Of a stretch of 64,000 nt of DNA, positions 1-64,000 are shown piece after piece. Under the pieces are notes generated by a model. That model saw only the letters and a list, made by a program, of their open reading frames with translations, was not told the DNA's origin and did not search any database. Source of the stretch: Bacillus niameyensis (lineage in GTDB: Bacteria; Bacillota; Bacilli; Bacillales; Bacillaceae_C). The position numbers and the translations under genes are program-made. Location: the NCBI RefSeq assembly GCF_001375535.1, contig NZ_LN831197.1, positions 325,150 through 389,149 on the forward strand, in the 5' to 3' direction. Position 1 is the stretch's first letter. Every line of letters begins with the position of its first letter.

Positions 1-22
1 CAGAAAGAACATCTGCTTAATA

Positions 23-233
23 AGAAAAGCGAAAGCGCCCGTTTAGCGACGTAGAAACTTTAAGGGAAGGATGAATGGCTAAAGACGCGCCGTCCTGGCG
101 CAACGCCATTCTGACCAACGTCCTGTTGGCCTGAGATAAAGGAAACACGAAGAGTCCGGCAGGACGAATCGATGTTGACTTATCGTAGGAAGGAGCGTAG
201 AAGTTTCCTAGTCGCTGGGCGCTGTAGCTAGAC
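23..233 (-). repeat. Dispersed intergenic repeat, full copy (reverse)
   Basis: A roughly 210-base element that recurs, mostly in the opposite orientation, at 14644, 30361 and 54271, with shorter variants elsewhere. Read on the minus strand it begins near AGCGACTAG and ends near GTACGTCGC-type sequence, giving imperfect inverted ends. Inside are two hairpins, at 115-129 (stem CCAAC/GTTGG) and 87-101 (stem GCGCC/GGCGC). Both show loop AGGAC on the minus strand. Any reading frame across it is non-coding, because the same frames appear in every copy regardless of strand or context. Confidence 0.85.
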
Positions 234-235
234 AA

Positions 236-328
236 AGAAAAGCGAAAGCGCCCGTTCAGTGACGTAGAAACTTTAAGGTAAGGATGAATGGCTAAAGACG
301 CGCCGTCCTGGCGCAACGCCATTCTGAC
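236..328 (-). repeat. Dispersed intergenic repeat, truncated copy
   Basis: A second copy lies head-to-tail behind the first. It repeats the same right end (GCGCCC, GACGTAG, AACTTTAAG) and the GCGCC-AGGAC-GGCGC hairpin. The homology stops abruptly at about 328, before the CCAAC hairpin. The sequence that follows is unrelated, so the copy has lost about half its length. Confidence 0.8.
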
Positions 329-362
329 AGGAAATTTGTGAGTAGTCGCACGGCTTGCATAA

Positions 363-402
363 AAAGGCTAGGTTTTCCTTTTGGGGATCCTAGTCTTTTT
401 TT
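363..402 (+). terminator. Intrinsic terminator of an upstream gene
   Basis: The stem GGCTAGG pairs with CCTAGTC and is followed by seven T residues. It lies on the plus strand before lonB. By synteny with Bacillus the gene upstream of the window would be clpX, but that gene is not visible here. Confidence 0.6.
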
Positions 403-439
403 GTTTCAATAATAATATATAAGAGACACAAAAATGGTG

Positions 440-469
440 GTTTATTACCTTTCAGTGACGGAGATACTA
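440..469 (+). promoter_or_regulatory. Sigma-F-type promoter for lonB
   Basis: GTTTA at 440-444 and GGAGATACTA at 460-469 are separated by 15 bases. Both match the sigma-F consensus (GYWTA, N15, GGNRANANTR) at every constrained position. This is visible in the sequence. That lonB is a forespore sigma-F gene in B. subtilis is prior knowledge. The start codon lies 40 bases downstream, which leaves room for a normal leader. Confidence 0.75.
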
Positions 470-508
470 TGATTAGCGAACGAAGGTCTTCGGGAGGGGT
501 AATTAATT

Positions 509-2170
509 ATGAATTGGACAGTAATAGCATTAATGATTCAACTATTTTTTGGTATTGTCATTGGACTTTATTTTTTTAATCTATTAATGAATCAACGTTC
601 TCAGAAAGTAACCATTGACAAAGAATCAAAAAAAGAAATGGAACAGCTTCGGAAAATGAGAGGGATTCGCTTAACGGAGCCATTAGCTGAAAGGGTAAGA
701 CCTGCGAGCTTTTCCGACATTGTTGGTCAGGAAGATGGAATTAAAGCTTTAAAGGCGGCGCTTTGTGGTCCTAATCCACAGCATGTGATCATATATGGAC
801 CACCGGGAGTTGGAAAAACAGCTGCAGCAAGGTTAGTTCTTGAAGAAGCGAAAAGAAATCAACGCTCCCCATTCCAGTCTGATTCTGTTTTTGTGGAATT
901 AGATGCAACGACAGCAAGATTTGATGAAAGGGGAATTGCTGATCCGCTTATAGGATCTGTTCATGACCCTATTTATCAAGGTGCTGGTGCGATGGGGCAA
1001 GCTGGAATTCCTCAACCAAAACCAGGTGCTGTTTCTAATGCACACGGTGGTGTACTTTTCATTGATGAAATTGGGGAATTACACCCGATTCAAATGAATA
1101 AATTATTAAAAGTTTTAGAAGATCGTAAAGTATTTTTTGAGAGTGCTTATTATAGCTCGGAAAACTCACAAATTCCGGCTCATATTCACGATATTTTCAA
1201 ACGTGGTTTACCTGCGGATTTTCGAATGATTGGTGCAACAACAAGGACACCGAATGAGATTCCGCCTGCGATCCGTTCTCGCTGTCTAGAAGTATTTTTT
1301 AAGGAATTAGAGAAAGATGAAATTGAAATAGTGGGTAAAAAAGCAGTTGATAAAATCCAGTTTTCTATCAGTGATAACGGTCTATCGATTTTATCTTCCT
1401 ATGCAAGAAATGGCCGTGAAGCGGTTAATATGATTCAAACTGCCGCTGGTCTAGCTATTACAGAAAACAGAAGCTATGTTGAAGATAATGATATTGAATG
1501 GGTTATTAGGTCAAGCCAACTTGTTCCACGGCACGAAAAAATGATTCATGATAAATCAAAGCCAGGAGTTGTAAATGGATTAGCAGTAACTGGACCGAAT
1601 AGTGGGATGCTATTAGATATTGAAGTGATAGTTCTCCCAGCAGACAAGGGCTCAATCCAAATCACAGGTATCATTGAGGAAGAAAGCATTAATGGTCAAG
1701 GGAAATCGGTGAAAAGGAAAAGTATGGCGAAAGGGTCTGCGGAGAACGTCATTACAGTATTAAAAACAATGGGCGTTCCAGCCAGCCAATATGATATTCA
1801 TGTCAATTTTCCAGGTGGAATTCCAGCCGATGGTCCTTCAGCTGGAGTAGCAGTGGCCGTAGGGATTTATTCTGCTATTTATAAAATACCTATTTATCAT
1901 ACTGTAGCAATGACAGGAGAAATTGGTATTCATGGTGATGTTAAGCCTGTCGGAGGTGTATACACTAAAGTAAAAGCTGCAAGAAATGCAGGAGCAAAAA
2001 CGGTTCTTATACCTAGTGAGAACATGCAATCGAATTTAAAAGAGATTGAAGATATACAGGTCATTCCAATTAAGCGTTTAGAAGAGGCGCTAGAGGTAGC
2101 CCTCGTGAGAAGTCAGAGTCATGATATTATACTCCCTGGATTTCCAGAACAAAGTAAAAAAAGTGTTTAG
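509..2170 (+). CDS. lonB: ATP-dependent Lon-type protease LonB
   Basis: A 553-residue AAA+ serine protease. An N-terminal membrane segment at about residues 5-27 replaces the LAN substrate domain of LonA. The Walker A motif GPPGVGKT is at 97-104, a Walker B motif (VLFIDEIGEL) lies near 180-190, and the catalytic serine sits in PADGPSAG at about Ser444. Length matches B. subtilis LonB (about 552). The start ATG follows GGGAGGGG with good spacing. It is preceded by a sigma-F promoter, which fits a forespore-specific, membrane-associated protease. lonA follows after 211 bases, so the two are probably separate transcription units. Confidence 0.96.
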   Translation: MNWTVIALMIQLFFGIVIGLYFFNLLMNQRSQKVTIDKESKKEMEQLRKMRGIRLTEPLAERVRPASFSDIVGQEDGIKALKAALCGPNPQHVIIYGPPGVGKTAAARLVLEEAKRNQRSPFQSDSVFVELDATTARFDERGIADPLIGSVHDPIYQGAGAMGQAGIPQPKPGAVSNAHGGVLFIDEIGELHPIQMNKLLKVLEDRKVFFESAYYSSENSQIPAHIHDIFKRGLPADFRMIGATTRTPNEIPPAIRSRCLEVFFKELEKDEIEIVGKKAVDKIQFSISDNGLSILSSYARNGREAVNMIQTAAGLAITENRSYVEDNDIEWVIRSSQLVPRHEKMIHDKSKPGVVNGLAVTGPNSGMLLDIEVIVLPADKGSIQITGIIEEESINGQGKSVKRKSMAKGSAENVITVLKTMGVPASQYDIHVNFPGGIPADGPSAGVAVAVGIYSAIYKIPIYHTVAMTGEIGIHGDVKPVGGVYTKVKAARNAGAKTVLIPSENMQSNLKEIEDIQVIPIKRLEEALEVALVRSQSHDIILPGFPEQSKKSV

Positions 2171-2264
2171 ACTATTTTTTAAGATAAGTCCTGTTTCTCG
2201 ACAGCCTCTATTAAGTAAGATAAAATGAAAAAAGTTAATAATAAGCAACATGTTTTATTTAGTT

Positions 2265-2283
2265 AGCGCCCCAATAAGGCGCT
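2265..2283 (+). terminator. Hairpin after lonB, possibly repeat-derived
   Basis: AGCGCC, seven loop bases, then GGCGCT followed by TTCGCTTTTC. The T-tract is interrupted, so it is a weak terminator by sequence. The right arm and its flank (GGCGCTTTCGCTTTTCATTG) match the edge sequence of the dispersed repeats seen at 14820 and 30370, so this looks like a remnant copy. Confidence 0.5.
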
Positions 2284-2381
2284 TTCGCTTTTCATTGTCT
2301 AACTACGGTAATTAGAAGCAGTGGCCAAATTCGCTTTATGTAACTATGTCGTAGTTAACGTCAAATGGAGGTAGGAATTTT

Positions 2382-4706
2382 ATGAAGAAAAAAACAGAGC
2401 CATTGGTACCATTATTACCACTTAGGGGGATGCTCGTTTTCCCAACAATGGTGCTTCATTTAGATGTCGGTAGGGAGCGCTCCATACAAGCATTGGAACA
2501 GGCGATGATGAATGATCATTTAGTATTTCTAACAACACAAAAAGATGTTTCCGTTGAAATGCCTAGTGAAAATGATCTCTATGAAATGGGGACTTTAACT
2601 AAGGTTAATCAAATGCTGAAACTTCCTAATGGTACAATTCGAGTACTTGTTGAAGGAATAAGTCGAGCAAAGATGAAAAGCTTTGTTGACCAGGGGTTAT
2701 ATTTCGCCACAAGCCTTGAAATATTTGAAGACGATATCGAGCAAGACGTTGAAATTGAGGCGTTAATGCGCACGATGCTAGAATACTTTGAGCAGTATAT
2801 TAAGCTCTCAAAGAAAATATCTGCTGAGACTTTTGCTACAGTTGCCGATATTGAAGAGCCAGGCAGAATGGCTGATCTAATAGTGTCTCATTTGCCGATG
2901 AAAATACAAGATAAACAGGCCATTCTCGAATTGGTAGATGTTAAAGCACGCCTTGGCAAGGTCATTAAAATTATTCATAACGAAAGAGAAGTGCTTAATC
3001 TAGAGCGTAAAATTGGTCAAAGAGTTAAACAGTCAATGGATCGTACTCAAAAAGAATATTTCTTACGGGAACAAATGAAGGCTATTCAAAAGGAATTGGG
3101 CGACAGTGAAGGCAAGACAGGGGAAGTTTCTGACCTAGCGCAAAAAATTGAGGATGCGCAAATGCCAGATCATGTTAAAAAAGCTGCATTTAAGGAATTA
3201 AATCGTTATGAAAAAGTACCTTCTACATCTGCAGAAAGTTCGGTTATCCGAAGTTATATTGATTGGCTTATATCACTACCTTGGAAAAAGTCAACGAAAG
3301 ATGATTTGAACATTCATAAAGCAGAGAAAATATTAGAGCGGGATCATTATGCACTTGATAAAGTAAAAGAGCGCGTGCTTGAGTATTTAGCAGTTCAGCA
3401 GCTTACGAAATCATTACGGAGCCCGATCCTATGTCTTGTTGGACCACCAGGAGTTGGAAAGACCAGCCTTGCTAGGTCAATCGCAACATCAATGGGAAGA
3501 AATTTTGTTCGTATTTCTCTTGGGGGTGTAAGAGACGAGTCAGAAATCCGAGGACACCGCAGGACCTACGTAGGGGCAATGCCTGGGAGAATTATTCAAG
3601 GAATGAAAAAAGCAGGAACGATTAATCCTGTATTTTTACTTGATGAGATCGATAAGATGTCCAATGATTTCCGTGGGGACCCATCATCAGCAATGCTAGA
3701 AGTATTAGATCCTGCACAAAACAGTTCGTTTAGTGATCATTATATTGAAGAGACTTACGATCTTTCGAAGGTTATGTTTTTAGCGACGGCAAATGATTTA
3801 GCATCTATTCCAGGGCCATTACGGGATCGTATGGAGATTATAACGATTGCAGGCTATACGGAAATAGAAAAAATTCATATTGCGAAGGATCATTTACTAC
3901 CAAGGCAAATTATTGAACATGGCTTGACGAAAAGCCAATTACAAATGAGAGATGAAGCCATTAAGATGCTTGTTCGCTATTATACTCGTGAAGCGGGTGT
4001 GCGCGAGTTGGAAAGACAATTGGCGTCAATTTGTCGAAAGGCAGCAAAAATTATAGTTTCTGGTGAAAGAAAAAGGGTCGTTGTAACCGAAAGCTACTTA
4101 GAAGACCTAATTGGAAAGAAAAAGTATAGCTATGGACAGGCCGAATTAGAAGATCAAGTCGGAGTGGCAACCGGATTAGCTTATACAACGGTCGGCGGGG
4201 ATACTTTGCAAATAGAGGTTTCTTTATCACCTGGAAGTGGAAAACTCATTTTAACAGGTAAATTGGGAGATGTGATGAAGGAATCGGCTCAGGCTGCTTT
4301 TAGTTATGTCCGCTCGAAAGCAGAGGAACTTCAACTAGATAAAAACTTCCATGAATCATGTGACATTCATATTCATGTTCCTGAAGGAGCTGTACCGAAG
4401 GATGGCCCATCAGCAGGGATTACTATAGCAACGGCTCTAGTATCTGCATTAACAGGACGTGCCATCCGAAAAGAGGTCGGAATGACTGGAGAAATTACAT
4501 TACGAGGTCGAGTTTTAGCTATTGGGGGCTTAAAGGAAAAATCATTAAGTGCTCACCGCGCAGGACTAACGACAATTATTTTACCAAAAGAAAATGAAAA
4601 GGATATTGAAGATATCCCTGAAAGTGTTCGTCAAGATCTAACATTTGTACCGGTTTCCCATATGGACAAAGTTCTTGCAACTGCACTTGTGGAGGAATCA
4701 AAATGA
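2382..4706 (+). CDS. lonA: ATP-dependent protease LonA
   Basis: A 774-residue cytosolic Lon protease, the length of the B. subtilis protein. It has an N-terminal LAN substrate-recognition domain (about 8-200), a coiled-coil linker, an AAA+ domain with Walker A GPPGVGKT at about 354-361, and a C-terminal S16 protease domain with catalytic Ser677 in PKDGPSAG. The lysine partner lies about 43 residues later. It degrades unfolded and regulatory proteins. The start ATG follows GGAGGTAGG. The stop overlaps the engB start by four bases (ATGA), indicating translational coupling. Confidence 0.98.
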
Positions 4707-5284
4707 AAGTAAATAATGCTGAACTAGTTATTAGTGCTGTAAAACCAGAGCAATACCCGAGTGAAAATCTCCCGGAGTTTGCATTAGCAGGAAGATCCAA
4801 TGTTGGAAAATCATCATTTATTAATAAAATGATTAATAGAAAAAGTTTAGCCAGAACTTCTTCTAAGCCGGGAAAAACTCAAACTTTAAACTTCTATAAA
4901 ATTGAGGAATCATTATATTTTGTTGATGTCCCAGGATATGGGTTTGCAAAAGTTTCCAAAAAGGAACGTGAAGCATGGGGGAATATGATCGAAACTTATT
5001 TTACGACTCGAAAAGAGCTCTGTGCTGTTCTGTTAATTGTCGATCTTCGCCACCCCCCAACTAAAGACGATGTCTTAATGTATGACTTTTTGAAAGCTTA
5101 TCAATTACGTTGCCTTGTCGTCGCCACAAAAGCTGATAAAATTCCTAAAGGAAAATGGGAAAGACATCGACAAATAGCGATTCAAACACTTGACTTAGAA
5201 CAAAATGATGATTTAATTGTCTTTTCATCGGAAACTGGTGAGGGAAAAGATAAAATGTGGAAAATATTAAGTAGTTGGATGTAA
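4703..5284 (+). CDS. engB: Ribosome biogenesis GTP-binding protein EngB (YsxC)
   Basis: A 193-residue TrmE-Era-EngA-like GTPase needed for 50S subunit assembly. The G1 motif GRSNVGKS is at 30-37, G3 is DVPGYG and G4 is TKADK. It overlaps the lonA stop by four bases, the usual Bacillus arrangement. A strong bidirectional hairpin follows the stop codon. The product is essential in B. subtilis (family knowledge). Confidence 0.97.
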
Positions 5285-5285
5285 A

Positions 5286-5318
5286 AAGAGGCTTCCGTAT
5301 TCTTCGGAAGCCTCTTCC
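5286..5318. terminator. Bidirectional intrinsic terminator
   Basis: AGAGGCTTCCG pairs with CGGAAGCCTCTT around a seven-base loop. It has A residues on the left and T-rich sequence on the right, between the convergent ends of engB and the minus-strand membrane gene, so it can serve both. Confidence 0.8.
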
Positions 5319-5330
5319 GTAATTAGACTC

Positions 5331-5816
5331 TTATTTTCTTTTTGCAATAAGTAGGTATACCCCCGCGACAATTAGCAAATAGGGCCATCCCTTTTCTATT
5401 ATGGAAAGGTTATTTATGTAATGGGCAGACCAACTTTGTATTTTATCTAAAAATAACAATAGGATGGATGACACTAGGAAAAGGATTCCTTGAAATAGAC
5501 CATTTCCGGTTTTGATATTTTTAAGTAATAGGCCGACAGCGATTAATAATAAAAAAATACCAATATAATTCGGCCACACTTCTAAACGATTAGCAACGTG
5601 GAAATGAAATCCTATTCCTGTTAAAATAACTCCTGGCAGTATCATTTCATATTCTTTGCCTAAATATCCATTTATTAAAAAGCCCAATCCAATAATGACT
5701 AGCAAGGTCGGCCATGTGTAAAAGTTGTCAAATGGGGAAAGCTGATATTGTTGTAAAAGAAAATAGCCACCAAATCCTAAAGCAACAGTTCCTGAAAAAT
5801 AAGATGTTTTATTCAA
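5331..5816 (-). CDS. Membrane protein with LiaI/LiaF-type transmembrane region
   Basis: About 161 residues with five to six hydrophobic segments and no soluble domain. Repeating patterns of the type YxWPxxLLxxGxxxL and LGxGF resemble the DUF5668 / LiaF N-terminal transmembrane family. The position between engB and hemA corresponds to a small unknown gene in B. subtilis (perhaps ysxD). I prefer the TTG at 5816, which has AGGTG nine bases upstream. An in-frame GTG at 5828 would overlap that site and add four residues. The function is unknown; a role in envelope stress sensing is only inference. Confidence 0.8.
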   Translation of the reverse strand: MNKTSYFSGTVALGFGGYFLLQQYQLSPFDNFYTWPTLLVIIGLGFLINGYLGKEYEMILPGVILTGIGFHFHVANRLEVWPNYIGIFLLLIAVGLLLKNIKTGNGLFQGILFLVSSILLLFLDKIQSWSAHYINNLSIIEKGWPYLLIVAGVYLLIAKRK

Positions 5817-5920
5817 GAGAGTATACACCTACCACGTTTTTAAAGTTCTACATATAAATCATCGGAATTTATTCTTATTTACTAAATATAGCACAGGTTT
5901 CAACATCTGTTCACATCTTA

Positions 5921-5951
5921 TTAGAATTCTTCTAATTTAGAGTGGTATAAT
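5921..5951 (+). promoter_or_regulatory. hemA promoter with PerR-like box
   Basis: An extended -10 (TGG then TATAAT, 5946-5951) lies 38 bases before the hemA start. Just upstream, the 15-base palindrome TTAGAATTCTTCTAA (5921-5935) matches the PerR box TTATAATNATTATAA at 11 of 14 defined positions, with arms TTAGAA/TTCTAA. It would cover the -35 region. In B. subtilis the hem operon is repressed by PerR, which makes the reading plausible. Confidence 0.65.
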
Positions 5952-5988
5952 GGATAAGAGCAATTAATTCTGGAGGTGCCCTTTTAAA

Positions 5989-7329
5989 ATGCACATCATA
6001 GTTGTCGGATTAAATTACAAGACGGCTCCAGTAGAGATTAGGGAACGCTTGGCCTTTGCAGAAGATACTTTACCCTCTGCAATGGTAACCTTAAATCATA
6101 AAAAGAGTATTCTTGAAAATGTTATTGTATCGACATGTAATCGAACAGAAGTTTATGCAGTTGTTGATCAAGTGCATACAGGTCGTTATTATATAAAGGA
6201 ATTTTTATCTGAATGGTTTCAAATGGATCCGTCGGAGTTTGCAAACCACTTGTATATTCACGAAAAAGAGGCTGCGACTCAACATCTTTTTCAAGTGACA
6301 TGTGGTTTGAATTCCATGGTTCTTGGAGAAACGCAAATTTTGGGACAAGTAAGAACTAGCTTTTTACTTGCACAAGAAAATGGTACAACAGGTACTGTTT
6401 TTAATTATTTGATGAAACAAGCTATAACATTGGCAAAACGAGCTCATTCAGAAACGGATATAGGTGCAAATGCGGTGTCTGTTAGTTATGCGGCAGTGGA
6501 ATTAGCTAAGAAAATATTTGGGCAGTTAAATGACAAGCGTATTCTCGTTATCGGTGCGGGAAAAATGGGTGAGCTTGCCATTAAAAATCTTTATGCAAAT
6601 GGAGCTAACAAAGTTACGGTTATTAATCGGACTCTGGAAAAAGCACAGTCTCTTGCAAATCAATTTCAAGGATCTGCTAAATCGCTAGCAGAGCTCCAAT
6701 GTGCCATAATGGATTCAGATATTGTGATTAGTTCAACAGGTTCACGTGGTTACGTGATTGAGAAAGATATGTTAAGCGATATGGGGAAAATGCGTAGGGG
6801 AAAACCGTTGTTTCTATTAGATATTGCTGTCCCAAGAGACCTTGATCCTGCTATAGCAAATTTAGACAATGCCTTTTTATATGATATTGATGATCTAGAA
6901 GGTATTGTTGAAGCTAACATGGCTGAGCGAAAGTTGGCTGCTGATCGGATTATGGAAATGATTGGTGAGGAACTCGTAACCTTTAGAGAGTGGCTTAATA
7001 CTCTTGGAGTTGTCCCAGTTATTACAGCTTTAAGAGAAAAAGCTCTTACGGTACAAGCGGAAACAATGAAAAGTATTGAACGAAAGTTACCGAATCTGTC
7101 TGATAGAGAGAAAAAGGTTTTAAATAAGCATACGAAGAGCATTATTAATCAACTATTAAAAGAACCCATTCTTCAAGTGAAAGATATGGCTAGTGAGCCG
7201 CATGCTGCAGAAAAGATCGCCCTTTTTAAAAAAATATTTGATTTGGAAGAAGGAGATTTTGAAAAAAGCGGATTTACAATAGCTGAAAAAGAAATGCCCA
7301 AACAATCCTCACCGCTTTTTCAATCTTAA
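5989..7329 (+). CDS. hemA: Glutamyl-tRNA reductase
   Basis: A 446-residue enzyme that reduces glutamyl-tRNA to glutamate-1-semialdehyde with NADPH, the first committed step of C5 heme synthesis. The nucleophilic Cys50 lies in STCNRTEVY. An NADPH-binding VIGAGKMGE motif follows near residue 190, and a C-terminal dimerization helix domain completes the protein. The ATG follows GGAGGTG. It is the first gene of hemAXCDBL. HemA is usually feedback-controlled through proteolysis and HemX (family knowledge). Confidence 0.98.
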
Positions 7330-7341
7330 GAGGATAAAAAT

Positions 7342-8169
7342 ATGTTGGATATGCTAATGGTGAGATTGCCGGAATTAATTATTGTCATTTATGCGATCTC
7401 GATCTTATGCTATTTTATTGATTTTATTGGTGAAAATCGGAAGGTTAATCGGCTTGCCTTCCGACTACTTTCAATTGTTTGGGTACTTCAAACAATTTTT
7501 TTGTTTTTCTATATGTATAAAACAGGAAGGTTTCCGATCTTAACGTTATTTGAGGGCTTATATTTTTATTCTTGGGTGTTAATCTCTCTATCCCTTGCGA
7601 TCCATAAGATTTTAAACGTTGATTTCACTATATTTTTTACCAATTTGATAGGTTTTACCATAATGGCTATTCATGCCTTTGCACCGGGACAAGTTCCTGC
7701 TATGGCCGATCAGTTAATTTCGGAATTACTATTTATTCATATTACGATGGCAATCCTATCGTATGGAGCATTTTCATTGTCATTTGTTTTTTCAAGTCTA
7801 TATTTATTACAATATAGACTATTAAAAGAAAAAAAATGGCAGAAAAATGTTTGGCGTTTAAGTGATTTAGCGAAACTTGAAAAGCTATCATTTATATTAA
7901 ACACTATTGGTGTCCCGATGTTATTGTTAAGTTTGATTCTTGGTCTACAATGGGCATTTATCAAACTCCCATTCTTTCACTGGAATGATCCCAAAATTAT
8001 TGGATCTTTTCTTTTGATTATTATTTATAGCTTAATTCTTTTTATGCGAATCAAAAAGGGATTATATGGAAAACAATTGGCTATCTGGAATTCAGCCGCA
8101 TTTTTAATATTATTAATTAATTTCTTTTTGACTAGCCGTTTATCTACTTTTCACATTTGGTTTGAATAA
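7342..8169 (+). CDS. hemX: HemX, CcsA-like membrane protein
   Basis: A 275-residue integral membrane protein with about eight hydrophobic helices, related to the CcsA/HemX cytochrome-c assembly family. It carries a family-typical WGAF-like region, here [17 protein letters not shown]. In B. subtilis HemX lowers the cellular HemA level. It begins 12 bases after hemA with AGAGGAT as ribosome site, so it is clearly part of the operon. Confidence 0.93.
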
Positions 8170-8191
8170 AACTTTTTCAGGAGGCGTGAAA

Positions 8192-9124
8192 TTGAGGAAA
8201 ATTATCATTGGTTCAAGAAGAAGTAAGTTAGCATTAACACAAACAAATTGGGTGAAAGAACAACTTGAAAAACTAGGCACACCTTTTGAATTTGAAATTA
8301 AAGAAATTGTTACGAAAGGCGATCGTATTCTCGATGTAACACTATCTAAAGTAGGCGGAAAAGGGTTGTTTGTAAAAGAAATCGAACAGGCATTACTGGA
8401 CAAGGAAATAGATATGGCTGTTCATAGTATGAAAGATATGCCTGCAGAACTACCAGAAGGACTTATGATAGGAAGCATTCCAGAGAGAGAAGATTACCGG
8501 GATGTCTTAATTTCAAAAGATAATGTTCCATTAAAAGAGTTACCAGCGGGCGCTATTATTGGAACGAGTAGTCTAAGAAGAAGTGCACAAATTCTTGCAC
8601 AAAGACCTGATCTTGAAATAAAGTGGATACGCGGCAATATTGAAACGCGGTTAAACAAATTAAAAAATGAAGAGTACGATGCTATTATTTTAGCGGCAGC
8701 AGGTATAAAAAGGATGGGCTGGGAAGAATCCATTGTTACAGAGTATTTAGAGCCAGATGCCTGCTTGCCAGCGATTGGTCAAGGTGCGCTAGGGATCGAA
8801 TGTAGAACAGATGATTTGGAGTTACTAGAGCATTTAGCTAATTTGACATCAGAAAAATCAGCCCGAGCTGTTGAGGCGGAGAGGGTCTTTTTAAATAAAA
8901 TGGAAGGCAGTTGCCAAGTTCCGATTGCAGGATTAGCTAAAATTACGGATGGTAATCAAATTCAATTAACGGCACTTGTTGCTTCACCTGATGGAAAAAT
9001 AATCTACAAAGAGACAATAACTGGGGGCGAACCATCCGCAGTAGGTGAAGAGGCTTCTCAAAAATTAAGTGCAATGGGGGCCAAAGCGTTAATTGATCAA
9101 GTAAGGGAAGAATTGAATCAATGA
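8192..9124 (+). CDS. hemC: Porphobilinogen deaminase (hydroxymethylbilane synthase)
   Basis: About 310 residues. It polymerizes four porphobilinogens to hydroxymethylbilane. The dipyrromethane cofactor-bearing cysteine is Cys241 in EGSCQVP. The N-terminal signature [13 protein letters not shown] and the catalytic loop around KGDRI are present. I chose the TTG at 8192 because AGGAGG lies seven bases upstream and the protein then starts just before the conserved core; an earlier in-frame TTG at 8162 overlaps hemX. The stop overlaps hemD by four bases. Confidence 0.97.
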
Positions 9125-9927
9125 ATCCGTTAAGGCCATTAGAGGGCCGTCATGTTTTAATAACTAGAGGAGGAGATCAGGGGAACAAATTCTGCCTTGA
9201 TGTCGCATCAAGAGGAGGCATTCCTCATATCGTTCCTTTAATTGATTTTCGTGCACATATTGATTCAAATGCTGATTATTTTATCCACAACATAAGCCAG
9301 TATGATTGGATTGTTTTTACGAGTAAAAATGGTGTTCACTATTTTTTTGAACAAATAAACAATCGAATTGATCGAAATGACTTATTAAATGTGCAATATG
9401 CTGTAGTGGGGGAAAAAACTAGGGAAGCTCTTAATGGATATCAAATTTCTTCTAAATTCATGCCCAATGTTTATACAGCAGAAGAATTTGCTAATGAGTT
9501 TTTTGAACATGACTTCTCTCCAAAGAAAGTGTTAATCCCAAAAGGAAATTTAGCGAGTACAACCGTCGCTGATAGCTTTCGTAAAAGAAGTATAATTGCT
9601 GATGAGTGGATTGTGTATGAGACTTTTTATCCGGAAAATGAGAGGAATCGGCTTGTCCAATTATTGAGGGAAGACATACTTGATGTAGTCGCTTTTACTA
9701 GTCCATCAACTTTTCATCACTTTATGCAAATTGTACACGAGTATCAACTATCTGAGCATTCACAGAAACTGATGTATGCGTCAATCGGTACAGTTACAAA
9801 AAGGGCTATTGAAAAGGAAAGCTACAATGTAAAAATTTGCCCGCGGAATTTTACTTTAGATGACCTTTTTCAAGAGATCTGTCATTATTTTCTAAAGCTG
9901 CAAAAGGAAAGGAAAGAAAAAATATGA
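9121..9927 (+). CDS. hemD: Uroporphyrinogen-III synthase
   Basis: A 268-residue protein of the poorly conserved HemD family. It has two alpha/beta lobes with recognizable [14 protein letters not shown] and [13 protein letters not shown] segments. It cyclizes hydroxymethylbilane with inversion of ring D. It overlaps hemC and hemB by four bases at each end, so it is translationally coupled on both sides. Confidence 0.95.
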
Positions 9928-10910
9928 ATTCCATCCATTTTAAGCGCCACCGTCGACTACGAAGCTCTGCTAATTTAAGGGCGATGGTGCGGGAAACTCA
10001 TCTTCGACCCGAAGATTTTATTTATCCTTTATTCATTGTAGAGGGCGAAAAACAAAAAAATGAAGTAGCATCAATGCCTGGGGTATTTCATCTTTCATTG
10101 GATCTTTTAAAGGCAGAATTAGATGAAATTGTAGCTCTTGGAATCAAATCCATCATTCTTTTTGGCGTGCCAAATGAAAAGGATGCATGCGGAACAGGTG
10201 CATACCATGATCACGGAATTGTTCAAGAAGCTACCCGTGAAGTGAAAAAGCATTATCCTGAATTACTAGTTGTTGCAGATACTTGTTTGTGTGAATATAC
10301 GGATCATGGTCATTGTGGCTTAGTTGAAAATGAGAAAGTATTAAATGACGAGAGTTTGGAATTGCTAGTGAAAACTGCGGTGAGTCAGGCTAAGGCAGGT
10401 GCAGATATTATTGCACCATCTAATATGATGGATGGATTCGTAACAGCGATTCGCAAAGGCCTTGATGAAGCTGGATTTGAAGAAATTCCAATCATGTCGT
10501 ATGCAGTTAAATATTCATCTGCTTTTTATGGACCGTTCCGTGATGCGGCAAATAGCGCTCCCCAATTTGGGGATAGAAAGACATACCAGATGGATCCTGC
10601 GAATCGTCTAGAGGCTCTCCGTGAAGCTGAGTCTGATTTGGAAGAAGGTGCGGACTTTCTAATAGTTAAACCCGCGCTCTCCTATTTGGATATTATTAGA
10701 GACGTGAAAAATCAATATAATGTACCCATTGTGGCTTACAATGTAAGTGGTGAATATTCCTTAATAAAAGCGGCTGCTCTTAATGGCTGGGTAGATGAAC
10801 GGGCTATTACGATGGAAATGTTAACAAGTATAAAGCGAGCAGGTGCAGATATTATTATTACCTATTTTGCTAAAGATGTATCCCGATGGTTAAAAGAGTC
10901 GAATATTTAA
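9924..10910 (+). CDS. hemB: Delta-aminolevulinic acid dehydratase (porphobilinogen synthase)
   Basis: A 328-residue enzyme that condenses two 5-aminolevulinates to porphobilinogen. The zinc-binding cysteine cluster is visible as [14 protein letters not shown]. The two active-site lysines lie in [16 protein letters not shown] and [11 protein letters not shown]. It starts within the hemD stop codon region, and a RBS-like AAAGGAAAGG precedes it. Confidence 0.98.
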
Positions 10911-10927
10911 TAAGGGTGGTCAGTTGA

Positions 10928-12217
10928 ATGCGTACTTATGAAAAATCGAAGCAAGCATTTGAAAAAGCTGTTCAATTAATGCCTGGTGGTGTAAATAGTC
11001 CAGTTCGTGCCTTTAAATCTGTTGATATGGATCCTATTTTTATGGCTAAAGGGAAAGGCTCCAAAATTCAAGATATTGATGGTAATGAATATATTGATTA
11101 TGTTTTGTCATGGGGCCCGTTAATTCTAGGTCATGCTAATGAGCGAGTAGTGGAAGCTATAAAAGAGGCAACCGAATCTGGTACAAGTTTTGGTGCTCCT
11201 ACGCTTATGGAAAATAAACTAGCCGAACTTGTGATTGACCGTGTTCCCTCCATTGAGATTGTGAGAATGGTATCTTCAGGTACAGAGGCGACAATGAGTG
11301 CACTTAGACTTGCTCGAGGCTATACAGGGCGTAATAAAATTTTAAAATTTGAAGGATGCTACCATGGACATGGCGATTCGCTGTTAATTAAGGCAGGTTC
11401 TGGTGTAGCTACACTTGGTCTTCCAGACAGTCCTGGAGTTCCAGAAGGGATAGCTAAAAACACGATTACAGTCCCATATAATGATTTGGACGGTGTTCGC
11501 TATGCTTTTGAAAGGTTTGGAGAGGATATCGCAGGCGTGATTGTTGAACCTGTTGCGGGAAACATGGGTGTCGTTCCTCCACGTAATGGATTCTTAGAAG
11601 GATTAAGAGAGATTACAACTGAGTATGGTGCTCTGCTTATTTTCGATGAAGTAATGACTGGTTTTCGGGTAGGCTATAACTGTGCGCAAGGGTATTTCGG
11701 TGTTACTCCCGACTTAACATGCCTTGGGAAAGTCATTGGTGGAGGTTTACCTGTAGGCGCTTATGGCGGAAAGGCTGAAATTATGGAGCGAATTGCTCCT
11801 AGTGGCCCTATTTATCAAGCGGGTACTCTATCTGGAAATCCTCTTGCCATGACAGCTGGTTATGAAACATTAAGTCAATTAACACCTGAGACTTATGACG
11901 AGTTTATTAGGAAAGCTGATTTACTAGAAGTTGGACTTGAGGAAGCTGCTAAAAAATATAATATTCCGCATACGATTAATCGAGCTGGCTCGATGATTGG
12001 AATTTTCTTTACGAATGAAGATGTTTATAATTATGATAAAGCTAGAACTTCTGATCTGAAATTGTTTGGCTCTTATTATAAAGAGATGGCAAATCGCGGT
12101 GTATTTTTGCCTCCTTCTCAGTTTGAAGGATTATTTTTGTCCACAGCTCATACCGAAGAGGATATTGAAAGAACTATTCAAGCTGCAACCGAAACATTTA
12201 AGATGATAAAAAGTTAA
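10928..12217 (+). CDS. hemL: Glutamate-1-semialdehyde 2,1-aminomutase
   Basis: A 429-residue class III aminotransferase fold that uses PLP to convert glutamate-1-semialdehyde to 5-aminolevulinate. The PLP lysine lies in [18 protein letters not shown] and the cofactor pocket motif in FDEVMTGFR. It is the last gene of the hem operon, 17 bases after hemB, and is followed by a strong terminator. Bacillus has a second paralog (gsaB/hemL2), but this operon position identifies hemL. Confidence 0.97.
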
Positions 12218-12234
12218 TAAAAAATGTCCGATGC

Positions 12235-12273
12235 GAGAAGTAGTTTAATTAGAACTACTTCTCTTTTTTTTTT
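12235..12273 (+). terminator. Intrinsic terminator of the hem operon
   Basis: GAGAAGTAGTT pairs perfectly with AACTACTTCTC across a seven-base loop and is followed by ten T residues. It separates hemL from the spoVID promoter region. Confidence 0.9.
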
Positions 12274-12301
12274 CATAAATATAACAATAAGCTCATACGC
12301 T
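12273..12301 (+). promoter_or_regulatory. Candidate sigma-E promoter for spoVID
   Basis: TCATAAA (12273-12279), 14 bases, then CATACGCT (12294-12301). The -10 fits CATACNNT and the -35 shares TCATA with known sigma-E sites. The same TCATAAA-N14-CATA layout precedes spoIVFA at 27500. spoVID is a mother-cell sigma-E gene in B. subtilis. Confidence 0.55.
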
Positions 12302-12347
12302 GTAATTGACCGACATTTTTTCATTGGAACGAAAGGAGGAAATCATC

Positions 12348-13526
12348 TTGCCCGAACGCCGACAAACATCGCTTAAATTCCCTTTGGAGGAGACAATCTG
12401 GTTTGAAAACGGACAGGAAGTAGGGGATCTAGTTTCTATTTCTTTGGATCCCGAGATTTCCATATTAGATGAAGATGAGTTTGTTGTTTTAAAAGGAACT
12501 CTTGATTTACGCGGGGAATATTATCAATCTTCAGAGAGCGATACGGTTGAAGATGCTCTAAGCGGAACGCCTGTACAAGGTGTGGAACCGAGAGCTGATG
12601 GAATTAGCGAGTTTTCTCATCGGTTTCCCGTTGATATTACAATTCCGAAAAGGAGAATCGAGACTACGGATGAAATAGAAATAGAAATTCATTCATTTGA
12701 TTATGTTTTAACCGAAAATAACAGATTACAAGTACTTGCAGAGGTAAGTATTCACGGAATTTATGAAGAGTTTGAAGATGCTGAAATGGAGATTCCGGAG
12801 AATGATATTGATCTCGGTAAAGAAGAAGTAGACCGCACGGACAACGTGCATAATGAAGAATCGTATGAAGAAGAAACGATTGTACGTGATGATGCGTTAG
12901 AGCTAAATGTGGAAGAAGATCCTGATGATAGAGAAGAAGTGAAGATTGCTTTATTTGAACAAAAGGATCTAAGTATTGTGGAACAGGAATCTGAAGATGA
13001 AACAGTAGAGGAAGATTTATTTGAACCGTTTCATGTGGAGGCAAGAGCTCTCCCAGAAGAGGAAAAAGAAGAGAATGAAACACAGGGACAATCATTTGCA
13101 TTTATCCCACAACTTCCGAAAGTCACGATGGAACCAGAAAGACTTGAACAAGATGAACCAAATTATAAAAGTGTTGAATCATCTTCCTATATGGAAATGT
13201 ATAATGATGAATCCTCCTCACTTCAATATGAATCAAGTAGTAGTCTGGTGAAAATGGAGGAAGAACCAAAAAAGAAGAAAAAGAAAGACAAATATGAATC
13301 GATTTCTTTTGCTGACTTCTTTGCTCGAAAGGAAGAAGAGACAACAAGCAAGATGCGAATTTGCTTAGTCCAGCAAGGGGATTCAATTCAATCATTGGCA
13401 GATAAGTATGAGTTAAGCGTACAACAAATTCTCCGCGCAAATCGATTAGATGCTAGTCATGAAGTCTACGAAGGGCAGGTTTTGTACATTCCTGCTAAAC
13501 CAGTGAGAGTCCTAAGGAAAGAATAA
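12348..13526 (+). CDS. spoVID: Spore coat morphogenetic protein SpoVID
   Basis: About 392 residues. The conserved N-terminal domain (about 1-155) is followed by a highly acidic low-complexity middle rich in Glu and Asp (about 155-320). A C-terminal LysM domain at about 336-383 starts near RICLVQQGDSIQSLADKY. SpoVID directs coat encasement around the forespore and binds SafA. The TTG at 12348 is preceded by AAGGAGG. The protein is much shorter than the roughly 575 residues of B. subtilis, the loss being in the acidic linker. ysxE follows in the same unit. Confidence 0.93.
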   Translation: MPERRQTSLKFPLEETIWFENGQEVGDLVSISLDPEISILDEDEFVVLKGTLDLRGEYYQSSESDTVEDALSGTPVQGVEPRADGISEFSHRFPVDITIPKRRIETTDEIEIEIHSFDYVLTENNRLQVLAEVSIHGIYEEFEDAEMEIPENDIDLGKEEVDRTDNVHNEESYEEETIVRDDALELNVEEDPDDREEVKIALFEQKDLSIVEQESEDETVEEDLFEPFHVEARALPEEEKEENETQGQSFAFIPQLPKVTMEPERLEQDEPNYKSVESSSYMEMYNDESSSLQYESSSSLVKMEEEPKKKKKKDKYESISFADFFARKEEETTSKMRICLVQQGDSIQSLADKYELSVQQILRANRLDASHEVYEGQVLYIPAKPVRVLRKE

Positions 13527-13571
13527 GTGTTTTTATTCAACTAGGAGTCTCTTATGAACGGGTGATTAGGA

Positions 13572-14606
13572 ATGGAGGGTTCGCTTCATAAAGAAGTTGA
13601 TCAGTTGGCGGGACTGTATGGATTAAGTTTAGAGTATTTGGAAAAACATGGAAGAGTATATAAACTGTATACAAATAAGGGAGAATATGCACTAAAAAGA
13701 ATGCCTGCTAAAAATGGTTTAGACTTTCTTCAGTACGTTCAACAGTTATACCAGCAAGGATATAATCGGATAGTGCCTATTTTCCCGACAATAGATGGCC
13801 GTTACGGTATTTTAGAAGGGCAATACCTTTATTATTTAATGCCTTGGCTGGAAAATAGAGAAAGAGAAGACCATATTCAAAGGCACCTTGATTTATTTCG
13901 CGAATTAGCACGCCTGCATACGTTGACTGTCCGCGATGTACCTGTAGATAAAGAAGAAAGAAAGGAGCATTATGATCAAACAACTTCTCGCTGGGAAACT
14001 GAACAAGAAACATTAGAGGAATTTGTCTCTAGATGTGAGAGGCAGGTATATATGTCTCCTTTCCAACTCTTTTTTTGTACGATTTACAGTGAAATATCAG
14101 GCAGTCATCGGTACGCTTTAAATAAATTGAAAGACTGGCATGAAGTAACGGAAGAGGATACAAAAGCACGTAGTGTTATCATTCATGGGAAATTATCCAA
14201 TGAACATTTTCTATATGACGAAAAAGGCTTTGGTTATTTTACAAATTTTGAAGGAACTGGTTTTGCTTCGCCAATCCATGATTTACTTCCCTTTTTGGAC
14301 CGAACATTTCTCACACATCCGAAGCAATTTGATCAAACCCTTGAATGGCTTGATGCTTATTTTCGCCATTTTCCATTCAAGGAAGAAGAAATGCACTTGT
14401 TTTTAAGTTATCTTGCTCATCCTGGGCCAATATATCGGATCGCGGAGAATTATTTCTCCGCTGGTACGGACAAAAGCGAAATCCAAATGGTTGGTCAATT
14501 GCAACGTCAATATTGGAGGATGAAAAATACAGAATATGTCGTGATGAAGCTTGAAGAAAGAGAGAGATTGAAGAAGGAGCAAAGTAATTCATCCCCTTCA
14601 GAATAA
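13572..14606 (+). CDS. ysxE: Spore coat protein YsxE, CotS-family pseudokinase
   Basis: A 344-residue protein of the CotS/YutH aminoglycoside-phosphotransferase fold, located after spoVID as in B. subtilis. The family's catalytic loop HGDxxxxN appears here as HGKLSNEH (His205 to His212). The catalytic Asp is Lys and the Asn is His. The metal-binding DFD/DWE position reads TNFEG. It therefore probably lacks phosphotransfer activity and acts as a structural coat component. The start ATG follows GGGTGAT. It is likely co-transcribed with spoVID under sigma-E. Confidence 0.9.
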   Translation: MEGSLHKEVDQLAGLYGLSLEYLEKHGRVYKLYTNKGEYALKRMPAKNGLDFLQYVQQLYQQGYNRIVPIFPTIDGRYGILEGQYLYYLMPWLENREREDHIQRHLDLFRELARLHTLTVRDVPVDKEERKEHYDQTTSRWETEQETLEEFVSRCERQVYMSPFQLFFCTIYSEISGSHRYALNKLKDWHEVTEEDTKARSVIIHGKLSNEHFLYDEKGFGYFTNFEGTGFASPIHDLLPFLDRTFLTHPKQFDQTLEWLDAYFRHFPFKEEEMHLFLSYLAHPGPIYRIAENYFSAGTDKSEIQMVGQLQRQYWRMKNTEYVVMKLEERERLKKEQSNSSPSE

Positions 14607-14620
14607 TTACTGAAAGGGGA
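14591..14620 (+). terminator. Weak terminator at the ysxE end
   Basis: CCCCTTCAG pairs with CTGAAAGGGG across AATAATTA and overlaps the last codons and stop of ysxE. Only a short T-rich stretch (ATTATTTAT) follows, so efficiency is uncertain. Confidence 0.55.
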
Positions 14621-14643
14621 TTATTTATCTAACTACAGTCGGC

Positions 14644-14830
14644 AGCGACTAGCGAACTTTCAGCTTCTTCCTACGTTAAGTCAACATCGGCTCGTCCCTC
14701 GCCGTGTTTCCTTTATCTCAGGCCAACAGGACTTTGGTCAGAACGGCGTTGCGCCAGGACGGCGCGTCTTTAGCCGTTCATCCTTAATCCAGAAAGTTTG
14801 TACGTCGCTAAACGGGCTCTTCAGCTTTTC
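14644..14830 (+). repeat. Dispersed intergenic repeat, full copy
   Basis: A forward full-length copy. It has the left end AGCGACTAGCGAACTTTCAG, a core with CCAAC-AGGAC-TTTGG and GCGCC-AGGAC-GGCGC hairpins nested in AACGGC/GCCGTT, and the right end GAAAGTTTGTACGTCGC. The ends are imperfect inverted repeats of one another. It is directly followed by a second copy. Confidence 0.85.
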
Positions 14831-14976
14831 ATTGTCTAGCTTCAACGCCCAGCGACTATCAAACTTTCAGCTTCTTCCTACGATAAGTCAACATTGGCTC
14901 GTCCCTCGCCGTGTTTCCTTTATCTCGTCAGAAGCTTAGAAAGTTTGTACGTCGCTAAACGGGCTCTTCAGCTTTT
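14831..14976 (+). repeat. Dispersed intergenic repeat, internally deleted copy
   Basis: A tandem second copy with both ends intact (AGCGACTATCAAACTTTC and GAAAGTTTGTACGTCGC). The whole hairpin core between TTTATCTC and AGAAAGTTTG is missing and replaced by about ten bases. The pair shows the element exists as long and short forms. Confidence 0.85.
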
Positions 14977-15168
14977 CTATATCCACTCATAATGAAATCC
15001 AAGGGCAATTGCAATGAAAATGGCAAGTAATAATACATCGATTGTAGTAGGAAAAATAAAAGTTCGAATTGCTTGGAAAATACAAAAAGGGATGATTAGT
15101 TGTTTACATACGCCTTTAAAATTCCGTTTCCAATTTTGAAAGGTATGTTGATTAAATTTTCTTTTCAT
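14977..15168 (-). CDS. Small membrane protein of unknown function
   Basis: A 63-residue product starting at the ATG 15168, with GGAGGG six bases upstream; that clear ribosome site is why I trust it. A basic N-terminus (KRKFNQ, KRNFKG) is followed by hydrophobic segments at about 24-40 and 43-60. It lies between the repeats and the valS leader, on the opposite strand. I do not recognize the family. The last codons abut the repeat edge. Confidence 0.65.
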   Translation of the reverse strand: MKRKFNQHTFQNWKRNFKGVCKQLIIPFCIFQAIRTFIFPTTIDVLLLAIFIAIALGFHYEWI

Positions 15169-15257
15169 GTTCGACCCTCCATTTGTCATTGTCCTCTCGT
15201 ATAAAATATGTGAAATTGGGCTAATCTGTGCCTATATTGATTCTTTAATTAAAATGA

Positions 15258-15287
15258 TTGACATTAAGGTTGTTTATTCGCTACTAT
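15258..15287 (+). promoter_or_regulatory. Candidate sigma-A promoter of valS leader
   Basis: TTGACA at 15258-15263 and TACTAT at 15282-15287 with an 18-base spacer, about 300 bases before valS. This places the start just ahead of the T-box stem I. Confidence 0.55.
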
Positions 15288-15337
15288 AAATAATAATAAA
15301 GACATGTTTAAATGCATTGACAGGGAAAGTACATTAG

Positions 15338-15565
15338 AAAATTGCTTTAAAGAGAGGGAAATCATTGGTGGGAGGTTTCCTAAGCAGAGCTAATGGAAAG
15401 TCACCCTTGAGCAGCTTTCGTGAAAATATTCAGTAGCGAAAAGCCGGTTTGAAGCCGTTATGAAGTTAAGTGCCGAACTCTACTATTGATTTGAATGTAG
15501 GTTCGTGTAAAAAGGTGGTACCGCGAATCAACTCCCTTCGTCCTTTTGACGGAGGGATTTTTTTA
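15338..15565 (+). promoter_or_regulatory. T-box leader of valS
   Basis: Stem I starts at about AAAGAGAGGG, with the K-turn motif AGAGA. The specifier loop 3' strand reads GAAAGTCA, putting codon GTC (valine) at 15400-15402 followed by the usual purine. The T-box AGGTGGTACCGCG is at 15513-15525. A terminator stem (CCCTTCGTC/GACGGAGGG, then a T-run) ends near 15565. Uncharged tRNA-Val should stabilize the antiterminator and allow valS transcription. The architecture is seen directly; the mechanism is family knowledge. Confidence 0.93.
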
Positions 15566-15590
15566 TTTTTAGAAAACGGAGGGATTTTTA

Positions 15591-18236
15591 ATGGAACACA
15601 ATGAGACAACAATGTCCACCAAATACGATCCTCAAAGTATTGAACAGGGTAGATATGAATGGTGGCTTTCTGGGAAGTTTTTTGAAGCTGAAGGTAGCCC
15701 TAATAAAGAACCATATACGATCGTAATTCCGCCCCCAAATGTTACAGGTAAGCTTCATTTAGGTCATGCTTGGGATACGACATTACAAGATATTTTAACA
15801 AGAATGAAGAGAATGCAAGGCTTTGATGTTCTGTGGCTACCTGGAATGGACCATGCCGGGATTGCTACACAGGCGAAGGTAGAAGAAAAACTTCGTGAAG
15901 AAGGAAAAACCCGCTATAGTCTAGGTCGTGATAAATTCCTTGAAGAGACATGGAAATGGAAAGAGGAATATGCCACTTTTATCCGCAAGCAATGGGCTAA
16001 ATTGGGACTTGGTTTAGATTACACGAAAGAACGATTTACTTTAGATGAAGGTTTGTCGAAAGCGGTTCGCGAGGTTTTTGTAACTTTGTATAATGAGGGG
16101 CTAATCTATCGTGGTGAGTATATCATTAACTGGGATCCTGCTACTAAAACAGCCTTATCAGATATCGAAGTAATCCATAAAGATGTTCAAGGTGCCTTTT
16201 ATCATATGAATTATCCACTTTCAGATGGATCAGGATCTATAGAAATTGCTACGACAAGACCTGAGACTATGCTCGGCGATACAGCTGTTGCTGTCCATCC
16301 TGAAGATGAACGCTATCAACATTTGATTGGAAAAACAGTTATTTTACCTATCGTTGGACGGGAAATCCCAATTGTAGCCGATGATTACGTTGATATGGAA
16401 TTTGGCTCAGGTGCTGTGAAAATTACACCAGCTCATGATCCAAATGACTTTGAAATTGGAAATCGCCATAATCTTGCACGAGTTCTTGTTATGAATGAAG
16501 ATGGAACAATGAATGAAAACGCAGGAAAATATAAAGGTATGGATCGGTTTGATTGTCGTAAACAAATTGTGAAAGATTTGCAAGCAGAGGGGATCCTCTT
16601 TGAAATCGAAGATCACCTTCACTCAGTAGGACATTCTGAGCGGAGTGGCGCGGTAGTTGAACCTTATTTATCAACACAGTGGTTTGTAAAGATGAAACCA
16701 CTTGCTGAAAAAGCAATTGAACTGCAAAAAGGTGAAGAGAAAGTTCATTTTGTCCCAGAGCGTTTTGAAAAAACGTATATGCATTGGATGGAAAATATTC
16801 ATGATTGGTGTATATCGCGGCAATTATGGTGGGGCCATCGAATTCCAGCGTGGTACCATAAAGAAACAGGCGAGGTGTATGTTGGTCACGATGCCCCAAC
16901 TGATCTTGAAAATTGGGAACAAGATCAAGATGTTCTTGATACTTGGTTTAGCTCTGCTTTATGGCCATTTTCGACAATGGGGTGGCCAGATGTAGAAGCT
17001 GAAGATTTCAAACGCTATTACCCAACTGATTGCTTAGTAACAGGGTATGATATTATATCTTTCTGGGTATCCAGAATGATTTTTCAAGCGAAAAAGTTTA
17101 CCGATCAAAGACCATTTAAAGATGTTTTGATTCACGGATTAATAAGAGCAGAAGATGGACGGAAAATGAGTAAATCGCTTGGAAATGGGATCGATCCAAT
17201 GGACGTGATTGACCAATATGGTGCAGATACACTCCGTTACTTCTTAGCAACTGGAAGTTCTCCAGGGCAGGACCTTCGTTTTAGTATGGAAAAAATCGAA
17301 TCGGTTTGGAATTTTGCCAATAAAATTTGGAACGCATCTCGCTTTGCTTTAATGAATATGGATGGACTCACATATGAGGAAATTGATTTAAGCGGTGAAA
17401 AGTCTGTTGCGGATAAATGGATTTTAACTCGTTTAAATGAGACAATCGAGACTGTTACAAAGCTTGCTGAAAAGTATGAATTTGGTGAAGTGGGCAGGGC
17501 ACTATATAACTTTATTTGGGATGATTTTTGTGACTGGTATATCGAAATGTCCAAACTTCCTTTATATGGTGATGATGAAAAAGCTAAAAAGACAACTCGT
17601 TCGATTTTGGCTTACGTATTGGATCAGACATTACGATTACTTCATCCATTTATGCCATTCATTACAGAAGAAATTTGGCAGCATCTTCCTCACGAAGGAG
17701 AATCCATTACCATTGCATCTTGGCCAAATGTAAATGAGCTATGGACCGATAATGAGGCGGCGAATGAGATGAAGCTCCTGACCGAAATTATTCGCTCGGT
17801 ACGTACGATTAGAGCTGAAGTAAATACACCTATGAGTAAAAAGATAAAATTAATCTTAAAAGCAAAAGATGATCATGTACTAACCATTTTGCATAATAAT
17901 CAACACTTTATTGAACGCTTCTGTAACCCTGAAGAATTGCACATGGCAACAGAGATTGAGACCCCTGAAAAGGCTATGTCAGCTGTTGTAACCGGAGTGG
18001 AACTGTTCCTGCCACTTGCTGATCTTATCAATATAGAAGAAGAGATAGCTCGGTTAGAAAAAGAATGGGAAAAGTGGAATAAAGAAGTAGAACGTGTTCA
18101 GAAAAAATTATCTAATGAACGTTTTGTTCAAAAAGCGCCTCAGGCTGTTGTTGATGAGGAAAGGTCTAAAGAACAGGATTATTTAGAAAAAAGACAAACT
18201 GTCGAAGAGCGAATGAAAGAATTAAAATCATATTAA
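15591..18236 (+). CDS. valS: Valyl-tRNA synthetase
   Basis: An 881-residue class Ia synthetase. The HIGH-type motif is in [15 protein letters not shown], the KMSKS motif in [11 protein letters not shown], and the editing domain is inserted between them. A C-terminal coiled-coil arm (about 810-881) is typical of ValRS. The start ATG follows GGAGGG immediately after the T-box terminator. A T-box leader with a GTC specifier agrees with the assigned substrate. Confidence 0.98.
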
Positions 18237-18246
18237 TCCATATGTC

Positions 18247-18280
18247 TGCCTAATAAGTTCAATTACTTATTAGGCAGGTA
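18247..18280 (+). terminator. Inverted repeat between valS and folC
   Basis: CTGCCTAATAAG pairs perfectly with CTTATTAGGCAG across eight bases. The T-tract after it is poor (GTAATGTTTT), so it may attenuate rather than fully end transcription. Confidence 0.6.
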
Positions 18281-18308
18281 ATGTTTTAATTGGATGGAGG
18301 GACAAACG

Positions 18309-19646
18309 TTGTTGCGTACATATGATGAGGCAATTGATTGGATCCATTCCCGTCTCAGGTTAGGAGTAAAACCAGGTTTAAAAAGGATGGAGTGGCTTCT
18401 ATCGAAATTAGATAATCCTGAGCGACGATTAAAATCTATTCATGTCGGTGGAACGAATGGGAAAGGTTCTACTGTTACTTATCTGCGTTCTGTTCTTAAT
18501 GCAGCTGGTTATCAGGTCGGTACGTTTACTTCTCCGTATATTGAGGAGTTTAACGAGAGAATAAGCATTAATGGAAAGCCGATTGATAACGAGGAGATTC
18601 TTTCTCTAGTAAATGTCATTAAACCCCTTTCGGATGAATTAGAAGGGACTGAGTTAGGGGCACCGACAGAATTTGAAGTCATTACAGCAATGGCTTTTTA
18701 TTATTTTGGTGCTGTTCGTCACGTTGATTTTACAATATTTGAAGTTGGTCTTGGCGGAAGATTTGATTCGACTAACTGTATCACACCGCTCGCTTCCATA
18801 ATTACCAATGTAGGTATGGATCATGTCCAAATTTTAGGATCTACGATTAAAGAGATTGCCTACCAAAAAGCCGGAATTATAAAAAAGGAAATTCCGATTT
18901 TTACAACATCGCAAAATGATGATGCTCTAACTGTTCTTCATGCTGAGGCGAACTTGCAAAATGCCCCTTTATACCGGTTAGGAAAGGACTTTTTTATTTC
19001 AGACTACCAACCGTTGACAGCAGGGGAACAATTCACATTTAGATTCGATGCAAGATTTCTAAAGAATTTACAAATTTCATTATTAGGAAAGCATCAAACT
19101 GAAAATGCCGCTGGTGCACTGGCTGTATTGTTGTATTTACAAGAAAAGGGTTTAATTCAACTAGAAGAAGATCAAATCTATTCAGGTTTAAAAGCTGCTT
19201 ATTGGCCGGGTAGATTTGAATGTTTAAACAAGAATCCATTTATATTTATTGACGGTGCTCATAATGTTGAAGGTATGCAGGCATTTAAAACTGCAATGCA
19301 AACACATTTTCCGAATATGAAAATTACTATTGTCTTCGCTGCATTGAAAGACAAAGATTTGACTGAAATGTTCACGGTCTTAAACGAAATGAATGCTAAT
19401 ATATATTTAACTGAATTTGATTTTCCTAGAGCTGCAACAGCAACTGAATTGAAAGAAAAAAGTGGGAATAAAACGGTAGTAGCCGAGAGTAATTGGAAAA
19501 AATTAATGGAGCACTTAATTGTTTCTCAATTAAAAGAAGAAATTTTAGCCGTAACAGGGTCACTTTATTTTATATCTGAAGTAAAACCATATTTAATCAA
19601 ACTCATTGACGAACAACAGGAGAATTCAACAAATGGATCAGATTAA
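18309..19646 (+). CDS. folC: Folylpolyglutamate synthase / dihydrofolate synthase
   Basis: About 445 residues of the Mur-ligase superfamily. The P-loop GTNGKGST is near residues 48-55 and the ligase-domain motif DGAHNVEGM lies in the C-terminal half. It adds glutamates to folates and makes dihydrofolate. I chose the TTG at 18309, seven bases after GGAGGG. An ATG at 18294 overlaps that ribosome site and is unlikely. comC follows downstream, as in B. subtilis. Confidence 0.95.
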   Translation: MLRTYDEAIDWIHSRLRLGVKPGLKRMEWLLSKLDNPERRLKSIHVGGTNGKGSTVTYLRSVLNAAGYQVGTFTSPYIEEFNERISINGKPIDNEEILSLVNVIKPLSDELEGTELGAPTEFEVITAMAFYYFGAVRHVDFTIFEVGLGGRFDSTNCITPLASIITNVGMDHVQILGSTIKEIAYQKAGIIKKEIPIFTTSQNDDALTVLHAEANLQNAPLYRLGKDFFISDYQPLTAGEQFTFRFDARFLKNLQISLLGKHQTENAAGALAVLLYLQEKGLIQLEEDQIYSGLKAAYWPGRFECLNKNPFIFIDGAHNVEGMQAFKTAMQTHFPNMKITIVFAALKDKDLTEMFTVLNEMNANIYLTEFDFPRAATATELKEKSGNKTVVAESNWKKLMEHLIVSQLKEEILAVTGSLYFISEVKPYLIKLIDEQQENSTNGSD

Positions 19647-19681
19647 AACAAGATGGGGAAAAGGCGGTCACTCTTTATAAG

Positions 19682-20425
19682 ATGAAAATTATTATTTTCC
19701 TTTATGCGCTTTTATTCGGTTCATTCTATAATGTAGTTGGTCTTAGGGTACCAGAAAAAAAATCAATCGTAAAACCACGTTCATCCTGTCCAAGTTGCGG
19801 TCGCACTCTTACCATAATTGAATTAATTCCCGTTTTTTCTTATTTATTCCAGTTAGGTAAATGTAAAAACTGCAAAAAAAGCATAGCGCCGTTATATCCG
19901 ATTATGGAGCTTTTGACAGCTTGTTTATTTGTTTTTGCCTATGCTTATTCAGGGTGGAGTTTTGAAACAGTTATTGCTTGGACACTGATTTCTCTTCTTG
20001 TCATCATTTCAATATCTGATATCGTCTATATGTTAATACCAAACAAAATTCTGCTTTTTTTTACTGCATTTTTTTTAATTGAACGTATCATCCAACCACT
20101 TAATCCTTGGTGGGATTCGCTAGTCGGTTCTTTAGTGGCGTTTATCTTACTGATGGCCATTGCTGTTATTTCGAAAGGTGGAATGGGAGGAGGAGATGTT
20201 AAATTATACGCAGTTCTTGGATTTGTCCTTGGTACGAAATTGGTCCTGCTCTCTTTCTTTATAGCCAATTTGATTGGAGCAATCATCGGTTTGCTTGGGA
20301 TAGCTGTAGGAATCTTTACTAGAAAAAAACCGATTCCTTTTGGACCTTTTATTGCAATTGGAGCTCTTATAGCCTATTTCTTTCATGAATCTATTTTCTC
20401 TTGGTACCTCTCTTTCTTGAGATAA
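19682..20425 (+). CDS. comC: Type 4 prepilin peptidase ComC
   Basis: A 247-residue polytopic membrane aspartyl protease of the A24 family, needed to process ComG pseudopilins for DNA uptake. The N-terminal zinc-type tetracysteine motif is visible (CPSC and CKNC). Catalytic aspartates lie in ISISDIVYMLIPN and GMGGGDVKL. About eight transmembrane helices follow. The ribosome site is weak. In B. subtilis comC is ComK-controlled; I found no convincing pair of ComK boxes here. Confidence 0.95.
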   Translation: MKIIIFLYALLFGSFYNVVGLRVPEKKSIVKPRSSCPSCGRTLTIIELIPVFSYLFQLGKCKNCKKSIAPLYPIMELLTACLFVFAYAYSGWSFETVIAWTLISLLVIISISDIVYMLIPNKILLFFTAFFLIERIIQPLNPWWDSLVGSLVAFILLMAIAVISKGGMGGGDVKLYAVLGFVLGTKLVLLSFFIANLIGAIIGLLGIAVGIFTRKKPIPFGPFIAIGALIAYFFHESIFSWYLSFLR

Positions 20426-20441
20426 TTTATATAAAAAATTT

Positions 20442-20490
20442 GACGAAAACCTTTTTGCGCTAGACGACAAAAGTTTCGTCTTTTTTTTTT
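20442..20490 (+). terminator. Intrinsic terminator after comC
   Basis: GACGAAAAC (20442-20450) pairs with GTTTCGTC (20473-20480), followed by ten or more T residues. A shorter inner pairing of GACGA/TCGTC is also possible. Confidence 0.75.
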
Positions 20491-20541
20491 TCTCGTATGG
20501 TAGCATAGAACAAACTCAAGTGGGCGGGAGGTATTTTTAGA

Positions 20542-21573
20542 TTGGAAGAACAAAAAAGTAGCCAAAATCCAGCAATCAAAATCACATTAAATGGAAAAGA
20601 ACGCCCTTTTACGGAAGAAACCGTCATTCGAGATTGGAAAGCAGCATCTGAGCAAGCCTCTGCAACAGCGTCTGAGGATCAAACAGAGGATGATGATTTT
20701 GATTGGATCTTACCAAAAGAAGAACATAGAGAAGTTCCGGAGTTTAAGCTAATTCACACTGAAGCTCCAAAGAAAAAACGACCAAATCGAAATTGGAAGT
20801 TCAAATCTAGTATGTTACACCCAAACATGAAAGGGTTTATTATCTCCTTTTGTTTGGCTGTCGTAATCGGTGTCGGAATGGGAATTTTCATATTAAAAAT
20901 TTCTAAGACAGAAAATACAGCACCTGTAGTAGGTACGGAAACTACACCTCCAAGCGGACAAACTGAGGAAGAGGGGAATCAGATAGTAGAGCACCCTGTA
21001 AAATTTCCCGCTTGGAAGATAGCTGTTATTCAAGGCGGAGTTTTCTCTGCACAAGAAAAAGCAGATGCAACAGCAAAAGAACTCAAAAACGAAGGATATG
21101 CGAGTATCGTTATACCAATCGATAATATGTATTATCTATTTTTTGGTGTAGCAGGACAATTGCAAACAGCTAAAACATGGGAAGTAAGTTTGAAAGAACA
21201 AGGTGTAAATAACGGTGAAGTTTACGCAAAGGAACTGGATATAGGACAAAAAGAAATAATATTTTCTTCAGAAGAAGAAGGTAACCAGTTTTCAAAAGTG
21301 ATAAACAATTTTTCATTAATCGCGGACGAAGCTGTTAATATACAAACGAGCGGAAAGACAAATGAAAGTGTAATTAAGGATGCACTGGCATTACTAGAAA
21401 AAGAAGCTGATAAAACTTATGCAAGTTCAGAAGCAAATGAACTAAGTAGTAAGTTAACAATTGCCACTAATAGTTTAATGCAATATACTAGTTCTGCAAA
21501 TAAAGAGGAACTATTTAAAGCGCAACAAGCACTACTTGATTATATTAAAATATACTTTGGGATAAGCGCATGA
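20542..21573 (+). CDS. spoIIB: Stage II sporulation protein SpoIIB-like
   Basis: A 343-residue protein. It has a charged cytoplasmic N-terminus of about 97 residues, one membrane helix (about 98-119), then an extracytoplasmic SPOR-type domain beginning near AWKIAVIQGGVFS and a C-terminal helical part. SpoIIB helps engulfment by localizing peptidoglycan hydrolases to the septum. Identification rests on architecture plus the position between comC and maf. The start is TTG at 20542 after GGGAGG. Sequence conservation in this family is low. Confidence 0.88.
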   Translation: MEEQKSSQNPAIKITLNGKERPFTEETVIRDWKAASEQASATASEDQTEDDDFDWILPKEEHREVPEFKLIHTEAPKKKRPNRNWKFKSSMLHPNMKGFIISFCLAVVIGVGMGIFILKISKTENTAPVVGTETTPPSGQTEEEGNQIVEHPVKFPAWKIAVIQGGVFSAQEKADATAKELKNEGYASIVIPIDNMYYLFFGVAGQLQTAKTWEVSLKEQGVNNGEVYAKELDIGQKEIIFSSEEEGNQFSKVINNFSLIADEAVNIQTSGKTNESVIKDALALLEKEADKTYASSEANELSSKLTIATNSLMQYTSSANKEELFKAQQALLDYIKIYFGISA

Positions 21574-21624
21574 ATGAAGCTTGTCCCTTTTTCTATTGTT
21601 TCTTTACCCTTCCTTTGGTACGAT

Positions 21625-21638
21625 AGATACATGTATCT
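21625..21638. promoter_or_regulatory. Perfect 14-base palindrome upstream of maf
   Basis: AGATACATGTATCT is a perfect palindrome 30 bases before the maf start. It could be an operator for a dimeric regulator. No regulator is identified and it could be chance. Confidence 0.35.
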
Positions 21639-21667
21639 CCCAATCTTAATAAAGGCAGGGCATCCAC

Positions 21668-22246
21668 ATGCAGGATCTCGTACTAGCTTCAACTTCACCC
21701 CGTAGAAAAGAATTACTCCAGAAATTAAACATTCCATTTATCACCTTTGCGCCTAATGTAAATGAATCCATAAGCTTAGATCGTTCTCCCCAAGATATTG
21801 TTATGACTCTATCTTTGCGAAAAGCGAATGCAGCGCTAAATACCTATCCGGATTCTATCATCATCGGTTCAGATACGATCGTTGTATCTGGAGGTAAAGT
21901 TCTTGGAAAACCCGATAATGAAGAGGATGCAAAACAGATGCTTAAACAGCTTTCTGGCCAAGTTCATTCAGTCTATACAGGTGTAACAATTATCGACAGT
22001 ACTGAGTGCATCAGCTTTTTTGAAAAGACAGATGTAGAGTTTTGGACTCTTGAGGATGTAGAAATTGAACAATATGTTGAAAGCGGGGAACCGCTCGATA
22101 AAGCTGGAGCTTATGGAATCCAAGGTTTGGGTGCACTTCTTGTAAAGTCAATTCAGGGGGATTATTACTCAGTCGTTGGTTTGCCAATTTCTCGTTTGGC
22201 CCGTTCTTTGAGAAGAAAGGGATTCTTTTTTCAAAGTAAACGATGA
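21668..22246 (+). CDS. maf: Maf-family nucleotide pyrophosphatase
   Basis: A 192-residue protein with the Maf/Ham1-like fold. The N-terminal motif ASTSPRRKELL, the catalytic SDTIV region and KAGAYGIQG are present. Family members hydrolyse non-canonical or modified NTPs (dTTP/UTP class), and Maf affects septum formation in B. subtilis. It precedes radC, mreB and the division genes, as in other bacilli. The ribosome site is weak (AAAGGCAGGG, 12 bases away). Confidence 0.94.
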   Translation: MQDLVLASTSPRRKELLQKLNIPFITFAPNVNESISLDRSPQDIVMTLSLRKANAALNTYPDSIIIGSDTIVVSGGKVLGKPDNEEDAKQMLKQLSGQVHSVYTGVTIIDSTECISFFEKTDVEFWTLEDVEIEQYVESGEPLDKAGAYGIQGLGALLVKSIQGDYYSVVGLPISRLARSLRRKGFFFQSKR

Positions 22247-22262
22247 TCAAAGGAGGAATATC

Positions 22263-22955
22263 TTGAAAAATAATGAAACGTTAATGATTCGCGATTTTCC
22301 TGTCGATGAACGACCACGAGAGCGACTTATAAAAAATGGCCCGGAAAGTTTATCTAATCATGAACTTCTTGCCATATTACTAAGAACAGGTTCCAAATCT
22401 GAATCAGTTATACAATTAGCCAATCGGTTACTAACTCATTTCGATGGTTTGACGGGTTTGAAAGATGCTGTAGTGGAGGAACTAACGAGTATTAAAGGAA
22501 TTGGGCAAGCAAAGGCGGTACAAATTGTTGCTTCCGTGGAATTGGGAAGGCGGATTAGCAACCTTACTTTTAATAACCGCTTCATTATTAGAAGTCCCGA
22601 AGATGGTGCCAATTATGTCATGAATGATATGCGTTTCCTCAGCCAAGAGCATTTTGTATGTCTTTATCTGAACACCAAAAATCAAGTTATTCATCGGCAA
22701 ACTGTCTTCATCGGTAGCCTCAATGCCAGTATTGTCCATCCAAGAGAGGTTTTTAAGGAAGCTTTTCGCCGTTCAGCCGCCTCAATTATTTGTTTTCATA
22801 ATCATCCCTCCGGAAATCCGACTCCATCCAGAGAAGATATTGAAGTAACACAACGACTCGTAGAATGTGGAAAAATGTTGGGAATTGAAGTATTAGACCA
22901 TTTGATAATTGGTGACAAAAAATACGTCAGTATGAAAGAAAAAGGGTACATGTAA
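22263..22955 (+). CDS. radC: RadC / MPN-JAB family protein
   Basis: A 230-residue protein. An N-terminal helix-hairpin-helix region (ELTSIKGIGQAKAVQI) is followed by a JAMM metalloprotease-like domain with HNHPSGNPTPSREDIE, the zinc ligands of the family. The true activity is unresolved and a DNA repair role is disputed. The start is TTG at 22263 after AAAGGAGG. Formerly ysxA in B. subtilis. Confidence 0.95.
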   Translation: MKNNETLMIRDFPVDERPRERLIKNGPESLSNHELLAILLRTGSKSESVIQLANRLLTHFDGLTGLKDAVVEELTSIKGIGQAKAVQIVASVELGRRISNLTFNNRFIIRSPEDGANYVMNDMRFLSQEHFVCLYLNTKNQVIHRQTVFIGSLNASIVHPREVFKEAFRRSAASIICFHNHPSGNPTPSREDIEVTQRLVECGKMLGIEVLDHLIIGDKKYVSMKEKGYM

Positions 22956-23128
22956 CACTATTATTTTGAATGTGGTTAAGATATAATAATACTTGCGTTT
23001 TGTATTAGTGAGTGAGATTATTCATTAAAATTCCGGTGAAAATTCAGGGAAATTGGCAAAAAACGTAAAAATTTACTGTTATACGTACTATAATAATAAC
23101 ATTCGCCATAAGAAAGGGAGATACATAC

Positions 23129-24148
23129 ATGTTCGGATTCGGTACTAAAGATTTGGGTATCGATTTAGGTACTGCAAATACTCTAGTCTTTGTGAAAGGT
23201 AAAGGAATTGTACTTAGAGAACCATCTGTTGTGGCTCTACAAACCGATACCAAAAAAATAGTAGCTGTTGGAAATGATGCGAAAAACATGATCGGACGCA
23301 CACCGGGTAATATTGTTGCACTTAGACCGATGAAAGATGGAGTCATCGCTGATTATGAGACAACTGCTTCTATGATGAAATATTACATAAAACAAGCTAT
23401 TAAAGGAAAAGGAATAGGAGGCAAGCCTTACGTAATGGTTTGCGTTCCATCGGGAATTACTGCAGTAGAACAAAGAGCTGTTCTAGATGCAACTCGCGAG
23501 GCAGGTGCACGTGAAGCTTATCCGATAGAGGAACCATTTGCAGCGGCAATTGGCGCAAATTTACCTGTTTGGGAACCAACTGGAAGTATGGTCGTTGATA
23601 TCGGTGGGGGTACTACAGAAGTGGCTGTTATTTCTCTTGGAGGAATAGTGACAAGTATGTCCATTCGTACGGCAGGAGACAATTTTGATGAATCGATCAT
23701 CGCTTATATTAGAAAAAAATATAATTTGTTAATTGGTGATCGTACTGCAGAAGCTATTAAGGTCGAAATCGGTTCTGCTGGAGAAACAGAAGGCTTTGCT
23801 CCTATGGAAATTCGCGGACGAGATTTACTTACTGGCTTACCAAAAACAATAGAAATTACAGCTGAAGAAATTTCAGGTGCCTTAAGTGATACAGTAAATG
23901 CTATTATTGATGCTGTGAAAAACACGCTTGAAAAAACTCCACCAGAATTAGCAGCCGATATTATGGATCGAGGTATTGTGCTTACAGGTGGGGGAGCCTT
24001 ATTACACAATATGGATAAAGTAATGAGTAAAGAGACGGAAATGCCTGTTTTAATTGCTGATGAGCCACTAGATTGTGTAGCCATTGGTACAGGGATGGCT
24101 CTTGATCATATCGATATCTTTAAGAATAAAGCGAAGGATTCTCGCTAA
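23129..24148 (+). CDS. mreB: Rod shape-determining protein MreB
   Basis: A 339-residue bacterial actin. The phosphate-1 motif DLGTANT, the phosphate-2 motif DIGGGTTE and the adenosine motif TGGGALL are all visible. It forms membrane-associated filaments guiding lateral wall synthesis. The start ATG follows GAAAGGGAG. A 226-base gap containing a short dispersed repeat separates it from mreC, which is unusual for this normally tight cluster. Confidence 0.98.
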
Positions 24149-24210
24149 AACATTTGAATTTGAAGAATTCCAGTTTGTTTTTAGTTAAGAAAGTAATAAA
24201 TTTTGCTAGT

Positions 24211-24342
24211 GCTGGATCAAGCTCCAGCGACTAGCAGACTTTCGAGTTTTTCGAAAGTAAAAACAGACACTTCCTACAGGATCCATTTTTACTTTATATC
24301 GTTATAGAACTAAAAAGTTTGTACGTCGCACTTGCACTTTTC
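24211..24342 (+). repeat. Dispersed intergenic repeat, short variant
   Basis: The left end AGCGACTAGCAGACTTTC (24226) and right end AAAAAGTTTGTACGTCGC flank a core unlike that of the full copies. In its place is a local hairpin ACTTTCGA/TTCGAAAGT. It sits inside the mreB-mreC interval. Confidence 0.75.
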
Positions 24343-24374
24343 TTAACGGTAATCAGAAAATAGAGGTGTAATGA

Positions 24375-25247
24375 ATGCCCCAATTTTTTCTAAATAAACG
24401 TCTGATTATCCTTCTTATCAGCATAATTATTCTTGTCTCACTAATCGGCTTTTCTTTGCAGGAAAAAGAAAATATCTCACGGCCGGAGCAGATTATAAAA
24501 GATGTAGTCGGGTTCGGTCATTCTTTAATTTCTAGACCTGCCCAAGGAATAGCAGGATTTTTTGAAAATATGCAAGATGTTAAAAATACTTATACTGAAA
24601 ATCAAAAGCTAAAGGCTCGTTTGGAAGGCCTGGCAAAGCTTGAAAAGGAAATATCAGATTTAAAAAAAGATAATGAAGAGTTGAGAGATGTATTAAAAAA
24701 AACCGACAACCTGCGTGATTATCGAGCCATCCAAGCTACGGTTCTTACAAGGGATCCCGAACGATGGGACGAAAAAATCATCGTAAACAAAGGGGAAATG
24801 AGCGGGGTAAAACCGGATATGGCTGTCATTACTGGTAAGGGCTTGATTGGAAAAGTGATCAGTACTTCCGAAATGACTGCAACCATTGAGTTATTAAGTT
24901 CAGAGAATACAAAAAACAGAGTATCTGCTGAAATTCAGGGTAAAGAAAAAGAAGGTATTTTTGGATTAATTAGTGGGTATGATCGTGAAAAAAAATTATT
25001 ATTGTTAAAAGACATTCCTGTTGATAAGAAAATCGAAGCGGGACAAAATGTTGTCACATCTGGTCTTGGTGGTGTATTCCCAAAATTACTAGATGTTGGT
25101 AAAGTGAAAGAAGTAGAAATGGACCGGTATGGTTTAACTCAAATTGCCTATATTGAACCTTCTGCCGATTTTTATGATTTTGAACATGTCATAATTATCG
25201 AACGTTTAACAGGGAAAAATCAAGGTGAAGGTAAGGTGGAAGAATGA
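24375..25247 (+). CDS. mreC: Rod shape-determining protein MreC
   Basis: A 290-residue membrane protein. It has a membrane anchor (about 8-27), a coiled coil (about 65-112, rich in Lys, Glu and Leu), then a double beta-barrel extracytoplasmic domain beginning near YRAIQATVLTRDP. It bridges MreB and the wall synthases. The stop overlaps mreD by four bases. Confidence 0.97.
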   Translation: MPQFFLNKRLIILLISIIILVSLIGFSLQEKENISRPEQIIKDVVGFGHSLISRPAQGIAGFFENMQDVKNTYTENQKLKARLEGLAKLEKEISDLKKDNEELRDVLKKTDNLRDYRAIQATVLTRDPERWDEKIIVNKGEMSGVKPDMAVITGKGLIGKVISTSEMTATIELLSSENTKNRVSAEIQGKEKEGIFGLISGYDREKKLLLLKDIPVDKKIEAGQNVVTSGLGGVFPKLLDVGKVKEVEMDRYGLTQIAYIEPSADFYDFEHVIIIERLTGKNQGEGKVEE

Positions 25248-25765
25248 TGAAAAGACTAATTCTTCCTCTTCTTTTATTAATTGGTTTTTATTTAGAAGGT
25301 ATATTCGTAGAACTTGTACGAAATGGTTCATTTGGTTTAAATGTAATTCTAGTCCCCCGCTTTTTAACTGTACTTTTTGCAGTTATGGGTATTTACTACG
25401 TACGTAACTATTCCTTAATTTATGCGGCTGTATTCGGTTTATTATTTGATGTGTACTATACGGAAATTATTGGCATTTATTTGTTTTTGTTTCCAATCAT
25501 CGTTTATATAGCTTCTAAAATTACGAAACTTCTGCAAGCGAACATTCTAACCACTTTTTTTGTAGTATTACTAAGTGTTGCATTAGTAGAGTTTGTTGTT
25601 TATGGGTTCAATGTATTTGTTTTACAAAAGGAAATGGAACTAGAAGAATTTGCTAAAAGCAGATTATGGTCAACATTAGGATTGAATCAACTCTTCTTGC
25701 TTCTTATTTATTATCCTTTTAAAAAATTACTGTTCTATCGAAAGAAAGATGAACTTCATGAATAA
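25244..25765 (+). CDS. mreD: Rod shape-determining protein MreD
   Basis: A 173-residue, almost entirely hydrophobic protein with about five transmembrane helices and the family-typical FGLLFDVYYTEIIGIY segment. It is translationally coupled to mreC by an ATGA overlap. It is a partner of MreC in the elongasome. Confidence 0.95.
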   Translation: MMKRLILPLLLLIGFYLEGIFVELVRNGSFGLNVILVPRFLTVLFAVMGIYYVRNYSLIYAAVFGLLFDVYYTEIIGIYLFLFPIIVYIASKITKLLQANILTTFFVVLLSVALVEFVVYGFNVFVLQKEMELEEFAKSRLWSTLGLNQLFLLLIYYPFKKLLFYRKKDELHE

Positions 25766-25904
25766 ATTTTTTCACTTTAATTTCGTTGTTTGTCAAATGA
25801 AGAAGATGACGATTGATGAAATATAAGCTAAAATGTAGATAATGGACTGCTGAAAGGAGATAAAGGGCACAGTTAGTTATTGGAGTCTCCTTTGCCCGTA
25901 CCAT

Positions 25905-26585
25905 ATGAAAAATAGACAGAATGTAATGATAAAAGGTACAAAAAACGGTCTTTCATTACAATTAAATGATCAATGCTCGTATGAAGCATTACTTTTAGAG
26001 TTAAAGGATAAACTTTCAGAATTGCAAGGGGTAGACGTTGACAGTCCTCTTATTTCGGTGCGAATCCTTACTGGGAATCGTTTTTTAACAAACGAGCAAC
26101 AAGAGCAACTTAAAGAAAGCATCCGAAATATGAAAAATCTAGTAGTTGATGAGATTGTGAGTAACGTAATTCCAAAAGAAGAAGCTCAGCGTTTAATTGA
26201 TGAGCAGGAAGTAACTTCGATTGCAACCATTGTTCGGTCTGGACAAATTTTGGAAGTACCAGGGGATCTATTGCTTGTCGGTGATGTTAATCCCGGCGGA
26301 ACAGTAAGAGCGGTTGGTAACATCTTTATTATGGGTGCACTTAAAGGAATTGCTCATGCTGGTTTTAGTGGGAGAAGTGATGCGGTAATTGTCGCATCTT
26401 TTATGACTCCATCACAACTTCGGATAGCCGATTCCATTAGCCGAGCTCCTGATCATTATGATCAGGAAGGACAGCACCAAATGGAATGTGCATACATAGA
26501 TGAAACACAACAAATCATAATTGACCGCTTACAGGTTTTGAAACAGATCAGACCAAATATTACGAGATTCAAAGGGGGACAATAG
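25905..26585 (+). CDS. minC: Septum site-determining protein MinC
   Basis: A 226-residue FtsZ-assembly inhibitor. The N-terminal domain (about 1-100) starts MKNRQNVMIKGTKNG, which aligns with B. subtilis MinC. The C-terminal beta-helix carries GGTVRAVGNIFIMGALKGIAHAG, the MinD-binding region. The start at 25905 lacks a well-spaced ribosome site (GGAG is about 20 bases away), so initiation may be inefficient. minD follows one base after the stop. Confidence 0.96.
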   Translation: MKNRQNVMIKGTKNGLSLQLNDQCSYEALLLELKDKLSELQGVDVDSPLISVRILTGNRFLTNEQQEQLKESIRNMKNLVVDEIVSNVIPKEEAQRLIDEQEVTSIATIVRSGQILEVPGDLLLVGDVNPGGTVRAVGNIFIMGALKGIAHAGFSGRSDAVIVASFMTPSQLRIADSISRAPDHYDQEGQHQMECAYIDETQQIIIDRLQVLKQIRPNITRFKGGQ

Positions 26586-26586
26586 T

Positions 26587-27390
26587 ATGGGTGAGGCGAT
26601 TGTAATTACATCGGGTAAAGGAGGAGTTGGTAAGACTACTACTTCCGCAAACCTGGGGACAGCTCTTGCCCTGCAAGGGAAAAAAGTTTGTCTTATTGAT
26701 ACGGATATTGGTCTAAGAAATCTTGATGTTGTATTAGGACTTGAAAATCGGATCATATATGACCTCGTGGACGTTGTGCAAGGAAAATGCAAGCCCCATC
26801 AGGCATTAGTTAAAGATAAGCGTTTTGAGGACAAGTTATTTTTACTGCCAGCTGCTCAGACAAGTGATAAAACGGCTGTTTCGCCTGAGCAAATGAAACA
26901 GCTAGTTAATGAGATTAAGCAAGACTATGATTATATTTTAATTGATTGTCCTGCTGGTATTGAGCAAGGTTATAAAAATGCAATTGCAGGTGCTGATCGC
27001 GCTATTGTCGTAACAACACCAGAAATTTCCGCAGTTCGTGATGCGGATCGGATTATTGGACTGCTTGAAAAAGAAGAAAAAATTGAGCCTCCCAAATTGA
27101 TTATTAATCGGATTCGTAGTCAAATGATGAAAGATGGAGACGTACTAGATGTAAATGAAATTGCTCAACATTTGTCGATTGATTTACTTGGGATTGTTCA
27201 AGATGATACTGATGTTATAAAAGCTTCTAATCAGGGAGAACCTATTGCATTAAATCCTAATAGCAAGGCTTCAATTGCTTATCGAAACATTGCAAGAAGA
27301 ATACTTGGTGAATCCGTACCGCTTCAATCTTTGGATGATGAAAAAACTGGCATTTTTGCAAAGCTGAAGAAGCTTTTTGTTCATTCTTAA
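26587..27390 (+). CDS. minD: Septum site-determining protein MinD
   Basis: A 267-residue ParA-family ATPase with the deviant Walker A motif GKGGVGKTT near the N-terminus. A C-terminal amphipathic membrane-targeting helix (FAKLKKLFVHS) is present. It recruits MinC to the membrane and poles. AAAGGGGG precedes the ATG. A strong terminator follows. Confidence 0.98.
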   Translation: MGEAIVITSGKGGVGKTTTSANLGTALALQGKKVCLIDTDIGLRNLDVVLGLENRIIYDLVDVVQGKCKPHQALVKDKRFEDKLFLLPAAQTSDKTAVSPEQMKQLVNEIKQDYDYILIDCPAGIEQGYKNAIAGADRAIVVTTPEISAVRDADRIIGLLEKEEKIEPPKLIINRIRSQMMKDGDVLDVNEIAQHLSIDLLGIVQDDTDVIKASNQGEPIALNPNSKASIAYRNIARRILGESVPLQSLDDEKTGIFAKLKKLFVHS

Positions 27391-27406
27391 ATCCTATCTT
27401 TCTTTT

Positions 27407-27452
27407 AAGGCTGCTTAAGAGTCAAGTTTACTGACTTTTAAGCAGCCTTTTA
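27407..27452 (+). terminator. Intrinsic terminator after minD
   Basis: AAGGCTGCTTAAGAGTC pairs with GACTTTTAAGCAGCCTT across a short loop and is followed by TTTTATT. It closes the mre-min cluster. Confidence 0.88.
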
Positions 27453-27499
27453 TTAATTAAGTCGCTACTATTATTTGACTTGTTACTCAGTAAATTTGG

Positions 27500-27528
27500 T
27501 CATAAATGAAGGGGACGAGTCATAGTGT
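27500..27528 (+). promoter_or_regulatory. Candidate sigma-E promoter of spoIVFAB
   Basis: TCATAAA (27500-27506), 14 bases, then CATAGTGT (27521-27528). Layout and sequence match the site found before spoVID. The start codon of spoIVFA is 29 bases further on. The spoIVF operon is sigma-E dependent in B. subtilis. Confidence 0.6.
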
Positions 27529-27556
27529 AGTAGAAAATGGCTAAGGGGATGGGGAT

Positions 27557-28318
27557 TTGAGCAGGAGGATTGATGAAGTAAGAAGGCAAATAAGCCGGAA
27601 AAGAAAACAATATGGAGTGATTCGAGATAAAAAAATAGAAGAGGACTTTTTTCAAGAGAGTGAGTTGCACCCTTCCGTTTATGAACCAGATCGAAGTAAT
27701 ACATTCCACCCTTTATGGAATAAAGAAGTCTTTTTAATGAAAATTCTTGCGGCAGCTATTCTTTTTTTCGCCATGGCTATTATTTTTCAATCACCATCTC
27801 CAAAATTGGAGAAGGCAAAGTTAGGGATAAAAGAGGCTATGGGAAAGGAATTTCAATTTGCAGTTGTAGCTGATTGGTACGAAGATACATTCGGGAAACC
27901 ACTTGCTCTCTTTCCTACATTGCCTGCTGGAAATGAAACTGATAATAATGAAGTACCTGACCACTATGCTTCACCGGTAACCGGAAAGGTATTGGAGCCT
28001 TTTTCAGATGAAAATCAAGGAATTCTGATTGAAACAGGGACGGGGGCAGAAGTAGAGGCAATGTCGGCAGGAACAGTTGTTTTCGCTGGTAAGCGAGAAG
28101 ATCTCGGTAATACAGTTATAATTCAACATGCTGATTATACTGAATCTTGGTATGGAAAGTTAGATCATATTTCTGTAAAACCTAGGGAAAAAGTTAATGT
28201 CGGAAAGGTCGTAGGCACTGTTTCGGCGGGAAAAGAAAATGAAACAGGTGAATTCTATTTCGCTATTAAGCAACAAGATACTTTCATAGATCCTATTCAG
28301 GTGATGAAAATTGAATAA
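27557..28318 (+). CDS. spoIVFA: Stage IV sporulation protein SpoIVFA
   Basis: A 253-residue regulator that holds SpoIVFB inactive in the outer forespore membrane until the SpoIVB signal arrives. An Arg/Lys-rich N-terminus of about 50 residues is followed by one membrane helix (about 58-76) and a degenerate LytM/M23-like domain (about 140-250: SPVTGKVLEPF, GTVVFAGK). The M23 catalytic residues are not all present. TTG 27557 is preceded by AAGGGGATGGGG. It overlaps spoIVFB by eight bases. Confidence 0.94.
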   Translation: MSRRIDEVRRQISRKRKQYGVIRDKKIEEDFFQESELHPSVYEPDRSNTFHPLWNKEVFLMKILAAAILFFAMAIIFQSPSPKLEKAKLGIKEAMGKEFQFAVVADWYEDTFGKPLALFPTLPAGNETDNNEVPDHYASPVTGKVLEPFSDENQGILIETGTGAEVEAMSAGTVVFAGKREDLGNTVIIQHADYTESWYGKLDHISVKPREKVNVGKVVGTVSAGKENETGEFYFAIKQQDTFIDPIQVMKIE

Positions 28319-29177
28319 ATTTTGGCGGTTGTTTAGCAAAATAAGAATTCATCCGCTCCTATGGGTTATTATCGGACTCGGAATTGCTACCGGGTTCTTT
28401 TGGGAGTTACTTATTTTATTTACAATCGTTTTTATTCATGAACTAGGTCATGCTGCAATGGCTCAACATTTTAACTGGAAAATAAAGCAAATCGTTATTT
28501 TGCCTTTCGGTGGATTTTGTGATGTTGATGAGCATGGTAATCGAAGTATGAAAGAAGATCTATTCGTTATTTTGGCTGGACCAGCTCAACATATAATAAT
28601 TGCCTGCCTCGTTCCTCTTTTTCAAATGACTGGAATCCTTTCAAATGAGTATGGTGAGATCATAACACGATATAACTTAATGATTTTATTTTTTAACCTT
28701 CTACCAATACGTCCACTTGATGGCGGGAAAATAATTCATCTCTTGCTCTCTGTCTATAAACCTTATTTACAATCATTTCAATTATCTCTAATTAGTTCTA
28801 GTCTTATCCTAGTGATATTCCATATTTTGATCCTTGTTCTGTCACCTTTAAATTTGAATATATGGCTTATATTATTATATCTAGATATTTGCTTATGGTC
28901 TGAATGGAAACAGCAAAGGTATATATTTATGAGGTTTCTTCTGGAACGTTACTACGGTCGAAATGAGGATTTTTCTCAGTTGAAAACACTTAATGCAAGC
29001 GGAGAAGATTATCTATATCAAGTATTGATAAGGTTCAACCGTGGGTGTAAACATCTAATTGATATTGGAGGAGAATTTGGGCAAGCGAAATTAGATGAGA
29101 ATGAAATTTTGCATGCTTATTTTACTGAAAAAAGGGTACGTGCTCAATTAAAAGACCTCGTATATGACCAAGAATAA
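28311..29177 (+). CDS. spoIVFB: Intramembrane metalloprotease SpoIVFB
   Basis: A 288-residue site-2 protease that cleaves pro-sigma-K. The zinc motif HELGH is at 43-47 and the second motif NLLPIRPLDGGK supplies the third ligand near residue 138. Six hydrophobic segments are followed by a C-terminal CBS-like domain (about 200-288). The start is TTG at 28311 inside the end of spoIVFA, giving translational coupling and a fixed ratio of enzyme to inhibitor. Confidence 0.96.
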   Translation: MNKFWRLFSKIRIHPLLWVIIGLGIATGFFWELLILFTIVFIHELGHAAMAQHFNWKIKQIVILPFGGFCDVDEHGNRSMKEDLFVILAGPAQHIIIACLVPLFQMTGILSNEYGEIITRYNLMILFFNLLPIRPLDGGKIIHLLLSVYKPYLQSFQLSLISSSLILVIFHILILVLSPLNLNIWLILLYLDICLWSEWKQQRYIFMRFLLERYYGRNEDFSQLKTLNASGEDYLYQVLIRFNRGCKHLIDIGGEFGQAKLDENEILHAYFTEKRVRAQLKDLVYDQE

Positions 29178-29198
29178 GTTCTTTCATATGGATTGTTA

Positions 29199-29227
29199 TT
29201 GACACAAAAGCTGCTATGTGTTAATAT
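29199..29227 (+). promoter_or_regulatory. Sigma-A promoter of rplU-prp-rpmA
   Basis: TTGACA (29199-29204), 17 bases, TAATAT (29222-29227). Near-consensus and located directly before the L21 leader. Confidence 0.8.
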
Positions 29228-29233
29228 TTTCAT

Positions 29234-29336
29234 GTTAGTTTGTAGCACCCGTGCTACAACCGCACATACCAGGTTGAAAAGCTCCAATAACTGGACACCT
29301 GTCTATGGCGAGTCTGAGTCTAATAAGGAGGTGCAA
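29234..29336 (+). promoter_or_regulatory. L21 ribosomal protein leader
   Basis: The 5' untranslated region of rplU is about 105 bases. It starts with the hairpin TGTAGCAC/GTGCTACA and has further pairable segments (CCAGGTTG, CCAATAACTGG, CACCTGTC). It matches in position and general form the L21 leader of Bacillota, thought to mediate autoregulation. I could not fold it computationally. Confidence 0.75.
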
Positions 29337-29339
29337 GTC

Positions 29340-29648
29340 ATGTACGCAATTATTGAAACTGGTGGTAAACAAGTTAAGGTAGAAGAAGGACAAGTTCTTT
29401 ACGTTGAGAAATTGGATGTAACTGAAGGAGAATCTTTCACATTCGATAAAGTCCTTTTTGTAGGTGGTGACAACGTAAAAGTTGGTACTCCTTTTGTTGA
29501 AGGAGCTACTGTATCGGCAAAAGTTGAAAAACAAGGCCGTCAAAAGAAAGTTGTTGTCTTCAAATACAAAGCTAAGAAAAACTACCATAAAAAGCAAGGT
29601 CATCGTCAACCATACACAAAACTTATCGTTGAGAAAATCAACGCTTAA
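29340..29648 (+). CDS. rplU: 50S ribosomal protein L21
   Basis: A 102-residue protein starting [18 protein letters not shown] and ending in the basic [22 protein letters not shown] tail segment typical of bL21. The ATG at 29340 follows AAGGAGG. An open frame extending upstream to 29193 runs through the leader and is not coding. Confidence 0.98.
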
Positions 29649-29662
29649 GAGTATAAATTCCG

Positions 29663-29992
29663 ATGATACGAATTCTAATTGAACGAACAAATAATATGAT
29701 CAGTTCCTTTACAATGGAAGGGCATGCTGATTTTGCTGAAAAAGGTCAAGATATCGTGTGTGCCGGTGTTTCGGCTGTTGCCTTCGGTAGTGTAAATGCT
29801 GTTATGGCACTAACTGGAGTGGAACCCGAAATCGAGCAGACGGAAAGTGGATTTCTTAAATGTTCGATACCAGAACAATTAGAGAAAGAAACGTCAAGTC
29901 AGGTACAATTACTTCTCGATGGAATGGTTGTTTCGCTGCAAACGATCGAAAGAGAATATGGCGAATATCTAAAATTGACATATAAAAAATAG
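29663..29992 (+). CDS. prp: Ribosomal-processing cysteine protease Prp (YsxB)
   Basis: A 109-residue protease that removes the N-terminal extension of L27. The catalytic pair is visible as His21 in EGHADFAEKG and Cys33 in DIVCAGVSAV. It lies between rplU and rpmA, as throughout Bacillota. The ribosome site is weak, consistent with low-level enzyme expression between two highly expressed ribosomal genes. Confidence 0.95.
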   Translation: MIRILIERTNNMISSFTMEGHADFAEKGQDIVCAGVSAVAFGSVNAVMALTGVEPEIEQTESGFLKCSIPEQLEKETSSQVQLLLDGMVVSLQTIEREYGEYLKLTYKK

Positions 29993-30004
29993 GAGGTGGA
30001 ATTC

Positions 30005-30289
30005 ATGCTAAGATTAGATCTTCAATTTTTTGCTTCCAAAAAAGGGGTAGGTTCTACTAGAAACGGCCGTGATTCAGAGGCAAAACGTCTTGGTGCTAAG
30101 CGTGCTGATGGACAATTAGTTACTGGTGGTTCTATTCTTTATCGTCAACGTGGTACAAAAATTCACCCAGGTGAGAACGTAGGCCGTGGAAGCGATGATA
30201 CACTTTTCGCAAAAGTTGACGGTATTGTGCGTTTCGAACGCGTTGGTCGTGACAAGAAAAGAGTAAGTGTATATCCTGTTGCCCAATAA
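30005..30289 (+). CDS. rpmA: 50S ribosomal protein L27 (precursor)
   Basis: A 94-residue bL27. The N-terminal extension MLRLDLQFF precedes [15 protein letters not shown] and is the known Prp cleavage signature of Bacillota. The ATG at 30005 follows AGGAGGTG; a GTG nine bases earlier overlaps that site. The mature protein reaches the peptidyl transferase centre. Confidence 0.98.
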
Positions 30290-30305
30290 GATAACCGAAT
30301 CTAAA

Positions 30306-30341
30306 CGAAAGCTCTAGCCATTGAAGGTTAGAGCTTTTCTT
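30306..30341 (+). terminator. Intrinsic terminator after rpmA
   Basis: GAAAGCTCTAGCC pairs with GGTTAGAGCTTTTC across about six bases, with T-rich sequence after it. Confidence 0.85.
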
Positions 30342-30360
30342 ATTTTTATCTACTCCATCA

Positions 30361-30596
30361 AACGAGCGTCTTCCGCTTTTCGTTGTCCAGCTCAAGCCGC
30401 CCAGCGACTAGCAAACTTTCAGCTTCTTCCTACGATAAGTCAACATCGGTTCGTCCTGTCGGCCTCACCGTGTTTCCTTTATCTCAGGCCAACAGGACGT
30501 TGGTCAGAACGGTGTTGCGCCAGGACGGCGCGTCTTTAGCCGTTCATCCTTATTGTAAAGTTTGTACGTCGCTAAACGGGCGTCTTCCACTTTCTG
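30361..30596 (+). repeat. Dispersed intergenic repeat, full copy
   Basis: A full forward copy with edge GCTTTTCGTTGTCCAGCTC and left end AGCGACTAGCAAACTTTCAG (30403). The hairpins CCAAC-AGGAC-GTTGG (30489-30503) and GCGCC-AGGAC-GGCGC (30517-30531) are perfect. The right end is AAAGTTTGTACGTCGC. It separates the rpmA terminator from spo0B. Open frames across it match those in the other copies and are not genes. Confidence 0.87.
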
Positions 30597-30644
30597 TATG
30601 ATATACTAAAGAGACGATTGAAGTTTGATGGAAAGGACATAATG

Positions 30645-31196
30645 ATGAATAGTGAAAGCAAAAAGATTCTAGATACACTACAGTATGCACGGCATGATTG
30701 GCTTAATAAAGTTCAATTAATTAAAGGTTATCTAGGGCTCGGAAAAATAGATCAAATCGAAAGAATTATTGATCAAATTGTAATCGAATCTCAGCACGAA
30801 TCCCGGCTTACCAAATTAAGATTGCCTGAATTTGCGGTTCTATTAATGACCCACAATTGGGGAGGACTTTCGTTTCAATTAGATTTTGAAATGGTTAGTG
30901 ATTATAGAGTTGAAAAGATCAATGAAACTCAATTAATGGAATGGATGAATGCTTTTTTTATCCAGTTAAATAATGCTGTTCATCCCCTTCATGAAAATCA
31001 TCTGCAAATTCTAATTGAGCCACAAACAAATCAGCTTGATTTAGCGTTTCACTACGAAGGGATGTTGAAAGACGATCAAGTATTGCAACAATGGTTACAT
31101 AATCAAGCTAACATACAAGAGTACTTGTATTTAGAAAAAATAACAAAAACTGAATTCAACCTAAAAGTTACGTTTCAAGCGCATAGATCGGAGTGA
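30645..31196 (+). CDS. spo0B: Sporulation initiation phosphotransferase Spo0B
   Basis: About 183 residues. It passes phosphate from Spo0F to Spo0A. The phosphorylated histidine is His17 in [17 protein letters not shown], within a helical-hairpin dimer domain followed by a degenerate ATPase-like domain. I chose ATG 30645 because AAAGGA is seven bases upstream; ATG 30642 is the alternative. It ends just before obg, as in B. subtilis, and is shorter than the 192 residues there because of a shorter N-terminus. Confidence 0.94.
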
Positions 31197-31201
31197 AAAA
31201 A

Positions 31202-32494
31202 ATGTTTGTCGATCAGGTAAAAATTTATGTTAAAGGCGGAGATGGCGGGAACGGCATGGTCGCTTTCCGAAGGGAAAAGTACGTTTCAATGGGAGGACCT
31301 GCTGGTGGCGACGGAGGTAGAGGTGGAGATGTAATTTTCCAAGTAGATGAAGGTTTACGCACCTTAATGGATTTCCGTTACTCTAGGCATTTTAAAGCTG
31401 CACGGGGCGAACATGGAATGTCAAAAAGTAAACACGGTCGTGGTGCTGAAGACTTAATCGTAAAAGTGCCGCCCGGTACAGTGGTGACAGATGCAAATAC
31501 AAAAGATATTATAGCAGATCTTGTCGAGCATGGTCAGCAAGCGATAATTGCTAAGGGAGGTAGAGGCGGCAGAGGAAACATTCGATTTGCGACTCCAGCG
31601 AATCCTGCTCCAGAAATTGCAGAGAATGGTGAACCTGGCCAGGAAAGAGACGTTACACTAGAACTAAAAGTTTTGGCTGATGTTGGTCTCGTCGGATTTC
31701 CAAGTGTTGGAAAATCAACCCTTCTTTCAGTTGTTTCCGCAGCTAAACCGAAAATTGCTGAATATCATTTTACAACAATCGTTCCTAACCTTGGAGTTGT
31801 GGAAACAGATGATGGCAGGAGTTTTGTGATGGCTGACTTACCTGGATTGATTGAAGGTGCTCATCAAGGAGTTGGACTAGGCCATCAATTTTTGCGCCAT
31901 ATTGAGAGAACGAGAGTTATTGTCCATGTTATTGATATGTCGGGTACTGAAGGTCGTAATCCATACGAGGATTTTGTTACGATTAACAAGGAATTAGAAA
32001 AGTACAATTTGCGATTACTTGAGCGACCGCAAATTATTGTAGCTAATAAAATGGATATGCCTGAATCTGAAGAAAATTTACAAGCATTTAAAGATGAACT
32101 TAATGAAGAGCATCCGATATACCCAATTTCTGCGATTACAAGACAGGGAGTTCGTGATTTATTATTTAGGATTGCTGATCAACTGGAAACAACTCCTGAA
32201 TTCCCGCTCTTTGAAGAGGCTTCAGAAGAGCAAGAGATCAATCGAGTTATCTATCGTCATGAAAAGAATCCTGATGAGTTTTCTATTTCAAGAGATCCCG
32301 ATGGTAGTTTTATTCTAACTGGTGAGAAAATTGAGCGGTTATTTAAAATGACGGATTTCTCAAGGGATGAATCCGTTCGGCGCTTCGCAAGACAAATGCG
32401 AGGAATGGGAATTGATGATGCGTTACGAGAACGCGGTGCAAAAGATGGAGATACAATTCGAATATTAGAATTTGAATTTGAATTTGTCGAATAG
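31202..32494 (+). CDS. obg: Obg GTPase (CgtA)
   Basis: A 430-residue GTPase linked to ribosome assembly, sporulation and the stress response. It has a glycine-rich Obg fold (about 1-158), a G domain with GFPSVGKST and the [10 protein letters not shown] switch, and a C-terminal OCT domain ending in an acidic EFEFEF tail. ATG 31202 begins [16 protein letters not shown], matching the family; GGAGTG lies eight bases before it. It is coupled to spo0B. Confidence 0.98.
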
Positions 32495-32640
32495 CTTTAA
32501 ATATGCAAAGATAGAACCTGGGGAGTACTGATTTTTTAACAGCCACATAGTGGAGTAATGGATAGAAAAAGCAGTTGAAAAGTACATTGCTAAATTTATC
32601 CTGTAAGAAAAGCTTACACTATTCTAATGGGGGAGAGGGT

Positions 32641-33096
32641 ATGGCTAAAAAAGAGTACCATCAAAAATTTTATTTAGTCAGGGAAGATGTACTTCCTGAA
32701 GCCATGAAAAAAACTTTAGAGGCAAAAGAATTAATCGATAGAGGGAGATCAGTGTCCGTATGGGATGCCGTTCAACAGGTGGATTTAAGTCGAAGCGCTT
32801 TTTACAAATATCGTGACACGGTATTACCTTTCCATCGAGTTGTTAAAGAGAAAATTATTTCACTATTTTTTTATCTCGAGGATAAGCCAGGAGCACTTTC
32901 AAAACTTTTAGGGGTTGTAGCGAATAACGCTTGCAATGTGCTAACGATTCACCAAACGATTCCATTACAAGGCAGAGCCAACGTAACCCTTTCTCTCGAT
33001 ATAGCAAGTATGAATGTTGAAATTGATGAACTGTTATCAGAGTTAAATAGGCTTGAATTTGTAGATAAAGTAGATGTATTAAGTTCTGGAGGGTAA
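32641..33096 (+). CDS. pheB: ACT domain protein PheB
   Basis: A 151-residue protein with a conserved N-terminal region ([20 protein letters not shown]) and a C-terminal ACT domain (about 75-148: [18 protein letters not shown]). ACT domains bind amino acids, and this family is usually paired with prephenate dehydratase. ATG 32641 follows GGGGGAGAGGG. The usual partner pheA is not next to it; a terminator and then niaR follow. Confidence 0.92.
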
Positions 33097-33107
33097 GTAA
33101 ATATTTA

Positions 33108-33154
33108 AAGAAAAAGCCGTGTCTGCTGAAATATGCAGTTCCTGGCTTTTTTAT
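33108..33154. terminator. Terminator between pheB and niaR
   Basis: AAAAAGCC pairs with GGCTTTTTT and an inner CTGCTGAAATATGCAG extends the stem. It lies between convergent pheB and niaR, with T residues on the plus side and A residues on the other, so it may act in both directions. Confidence 0.75.
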
Positions 33155-33202
33155 TTATCTTCAGAGAAAGGGATAGCGTTGTTCCTCATTAATTTCACTT
33201 GA

Positions 33203-33745
33203 TTAGTTTTCTTCCAATAAGATACCAGCTTTTTTTAATTCCTGTTCTACTTTCTCAATAGCTTCTTTGGTTGAAGCTAGCAATGTATGTAAATGAATGC
33301 CTGATGTAAGATCAGCTAGAAGGGAGGCTTTCGTTTTACTGACTTTATGTAAAAACTCTCGAACTTCTTTACGATTTGAGACCATAAGCGAAGCGGTTAA
33401 CTCTCCATATATGGGATGTTCCACCGTAACATTTTTCACTGTAACCCCATGATCAACAATAATGTTTAATTCCTCTTCGGCTTGAAATCGATCGTGTAAA
33501 CAAACGATGGTTTTTTCAATTTGGTTGTTTTCCTGAGGTAATTTCATGTACAGATAGCCTTGGCTTGTTGCTATTATCGGTTCATTGCGTGCTTTCAATA
33601 AATTAATATCCCCTACAATGACTTGCCTACTGACATGCGCTTTTTGAGCAAGGGCACTCCCGGTAATCGGCACTTCACTTTCTTTTAACAGGTTGAGCAA
33701 TATTTCTCTTCTTTCTTCCCCAAAAAGCTTTCTTTTCTCTGACAT
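33203..33745 (-). CDS. niaR: Transcriptional repressor NiaR (YrxA) of NAD synthesis
   Basis: A 180-residue protein. An N-terminal winged helix (RREILLNLLKESEVPITGSALA) is followed by a 3H ligand-binding domain with conserved histidines (DHGV, EHPIYGEL, GIHLHTL). NiaR represses NAD biosynthesis genes in response to nicotinic acid (family knowledge). The start ATG follows GGAGG with eight-base spacing. The nad genes that adjoin it in B. subtilis are absent here. Confidence 0.94.
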   Translation of the reverse strand: MSEKRKLFGEERREILLNLLKESEVPITGSALAQKAHVSRQVIVGDINLLKARNEPIIATSQGYLYMKLPQENNQIEKTIVCLHDRFQAEEELNIIVDHGVTVKNVTVEHPIYGELTASLMVSNRKEVREFLHKVSKTKASLLADLTSGIHLHTLLASTKEAIEKVEQELKKAGILLEEN

Positions 33746-33884
33746 TATGGCAATCCTCCGTTTCTTTCTGATGTATTGATTTTAACATAAATGCAGTGAA
33801 CCTTCTTCCCTTCAAACTTTGGAATAATCTTTATAGAAATATCATAAGTTTTGATGAAGATTATTAGCAAATTGCCTATTTATT

Positions 33885-33892
33885 CATACACT
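33885..33892 (+). promoter_or_regulatory. Sporulation-type -10 element before safA
   Basis: CATACACT matches the sigma-E -10 consensus exactly. With the following ATA it also fits the sigma-K form CATANNNTA. The expected sigma-E -35 position (33864-33870) reads TTAGCAA, a poor match, so the sigma factor assignment is tentative. Confidence 0.45.
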
Positions 33893-33923
33893 ATATGGAC
33901 TTATGCCTGAGGAGGGGAAGTAT

Positions 33924-35012
33924 GTGAAGATCCATATCGTACAAAAAGGAGAAACGCTATGGAATATCGCCAAGAAGTATGGCGTGAATTTTGATGAATT
34001 AAAAAAGATGAATGCCCAGTTATCTAACCCAGAAATGATTATGCCGGGAATGAAAATCAAAGTTCCGGGTTCTGGGATGAATGTGAAAAAGGAGATGCCT
34101 AAACATTTTGGTGGGGTAAAGGAAGCTCCTAAGGCAGAGCATCCATTTCTACCTAAAAAGGAAGCGCCTTTACCAGTTGCAAAACCTCCAAAAGAAAAAC
34201 CTAAGGAGGTACCTTATCAAATTTATCAACCAGTTATGCCAGAAGTACAGCCCTTGCCAGAAATTGATATTAATAACTACTACATGGTGAATATGAAACA
34301 ACAGCAGGTGCAACAGCAAGTACAACATGAACATCATGAACATCATGAACATCATGAACATCATGAAGAATCACCAGTGACGCAAGAAATGCCAGTTCAA
34401 GAGGAAGTAGCACAACCAATGTACTATTATCCTCCAATGGCGATGCCTTGCTTTGATCCTTGTTATAATCCTTGCTATAACCCTTGCTTTGATCCATGTT
34501 ACCCACATATGCAACCATTTAACAATCAAATGATGCCAATGCATCAAGTACAAGGGATGATGTCAGCACCATATCCAATGATGCAACCCCAGGTGATGCC
34601 ATCAATGCTCCCAGGGATGCCAATAGCAGGATATGACACGATGCCACAACAATTTGATGTGGAATCATCAAGCCACCATCACCATATGCATCATGATCAA
34701 ATGGAAAGCTCAGATGCTTGGCAATACAGTGGAGGAGCACCAGTAATGCCGGCAATGGAGCAAGCACCATTTTATGGTAATGTACCGATGATGGGACATC
34801 AGCAAATGCCTCAACAGGCCTTCGCACCTACAGGGAATTGTGGTTGCGGAGGAAATTCTTTTCTTCCACCACAGCCTTATGGGTGGCAAGGTCAACCAAT
34901 GCCAATGAATCCTGTCCCGAATTATGGGTTCGGAGGCTATCCTGTAGGTACTGCAATGCCTGCCACATATGCGATGCCTGTTAGACATGATGAAGGCAAC
35001 GACGATGAATAA
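33924..35012 (+). CDS. safA: Spore coat assembly protein SafA
   Basis: A 362-residue morphogenetic protein that localizes to the cortex-coat interface and interacts with SpoVID. The N-terminal LysM domain (about 1-48) begins MKIHIVQKGETLWNIAKKY. A Lys/Pro-rich linker follows. The C-terminal part is low-complexity: His-Glu-His repeats (about 135-149), C-F/Y-D/N-P repeats (about 176-192), many Met/Pro/Gln residues and a CGCGG motif. The start is GTG at 33924, eight bases after GAGGAGGGG; ATG 33903 lies before that site and is unlikely. A sporulation -10 is upstream. Confidence 0.95.
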   Translation: MKIHIVQKGETLWNIAKKYGVNFDELKKMNAQLSNPEMIMPGMKIKVPGSGMNVKKEMPKHFGGVKEAPKAEHPFLPKKEAPLPVAKPPKEKPKEVPYQIYQPVMPEVQPLPEIDINNYYMVNMKQQQVQQQVQHEHHEHHEHHEHHEESPVTQEMPVQEEVAQPMYYYPPMAMPCFDPCYNPCYNPCFDPCYPHMQPFNNQMMPMHQVQGMMSAPYPMMQPQVMPSMLPGMPIAGYDTMPQQFDVESSSHHHHMHHDQMESSDAWQYSGGAPVMPAMEQAPFYGNVPMMGHQQMPQQAFAPTGNCGCGGNSFLPPQPYGWQGQPMPMNPVPNYGFGGYPVGTAMPATYAMPVRHDEGNDDE

Positions 35013-35979
35013 GCCATTTTTATATGGGAGAGACGGATGGAATCGCCGTCTCCTTTCTTTTGTAAAAGAACAATCTGGGTTGCCATTCCATCATATTCAA
35101 AGGTTAAAACAAGGAGTATGGCTGTTATCAACAAAAAAGCAACAATGGATTTTGAAGGAATTCTTTACAGTTGCCAAATTCAATGTTCAAGCATTATTCA
35201 CGAAGGAATTAAGGGCACGCGGATTTATGCAAACATATAAAATCTATCCGAAGGCATTGATTTTAGATAATCGAGTATTTGCCCTTATTCAGTATATAGA
35301 ACCCAATTCGCCTGGAACATTTCAATATAATCAAAACGAAAATGTTGTCGATGCTATAAAATTACTAGTCGATTTTCATCAATTGACGGCAGAGTTAGTT
35401 CCAACATTTCAAAATAAAATTTCTCGCTTTTACCAATTAAATAAATGGGAAAAAAGACTGGGACACTTTGAGCAGTCACTAAAACTACATACAATCAACC
35501 CTATAGTGTCACATTTGAAGAATTTTTCAAGTTATGGCAATTGGGCGATGAAAAAGATGAAGAAAGAGACCAATTTTTTCACATTGGAACCACTCTGTAT
35601 AATTCACGGTGATGTAGCAAGTCATAATTTTATTAGAGGCATAGATAAAAAACTATATTTAATCGATTTTGATTTAATTGGAATCGCACCGGCACATATT
35701 GACTACTTACAGATGGCTAATCGCATTTTGCCATTTTTGAACTGGAGTGATAGAAAGTTATTTTCTTATTCTACGTTTAAATACTTTGAGAATTCCTATC
35801 CTTTTCTTACAGCACTTGCTTACCCTGCAGACATTTTTAGAGAATGGTTGCATTTTGTAAAGGAAAATCCCCGTGAACAGAAGAGGAAATGGCCGATGAT
35901 AGAGCGAATGATACTGAACCAATATAAACAACGCATTTCATTCTACGAAAGAATTAGGGAGAGGATAGAGGCGTTATAA
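35005..35979 (+). CDS. CotS-family / APH-fold phosphotransferase-like protein
   Basis: About 324 residues of the aminoglycoside-phosphotransferase/CotS fold. Unlike YsxE in this window, the catalytic loop IHGDVASHN and the metal-binding DFD (LIDFDLIG) are intact, so it may be an active small-molecule or protein kinase. It starts at ATG 35005 with GAAGG upstream, overlaps the safA stop by eight bases and is probably translated with it, suggesting a coat-related role. B. subtilis has coxA here instead. The substrate is unknown. Confidence 0.85.
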   Translation: MNKPFLYGRDGWNRRLLSFVKEQSGLPFHHIQRLKQGVWLLSTKKQQWILKEFFTVAKFNVQALFTKELRARGFMQTYKIYPKALILDNRVFALIQYIEPNSPGTFQYNQNENVVDAIKLLVDFHQLTAELVPTFQNKISRFYQLNKWEKRLGHFEQSLKLHTINPIVSHLKNFSSYGNWAMKKMKKETNFFTLEPLCIIHGDVASHNFIRGIDKKLYLIDFDLIGIAPAHIDYLQMANRILPFLNWSDRKLFSYSTFKYFENSYPFLTALAYPADIFREWLHFVKENPREQKRKWPMIERMILNQYKQRISFYERIRERIEAL

Positions 35980-36113
35980 ATAATAACGATAAAATGAAGT
36001 GCTAAAAAACTTTTATGGAAGAATCAGCTATGTTTTGGATATTCATGTTATTTTTTGGGCAATCTATAGTCTGAAGATGGAAATTATTTTTTAGGCTATC
36101 AGAGGTGATCCGC

Positions 36114-36701
36114 ATGAGTTTTAAGGCAAAAGTGCTGATTTCATTTTTAGTGTTGTTTGCTATTAGTCATCTGCAATATTTTACGGAAGAATTTACTTAT
36201 AGTAATAAAGGTTTGGTGAACGCGAAGAATGAAGAAGAGCATGTGGTCATTCCGGATACTCCCCTTATACTGGATGTTACTTTGAAAAGAAGATATTTAG
36301 ATGGAGAAGTAAGCGAAGAAAGAGTTCAGGAAACGATTTGGGCATTAGAAGATTTTTGGGCGAAATATGAATCATGGCAATTAGTCGATATAGACGAAGA
36401 AAATATCGTTTTTGAACAATCTGTGGACGATATCTCGCCACTATTAAAAGTTAACGGTTTTTTTGGCATTACAGATGATGGAACATTGTCAATTTTTAAT
36501 GGGGATCCCGGACAATCAGAAATTATCCAGTCTTTTTTCCAAATTGATATAAAAAAATTAGAAGGAAAAAAACGGATGGAATTAAAAAGGGGTATTCCAG
36601 TTCAATCTAAAGAGGTGTATACAGAGGTTCTTGAGGCAATGAGACAATATTCGATTGAATCTGACTCTGAGAATACAAAAAAGACTAGCCCGGCCATCTG
36701 A
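36114..36701 (+). CDS. bofC: Forespore checkpoint protein BofC
   Basis: A 195-residue secreted or membrane-tethered protein. The N-terminal signal-like helix is at about 6-22. The BofC core LDVTLKRRYLDGEVSEERVQET follows, then a C-terminal domain (about 95-180). BofC restrains the SpoIVB signal that triggers SpoIVFB, so it acts on the same checkpoint as spoIVFAB. ATG 36114 follows AGAGGTGAT. A loose sigma-G-like site (GGATA at 36037, GCAATCTA near 36059) lies upstream. Confidence 0.9.
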   Translation: MSFKAKVLISFLVLFAISHLQYFTEEFTYSNKGLVNAKNEEEHVVIPDTPLILDVTLKRRYLDGEVSEERVQETIWALEDFWAKYESWQLVDIDEENIVFEQSVDDISPLLKVNGFFGITDDGTLSIFNGDPGQSEIIQSFFQIDIKKLEGKKRMELKRGIPVQSKEVYTEVLEAMRQYSIESDSENTKKTSPAI

Positions 36702-36716
36702 AAGCCGGGCTAGCAG
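36684..36716. terminator. Bidirectional GC-rich terminator
   Basis: CTAGCCCGGC pairs perfectly with GCCGGGCTAG across nine bases, with AAAAAAGA on the left. It overlaps the last codons and stop of bofC and lies before the end of the convergent YflT-type gene. Confidence 0.8.
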
Positions 36717-36719
36717 TAT

Positions 36720-37088
36720 TTAAATGACAGGTCTTTCTTCGTCACTGCCATCTTCTACAAGTACGAGGATTTTTCCATTTTCTACATCGTTAGCATATGT
36801 TTTAGCATCCTCTTCTGCGACGCCTAATTTTACTAGGAAATTAGAGTATGGCGATGCATTCACTTCTTTTTTTGAAAATAATGACCGCCAAAATCCCTTC
36901 TTGTTCTCCTCAAGCCTAAAGCTATCATCGGCAGCTACCCCTGATTTTTCCTCAATGAATTTTTGATCATAATTATCCTGGGTGATAATCAAAATGTGAT
37001 TTTTATCAACTCCCTTTTCTTTTAAGGAGTTGATGGCCCTTAAAGCTTCAAAAGTGGATGAAAATGACCCAACAACGTTCTTATTCAT
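36720..37088 (-). CDS. YflT-type general stress protein
   Basis: A 122-residue soluble protein with the heat-induced stress protein YflT domain. N-terminal NVVGSFSSTFEALRAINSLKEKG resembles the typical opening, and the acidic tail is LVLVEDGSDEERP. In Bacillus these proteins usually belong to the sigma-B regulon, but I could not establish a sigma-B promoter here. The real ATG lies within a four-codon ORF (ATG TAT GAA TAA) that starts closer to the GGAGG. Confidence 0.85.
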   Translation of the reverse strand: MNKNVVGSFSSTFEALRAINSLKEKGVDKNHILIITQDNYDQKFIEEKSGVAADDSFRLEENKKGFWRSLFSKKEVNASPYSNFLVKLGVAEEDAKTYANDVENGKILVLVEDGSDEERPVI

Positions 37089-37309
37089 ACATAAATTCCT
37101 CCTTAATTTGAATTCATAGAATAATAGCTGCCGGAAACATTAGATGAAGTTATTTTTGATGTTGAATAATCATTACCCTTTATAAATAGTTTATAAACAT
37201 TTTCGTGAATAAAGAACTAAAAATGATGAAAGAACGTACGTTTTTCAATACAGTATGCAAGCCTTTTTTATGGTACAATGAAAGATACCAAGAAATAGGG
37301 GAGAAAAAC

Positions 37310-37918
37310 GTGTACGATTATATTAAAGGAATGATCCATCATATTGACCCAGAGTATGTGGTCATTGATAATAATGGGATTGGGTATCACATTCTCACTC
37401 CAAATCCCTATGTATTTTCAGATAAAAAGGAAAAGGAAACAATCATTTATACATACCAGCATGTTCGGGAAGATATGATTGCTCTTTATGGTTTTGAAAC
37501 TTTTGAAGAAAAACGCATGTTTAAAAAACTCATTCAAGTTTCTGGAATTGGCCCAAAAGGTGCTTTAGCTATTCTTGCTTATGGAAGACCGAATGAAGTG
37601 ATTTCAGCTATTGAGTTTGAAGATGAAAAATTTTTAGTGAAATTTCCTGGAGTCGGAAAGAAAACGGCTAGGCAAATGATCCTTGATTTAAAAGGAAAAT
37701 TAGATGATGTTATTCCAGCCCTTGAGTTAGTTACTGATGTGAAAAAAGAACCATCTTCGAACGTTGAGATAGAAGAAACATTGGGAGAAGCCTTTTTAGC
37801 TTTGGTTGCTCTTGGGTATTCAGAGCGTGAATTGAAAAAAATTGAACCGAAACTTAAAGGTAGAAATCTCACGACAGACCAGTATGTGAAAGAGGCACTA
37901 CAATTGTTAATATCGTGA
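37310..37918 (+). CDS. ruvA: Holliday junction branch migration protein RuvA
   Basis: A 202-residue protein with the OB fold [20 protein letters not shown], the double helix-hairpin-helix ([12 protein letters not shown] and [12 protein letters not shown]) and the C-terminal RuvB-binding domain. GTG 37310 follows AGGGGAG and gives the family-standard length. Open sequence extends to 37205 but precedes the ribosome site and is not homologous. ruvB follows 17 bases later. Confidence 0.97.
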
Positions 37919-37935
37919 TGAAAGGATGTTGAAGA

Positions 37936-38937
37936 ATGGAAGAAAGGGTTTTATCAGGGGAAGCCATGATTAATGATCTCTCTTTCGAACAAAGTCTTCG
38001 TCCGGAGACCTTATCACAATATATTGGACAAGATAAGGTAAAAGACAATCTTGCCATCTTTATTGAAGCAGCGAAAATGAGAAAAGAAACACTTGATCAT
38101 GTTCTGTTGTATGGTCCACCTGGGCTTGGGAAAACTACTTTAGCTGTTGTTATTGCTAATGAAATGGGCGTGAATGTTCGGACAACATCAGGTCCTGCTA
38201 TTGAAAGACCAGGTGATCTTGCTGCGATTCTAACCTCCCTTCAACCAGGTGAGGTTCTATTTATTGATGAAATTCATCGCCTTCCTCGAGCTATCGAAGA
38301 AGTTTTATATCCTGCTATGGAAGACTATTGTCTCGATATTGTCATTGGTAAGGGGTCGGAATCTAGATCAGTTCGTTTAGATTTACCGCCTTTTACCCTC
38401 GTTGGTGCAACAACAAGGGCAGGTGCTGTTTCTGCACCATTACGAGATCGATTTGGTGTTATGTGCCGGTTAGAATATTATAGTGAAGAACAATTAACAG
38501 ATATCGTTATGAGAACAGCCAAAATACTAGATACGCAAATCGATTGGAACGGAGGAGTTGAAATAGCTCGTCGTTCTCGAGGAACGCCAAGAATTGCTAA
38601 TCGTTTACTCCGAAGGGTTCGAGATTTTGCTCAAGTTAAAGGAGATGGTATTATAACTTTAAAACTTGCGGAAGAAGCTTTGGAATTATTGCAGGTTGAC
38701 CGTCTAGGACTTGATAATATAGATCATAAATTGTTAAAGGGAATTATCGAGAAATTCCGAGGTGGCCCTGTTGGAGTTGAAACAATTGCTGCAAGTATTG
38801 GAGAGGAAGCTACAACTATAGAAGATGTATATGAACCATACTTGATGCAAATTGGCTTTTTGCAAAGGACACCACGCGGAAGAATGGTTACCGAGCTAGT
38901 TTACGAACACTTTAATATAAAGGATCTTCATAAATGA
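37936..38937 (+). CDS. ruvB: Holliday junction helicase motor RuvB
   Basis: A 333-residue AAA+ ATPase. Walker [10 protein letters not shown] is near residues 60-68, Walker B is LFIDEIHRL, sensor GATTRAG follows, and a C-terminal winged helix ends in [12 protein letters not shown]. It forms hexamers around DNA with RuvA. It overlaps the next gene by four bases. Confidence 0.98.
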
Positions 38938-39140
38938 ATGGAATATCAAAGGTTTTGATGATCGTTGGTGGAATCATATTTCTCATCGGATTTATTTCTC
39001 AGTTTATCAAAATTGGGAAATTACCTGGAGACATTATTGTGAAAAAGGAAAATTTCACTGTTTATTTCCCAATTATGACATCTATCCTTTTAAGTGTATT
39101 GTTAACAACTATTTTTTATTTAATTGGGAGGTATAAATAG
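38934..39140 (+). CDS. DUF2905 small membrane protein
   Basis: A 68-residue protein with two transmembrane helices (about 5-25 and 45-65) linked by a conserved [19 protein letters not shown] segment that defines the DUF2905 family. The function is unknown. It overlaps ruvB by four bases (ATGA) and is three bases from queA, so it is part of the ruvAB-queA-tgt operon, as in other bacilli. Confidence 0.9.
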
Positions 39141-39143
39141 ATT

Positions 39144-41338
<2,195 letters not shown>

Positions 41339-41368
41339 TAAAAGCCTAGAGTAAAGGAGGGAACCTAT

Positions 41369-41647
41369 ATGAATATGGAAACATTAATAGGGATATCACC
41401 ATTTATTATTATGATCGTGTTATTCTATTTTCTATTAATTAGACCGAATCAAAAACGACAAAAAGCTGTTCAAACAATGCAAAGCAGCTTGCAAAAAGGG
41501 GATAAGATCGTTACCATTGGTGGATTACACGGTATGATCGATGCCATTGATGAAGGGAAAATCGTCATCAAATGTGGGGATGGAAGCAGACTTACATATG
41601 ATCGAAATGCGATTCGCGAAGTATTGGAATCAACGAACAAGGGCTAA
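41369..41647 (+). CDS. yajC: Preprotein translocase subunit YajC
   Basis: A 92-residue protein with a single N-terminal membrane helix (about 9-24), the RPNQKRQK basic stretch and a small cytoplasmic SH3-like domain. It associates with SecDF. AAAGGAGGG gives ideal spacing to the ATG. It lies at the end of the ruv-que operon, as in B. subtilis. Confidence 0.95.
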   Translation: MNMETLIGISPFIIMIVLFYFLLIRPNQKRQKAVQTMQSSLQKGDKIVTIGGLHGMIDAIDEGKIVIKCGDGSRLTYDRNAIREVLESTNKG

Positions 41648-41667
41648 AATTTTTTCAAATTGAAAAA

Positions 41668-41708
41668 GAAGCAGGTCAAAGGACAGATTGACAGCTTCTT
41701 TTTTTTAT
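41668..41708 (+). terminator. Intrinsic terminator after yajC
   Basis: AAGAAGC and TCAA pair with TTGA and GCTTCTT around a bulged stem, followed by a run of T. It is convergent with the minus-strand yrzE-like gene, whose stop is adjacent. Confidence 0.75.
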
Positions 41709-42056
41709 TTACTTAGTATTTGGAGATCCACTAACAATATTAACTCCGAGAATTCCTCCCATCATTGCGGTTATGATATAGCAAATATGATAAATAAATT
41801 GTTCAACTGAAAAAAAAGAACTGTGCCCTAAATAGTGATAGGACAATACGACGAGAGTATATAGAATTCCAGTTGCTCCTCCAATCATCCAGCCCTTTTG
41901 TTTACATTTTCCCCCACTAATGAACCCTCCAGCGAATACGGCAAAGAAAGAAATAATTGTGACGAGTAAACTGATTGATTTCTCCTGAGTTTCAGTAAAA
42001 TAAAGAATAAGTGAAAAAATGAGGCTTGAAAATATAGCAAAAAGCAATATAACCAT
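41709..42056 (-). CDS. yrzE: TIGR04086-type membrane protein (YrzE-like)
   Basis: At least 115 residues with four transmembrane helices and a conserved GGFISGGKCKQKGWMIGGATGI segment typical of TIGR04086 proteins. Position between yajC and spoVB fits B. subtilis yrzE. The ATG at 42056 has no proper ribosome site. A GGGAGG at 42113-42108 is nine bases before an in-frame ATC at 42098, which would add 14 residues (IEAKNFAVSVFYGV). The true start may therefore be ATC. Function unknown. Confidence 0.8.
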   Translation of the reverse strand: MVILLFAIFSSLIFSLILYFTETQEKSISLLVTIISFFAVFAGGFISGGKCKQKGWMIGGATGILYTLVVLSYHYLGHSSFFSVEQFIYHICYIITAMMGGILGVNIVSGSPNTK

Positions 42057-42249
42057 GACCCCATAAAATACAGATACAGCAAAATTTTTAGCTTCGATAT
42101 CCTTTTGCCTCCCTTCAGCTAACCATTAGAAATCTACCTTAGTAAATGGTTATGCATGTACACCAAATTTAGAATCGTTTCTTTTAAAATTAAAAATCTC
42201 TATTTGGGTTATAGTAATTATAAGTAGCATTAAACAGGAGGGTATTTAA

Positions 42250-42897
42250 GTGAGTGCTTTTTTTATTATAGCGGGACGTACGCTTATTTTTTATGTCCTC
42301 ATATTGGTCATCTTCAGGATAATGGGAAAAAGGGAAATAGGAGAACTAAGCGTTTTGGATCTTGTTGTTTTCATTATGATGGGTGAAATGGCTGTTACCG
42401 CAATTGAGCAGCATAAAGATCCTATGTGGCATTCTATTGTCCCGATGCTACTACTTTTAGCAATTCAGCTAGTAATGGCCATTACTTCTTTAAAGATTCG
42501 GAAAGTTAGAGCGCTGATCGATGGTGAACCCTCTTTCATCATAAAAAATGGGAAAATAGATGAGAAAGTCATGAAAAAAACACGTTATAATTTTGACGAC
42601 CTACTTATGCAACTTCGTATTAAAGATATCTCCAATATTTCTGATGTAGAGTTCGCTATATTAGAAACATCAGGTGATCTTTCAGTGATTAAAAAAGATA
42701 AAAAAACCAAAACAGCTTCGTACACAATTCCCCTCATTTTGATGGGGGAAATCCAACTTGAAGGATTGAATGAAATTCAAAAAGATAAGAAATGGTTGCT
42801 AAAAGAGCTTGAACAACGAGGTCATCATGATATTAAGAAAATCTCTTTTTGTAGTTTTCAAGACGGAAAATTTTTTATTGATTATGATGACCTATAG
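42250..42897 (+). CDS. yrbG: DUF421 membrane protein (YetF/YrbG family)
   Basis: A 215-residue protein with three N-terminal transmembrane helices and a soluble C-terminal YetF-type domain (about 95-215) with the KTRYNFDDLLMQLR and FAILETSGDLSV motifs. GTG 42250 follows AGGAGGG. The family is common in spore-formers, with a germinant-membrane or envelope role suggested but not established. The stop is five bases from the convergent spoVB stop. Confidence 0.88.
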   Translation: MSAFFIIAGRTLIFYVLILVIFRIMGKREIGELSVLDLVVFIMMGEMAVTAIEQHKDPMWHSIVPMLLLLAIQLVMAITSLKIRKVRALIDGEPSFIIKNGKIDEKVMKKTRYNFDDLLMQLRIKDISNISDVEFAILETSGDLSVIKKDKKTKTASYTIPLILMGEIQLEGLNEIQKDKKWLLKELEQRGHHDIKKISFCSFQDGKFFIDYDDL

Positions 42898-42902
42898 TAT
42901 AA

Positions 42903-44453
42903 TTATGATCTTATAAATCGGTTAATCCACGGTATTCTAATTAAATCGTTTTTTTGCAGTAGCTTGAATGCAGTAACGAAAAGTAAATAAGTTAATGAAA
43001 CAATGATGATTCCTAGAAGTAAATAAGGAAGACCTGGATAATTAATTAAAATATGTTTGTAATATAATGTGCCTACAATTCCTGTTAAAAGAGTAGCGAT
43101 TATAAATTTTCCATATACGTTCAAGTAAATCGTAAAGTTAATCTTTTTTAGTACAGTAGCAAAATGAAGAATGGTTACTAATACCATCCCAACTACAATT
43201 GCAAGTGCAACACCGTTGATTCCATATTGTGGCTGGGAGGCAAAAATAAAAATAGTAGATATTTTAATGATAGAGCCGATTAAACTATTTATCATTGCAG
43301 ATTTTGCCAAGTCTAATGCTTGTAACATCGCTTGTAGAGGCCCTTGACAATAACTAAAAATGCAAAAGGGTGCCATAAATTGAATGAATTCATATCCCTG
43401 CGGTGATCCATAAAGGAATGTCATTAATGGTTTAGCAAACACATAAAGTACGACTACAGATAGGCCTCCGGTTATTAGAACAAACCTCATAGCTTGCTGA
43501 AGTCGATGCTCAACCATAGCCATATTTTTATTAGCGTTTGCCTCGCTAATAGCAGGTACAAGTGAGGTAGAGAGAGAATGAGTAATAAAGGATGGTAGCA
43601 TTAATAACGGCAGGGCATACCCAGTGAGTAAACCGTATTGCTCTGTTGCCATACCAGCAGCTATTCCGGCTAAAAGGAGACTGTGGGAGACGACAATAGG
43701 TTCTAAAAACCAAGAAATTGAACCAATCATTCGACCCCCAGTTGTGGGTATTGCAACTTTCATCAGCTCTTTTAATGTAGTCCTTCCACCTTTAACTGCG
43801 CCGAAAAAGTTCCTCCTAATCGGAAATTTTTTCTTGGCCTTAAACATGAGAAACAAATAAATAAGAGACGCCAGCTCACCGATAACAGCAGAACCCATTG
43901 CCGCAGCAGCTGCGTATTCAATTCCGTATGGTAAAAAATATTTAATACAAAAAGCGATCAAACCAATCCGTACGATTTGTTCTAACACTTGAGAAATCGC
44001 TGATGGCTTCATATTCTGTTTCCCTAGAAAGTAACCTCTAATAACAGAAGAGATGGCTACAACAGGGATAATAGGTGTAATAGCTAATAGCGGATAAAAA
44101 GTTCTTGGATCAGTGAATAATGTTTGCGATAAAAATGAAGAAGATAGCATAAGTGTTGGTGTGAAAATGAATGATAGTATGCCGGTGACCGTTAAAGAAA
44201 CAGCTAATATCTTTTTTGTCTTTTTTCTATCACCTTGAGCTTCTGCTTCTGCTACAGCTTTAGAAATCGCCACTGGTAAGCCTAGTTGAGTAATGGTAAT
44301 AACTAAAGTAAGTGTTGGAAATGACATCATATATAGCCCAACACCTTCTGCACCGATCACACGAGCAATAACAATTCTATTGATAAATCCAAGTAGTCGG
44401 GTGACAAGACCTGCTGCCATTAAGATCATGGTTCCTCTTAGAAACTTTGACAT
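42903..44453 (-). CDS. spoVB: Stage V sporulation protein B (MATE/Wzx-like flippase)
   Basis: A 516-residue protein with about 14 transmembrane helices in the polysaccharide transport/MOP superfamily. The N-terminus FLRGTMILMAAGLVTRLLGFINR is typical. SpoVB is needed for cortex synthesis and is thought to flip a peptidoglycan precursor in the mother cell. The start ATG follows CAGGGAC. A sigma-E-like site lies upstream. Bacillus genomes carry several paralogs, but position identifies spoVB. Confidence 0.95.
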   Translation of the reverse strand: MSKFLRGTMILMAAGLVTRLLGFINRIVIARVIGAEGVGLYMMSFPTLTLVITITQLGLPVAISKAVAEAEAQGDRKKTKKILAVSLTVTGILSFIFTPTLMLSSSFLSQTLFTDPRTFYPLLAITPIIPVVAISSVIRGYFLGKQNMKPSAISQVLEQIVRIGLIAFCIKYFLPYGIEYAAAAAMGSAVIGELASLIYLFLMFKAKKKFPIRRNFFGAVKGGRTTLKELMKVAIPTTGGRMIGSISWFLEPIVVSHSLLLAGIAAGMATEQYGLLTGYALPLLMLPSFITHSLSTSLVPAISEANANKNMAMVEHRLQQAMRFVLITGGLSVVVLYVFAKPLMTFLYGSPQGYEFIQFMAPFCIFSYCQGPLQAMLQALDLAKSAMINSLIGSIIKISTIFIFASQPQYGINGVALAIVVGMVLVTILHFATVLKKINFTIYLNVYGKFIIATLLTGIVGTLYYKHILINYPGLPYLLLGIIIVSLTYLLFVTAFKLLQKNDLIRIPWINRFIRS

Positions 44454-44497
44454 ATTTGTCCCTGCCTTCTCAAAAGTACTCCTTTAGATTACAATGA

Positions 44498-44527
44498 AGT
44501 ATATGCAATAAGGTGGACAAAGCATGA
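44498..44527 (-). promoter_or_regulatory. Candidate sigma-E promoter of spoVB
   Basis: On the minus strand, TCATGCT (44527-44521), 15 bases, then CATATACT (44505-44498). The match to sigma-E is moderate. The start codon is 45 bases downstream. Confidence 0.45.
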
Positions 44528-44552
44528 CAACTTTAATTAACTGGAGGATTTG

Positions 44553-44867
44553 ATGATGGAGACGAAAAACCATCCGTACGATTCATACTACCATCTGCTC
44601 GAACCTGTTCTTGAAAGTAAAGCTGAAGAATTTACAGTTTTAGGTTATGGGAAAATTAGCAAACAAAATCTATGGGAGTACTTAACGAGAAAAAAGTGGC
44701 GAAAGCATAGAGAAGGAATCCGAGTTTATGAGCTTGTATCTGATATTCTTTCTGTTAAAGTTGGCGAGTATATGAACTATGCAACGGTAGAGGCTTATAA
44801 ATCCCCTAATTGGTTTACTGAGCTAGATAGTGAAGAATTACAGGAACTATTAGAACCTAAAAAATGA
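44553..44867 (+). CDS. comN: Post-transcriptional regulator ComN
   Basis: A 104-residue soluble basic/acidic protein with a conserved central block (LGYGKISKQNLWEYLTRKKWRK). In B. subtilis ComN (YrzD) controls accumulation of the comE mRNA and interacts with DivIVA. The position between spoVB and secDF is the same. Tandem ATG codons at 44553 and 44556 follow GGAGG; the second has the better spacing. Confidence 0.9.
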   Translation: MMETKNHPYDSYYHLLEPVLESKAEEFTVLGYGKISKQNLWEYLTRKKWRKHREGIRVYELVSDILSVKVGEYMNYATVEAYKSPNWFTELDSEELQELLEPKK

Positions 44868-44930
44868 AACGCAGATAGAAGAAATCGATAAAATGGATAC
44901 ATACATTGTGACATATGATTCATTGATTAA

Positions 44931-44959
44931 TTGACAGCTTTTTTTAACTGATTCATAAT
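44931..44959 (+). promoter_or_regulatory. Sigma-A promoter of secDF
   Basis: TTGACA (44931-44936), 17 bases, CATAAT (44954-44959). It is within the 203-base gap before secDF and leaves a leader of about 105 bases, in which I see no clear structured element. Confidence 0.7.
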
Positions 44960-45070
44960 AATTATGTTGATATTTACTTCAGGTGAGATAGGTTGTTCGA
45001 CCGATTGAACAGTAATTAATCAATACATTTATTTTCGCAAGTGCTTTGACTTACAAGGGGGACATATAAA

Positions 45071-47338
45071 ATGGTCAAAAGAAGCAGAATTGTTGCTTTC
45101 CTGCTAATTGTCATTCTGTTAGCTGGCTTAGGCGGAACGACAACAAATAAGATTATTAAGGATATAAAATTAGGGTTAGATCTGCAAGGGGGCTTTGAAG
45201 TTCTCTATGAAGTAGAGGCTGTTAATCCAGATCAAAAAATTGATAGAGAAACGCTCGTACATACGACTGAAGCTTTAAATAAGCGGATTAATGTACTCGG
45301 TGTAAGTGAGCCTAATATTCAAATTGAGGGTGACGATCGAATTCGGGTTCAATTAGCGGGTATTGAGGATCAAGATCAGGCTCGAGAAATATTAGGGACA
45401 CAGGCGACATTAACATTTAGAGATGTTGATAACAATGTTATGTTGGACGGTACAGATCTTGTAGAAGGAGCAGCTCAGCAGTCTTTTAAAGCAAATACAA
45501 ACGAGCCAATTGTCTCAGTTGAATTAAAAGACCGAAAAAAATTTAGAGATGTAACTGAAAAAATTGTTAACATGGCTCCGAATAATATTTTGACGATTTG
45601 GCTTGATTTTGAAGAGGGTGTCGATTCGTTTGAATCTGCGCAAGCAAATGGGAATCCGAAACTACTTTCTGCACCCTATGTGAGACAAGTATTTAACGAT
45701 ACAGGTGTAACCATTGAAGGGAATTTCACTATTCAAGAAGCCGAAAACTTAGCTAATCTACTAAATGCGGGTGCATTACCTGTTAAATTAAAAGAAGTTT
45801 ATTCCACATCTGTAGGTGCTCAGTTCGGAGAGCAAGCGATGGATAAAACTGTTACAGCTGGAATTATAGGTATTTTAATTATTTTCTTATTTATGATCGT
45901 CTATTATCGTTTACCTGGAATTGTAGCAACCGTTACACTTTCAGTGTACATTTATTTAATTTTGCTTGTCTTTAATTTAATGAATGCAGTGTTAACTCTG
46001 CCAGGAATCGCTGCTCTGATCCTTGGAGTTGGTATGGCGGTAGATGCAAACATTATTACCTATGAACGCATCAAGGAAGAACTAAAAGTTGGAAGATCAT
46101 TAACGTCAGCCTTTAAGGAAGGCAGTAAATCATCTTTTATGGCGATATTCGATGCGAATATAACAACTTTACTAGCGGCAGCCGTCTTATTTTATTTCGG
46201 GACAAGCTCTGTTAAAGGTTTTGCAACGATGTTGATCGTTAGTATTTTAATGAGTTTTCTCACAGCGGTGTATGGGTCAAGGCTATTACTAGGGCTTTTA
46301 ATTAATAGCGGGTATTTTAAAGACAAACCAGGATGGTTCAGCGTTAAGCGCTCTTCTATCCACAGCCTCACTGAAAATAAAACAACACATGATTTGGCAA
46401 CGCCATTTGATCGATTCGATTTCGTAAAGCATCGGAAGAAATTTTATGTAATTTCTACAGCTTTAATCGTATGTGGTGTCATAGCGCTAGGTGTTTTTCG
46501 ATTAAATTTAGGAATTGACTTCTCCAGTGGTACGAGGGTTGAAATTGACGCTGGAAAATCGTTAACAGCAGAAGAAGTTCAATCTGAATTGGAATCTATC
46601 GGATTCCCAACCGAGGATATTGTTTTATCTGGCGCCAAAAATGAAATTGGTGTTGCAAGATATAAAGATCCTTTGAATAAGGATGAAGTTGCTCAGTTGA
46701 AAAACCACTTTAAAGAGCAATACGGGTCAGAACCAAATGTGATTACCGTTTCACCAGTGGTCGGTAAGGAAATAGCTAAAAAAGCAGTTTATGCATTATT
46801 AATAGCCGCTCTGGGAATTATTATTTATGTATCGCTAAGATTTGAGTTTGCTATGGGCTTTACGGCTGTTATGGCCCTTTTACATGATGCTTTCTTCATC
46901 GTTGCTTTGTTTAGCATTACTCGGCTTGAAGTGGATTTGACATTTATTGCTGCAGTCTTAACCATTGTAGGTTATTCGATTAATGATACGATTGTAACTT
47001 TTGATCGAATTAGAGAAAATATGACTGCAAAGCGCCGGTTGAAATCTGAAGAAGACATTGCCGATGTAGTGAATCAGGGATTAAGGCAAACATTAACACG
47101 TTCGATAAATACGGTTCTAACTGTTGTTGTTACAGTAATTGCTTTATTACTATTTGGTAGTGAAGCGATTAGAAACTTCTCACTTGCATTACTGGTCGGT
47201 CTAATTGCTGGAGCTTATTCGTCCATCTTTATTTCTGCACAATGGTGGTATGATTTAAAGGTGAAAGAACTTAAAAGAAAAGGTCCAATTGATACAGTGA
47301 AAGAGAAGAAAAAATGGACGGATGAACCTCAAGTGTGA
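45071..47338 (+). CDS. secDF: Fused protein translocase subunit SecDF
   Basis: A 755-residue RND-type membrane protein with 12 transmembrane helices. The SecD half (about 1-420) begins with the DLQGGFEVLYEV motif and has a large P1 loop. The SecF half (about 440-755) begins GIDFSSGTRVEID. SecDF uses the proton gradient to pull proteins across the membrane. The fusion is normal for Bacillus. ATG follows AAGGGGG. Confidence 0.97.
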   Translation: MVKRSRIVAFLLIVILLAGLGGTTTNKIIKDIKLGLDLQGGFEVLYEVEAVNPDQKIDRETLVHTTEALNKRINVLGVSEPNIQIEGDDRIRVQLAGIEDQDQAREILGTQATLTFRDVDNNVMLDGTDLVEGAAQQSFKANTNEPIVSVELKDRKKFRDVTEKIVNMAPNNILTIWLDFEEGVDSFESAQANGNPKLLSAPYVRQVFNDTGVTIEGNFTIQEAENLANLLNAGALPVKLKEVYSTSVGAQFGEQAMDKTVTAGIIGILIIFLFMIVYYRLPGIVATVTLSVYIYLILLVFNLMNAVLTLPGIAALILGVGMAVDANIITYERIKEELKVGRSLTSAFKEGSKSSFMAIFDANITTLLAAAVLFYFGTSSVKGFATMLIVSILMSFLTAVYGSRLLLGLLINSGYFKDKPGWFSVKRSSIHSLTENKTTHDLATPFDRFDFVKHRKKFYVISTALIVCGVIALGVFRLNLGIDFSSGTRVEIDAGKSLTAEEVQSELESIGFPTEDIVLSGAKNEIGVARYKDPLNKDEVAQLKNHFKEQYGSEPNVITVSPVVGKEIAKKAVYALLIAALGIIIYVSLRFEFAMGFTAVMALLHDAFFIVALFSITRLEVDLTFIAAVLTIVGYSINDTIVTFDRIRENMTAKRRLKSEEDIADVVNQGLRQTLTRSINTVLTVVVTVIALLLFGSEAIRNFSLALLVGLIAGAYSSIFISAQWWYDLKVKELKRKGPIDTVKEKKKWTDEPQV

Positions 47339-47363
47339 AACCGCAGATATCTGCGGTTTTCCT
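47337..47363 (+). terminator. Intrinsic terminator after secDF
   Basis: AACCGCAGATATCTGCGGTT is a perfect hairpin immediately after the stop, followed by TTCCTTTT. Confidence 0.8.
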
Positions 47364-47413
47364 TTTCTAAGTAATTAATTCAGTTGAGGAAGTTCAACCA
47401 TAGAGGAGTACGC

Positions 47414-48322
47414 ATGATGAATGAAACTGATCGTTTTAAACAAGCGGAATTTGCAGCATGGCTAGGAATAGGCGTTAATATTCTTTTAACTGTACTTAAA
47501 GGTATTGCAGGCGTAATGGCTCATAGTAAGGCATTAATTGCAGATGCTGTTCACTCAGCGTCAGATATTGCTGGATCATTAGCTGTATTCATCGGACTAC
47601 GGGCTGCAAAGAGACCGCCTGATGAAGATCACCCTTATGGACACGGAAAAGCGGAATCTATCGCTGCCATTATTGTTGCTGTTGTTCTTTTTTTAGCTGG
47701 AATCCAAATTGGAAAGTCTTCTATTGAGTCATTCTTCGCGCCGTTAGAGACACCTAAAAGCATAGCTGTTTATGTTGTCATTTTTTCTATCATCGTCAAA
47801 GAGGCACTTTTTCAATATAAATTTCGGTTAGGAAAAAAGCTTAAAAGTGATGCGTTAATTGTTAATGCCTACGAACACCGATCAGATGTATATTCATCTT
47901 TAGCAGCCCTAGTTGGAATTCTTGCCTCGATTATTGGCAGAAAAAGTAATATAGCTTGGCTTGAGTACGGCGATCCCTTTGCAGGAGTAGTTGTTTCCAT
48001 TCTTGTGTTAATTATGGCATGGAGTCTAGGAGCAAAATCCATTCATAACGCATTAGATCATGTCCTTCATAAGGAAGATACCGTCGTTTTTCGAGAGATT
48101 GTTTCTTCTGTACCTGAAGTAAGAGCAATAGGGGAATTACTTGCAAGAGAACATGGATATTATGTCATTATTGACTTGAAAATTTCTGTTGACCCTTATA
48201 TTACAGTTGAGGAAGGGCATAAAATTGGAAAAAAGGTAAAAGAAAAATTAATAGCCCATCCTGATGTTCATGATGTTTTTGTTCATATAAATCCCGCTGA
48301 TATTCAAAAGCCTGACGATTGA
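47414..48322 (+). CDS. Cation diffusion facilitator transporter
   Basis: About 302 residues with six transmembrane helices. CDF metal-site residues are visible as HSASD (VHSASDIAG) and the HPYGHGKAE loop, plus EHRSDVYSS in helix V. The C-terminal cytoplasmic dimerization domain carries further His residues. It probably exports a divalent cation (Zn, Mn, Fe or Co) in exchange for protons. GAGGAG precedes ATG 47414 and 47417. Confidence 0.9.
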   Translation: MMNETDRFKQAEFAAWLGIGVNILLTVLKGIAGVMAHSKALIADAVHSASDIAGSLAVFIGLRAAKRPPDEDHPYGHGKAESIAAIIVAVVLFLAGIQIGKSSIESFFAPLETPKSIAVYVVIFSIIVKEALFQYKFRLGKKLKSDALIVNAYEHRSDVYSSLAALVGILASIIGRKSNIAWLEYGDPFAGVVVSILVLIMAWSLGAKSIHNALDHVLHKEDTVVFREIVSSVPEVRAIGELLAREHGYYVIIDLKISVDPYITVEEGHKIGKKVKEKLIAHPDVHDVFVHINPADIQKPDD

Positions 48323-48371
48323 AACGAAATAGGCGCTTATGTATAATAAGTTAGTCTAAAGAGGTGATCAG

Positions 48372-50732
48372 ATGTTATTTCCAAAAAAACGCTGGATTGT
48401 TCAAGAATCTAGTAAAGAGGCCGCAAGTCATTTAGCTGACAGCCTGAAAATTGACCCGCTCGTCGCAATTTTATTACTTAATCGTGGTATTCATACGGTT
48501 GACCAAGCGTATGAATTTTTGTATACAGAAAAAATGGATGTCCATAATCCTTTTTTATTTAATGATATGGAAAAAACAGTGAATAGAATTAGAACTGCAA
48601 TCGATCATCAGGAATCGATACTAGTCTTTGGTGATTATGATGCAGACGGTGTAACAAGTACGTCAGTCATAATGGAAACACTGCGTGGGCTTGGAGCTAA
48701 TGTAGAGTATTACATACCAAACCGCTTTACAGAAGGATATGGGCCGAATGAGGGGGCTTTTCGAAAGGCGAAATTAGAAGGAATTCAGCTAATTATTACA
48801 GTAGATACAGGAATTTCTGCGATTTCTGAAGCTAAACTTGCTAAAGAACTTGAGATCGATTTAATTATTACGGATCATCATGAAGCAGGGGCAGAACTAC
48901 CTGATGCATTTTCAATCATTCATCCGAAAATCCCAGGCTCTACTTATCCTTTTTCAGACTTAGCAGGGGTTGGCGTGGCATTTAAACTTGCACACGCATT
49001 AAATGGTGATTTACCGGAACACTTACTTGATTTAGTCGCAGTCGGAACCATCGCTGATCTAGTCCCACTCCAAGGTGAAAACCGACTTCTTGTAAAAAAA
49101 GGACTAAATCAGCTTGTGAAAACTACTCGTCCTGGACTGCTAGAACTATGTAAAATTGCCTCTATTAAGCTTTCGGAAATTAATGAAGAAACAGTTGGAT
49201 TCGCAATTGCACCTAGATTAAATGCTGTTGGCAGATTAGACCATGCTGGTCCTGCTGCTGACTTATTAATGACACATGATCCAGAGGAAGCAATGATGCT
49301 TGCTGAAGAAATTGATTCGTTAAATAAGCAGAGGCAGCAAATTGTGGCAGAAATAGCAAATGAAGCAATTGACGTGGTGGAAAAGGATTACTCAATAAAT
49401 GATTCTCATGTAATTGTTATTGGTAAGGAAGGGTGGAACCCAGGAGTAATCGGAATTGTAGCCTCACGATTAGTCGAAAAGTTTTACCGCCCCACTATAG
49501 TTCTAAGTTATGATCCACAGACAGGATTAGCGAAAGGATCAGCGAGAAGTATAGCAGGTTTTGATTTATTTAAAAATCTATCAACTTGTCGGGATATTTT
49601 ACCGCATTTTGGTGGACATACAATGGCTGCAGGGATGACGTTGTCGATAGAGAATGTTGATGAACTACGTAATCGATTAAATGAAGCTGCATCTCAACAA
49701 TTAAGCAGTGAAGATTTTATTCCGATAACAGAATTAGATGCTTCTATTAATATTGAAGATATTGACATTGACTCGATTAGTCAATTAAACATGCTAGCTC
49801 CCTATGGTATGAATAATCCAAAACCAACAATTTTAATAGAGAATGCAATAACAACTGATATAAAAAAAATTGGAGCAAACAAAAATCATCTTAAGATATT
49901 ATTTGAGGGACAAGGACATTTTTTAGATGGTGTCGGATTTAATCTGGGGAATTTAGCAGACGATCTCTCCCCAGGATCTAAGGCAGCAGTCATTGGTGAA
50001 TTAGCTATTAATGAGTGGAATAATCGTCAAAAACCACAAATTTTTATTAGGGACATGGCTGTAAAAGAGTGGCAACTTTTTGATTTGCGAGGAAATCGTC
50101 AGATTGATCAGTGGATACAGGAAATATCAAAAAAGGACACTTTATTCATCTTTTTTTCCGAAAAGCATTATAATGAATTCGGAAGGAAGTTAGAAAGCAA
50201 CCTTATAACTGATCTGACGAGTGCTGAGAAATTTCCCATTGATAGAAAAAATATTGTACTTTTTGATATACCACCTAGTCTTGAATGGTTAGGAAAACTA
50301 GTAGGTAATAAATTTCCTTCAAGAATTTACGCCCATTTCTTTCATACTGAGGATCATTTCTTCTCTACTATTCCGACAAGAGATCATTTCAAATGGTACT
50401 ATGCCTTTTTATTAAAAAGACAGAGCTTCGATCTTAAAAGATATGGTTTAGAACTTGCGAAACATCGTGGATGGTCAAAAGAAACAATTCAGTTTATGTC
50501 TCAAGTGTTTTTTGAACTAGACTTTGTTACAATGGAAGACGGTTTGATTCGAATGAATCAACAGAAATTAAAAAAGGATTTGGGAGATTCTCCTACTTAC
50601 CAAAGAAAACAGCAGCAAATAATGTTAGAAAAAGAACTTTTGTATTCATCTTATACTCAATTAAAACAATGGTTTCATGAACGACTTGCACTAGGTAAGC
50701 CGTATGAGGAGGAAGTAAGAGCATGGATTTAA
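48372..50732 (+). CDS. recJ: Single-stranded-DNA exonuclease RecJ
   Basis: A 786-residue 5'-3' exonuclease. DHH-family motifs [18 protein letters not shown] and ITDHHEAG are visible in the N-terminal half, followed by DHHA1 ([11 protein letters not shown]), an OB fold and a Bacillota-specific C-terminal domain (about 560-786). The stop overlaps the apt start by ten bases. Confidence 0.96.
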
Positions 50733-51235
50733 AACAATTTATAACTATCGTCCCAGATTGGCCAAATGAAGGTGTGCTTTTTAAAGATATTACGACCTTA
50801 ATGGATAACGGTGAAGCCTATCGGTATGCCACCGATCAAATCGTGAAGTATGCGGAAGAGAAGCAAATAGACCTTGTTGTAGGTCCTGAAGCTCGAGGAT
50901 TTATTATCGGTTGTCCTGTTTCCTATGCGTTAGGGGTTGGTTTTGCGCCAGTTAGAAAAGAAGGTAAACTACCAAGAGAAACAATCAAAGCCAGTTATGG
51001 GAAAGAGTACGGGCAAGATGCTTTAACGATTCATAAAGATGCAATAAAACCAGGTCAAAGGGTCTTAATTACGGACGATTTACTTGCAACTGGCGGTACC
51101 ATTCTTGCAACGATAGAACTTGTAGAAAAATTAGGTGGCGTTGTTGCAGGAATTGCATTTCTGATTGAATTGTCTTATCTCGATGGTAAAGAGAAGCTTG
51201 GAGGTTATGACACTCTATCTTTGATGAAGTTTTAA
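50723..51235 (+). CDS. apt: Adenine phosphoribosyltransferase
   Basis: A 170-residue purine salvage enzyme. The PRPP-binding motif [13 protein letters not shown] and the flexible-loop region [15 protein letters not shown] are present. ATG 50723 follows GAGGAGG within the end of recJ. A hairpin follows. Pairing of recJ, apt and relA is conserved in bacilli. Confidence 0.97.
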
Positions 51236-51246
51236 TTACAATTGGA

Positions 51247-51287
51247 GGCTGTCCTAATTCTGCAAACTGTGCAGAATTAGGACAGCT
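51247..51287 (+). terminator. Hairpin terminator after apt
   Basis: GCTGTCCTAATTCTGC pairs perfectly with GCAGAATTAGGACAGC around a short loop. The T-tract is short (TTTGCTGTTATT), but stem strength is high. Confidence 0.75.
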
Positions 51288-51314
51288 TTGCTGTTATTCG
51301 TGACTGCGTAAGAT

Positions 51315-51393
51315 CAGCGCTTAGCAACCTTTTTTGATAACTCAACTTCACGTGCTTCCTATACCTAGAAGCTTAAAAGTCTTGTACAACGCT
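51315..51393 (+). repeat. Degenerate dispersed repeat remnant
   Basis: AGCGCTTAGCAACCTTTTTT at the left and AAAAGTCTTGTACAACGCT at the right are decayed versions of the ends of the dispersed repeat. The order and inverted relation are kept, the core is absent. It lies between the apt terminator and relA. Confidence 0.55.
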
Positions 51394-51422
51394 AAACAGT
51401 TGCCACTGATTTTCTTATAAGT

Positions 51423-51451
51423 TTGACATTTTTAGATAAAAAAATTATCTA
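51423..51451 (+). promoter_or_regulatory. Candidate relA promoter with palindrome
   Basis: TTGACA (51423-51428), 16 bases, TTATCT (51445-51450). A perfect inverted repeat TAGATAA-N5-TTATCTA (51433-51451) covers the spacer and -10. It may be an operator or simply an AT-rich cruciform. Confidence 0.45.
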
Positions 51452-51531
51452 AACCTTTACAAGTTTGTCATCATTCTCGATAATAGATATTAATACTATG
51501 TTTCGAAATTTTTTTTTAAAAGGTGATCCTC

Positions 51532-53721
51532 ATGGCGAAAGATCAAATTATTACATCAGATGAAATAATCAAGAAGACAAGTGAATATTTAAATGGAGAA
51601 AATGTTGCAATAGTCAGGAAAGCATATGAGTTTGCAGCGTATGCTCATAAGGATCAATACAGAAAATCAGGGGAGCCCTATATTATCCATCCGATTCAGG
51701 TCGCTGGTATTCTGACAGATTTGCAAATGGATCCGTCGACAATTGCTGCAGGTTTTCTTCATGATGTTGTGGAGGATACTCCAGTTACTCTTCTTGATAT
51801 TTCAAGGGAGTTTGGCAGTGAGGTGGCCATGTTAGTCGATGGTGTGACAAAGCTCGGAAAGATAAAATATAAATCCCATGAGGAACAACAGGCAGAAAAT
51901 CATCGTAAAATGTTTGTAGCCATGGCCCAAGATATAAGAGTCATTCTTATAAAACTAGCAGATAGGCTACATAATATGAGAACTCTTAAGCATTTACCTC
52001 CAGAGAAACAAAGGAGAATTGCTAATGAGACGCTTGAAATTTTTGCCCCGCTTGCACACCGCCTCGGGATTTCCAAAATTAAGTGGGAACTGGAAGATAC
52101 CGCCCTGCGTTATTTAAATCCGCAACAATATTATCGTATCGTTAACTTAATGAATCGGAAACGGAAAGAACGTGAGCAATATCTAGAAGATGTCATGGGT
52201 GATGTTAAGGATCAACTCAATGATATGGAAATTAAATCTGAAGTGTATGGGCGTCCAAAACACATCTATTCCATTTATCGTAAAATGGTTCTTCAACATA
52301 AACAATTTAATGAGATCTATGATTTGTTGGCGGTTAGAATTATTGTAAATAGTATAAAAGATTGTTATGCAGTCCTTGGAATTATCCACACTTGTTGGAA
52401 GCCAATGCCTGGCCGTTTTAAAGACTATATTGCTATGCCTAAACCAAATATGTATCAGTCCCTCCATACAACTGTAATCGGTCCAAAAGGAGAGCCACTA
52501 GAGGTACAAATTAGAACAAGGGATATGCATCGGATTTCTGAATATGGGGTTGCGGCACATTGGGCTTACAAAGAAGGAAAAGTGAATGATCTTCGTGATT
52601 CTTTGGATAAGAAGTTGTCTTGGTTCAGGGAAATACTAGAGTTTCAAGATGAATCGGAAAACGCTGAAGAGTTTATGGAGTCATTAAAAATTGATTTGTT
52701 TTCTGATATGGTTTTTGTGTTTACTCCAAAAGGGGACGTCATTGAGCTTCCTGCCGGATCTGTTCCAATTGATTTTGCTTATAGAATTCACTCTGAAATC
52801 GGCAATAAAACAATTGGGGCTAAGATAAATGGAAAAATCGTAACGTTGGATTATAAATTGAAGACCGGTGATATTATTGAAATATTAACGTCCAAACATT
52901 CTTATGGCCCAAGTCAGGATTGGTTGAAACTTGCCCAAACAAGTCAGGCTAAAAACAAGATTAGACAGTTTTTTAAACGACAGCGTAAAGAGGAAAATAT
53001 TATTAAGGGACGAGAACTGGTTGAAAAAGAAATAAAAGAAATGGAATTCGAAGTAAAAAAAGTCATGACCAGTGAAAATCTCAAAAAGGTTTCAACTAAG
53101 TTTAATTTTTCTAATGAGGACGATATGTTTGCCAGTGTTGGGTATAACGGAATATCCCCGCTGCAAGTTGCAAATCGTCTCACAGAGAAATTGAGAAAGC
53201 AGCGGGACGAAGAGGAGAAGGTTGAAGAAATCATTTCAGAGACGAAAAGAGAGCAGCATCCAAAACGTTATGAAGCTGGAGTGCAAGTAAAGGGCGCTGA
53301 CAATTTGCTTGTCCGCCTGTCACGTTGTTGTAACCCCGTTCCCGGTGATGAAGTAATAGGGTTCATAACAAAAGGACGAGGGGTCTCTGTTCACAGATCT
53401 GATTGCCCTAATATTATTCAAGAAGATATGCAAAATCGGCTTATTGAGGTAGAGTGGGAATCAGCAGTTAATAATCGAAAAGAATACAATGTTGATATTG
53501 AAATATCTGGATATGATAGAAGTGGATTATTAAATGAAGTTCTCCAAACAGTTAGCGGTACGAAAACGAATATAACTGCAGTGACTGGTAGAGCTGATCG
53601 TAACAAGATGGCAACAATTATGATGTCGATTTCGATTCAAAATATTAGCCATCTTCATAAAGTAGTCGATAAAATTAAGCAGATTCCAGATATATATGCT
53701 GTTCGAAGAATTACGAATTAA
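51532..53721 (+). CDS. relA: Bifunctional (p)ppGpp synthetase/hydrolase RelA
   Basis: A 729-residue Rel protein. It has an HD hydrolase ([20 protein letters not shown]), a synthetase domain ([19 protein letters not shown]), TGS ([15 protein letters not shown]), a zinc-finger-like region with paired cysteines ([10 protein letters not shown]), and a C-terminal ACT domain. It makes and degrades the stringent alarmone. The ATG at 51532 is preceded by AAGGTGAT; a GTG at 51523 overlaps that site. dtd follows 11 bases later. Confidence 0.98.
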
Positions 53722-53732
53722 GGGGTTTAGGA

Positions 53733-54170
53733 ATGAAAGTAGTTTTGCAAAGAAGCAAGGAAGCAAATGTAAAAGTTAATGATAAGATTGTTGGTAAGAT
53801 CGATCATGGATTTGTCTTGCTTGTCGGCTTTACTCATGGTGATACGACGGATGCTTGTGATTGGTTGAGTGATAAGATAGTAAATTTGCGTATATTTGAA
53901 GATGAGAATGAGAAAATGAATCACTCTTTATTGGATAAAGGTGGTTCGATATTGTCGATTTCACAGTTCACTCTTTACGGAGATTGTCGAAAAGGCCGAC
54001 GCCCAAATTTTATGGATGCGGCCAAACCTGACGAGGCAGAGCGATTATATGACTATTTTAATCAATCCCTTAGGGAAAAAGGGGTTCATGTGGAGACAGG
54101 AATTTTTGGTGCGATGATGGATGTATCATTAGTAAATGATGGACCTGTTACGTTAATGTTAGAAAGATAA
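53733..54170 (+). CDS. dtd: D-aminoacyl-tRNA deacylase
   Basis: A 145-residue enzyme that removes D-amino acids from mischarged tRNAs. It starts [15 protein letters not shown] and carries [10 protein letters not shown] and the GPVT motif (NDGPVTLML) near the C-terminus, which form the active site. It is co-transcribed with relA, as in B. subtilis (yrvI). Confidence 0.97.
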
Positions 54171-54174
54171 TAAA

Positions 54175-54208
54175 AAACCTGGTGATAACTTAAATCACCA
54201 GGTTTTTT
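54175..54208 (+). terminator. Intrinsic terminator after dtd
   Basis: AACCTGGTGAT pairs with ATCACCAGGTT across about seven bases and is followed by TTTTTATTTATTT. It ends the relA-dtd unit. Confidence 0.88.
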
Positions 54209-54270
54209 ATTTATTTGTTAAGCGTACTATAAAATTGGATGCTTTGTATAAGTTATAACGTTATGCGTAC

Positions 54271-54450
54271 TCATCCAGCTCCAGCGTATATCGACTTGCA
54301 AACCTCTAAGCTTCTTCCTACGATAAGTCATCATCGGCTCATACTTCCTTTATCTCAGGCCAACAGGATGTTGGTCAGAACGGCGCGTTTTTAGCCGTTC
54401 ATCTTTAATATAGAAGTTTGTATGTCGATGGGCAATGCGCTTGCGCTTTT
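54271..54450 (+). repeat. Dispersed intergenic repeat, partial copy
   Basis: A forward copy. The hairpin CCAAC-AGGAT-GTTGG is at 54360-54374, but the GCGCC hairpin is deleted, leaving AACGGC-GCGTTTTTA-GCCGTT. Ends are AGCGTATATCGACTTGCAAAC and AGAAGTTTGTATGTCG. It lies between the dtd terminator and the end of the amidase gene. Confidence 0.8.
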
Positions 54451-54455
54451 GTTTT

Positions 54456-55724
54456 TTAATTACCAAAGTATTGATTAATTCCTTCTAAAATCGCATTCGC
54501 TACTTTTTCCTGGTATTGAACAGACTTTATGATTTCTTCTTCATGCGGGTTACTTAAATAGCCTAGTTCGAGTAGGACAGATGGTTGAGTATTTTCTCGC
54601 AGAACATAATAATCTCCAAATCGAACCCCGCGATCAGAGATCATAACAGCATCTGTAATGTTGTTATGGACTGCTTCTGCTAGCTTTTGGTCCCGGTCAT
54701 GATAATAGTAGGATGTATGTCCTTCCACCTCATTATTATCAATGCTATCGTAGTGTAAACTTATGAAAGCATCTGCTCCGCTTATTTGAGCTTGTTTGGT
54801 TCTTTCCTCTAAACTAATATATTCTTCTGTAGATCGCGTTAAAATGACATTATAACCAGCTTTGTTTAGTTTTTTAGCTAATGTATTACCGATCCTTAAT
54901 GTTAAATCCTTTTCAAGCACTCCGCTTGTACCGGTTGCACCTTGATCACGCCCACCATGGCCCGGATCAATGACGATTGTTTTGGCACCATCATACTCTT
55001 TAAAATTATTTATTTGTCCAGCCTGATTCGCTGAAACGATCCAGCTAGCAACATATCCAGTTTTTCCAGGGGAGTATTCAATTTTAAACCAATCTCCATC
55101 TTTTTCTAGTACGGTGAAGATATCCCCAGATGAAGCTTGTTTAACAATTTTTGATTTTAATGTCGGTTTTTTTCGGATATTTGTCGCATCATATAAAATA
55201 TTAATTTGATTAGGTGAAGAGACTACTGATGACACAGGTTCTGAATTCGAAGTTTCGATATATTGGCTACTTACCCAAGCTACATTTCCATTAAATTCAA
55301 TTTGGCTCCACCCATTGTTATCATCTAGTATTTTAACCCGTTCTCCTTTTTCTAGTGTACCTACTTTTGAACTTGTCGAACTTGGCTCTGAACGGACATT
55401 TAAAGAACTAGCAGATACTGTTCCGCTAGTGGTTGAGCTAGAAGTAATTGTTTGTTTGTCCACAAGCCAACCAGCTACCCAGCCTTCTTGACCAGAAGGT
55501 AATTTAATTTGATACCATCCATTTTCTACACTTACTACTGGATAGGTTTCGCCTTTTCGAACTTGGGTAACTATGGAATAAGAAGTATCGGGTTTTTCCC
55601 TAACATTGACAATTTCACCTGTTACAATAACTGATTCTGAATCAGCAGAAGTATTTGGTGAGTAGTAAATAATCATTGTAAGTAATAATGTTATGACTGC
55701 AAACAGGATAAAACGTTTTTTCAC
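54456..55724 (-). CDS. yrvJ: Secreted N-acetylmuramoyl-L-alanine amidase with SH3 domains (YrvJ-like)
   Basis: A 422-residue exported wall hydrolase. The signal peptide is at about 1-27. Three bacterial SH3 domains follow (about 31-93, 98-162, 172-232), each with a VREKPD, VRSEPS or IRKKPT start. The Amidase_3 domain (about 247-422) carries zinc ligands in DPGHGG, EKDLTLRIG and LHYDS and the catalytic Glu in LLELGYLSN. The gene is monocistronic on the minus strand. Confidence 0.93.
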   Translation of the reverse strand: MKKRFILFAVITLLLTMIIYYSPNTSADSESVIVTGEIVNVREKPDTSYSIVTQVRKGETYPVVSVENGWYQIKLPSGQEGWVAGWLVDKQTITSSSTTSGTVSASSLNVRSEPSSTSSKVGTLEKGERVKILDDNNGWSQIEFNGNVAWVSSQYIETSNSEPVSSVVSSPNQINILYDATNIRKKPTLKSKIVKQASSGDIFTVLEKDGDWFKIEYSPGKTGYVASWIVSANQAGQINNFKEYDGAKTIVIDPGHGGRDQGATGTSGVLEKDLTLRIGNTLAKKLNKAGYNVILTRSTEEYISLEERTKQAQISGADAFISLHYDSIDNNEVEGHTSYYYHDRDQKLAEAVHNNITDAVMISDRGVRFGDYYVLRENTQPSVLLELGYLSNPHEEEIIKSVQYQEKVANAILEGINQYFGN

Positions 55725-55890
55725 TGCAAAGAAACCGCCTTTCTATTACTTAAGAATCCATTGTATCAATACATTCGAGAGATAATCAATCTACATATTC
55801 GTCAAAATGAAGAAAAATCCTTTTTTTAAATAGAATTTTTAATAAAAGGGAAAGATATGAACAAAACATTTTACTAAAGGAGACTACTTG

Positions 55891-56064
55891 ATGCGAACTA
55901 ACGAGCAGAATCAAACAGCTAATTGCAGTTCAATCCAATTAACTCATATGAATTTGCAAAATAGTCCAGATAATAGCTATATGATGAATATTGATCATTT
56001 GGGGGAGTTTGGGACAACCTCTTCAGAAATTAAGTCAATAAAAAAAAGATTACTTCGTTCATAA
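55891..56064 (+). CDS. Small hypothetical protein, possibly YrzK
   Basis: A 57-residue ORF with AAAGGAG eight bases before ATG 55891. It is polar, Asn/Gln/Ser-rich and ends with a basic KSIKKRLLRS segment; there is no signal or membrane helix. Position between yrvJ and hisS corresponds to the small B. subtilis gene I recall as yrzK, but I cannot confirm homology. The ribosome site and spacing are the main support. Confidence 0.55.
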   Translation: MRTNEQNQTANCSSIQLTHMNLQNSPDNSYMMNIDHLGEFGTTSSEIKSIKKRLLRS

Positions 56065-56068
56065 ACTA

Positions 56069-56097
56069 TTGACAAAGTTTTCCGTTATCCTTATGAT
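56069..56097 (+). promoter_or_regulatory. Sigma-A promoter of hisS-aspS
   Basis: TTGACA (56069-56074), 17 bases, TATGAT (56092-56097), about 60 bases before stem I of the T-box. Confidence 0.8.
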
Positions 56098-56154
56098 ATA
56101 ATAACTAAAATAACTATATTTAGCCAATGATGGAAAAAGTAATTGAGTGCTGAG

Positions 56155-56377
56155 TGTAAAGAGAGGAAATGCCGCGGCTGAAAGCATTTCTACATTGAAG
56201 TTCAATGAAAGACATTCCGTAGGCTTCCACCTCGAACAAATACGTTTTTAGTAGGGGTTGGACGTAATCAGGCGATAACTGTCTAAGTGAAAGTTGTTTT
56301 ACAACTTTAAAAAGGGTGGCACCGCGGGAAATAACTCTCGTCCCTTGTTTTTCGGAACAAGGGACGGGAGTTTTTTT
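56155..56377 (+). promoter_or_regulatory. T-box leader of hisS-aspS
   Basis: Stem I carries the K-turn AGAGA, the helix GGAA (56165-56168) with TTCC (56215-56218), and the specifier loop strand GAAAGACA. By alignment with the valS leader the specifier is GAC (Asp, 56211-56213). CAT (His) overlaps it at 56213-56215. The T-box AGGGTGGCACCGCGG is at 56313-56327. The terminator ACTCTCGTCCCTTG/CAAGGGACGGGAGT is at 56334-56371, with a T-run to 56377. Confidence 0.93.
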
Positions 56378-56402
56378 ATTTTGATTAAAAGGAGGATTAT
56401 AG

Positions 56403-57671
56403 ATGGCTGTTCAAATACCACGTGGAACACAGGATATTCTTCCTGGGGAAGTAGAAAAATGGCAATTAATCGAAGAAACAGCGAAAAAAATGTGTCAGTT
56501 GTATCAATATCATGAAATTAGGACGCCTATTTTTGAACATACAGAGCTATTTCAAAGAGGTGTAGGTGATACAACCGATATCGTTCAAAAAGAAATGTAT
56601 TCTTTTCAGGATCGGGGAGGTAGGGAGTTAACACTGCGACCTGAAGGAACTGCAGCGGTTGTTCGTTCCTTTGCAGAAAATAAAATGTTTGGAAATGCTA
56701 CTCAACCTGTTAAGCTCTATTATCTAGGACCGATGTTCCGCTATGAAAGACCGCAGGCAGGCAGATATCGGCAGTTTGTTCAATTCGGGGTTGAAGCATT
56801 GGGAAGTATGGATCCTGCAATTGACGCAGAAGTAATATCATTAGCGATGGGTATATATCGACAATTGGGATTGAAAAAACTAAGGCTTGTTATTAATAGT
56901 CTTGGGGATAAAGAAAGTAGAGTAGCTCATAGAAACGCATTAATCAATCATTTTCAACCGAGAATTCAAGAGTTTTGTAAAGACTGTCAAAGCAGATTGG
57001 AAAAAAATCCGCTTAGAATTCTTGATTGTAAAAAGGATCATGATCATGAATTAATGGGATCAGCACCTTCCATACTTGATTATTTAAACGAAGAGTCTGC
57101 CCAATATTTTAATAAAGTTAAGGAATACTTAAAGGCAATGAAGATCGATTTCCAAGTTGACTCTACTCTTGTTCGAGGGCTAGATTATTATAATCATACC
57201 GCTTTTGAAATTATGAGTGAAGCAGAAGGATTTGGCGCGATTACAACATTATGCGGTGGTGGTCGTTACAACGGACTTGTGAAAGAGATGGGTGGTCCAG
57301 ATACCCCTGGAATTGGTTTTGCTTTTAGTATCGAAAGATTAATCAGCGCTATGGAAACCGAAGAGGTACAGTTTGAAAGAGAAAATGGTATAGATGCTTA
57401 CATTATCTCGCTAGGTGAAGAGGCAAAAGATTATTCTGTTACTTTACTTGAAGACATGCGCAGGGCAGGATTTTCTGTAGAACGCGATTATATGGATAAA
57501 AAGTTAAAAGCACAATTTAAAGCTGCAGAAAGACTGGGTGCAACGCATTCGATCATAATCGGTGAAGATGAATTGAAAAATGGAATCGTTACAGTCAAAA
57601 ATATGACAACTGGAGAGCAACAGGAATGCTCTTTACAGAATTTTGTTGAAGAATATAGCAAATTAAGTTGA
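56403..57671 (+). CDS. hisS: Histidyl-tRNA synthetase
   Basis: A 422-residue class II synthetase. N-terminal [12 protein letters not shown], motif 2 ([22 protein letters not shown]), the histidine-specific [15 protein letters not shown] and motif 3 [11 protein letters not shown] are present, then an anticodon-binding domain (about 325-422). The ATG follows AAAGGAGG. It is co-transcribed with aspS 16 bases downstream, under a T-box. Confidence 0.98.
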
Positions 57672-57687
57672 TAAAGGGGGAAGTCCT

Positions 57688-59460
57688 ATGTTTGGTAGAA
57701 CCTATTATTGTGGAGAGATAACAGAACAAGCAGTAGGTGAGTCGGTTAATTTAAAGGGATGGGTGCAAAGACGGCGCGATTTGGGCGGACTTATTTTTAT
57801 TGATCTTCGTGACAGAACTGGAATAGTCCAAATCGTTTTTAATCCAGAAGAATCAAAGGCAGCCCTTGAGATTGCAGAAAAGGTACGCACAGAATACGTT
57901 TTGGATGTTCATGGAATCATTGTGAAGCGGAACGAAGGAACAGTGAATCCTAATTTAAAGACCGGAAAAATCGAAGTGATAGTATCTGAGGTTACAATTA
58001 TCAATGAAGCGAAAACCCCTCCGTTTATGATCGAGGATCATACGGATGCTTCAGAAGATATTCGGTTGAAATATCGTTACTTAGATTTACGAAGACAGGA
58101 AATGTTTAATGTCTTTAAACTTAGATCTGACATTACAAAAACGATCCGTAATTTTCTGGATGGAGAAGGGTTTCTTGATATTGAAACTCCGATCTTAACT
58201 AAGAGTACTCCAGAAGGTGCAAGAGATTATCTTGTTCCAAGCCGAATCCATGAGGGAGAATTTTATGCACTTCCCCAATCACCTCAACTTTTCAAACAAT
58301 TATTGATGGTTAGCGGCTTTGATAAATATTACCAAGTGGCTCGCTGTTTCCGTGATGAAGATTTAAGGGCGGATCGTCAACCAGAGTTTACACAAATTGA
58401 TATTGAAGCTAGCTTCATGAGTCAAGATGACATTCGAGTTATGATGGAAAGAATGATGAAACAGATTATGCAAGATACGAAGGGCGTTGAAATTAAAACT
58501 CCATTTCCAGTCATGACTTACGATGATGCGATGGCAAGATACGGTTCTGATAAACCAGACACTAGGTTTGAAATGGAGTTAAAAGATATATCCGAACTCG
58601 TTGCATCCAGTGATTTCAAAGTGTTTTCAGGTGCCGTTGCTAACGGAGGACAAGTGAAAGCTATCGTGGTTAAGAATTCAGCCAATAATTACTCTCGCAA
58701 AGAGATTGATGCTCTTGGAGAATTTGTTTCAGTTTATGGAGCAAAAGGGTTAGCTTGGATGAAAGTTGAGGAAGAAGGTCTCAAAGGACCGATCGCTAAA
58801 TTCTTTACAGACGATAATCAGGTAAAACTACGAGCGGAACTCGGGGCCGAACAAGGGGACCTACTTCTTTTTGTTGCAGATACTAAAAAAATAGTAGCTG
58901 AATCATTAGGTGCTCTCCGCTTAAAACTTGCCAAGGAACTTGGGTTAATTGATCAATCAAAATTTAACTTTCTTTGGGTCGTTGATTGGCCGCTTCTTGA
59001 GTATGATGAGGAGGAAAAACGTTATTTCGCTGCACACCACCCATTTACAATGCCTGCGCGCGAAGATTTGTACAAACTGGAAACAGATCCAGCAAATGTT
59101 CGAGCTCAAGCTTACGATCTTGTATTAAATGGATATGAACTTGGTGGAGGATCTTTGCGGATATTTGAAAGAGATATTCAAGAAAGAATGTTTAAAGTGC
59201 TTGGATTTACTGAAGAAGAAGCAAAAGAAAAATTTGGCTTTCTTCTAGAAGCATTTGATTACGGAACGCCTCCGCATGGGGGAATTGCACTTGGATTAGA
59301 TCGTATGGTAATGCTGCTTGCTGGTCGCAATAGTCTTCGCGATACGATTGCCTTTCCAAAGACAGCTAGCGCCGGTGATTTATTAATGAAGGCACCGGAT
59401 GAAGTAAGCGAAAGTCAGTTAAAGGAACTGCATTTATCTATAGAGAGATCGAAGGTTTAA
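57688..59460 (+). CDS. aspS: Aspartyl-tRNA synthetase
   Basis: A 590-residue class IIb synthetase. It has an N-terminal OB anticodon domain ([20 protein letters not shown]), the catalytic core with motif 2 ([18 protein letters not shown]), a bacterial GAD insert (about 290-420), and motif 3 [21 protein letters not shown] precedes the ATG. It forms an operon with hisS. Confidence 0.98.
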
Positions 59461-59507
59461 TCTGGTAGAAAATGTAAAAACAAGCCTATTTTCCCATTTG
59501 GTTTTGT

Positions 59508-59536
59508 TTGAAAAAAACGTTTTCTTATGTTAGTAT
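59508..59536 (+). promoter_or_regulatory. Promoter of 6S RNA
   Basis: TTGAAA (59508-59513), 17 bases, TAGTAT (59531-59536). The predicted start near 59543 is a few bases before the 5' end of the conserved RNA, consistent with a processed precursor. Confidence 0.65.
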
Positions 59537-59542
59537 TTAAAC

Positions 59543-59742
59543 AACAGGATAAGTCCTGATGTGTTCGTTCTAATACCTTTTCGTTTTGACCGACAAGACA
59601 TAACTTTGGGAGTCTGGAGTTTTCAGACTAAGTGTAAGCCTCCGGTTGAGAGGACACATAAGGCCTGAAGCAAGACACCCACCTGCCAAGAGCGGGATCA
59701 AAACAAAGGATAAACAGACGGCACGATCGGGACTTATCCTAT
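59543..59742 (+). ncRNA. bsrA: 6S RNA (6S-1 / BsrA type)
   Basis: About 195 bases between aspS and tcdA, the same place as bsrA in B. subtilis. The 5' end (GGATAAGTCCTGATGTGTT) and 3' end (GGGACTTATCC) pair to close a long rod, and the start resembles the BsrA 5' sequence. 6S RNA mimics an open promoter and sequesters housekeeping RNA polymerase in stationary phase. The central bubble could not be verified without folding. Confidence 0.9.
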
Positions 59743-59750
59743 CTTCGTTA

Positions 59751-59779
59751 AAAAAACAACCCAATAGGTTGTTTTTTTT
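59751..59779 (+). terminator. Intrinsic terminator of 6S RNA
   Basis: AAAACAACC, loop CAATA, GGTTGTTTTTTT. Confidence 0.9.
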
Positions 59780-59854
59780 ATTGTATAGAAAAATATAAAT
59801 TTGGCGACTGTGGAACTTGCTACAATGGATAGGGCTTCGCGTCTTAAGGAGGCT

Positions 59855-59933
59855 AGCACATAGCGACAATCAAACTTCTCCGCTTTTTTTCTATGATAAG
59901 TAATTAGCTTGGAAGTTTGTTCGACGATGTGCA
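59855..59933 (+). repeat. Dispersed intergenic repeat, short variant
   Basis: The left end AGCGACAATCAAACTTC and right end GAAGTTTGTTCGACGATGTGC are imperfect inverted repeats, extended outward by matching GCACAT arms. Only a short loop with TATGATAAGT remains, so the full element reduces to a long hairpin. It lies between the 6S terminator and tcdA. Confidence 0.75.
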
Positions 59934-60036
59934 AGGCCTGCACATTTGTTCTTTTACATATAAAATCATTGCTTTTTATCGTTTACTTGTTTATTCTGAT
60001 TCAGGGAAGACGTACTTTAAATGTGGAGTTGAACTT

Positions 60037-60807
60037 ATGTTACATCAATTTTCTCGTAATGAATTAGCAATTGGAAAAAAAGGTTTGGATTTATTAAAAA
60101 ATAGTTCAGTAGCTGTTCTAGGTGTTGGTGGAGTCGGAACGTTTGCTGCTGAAGCGTTAGCTCGTTCAGGAGTAGGAAAAATAATTCTTGTCGATAAAGA
60201 TGATGTCGATATTACGAATGTGAACCGACAATTGATTGCTCTTTTGTCGACAGTAGGACAACCGAAAGTCGATTTAATGAAAGAGCGGATTAAAGATATT
60301 AATCCCGATTGTGAAGTTGTTGCTATGAAAATGTTTTTTACAGAAGAAACGTTAGAGCTGTTTTTTGAACAAAAACCAGATTTTATTGTGGATGCTTCAG
60401 ATACGATATCGTATAAAATTTTATTAATTAAAGAATGTTTAAAAAGGAATATTCCAATGATTTCTTCAATGGGTGCAGCTAATAAAATGGACCCAACGAG
60501 ACTCATGATTAAAGATATTTTTCAGACCCACACTGATCCAATTGCTAAGGTGATAAGAACGCAATTAAGAAAAGAAGGGATTAAAAAAGGTGTGCCTGTT
60601 GTCTTTTCTGATGAAAGTCCAATTGTTATTCGGGAAGATGTTAGAAAAGTGGTAGGGAAAGATGGATCAGAAATTAGGAAAGCGCAAATGCCTCCCGCAT
60701 CAAATGCCTTTGTTCCGTCTACTGCTGGGTTGATTATGGCAAGTTATGTTGTAAGAGAAATTATTAAAGAAATTCCTATTCATCGCGTTAATGATGGAAG
60801 TAAATAA
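60037..60807 (+). CDS. tcdA: tRNA threonylcarbamoyladenosine dehydratase TcdA
   Basis: A 256-residue E1-like enzyme that cyclizes t6A37 to ct6A in ANN-decoding tRNAs. The nucleotide-binding motif is VLGVGGVGTFAAEALARSG, with VDKDDVDITNVNRQ and DASDTISYK following. ATG 60037 follows GGAG at eight bases; an open frame reaching back to 59917 crosses a repeat and is not coding. Formerly yrvM. Confidence 0.96.
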   Translation: MLHQFSRNELAIGKKGLDLLKNSSVAVLGVGGVGTFAAEALARSGVGKIILVDKDDVDITNVNRQLIALLSTVGQPKVDLMKERIKDINPDCEVVAMKMFFTEETLELFFEQKPDFIVDASDTISYKILLIKECLKRNIPMISSMGAANKMDPTRLMIKDIFQTHTDPIAKVIRTQLRKEGIKKGVPVVFSDESPIVIREDVRKVVGKDGSEIRKAQMPPASNAFVPSTAGLIMASYVVREIIKEIPIHRVNDGSK

Positions 60808-60808
60808 T

Positions 60809-60841
60809 AAACGACACAATCCTCTTTAGGTTGTGTCGTTT
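60809..60841. terminator. Bidirectional intrinsic terminator
   Basis: AACGACACAA pairs perfectly with TTGTGTCGTT around a short loop, between the convergent tcdA and rarA ends. Confidence 0.85.
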
Positions 60842-60845
60842 TCCA

Positions 60846-62117
60846 TTATCGATTATTGATAATTTTTTCGTAAACTGTTGCAAGCGCCTGTTCAAACTTA
60901 CCAGTTTTTTTCGGGTGAAAGTATTGTTTGTTTTTAATTTTTTCCGGCAAATATTGTTGCTTTACCCAACCAGTTGGATAGTCATGAGGATATTTGTAGC
61001 CTATACCTCTACCAAGCTCAGATGCTCCTTTATAATGGGCATCTTTTAAATGGTTTGGTACTTCTCCGCTATTTCCTGCGCGAATATCTTTAAGAGCTTC
61101 ATCAATTGCACAGATAGCAGAATTTGATTTTGGTGATAAACATAATTCGATTACAGCATTGGCAAGCGGTATTCGCGCTTCTGGAAAGCCAATTTTTTCA
61201 GCTGTTTGAATAGCTGCTAGGGTTCTCGACCCTGCTTGAGGATTAGCTAGTCCGATATCCTCGTAGGCAATCACAAGTAGACGGCGAGAAATGCTAGGTA
61301 AGTCTCCGGCTTCAATTAAGCGACCCAAGTAATGAAGAGCTGCATTTACATCACTACCTCTTATCGACTTTTGAAACCCGCTTAACACATCATAATGGGC
61401 ATCACCATCTTTATCGTGGACAAAGCTTTTTTTCTGTAAACATTCTTCTGCAGTTGAAGCTGATATATGGACTTTTCCTTCAACATCGCTGTCTGTAGAG
61501 AGAACCGCTAATTCTAATGCATTTAAAGCACTTCGGACATCTCCAGCAGTTGATGAGGCAAAATGCTGCAAAGCTTGATCATCAATAGTAACCGAATGGG
61601 TACCAAGCCCTCTTTCTTGGTCTGCGAGTGCGCGGAGCAAAGCTTCTTTAATATCCTCATTTGATAGTGGATGAAGCTCAAAGATTTGACAACGACTCCT
61701 AATCGCTGGATTAATGGCATGATAAGGGTTACTCGTTGTTGCACCGATTAAAATAATCGTTCCATTTTCTAAATGGGGTAATAGAAAATCCTGCTTCGCT
61801 TTATCTAATCGATGGACTTCATCTAATAGTAAAATGACTTTGCCACTCATTTTTCCTTCCGCAGCTACGATCTCTAGATCTTTTTTATTATTTGTTACAG
61901 CATTTAACATTCTAAAGGCATATTGTGTGCTACCAGCAATCGCGCTGGCAATCGATGTTTTCCCAATCCCTGGAGGACCATACAAAATCATTGATGCTAA
62001 TTGTTTAGCCTTCACCATTCTCGCGATGATTTTTCCTTCACCAACTAAATGTTGCTGACCGACCACTTCTTCAATCGTTCTCGGGCGCATTCTAAATGCT
62101 AATGGTTGATTTTTCAA
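60846..62117 (-). CDS. rarA: Replication-associated recombination protein RarA
   Basis: About 423 residues of the MgsA/WRNIP1 AAA+ family acting at stalled replication forks. N-terminal PLAFRMRPRTIEEVVGQQHL is conserved, then Walker A GPPGIGKTS, Walker B LLDEVHRLD and a C-terminal tetramerization domain. I place the start at TTG 62117, eight bases after GGAG. The ATG at 62123 is only two bases from that site, and a GTG at 62150 lies upstream of it. Confidence 0.94.
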   Translation of the reverse strand: MKNQPLAFRMRPRTIEEVVGQQHLVGEGKIIARMVKAKQLASMILYGPPGIGKTSIASAIAGSTQYAFRMLNAVTNNKKDLEIVAAEGKMSGKVILLLDEVHRLDKAKQDFLLPHLENGTIILIGATTSNPYHAINPAIRSRCQIFELHPLSNEDIKEALLRALADQERGLGTHSVTIDDQALQHFASSTAGDVRSALNALELAVLSTDSDVEGKVHISASTAEECLQKKSFVHDKDGDAHYDVLSGFQKSIRGSDVNAALHYLGRLIEAGDLPSISRRLLVIAYEDIGLANPQAGSRTLAAIQTAEKIGFPEARIPLANAVIELCLSPKSNSAICAIDEALKDIRAGNSGEVPNHLKDAHYKGASELGRGIGYKYPHDYPTGWVKQQYLPEKIKNKQYFHPKKTGKFEQALATVYEKIINNR

Positions 62118-62206
62118 TTTCATCTCTCCAAACCCACGTTCTCGTACCACCTTCTTTCTATCATACCAAAACGGTCAGATATATGCATATAACAAAATTA
62201 ATGTGC

Positions 62207-62212
62207 TATAAT
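62207..62212 (+). promoter_or_regulatory. Extended -10 promoter element
   Basis: TGC followed by TATAAT, 27 bases before the YczE-like gene. No good -35 is visible, which fits an extended -10 promoter that may serve the following gene and cymR. Confidence 0.45.
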
Positions 62213-62238
62213 GAAGCAATGCAGAGGGGTACAACAAT

Positions 62239-62907
62239 ATGAGTCAAAAAGATAATTTAGTAAGAAGACTTCTCATCTTTACAGTTGGATTGCTTATTAT
62301 GTCGTTTGGCATTGTTTTAATGATTAAATCCGACTTTGGTGTTGCACCATGGGATGTTTTACATGTCGGGCTCTTTTATCAATTAGGTTTGACAATTGGA
62401 ACATGGTCCATTCTAGTAGGTTTTACAGTATTAGGGTTATCGTCCATAATGATAAAAAAATGGCCACAGTTTGGGGCCTATTTGAATATGATCCTTGTAG
62501 GCTTGTTTATTGATATGTATATGCAGATACCTTTCTTAGTTGAGCCAGATACTATGCTCGGCAAATCACTTTTATTTTTGTTAGGTATGATTATTAATGC
62601 TTATGGAATGGGTATTTATCTTTCAGCTGAGTTAGGAGCAGGACCAAGAGATAGTTTAATGTTGGCGATACAAATAAAGACTGGTTGGAAAATTGCGACT
62701 GCCAGACGATTAATGGAAGTAATGGTCCTTATTTTTGGATGGATGCTAGGAGGGCCTGTATTTCTTGGGACAGTTATATTCAGTGTAGCAATTGGTAGTT
62801 TTATTGGATTTGCGATGCCACAATGTCAATTTCTCGCTGATAAAATATTAAAAAAACAAATTCAAAAAAATCCAGAGAATCAAATTGAACGAGGTGCAAG
62901 GTTATGA
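62239..62907 (+). CDS. YczE/YyaS/YitT-family membrane protein
   Basis: A 222-residue protein with about five or six transmembrane helices and duplicated family motifs (IKSDFGVAPWDVLHVG and LSAELGAGPRDSLMLAI). The molecular function of the family is unknown. AGAGGGG precedes the ATG. It overlaps cymR by four bases, an arrangement I do not recall from B. subtilis, so it is probably a local insertion co-expressed with cymR. Confidence 0.88.
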   Translation: MSQKDNLVRRLLIFTVGLLIMSFGIVLMIKSDFGVAPWDVLHVGLFYQLGLTIGTWSILVGFTVLGLSSIMIKKWPQFGAYLNMILVGLFIDMYMQIPFLVEPDTMLGKSLLFLLGMIINAYGMGIYLSAELGAGPRDSLMLAIQIKTGWKIATARRLMEVMVLIFGWMLGGPVFLGTVIFSVAIGSFIGFAMPQCQFLADKILKKQIQKNPENQIERGARL

Positions 62908-63323
62908 AAATTTCAACTAAAGGCAGATATGGATTAACCATTATGATTGAGCTTGGGAAACGATATGGTGAAGGGCCTATATCACTTAAATCGATAGCAA
63001 GCACGTATAATTTGTCTGAGCATTATTTGGAACAACTAGCCGGGCCGTTGCGAAATGCTGGTCTAGTAAAAAGCGTTAGAGGAGCGTATGGTGGATATAT
63101 TTTAGCATCAGAACCTTCAAAAATAACAGCTGGAGATATTATCCGAGTGTTGGAAGGCCCTATTAGTCCTGTAGAGGGGATCGAGGATGAAGAACCTGTA
63201 AAACGAAAACTATGGGAAAAAATTCGTGATGCCGTTAAAGATGTATTAGATAGCACAACGATTGAAGATTTAGCTAATTATGAAGACGACGGGGATGACA
63301 CTCCCTATATGTTTTATATTTAA
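62904..63323 (+). CDS. cymR: Rrf2-family cysteine metabolism repressor CymR
   Basis: A 139-residue winged-helix regulator. MKISTKGRYGLTIMIEL and LKSIASTYNLSEHYLEQL form the DNA-binding part. It has no Fe-S cysteines, as expected for CymR, which instead partners with CysK to sense O-acetylserine. The C-terminus MFYI matches the family. It overlaps the preceding gene by four bases and is followed by a cysteine desulfurase gene. Confidence 0.96.
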   Translation: MKISTKGRYGLTIMIELGKRYGEGPISLKSIASTYNLSEHYLEQLAGPLRNAGLVKSVRGAYGGYILASEPSKITAGDIIRVLEGPISPVEGIEDEEPVKRKLWEKIRDAVKDVLDSTTIEDLANYEDDGDDTPYMFYI

Positions 63324-63349
63324 ACTAAAAATAGGTGGAAAGATATTAT

Positions 63350-64000
63350 ATGGACAGAATTTATTTAGATCATGCAGCAACTTCTCCGCTTCATCCTTCG
63401 GTTACGGAAACAATCGTTTCCGTTATGCAATCGTCATTTGGAAATCCTTCCAGTATCCATTCCTATGGAAGAGATGCTAGAAAAATATTGGATGAATCTC
63501 GTATGGCTTTAGCTGACAGTATAGGAGCCGATTTCTCTGAAATGGTCTTTACTAGCGGGGGAACCGAAGCAGATAATTTAGCGATTATCGGTATAGCTAG
63601 AGCTAACCGTCAAAAAGGGCAGCATATTATTACATCGCAAATTGAACACCACGCTGTTCTTCATACATGTCAATTTCTTGAAAAAGATGGTTTTGATGTC
63701 ACGTATTTAACGCCAGACGATACGGGACGAATCACTGTCCAATCCGTTAAGGAAGCCTTGCGACCAGATACTATTCTCGTCACCATTATGTATGGGAATA
63801 ATGAAGTAGGGACAATCCAGCCTGTAAAAGAAATTGGAGAATTATTAAAATCACACCAAGCTTATTTTCATACAGATGCTGTCCAAGCTTATGGCACAAT
63901 TAGAATGAATGTGAAGGAACTTGGCGTCAACCTTTTGTCCGTCTCAGGACATAAAATTAATGGTCCAAAAGGTGTAGGTTTCCTCTATATAAAATCAGGT
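63350..64000 (+). CDS. Cysteine desulfurase, 5' part (YrvO/IscS type)
   Basis: 217 codons open to the window edge. N-terminal IYLDHAATSPLHPSV, the PLP-binding region TSGGTEADNLAI, the HHAVL histidine, HTDAVQAYG and the Schiff-base lysine in SGHKINGPKG are all present. The catalytic Cys loop lies beyond the window. Next to cymR, B. subtilis has yrvO, which supplies sulfur to MnmA for tRNA thiolation; that assignment here is by position. Confidence 0.93.
   Translation, partial: MDRIYLDHAATSPLHPSVTETIVSVMQSSFGNPSSIHSYGRDARKILDESRMALADSIGADFSEMVFTSGGTEADNLAIIGIARANRQKGQHIITSQIEHHAVLHTCQFLEKDGFDVTYLTPDDTGRITVQSVKEALRPDTILVTIMYGNNEVGTIQPVKEIGELLKSHQAYFHTDAVQAYGTIRMNVKELGVNLLSVSGHKINGPKGVGFLYIKSG

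Follow-up and report, generated by a model that had tools for sequence, protein, structure and literature searches.

The repeats dispersed through the window, by which we mean the whole 64,000-nucleotide stretch of Bacillus niameyensis DNA that was analysed, are true copies of a very abundant palindromic element of the mobile type found in Bacillus-like bacteria. They are probably non-autonomous mobile elements with a BOX-like build, carrying a hairpin module, C, that moves independently of them. The pattern of their left end (L) has 168 matches in the genome with at most three mismatches, compared with 3 for the same pattern read backwards. The left arm and a right arm (R) form a long imperfect palindrome of about 146 nt (LR). 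Module C, about 66 nt long, is a twin hairpin whose loops read RTCCT or RTCGT; it often lies inside LR and gives a unit of about 205 nt (LCR).

Copies in the window and anatomy of the unit

The preliminary description listed about ten copies in the window. Nine of these ten places were recovered by nhmmer profiles built from copies of the same genome, and a repeat search of the window returned the same families. The tenth, a remnant near 2265-2300, is unconfirmed: no profile matches there even at E ≤ 10, although end-like letters can be seen by eye. The reversed but uncomplemented window, which served as a control, gave no match at E ≤ 1 with either profile.

On the forward strand, a full LCR unit at 24-234 (E = 2.4e-62; C module at 67-132, Rfam RF01690 match at 63-129) is followed head to tail by a truncated second unit at 237-328, which consists of the L arm and most of C (E = 1e-23; RF01690 at 276-338, 49 bits). 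The reverse orientation previously assigned to the second copy holds for both, as the two are oriented alike and are reverse relative to the remaining copies. The latter lie on the complementary strand. A short LR unit without C (14833-14977, E = 1.5e-45) and a full LCR unit (14626-14830, E = 1.5e-66; RF01690 at 14723-14789) form the first and second members of a pair. Another full LCR unit at 30384-30593 (E = 1.5e-65; RF01690 at 30489-30555) is adjoined by an extra partial L end at 30361-30383, and the LCR unit at 54274-54450 (E = 8.7e-43; RF01690 at 54360-54410, 42.9 bits) has lost the inner part of hairpin 1 of its C module, which appears as a gap in the alignment. More degraded are a decayed LR unit at 24218-24340 (E = 2e-10), an LR remnant at 51314-51414 (E = 1.2e-6) and a weak arm remnant 3' of the 6S RNA at 59855-59941 (E = 0.003 for 59855-59903 and 0.31 for 59908-59941). 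The scores of 24-234, 14626-14830, 14833-14977 and 30384-30593 are partly circular because these four copies served as training units; the other five were outside the training set. Five window copies exceed the RF01690 gathering cut-off of 35 bits, with scores of 42.9 to 72.6 bits.

The family extends beyond the window, and its boundaries and structure are conserved, two points on which the preliminary description had made it depend. The inverted ends noticed earlier are arms that pair with each other and show covariation of whole blocks across 40 LCR and 32 LR units, and L begins with AAAAG in 64 of the 76 clusters that have L as their outer arm. The build is modular: the 92 clusters in the stretches examined in this genome include LCR, LR, LRLCR, CLR, C alone and other arrangements, some of them head-to-tail multimers of units. 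Partial L copies of variable extent lie 3' of the R end, and many copies are decayed. The LR units possess a covarying inner stem of their own, which favours a separate lineage over derivation from LCR units that lost both hairpins. The preliminary description did not recognise the family by name, but its core has one, RF01690. LR and LCR copies are also present in Bacillus subtilis DE0224.

Placement in the genome and comparison with relatives

The elements lie between genes, as first described, with 2 of 78 classified clusters of this genome overlapping an open reading frame of at least 90 aa and 3 of 78 that could not be placed. The earlier remark that they often follow terminators can be sharpened. 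Counting hairpins on either strand and in the orientation of the element, we found a terminator-like hairpin within 90 nt past the R end in 31 of 57 clusters (shuffled mean 11.75), and upstream of L in 16 of 57 (shuffled 11.15). The L end is within 8 nt of the stop codon of a same-strand gene in 20 of 34 cases in this genome (3.2 expected) and in 18 of 27 in named genomes (2.9 expected), whereas the R end is never that close to a facing stop codon (0/44 and 0/45). LR units are therefore placed between stop codons and terminators. A replication-strand bias of LR clusters was also considered and dismissed (47 versus 31, binomial p = 0.089, excluding one 0.25-Mb bin of unclear skew).

At orthologous sites of same-genus genomes, L and R arms were found in 2 of 20 stretches, once in the opposite orientation, and the other 18 were without both. 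Coding flanks in these relatives mostly share about 70-82% identity, so that empty sites are unreadable with base-exact precision and diverged copies may be missed. In the one readable pair with and without an insertion (element B with and without LR), the target duplication judged by eye is 0-1 bp, and none was seen by eye at 33 units with flanks. A standard DDE origin is therefore unsupported.

The description of the repeats as MITE-like holds in part. Their size, inverted ends, abundance, intergenic location and insertion polymorphism agree with it, as do the dispersed copies and the lack of coding capacity, but neither a target duplication nor a full-length element bearing a transposase was found. 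No parent transposon with the same ends was found at 100 of the 168 L-end places of this genome or in 20 follow-up stretches.

The C module and RF01690

Module C belongs to the RF01690 family, the Bacillaceae-1 RNA. This genome contains 104 RF01690 matches, 30 of which are in two tandem arrays, and 12 same-genus genomes contain from 30 to at least 147 each. Among 199 sampled genomes of the order, 102 have the family, and plasmid and phage collections gave no match at E ≤ 1e-5. The module occurs in either orientation and in a variety of contexts. It is found inside other, unrelated repeats, between 23S and 5S and also in the 16S-23S spacer of this genome, reversed within LR (five modules, at loci L103, L156 and L256 and two at L232) and nested in another C (L127). 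At the loci examined, 71 of 194 full-length modules, duplicates included, make no contact with LR. In the rRNA spacers C could have a function as RNA. The assembly is scaffolded and has N runs, so errors are possible in the two long arrays, one of 10 × 206 bp at C6:523579-525784 and one of 20 × 363 bp at 2805084-2813057, as well as in the rRNA spacers that do or do not contain C.

The C helices contain 110 doubly changed cells compared with a shuffle mean of 32.3, a value that none of 500 shuffles reached, and the number of pair types is within the shuffle range (27 versus 24.3; 59 of 500 shuffles). In 41 modules with stems at most 90% alike, we counted 637 Watson-Crick, 1 G-T and 2 A-C pairs, compared with 771, 24 and 2 in a SAM-riboswitch control (Fisher p = 1.4e-5 for G-T alone and 9e-5 for G-T plus A-C). 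Helix 1 (AGG/CCT, 73% paired) and the terminal base pair of helix 2 are outside this count; when the latter is added, helices 2-4 of 107 modules give 3 G-T and 27 A-C. An initial count of G-T versus A-C (101 versus 34 in LCR, 27 versus 29 in LR) was discarded for LCR because it is artificially raised by out-of-register columns and by a single G-T pair that is fixed. Strong covariation almost without G-U pairs suggests a constraint at the DNA level and, as far as sequence comparison can tell, argues against an expressed, functional RNA. The sequence catalogued as Bacillaceae-1 RNA, nested in LR, resembles a separate mobile DNA module more closely than it does an ordinary small RNA gene.

Two more specific ideas about the module did not hold. 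Strict insertion of C into hairpin loops was rejected. Of 29 loci, just 2 show flank complementarity beyond the 5% threshold, and pairing is hardly stronger between true flanks (mean -24.9 kcal/mol) than between mismatched ones (-23.2 kcal/mol); what sets the flanks apart is a higher degree of structure than at random positions (-16.9 kcal/mol). Pairing of an upstream AAGGA with the RTCCT loops was likewise abandoned, as loops changed to RTCGT show, by eye, no matching change upstream.

Alternative explanations and known systems

According to the available part of PMC4333381, the AGGAY strand of Bacillaceae-1 strongly matches the CsrA motif, and C would, as proposed there, be a true regulatory RNA whose reverse complement displays AGGAY loops and titrates CsrA. 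The C loops do read AGGAY on the opposite strand, and the few wobble cells in 107 unique modules are mostly A-C on the Rfam strand (12 versus 2 G-T), which is G-U on the opposite one. However, the stems accept almost no wobble on either strand, and the copies of this genome in rRNA spacers and past stop codons carry the RTCCT strand in sense. The module is present in 3 of 8 genomes devoid of csrA (2, 9 and 6 copies) versus 99 of 191 that have it (Fisher p = 0.49), although eight genomes are few and their losses may be recent. Overall, we regard titration of CsrA as very improbable. Slightly less so, but still unlikely, is that selection maintains LR and LCR units as hairpins in 3' UTRs, where they would protect mRNAs or end them. 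Their position after the stop codon and before the terminator, with L on the side of the stop in two samples, would suit such a role; the 18 orthologous stretches without both arms and the decay of many copies would not.

In IS200/IS605 and RAYT systems, twin hairpins have similar loops and a direct orientation, target duplications are lacking and the anatomy is palindromic. The twin hairpins of C, the missing target duplication and the palindromic build recall them. On this reading the elements would be DNA of the REPIN or PATE type, mobilised by a Y1 (HUH) transposase of either kind. Y1 was the sole transposase family searched for. No RTC[CG]T hairpin was found in 93.5 kb around the 29 best-match Y1 genes of other genomes, compared with seven in 92.7 kb of control loci, nor at the three Y1 genes of this genome, two of which are broken; no further Y1 match exists there at E ≤ 0.001. 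Moreover, genome G084 bears at least 24 modules, G095 bears 21 and G135 bears 13, and none of them has a Y1 match. The RAYT-like Y1 genes, which match more weakly, were sampled at three loci with long open frames, and these contained one lone hairpin with an unlike stem (L294). With no linked hairpins at the Y1 loci checked, we rejected a Y1/IS200 mobiliser and consider a Y1 origin quite unlikely, although for RAYTs the case is only weakened. Spread without any enzyme, by template switching during replication and short homologies (TAAGGA, GAAAAGCG) with slippage enlarging the arrays, is easier to entertain, although it too is doubtful. By eye, many insertions are not clean additions but substitute for a few bases or for one arm (LR versus LCR, and the 16S-23S spacer with and without C), partial L copies past the R end vary, and paired changes with few one-sided steps suit hairpin-templated correction. 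On the other hand, more than 100 dispersed matches, a near-constant L boundary and a strong site preference are hard to produce by slippage alone.

The reading of the repeats as mobile elements with a mobile C module would entail several entries of C into LR, into other repeats and into rRNA spacers. We infer that the elements are recognised as folded DNA, either single-stranded or cruciform, by an enzyme acting in trans, that they insert next to terminator palindromes without target duplication, and that they travel on mRNAs as 3' UTR hairpins. More tentatively, RF01690 may be no RNA gene but a free-standing parasite of about 66 nt, made of two like hairpins, that is recognised and moved as DNA by an undiscovered enzyme. 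In roughly half of the genomes sampled from the order it would have landed in or beside structured repeats (terminator-side LR, rRNA spacers, other repeat families and itself). If so, an abundant entry in the catalogue of bacterial small RNAs, now classed as an RNA of unknown function, would become mobile DNA, tallying RF01690 as a small RNA would be ill-advised, and the presence or absence of G-U steps would be a clean comparative test of RNA versus DNA hairpins. An enzyme that mobilises structure-bound modules of about 70 nt would be a new one, yet to be discovered, and the presence of copies in B. subtilis opens the mechanism to direct tests in a laboratory strain.

The B. subtilis genome paper reportedly describes a 190-bp repeat. 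Given the LR and LCR copies in strain DE0224, it is a candidate counterpart only, and our literature search surfaced no paper on it. Compared by description, bcr1 of the Bacillus cereus group is likewise MITE-like, a Bacillus repeat whose size is similar (167 nt; available part of PMC2267715), and the bcr-type identity raised in the preliminary description is a conjecture at this level of comparison. Table 3 of the same source gives Bhal-1 as 74 nt with 36 copies in B. halodurans, and its size and structure, again by description, could suit the C module, which makes it a lead. REPINs and RAYT-linked REPs, as presented in the accessible text of PMC3116915, are also palindromic, extragenic, abundant, miniature and non-autonomous, whereas LR and LCR units are longer and modular and have no Y1 link at the loci checked. 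In architecture, which is all that we compared, the elements resemble the pneumococcal BOX repeats as outlined in part of PMC3049150: two end modules flank a variable inner one, stem-loops are formed, and repeats are inserted into one another. The inner modules of BOX, however, are in tandem runs, whereas C is also found outside LR, in rRNA spacers and in other repeats. In a mostly open-access literature search, no title or opening of an abstract presented Bacillaceae-1 as belonging to a mobile repeat. The portion of PMC2864571 available to us tabulates RF01690 as an RNA, whereas here it is a module of dispersed repeats, nested, reversible and subject to a DNA-like Watson-Crick constraint.

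Copies and anatomy of the repeat unit

Profile searches recovered nine of the ten copies or remnants listed for the window in a preliminary description, with coordinates within a few bases. The claimed remnant near 2265 was not recovered by these searches, and the reversed window, used as a control, gave no profile matches. The preliminary description did not recognize the family by name. An Rfam scan found RF01690, the Bacillaceae-1 RNA, inside five window copies, and the family is therefore already named in part. Rfam also assigned two T-box leaders (15308-15548 and 56118-56348), a 6S RNA (59550-59737) and an L21 leader (29248-29325) in the window.

The unit has complementary outer arms, L and R, and an optional twin hairpin module, C, which corresponds to RF01690; units without and with C are written LR and LCR. 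Scans used three parts of the unit: an L of 38 nt, a C of about 70 nt and an R of about 96-104 nt. The family extends beyond the window, as RF01690 has 104 matches in the whole genome (4.68 Mb, in which the window is C6:325150-389149) and LR units also occur in the genomes of named relatives. The 92 clusters of neighbouring parts in the own-genome stretches scanned comprise LCR, LR, LRLCR (a head-to-tail pair), longer multimers, lone C, CLR, CLCR and others. The L boundary is near-constant, with AAAAG at the arm start in 64 of the 76 clusters that have L as the outer arm; 8 further clusters start with R. The right end is more variable and often reads ...GCTAGACAA, after which part of the same unit's L variant is repeated.

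Two of the clusters are tandem arrays. One (C6:523579-525784, stretch L031) consists of 10 near-identical units of 206 bp, the first and last of which differ at single bases, and the other (C6:2805084-2813057, L032) of 20 identical units of 363 bp. Both may be true recent amplifications or, because the assembly was scaffolded with N runs, assembly artefacts. An L-like end was also noticed in five copies behind apparently one and the same gene (C6:850000-862000, 1216488 and 1247358; L076, L078 and L079). Four of the five were compared and all are identical; these ends are apparently part of a multi-copy element.

The C module inside and outside LR

C is probably mobile independently of LR. Copies in the own genome lie within LR, in the 16S-23S and 23S-5S spacers, and in two further repeats, B and E. 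In a 16S-23S spacer C immediately precedes an LR copy, and one neighbouring spacer has the LR but no C. Several operons contain C between 23S and 5S rRNA (L041 1944-2011 and 5652-5719; L042 2101-2168). In the 26 best-match loci inspected (of 29), each from a different genome, C lies in these and in other repeats. The loci searched contain 194 full-length modules, a sample that includes duplicates and is non-random because loci were fetched for their matches. Of these, 91 lie inside LR and share its orientation (chiefly at LR position 37-43/50-53), 5 lie inside LR but are reversed, 27 contact LR on a single side and 71 have no LR contact. When 153 distinct flank pairs were grouped by single linkage, 15 contexts resulted; 127 pairs belong to the LR group, which composite loci join to other contexts.

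Repeat B, AAACTTCAATCAGTGGGGG...CCCCCACTGATTG ... GGCTGTTGATCCCCCAC, carries C, and some copies also contain an LR or LCR insertion (L001, L004, L070, L033, L045 and L046; also L117 and L120). Repeat E, GAGACTCCTGCGGG...GGAAATCAACC, has C at varying positions and orientations (L037 around 1733-1815 and 7767-7849; L111, L118 and L100), and in L037 it adjoins a gene that by eye resembles a transposase. Repeat D, CAGATTTT...AAAATCTGGGCGCAAATACGCC, has C, again by eye, at two positions that differ between genomes (L098, L099, L116, L119 and L121). In L127 a second twin hairpin is nested in C.

Several isolated observations belong here. A second kind of hairpin pair, in which CTAG precedes an RTCCT hairpin, lies nested within or adjoining C (L127 1647-1786, L113 around 1575-1700, L037 1733-1815). 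An LR copy in Virgibacillus (L276 around 760) holds a reversed twin hairpin with loops other than RTCCT, a possible sister module of C. In B. subtilis a partial LR copy stands upstream of a 5S gene at a contig end (L281 around 3279).

Pairing on both strands

The L arm pairs with the R arm over a long stem, and entire blocks of it covary across 40 LCR and 32 LR units (GCGCCC with GGGCGC, GGCGGC with GCTGCC, GCGCAT with ATGCGC). C forms two hairpins with RTCCT or RTCGT loops. In a 30-module alignment both sides have changed in 14 of the 20 stem pairs, which amounts to 110 cells where shuffles average 32.3; the pair-type count alone was not above shuffles, 59 of 500 reaching it. A model built from these modules gave 165 matches in 100 loci, of which 150 were aligned and 107 are distinct.

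RNA helices selected on one strand are expected to show G-U steps on that strand. Wobble is nearly absent in C: 41 modules with stems at most 90% alike have 637 Watson-Crick, 1 GT and 2 AC cells, with 157 cells doubly and 0 singly changed, and all 107 distinct modules have 1667, 2 and 12. A SAM-riboswitch control (30 best-match loci, same order) has 771 Watson-Crick, 24 GT and 2 AC cells, 100 doubly and 23 singly changed (Fisher p 1.4e-5 for GT alone and 9e-5 for GT plus AC). The selection of the two sets was not fully parallel, in that the C set contains own-genome and neighbouring copies besides best-match loci. Structure was used to fit the larger C alignment; the unfitted 30-row alignment, with 26 rows from best-match loci, likewise has just 2 GU in helices 2-4 (p 4e-4). 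Such near-perfect two-strand pairing is the trace that a DNA hairpin, or correction of a palindrome at replication, would leave.

PMC4333381 proposes that the reverse complement of C binds CsrA, a reading we regard as less probable. The rare wobble cells in C do lean towards the AGGAY strand, 12 versus 2, but the stems show little wobble, the RTCCT strand is the sense strand both in the rRNA spacers and downstream of stop codons, and the module has no association with csrA, being present in 3 of 8 genomes without the gene versus 99 of 191 with it.

Placement, probable mobility and known systems

In the own genome, L starts within 8 nt of the stop codon of a same-strand upstream gene in 20 of 34 clusters (41 minus 7 duplicates; starts up to 12 nt inside the gene are included), against 3.2 expected from uniform placement. 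In the named genomes (Siminovitchia, Lederbergia, Bacillus, Virgibacillus and Neobacillus) the count is 18 of 27 against 2.9, with 63 of 120 clusters skipped (47 missing L or R, 15 close to an edge and 1 a duplicate). No R end came within 8 nt of a stop codon facing it (0 of 44 and 0 of 45, respectively). Of 57 clusters, 31 have a terminator-like hairpin within 90 nt beyond R, where shuffling gives a mean of 11.75. Hence, units tend to sit between stop codon and terminator, with R towards the terminator. Single copies may serve as 3' UTR hairpins.

Four sites of the own genome were compared with a total of 20 orthologous stretches in genomes of the same genus. Both arms are present in two, L127 and L125, the latter inverted with respect to the gene, and C-like pieces in 3 more; the C model, run on 13 of the 20, also found modules in L142. 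A copy of repeat B without LR (79925) and one with it (4492672) differ by an insertion with 0-1 bp duplicated. These comparisons are compatible with mobile elements, but no movement was observed, and the relatives are too diverged for base-exact empty sites. The search for a mobiliser covered one transposase family, Y1 (HUH). No RTC[CG]T hairpins were found at the three own Y1 genes or at the 29 best-matching Y1 loci from other genomes. RAYT-like genes were sampled at 3 further loci, with one lone hairpin of unlike stem. Some module-rich genomes had no Y1 match, and plasmid and phage records gave no match to the family.

The family showed neither the target duplication expected of a DDE MITE nor the hairpin-bounded Y1 gene expected of an IS200-derived element. 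We class it with the non-autonomous palindromic repeats and regard Bacillaceae-1 as a module nested in it. It is alike in plan to the REPINs (PMC3116915) and, in a comparison of architecture, to the pneumococcal BOX element with its boxA, variable boxB and boxC (PMC3049150).
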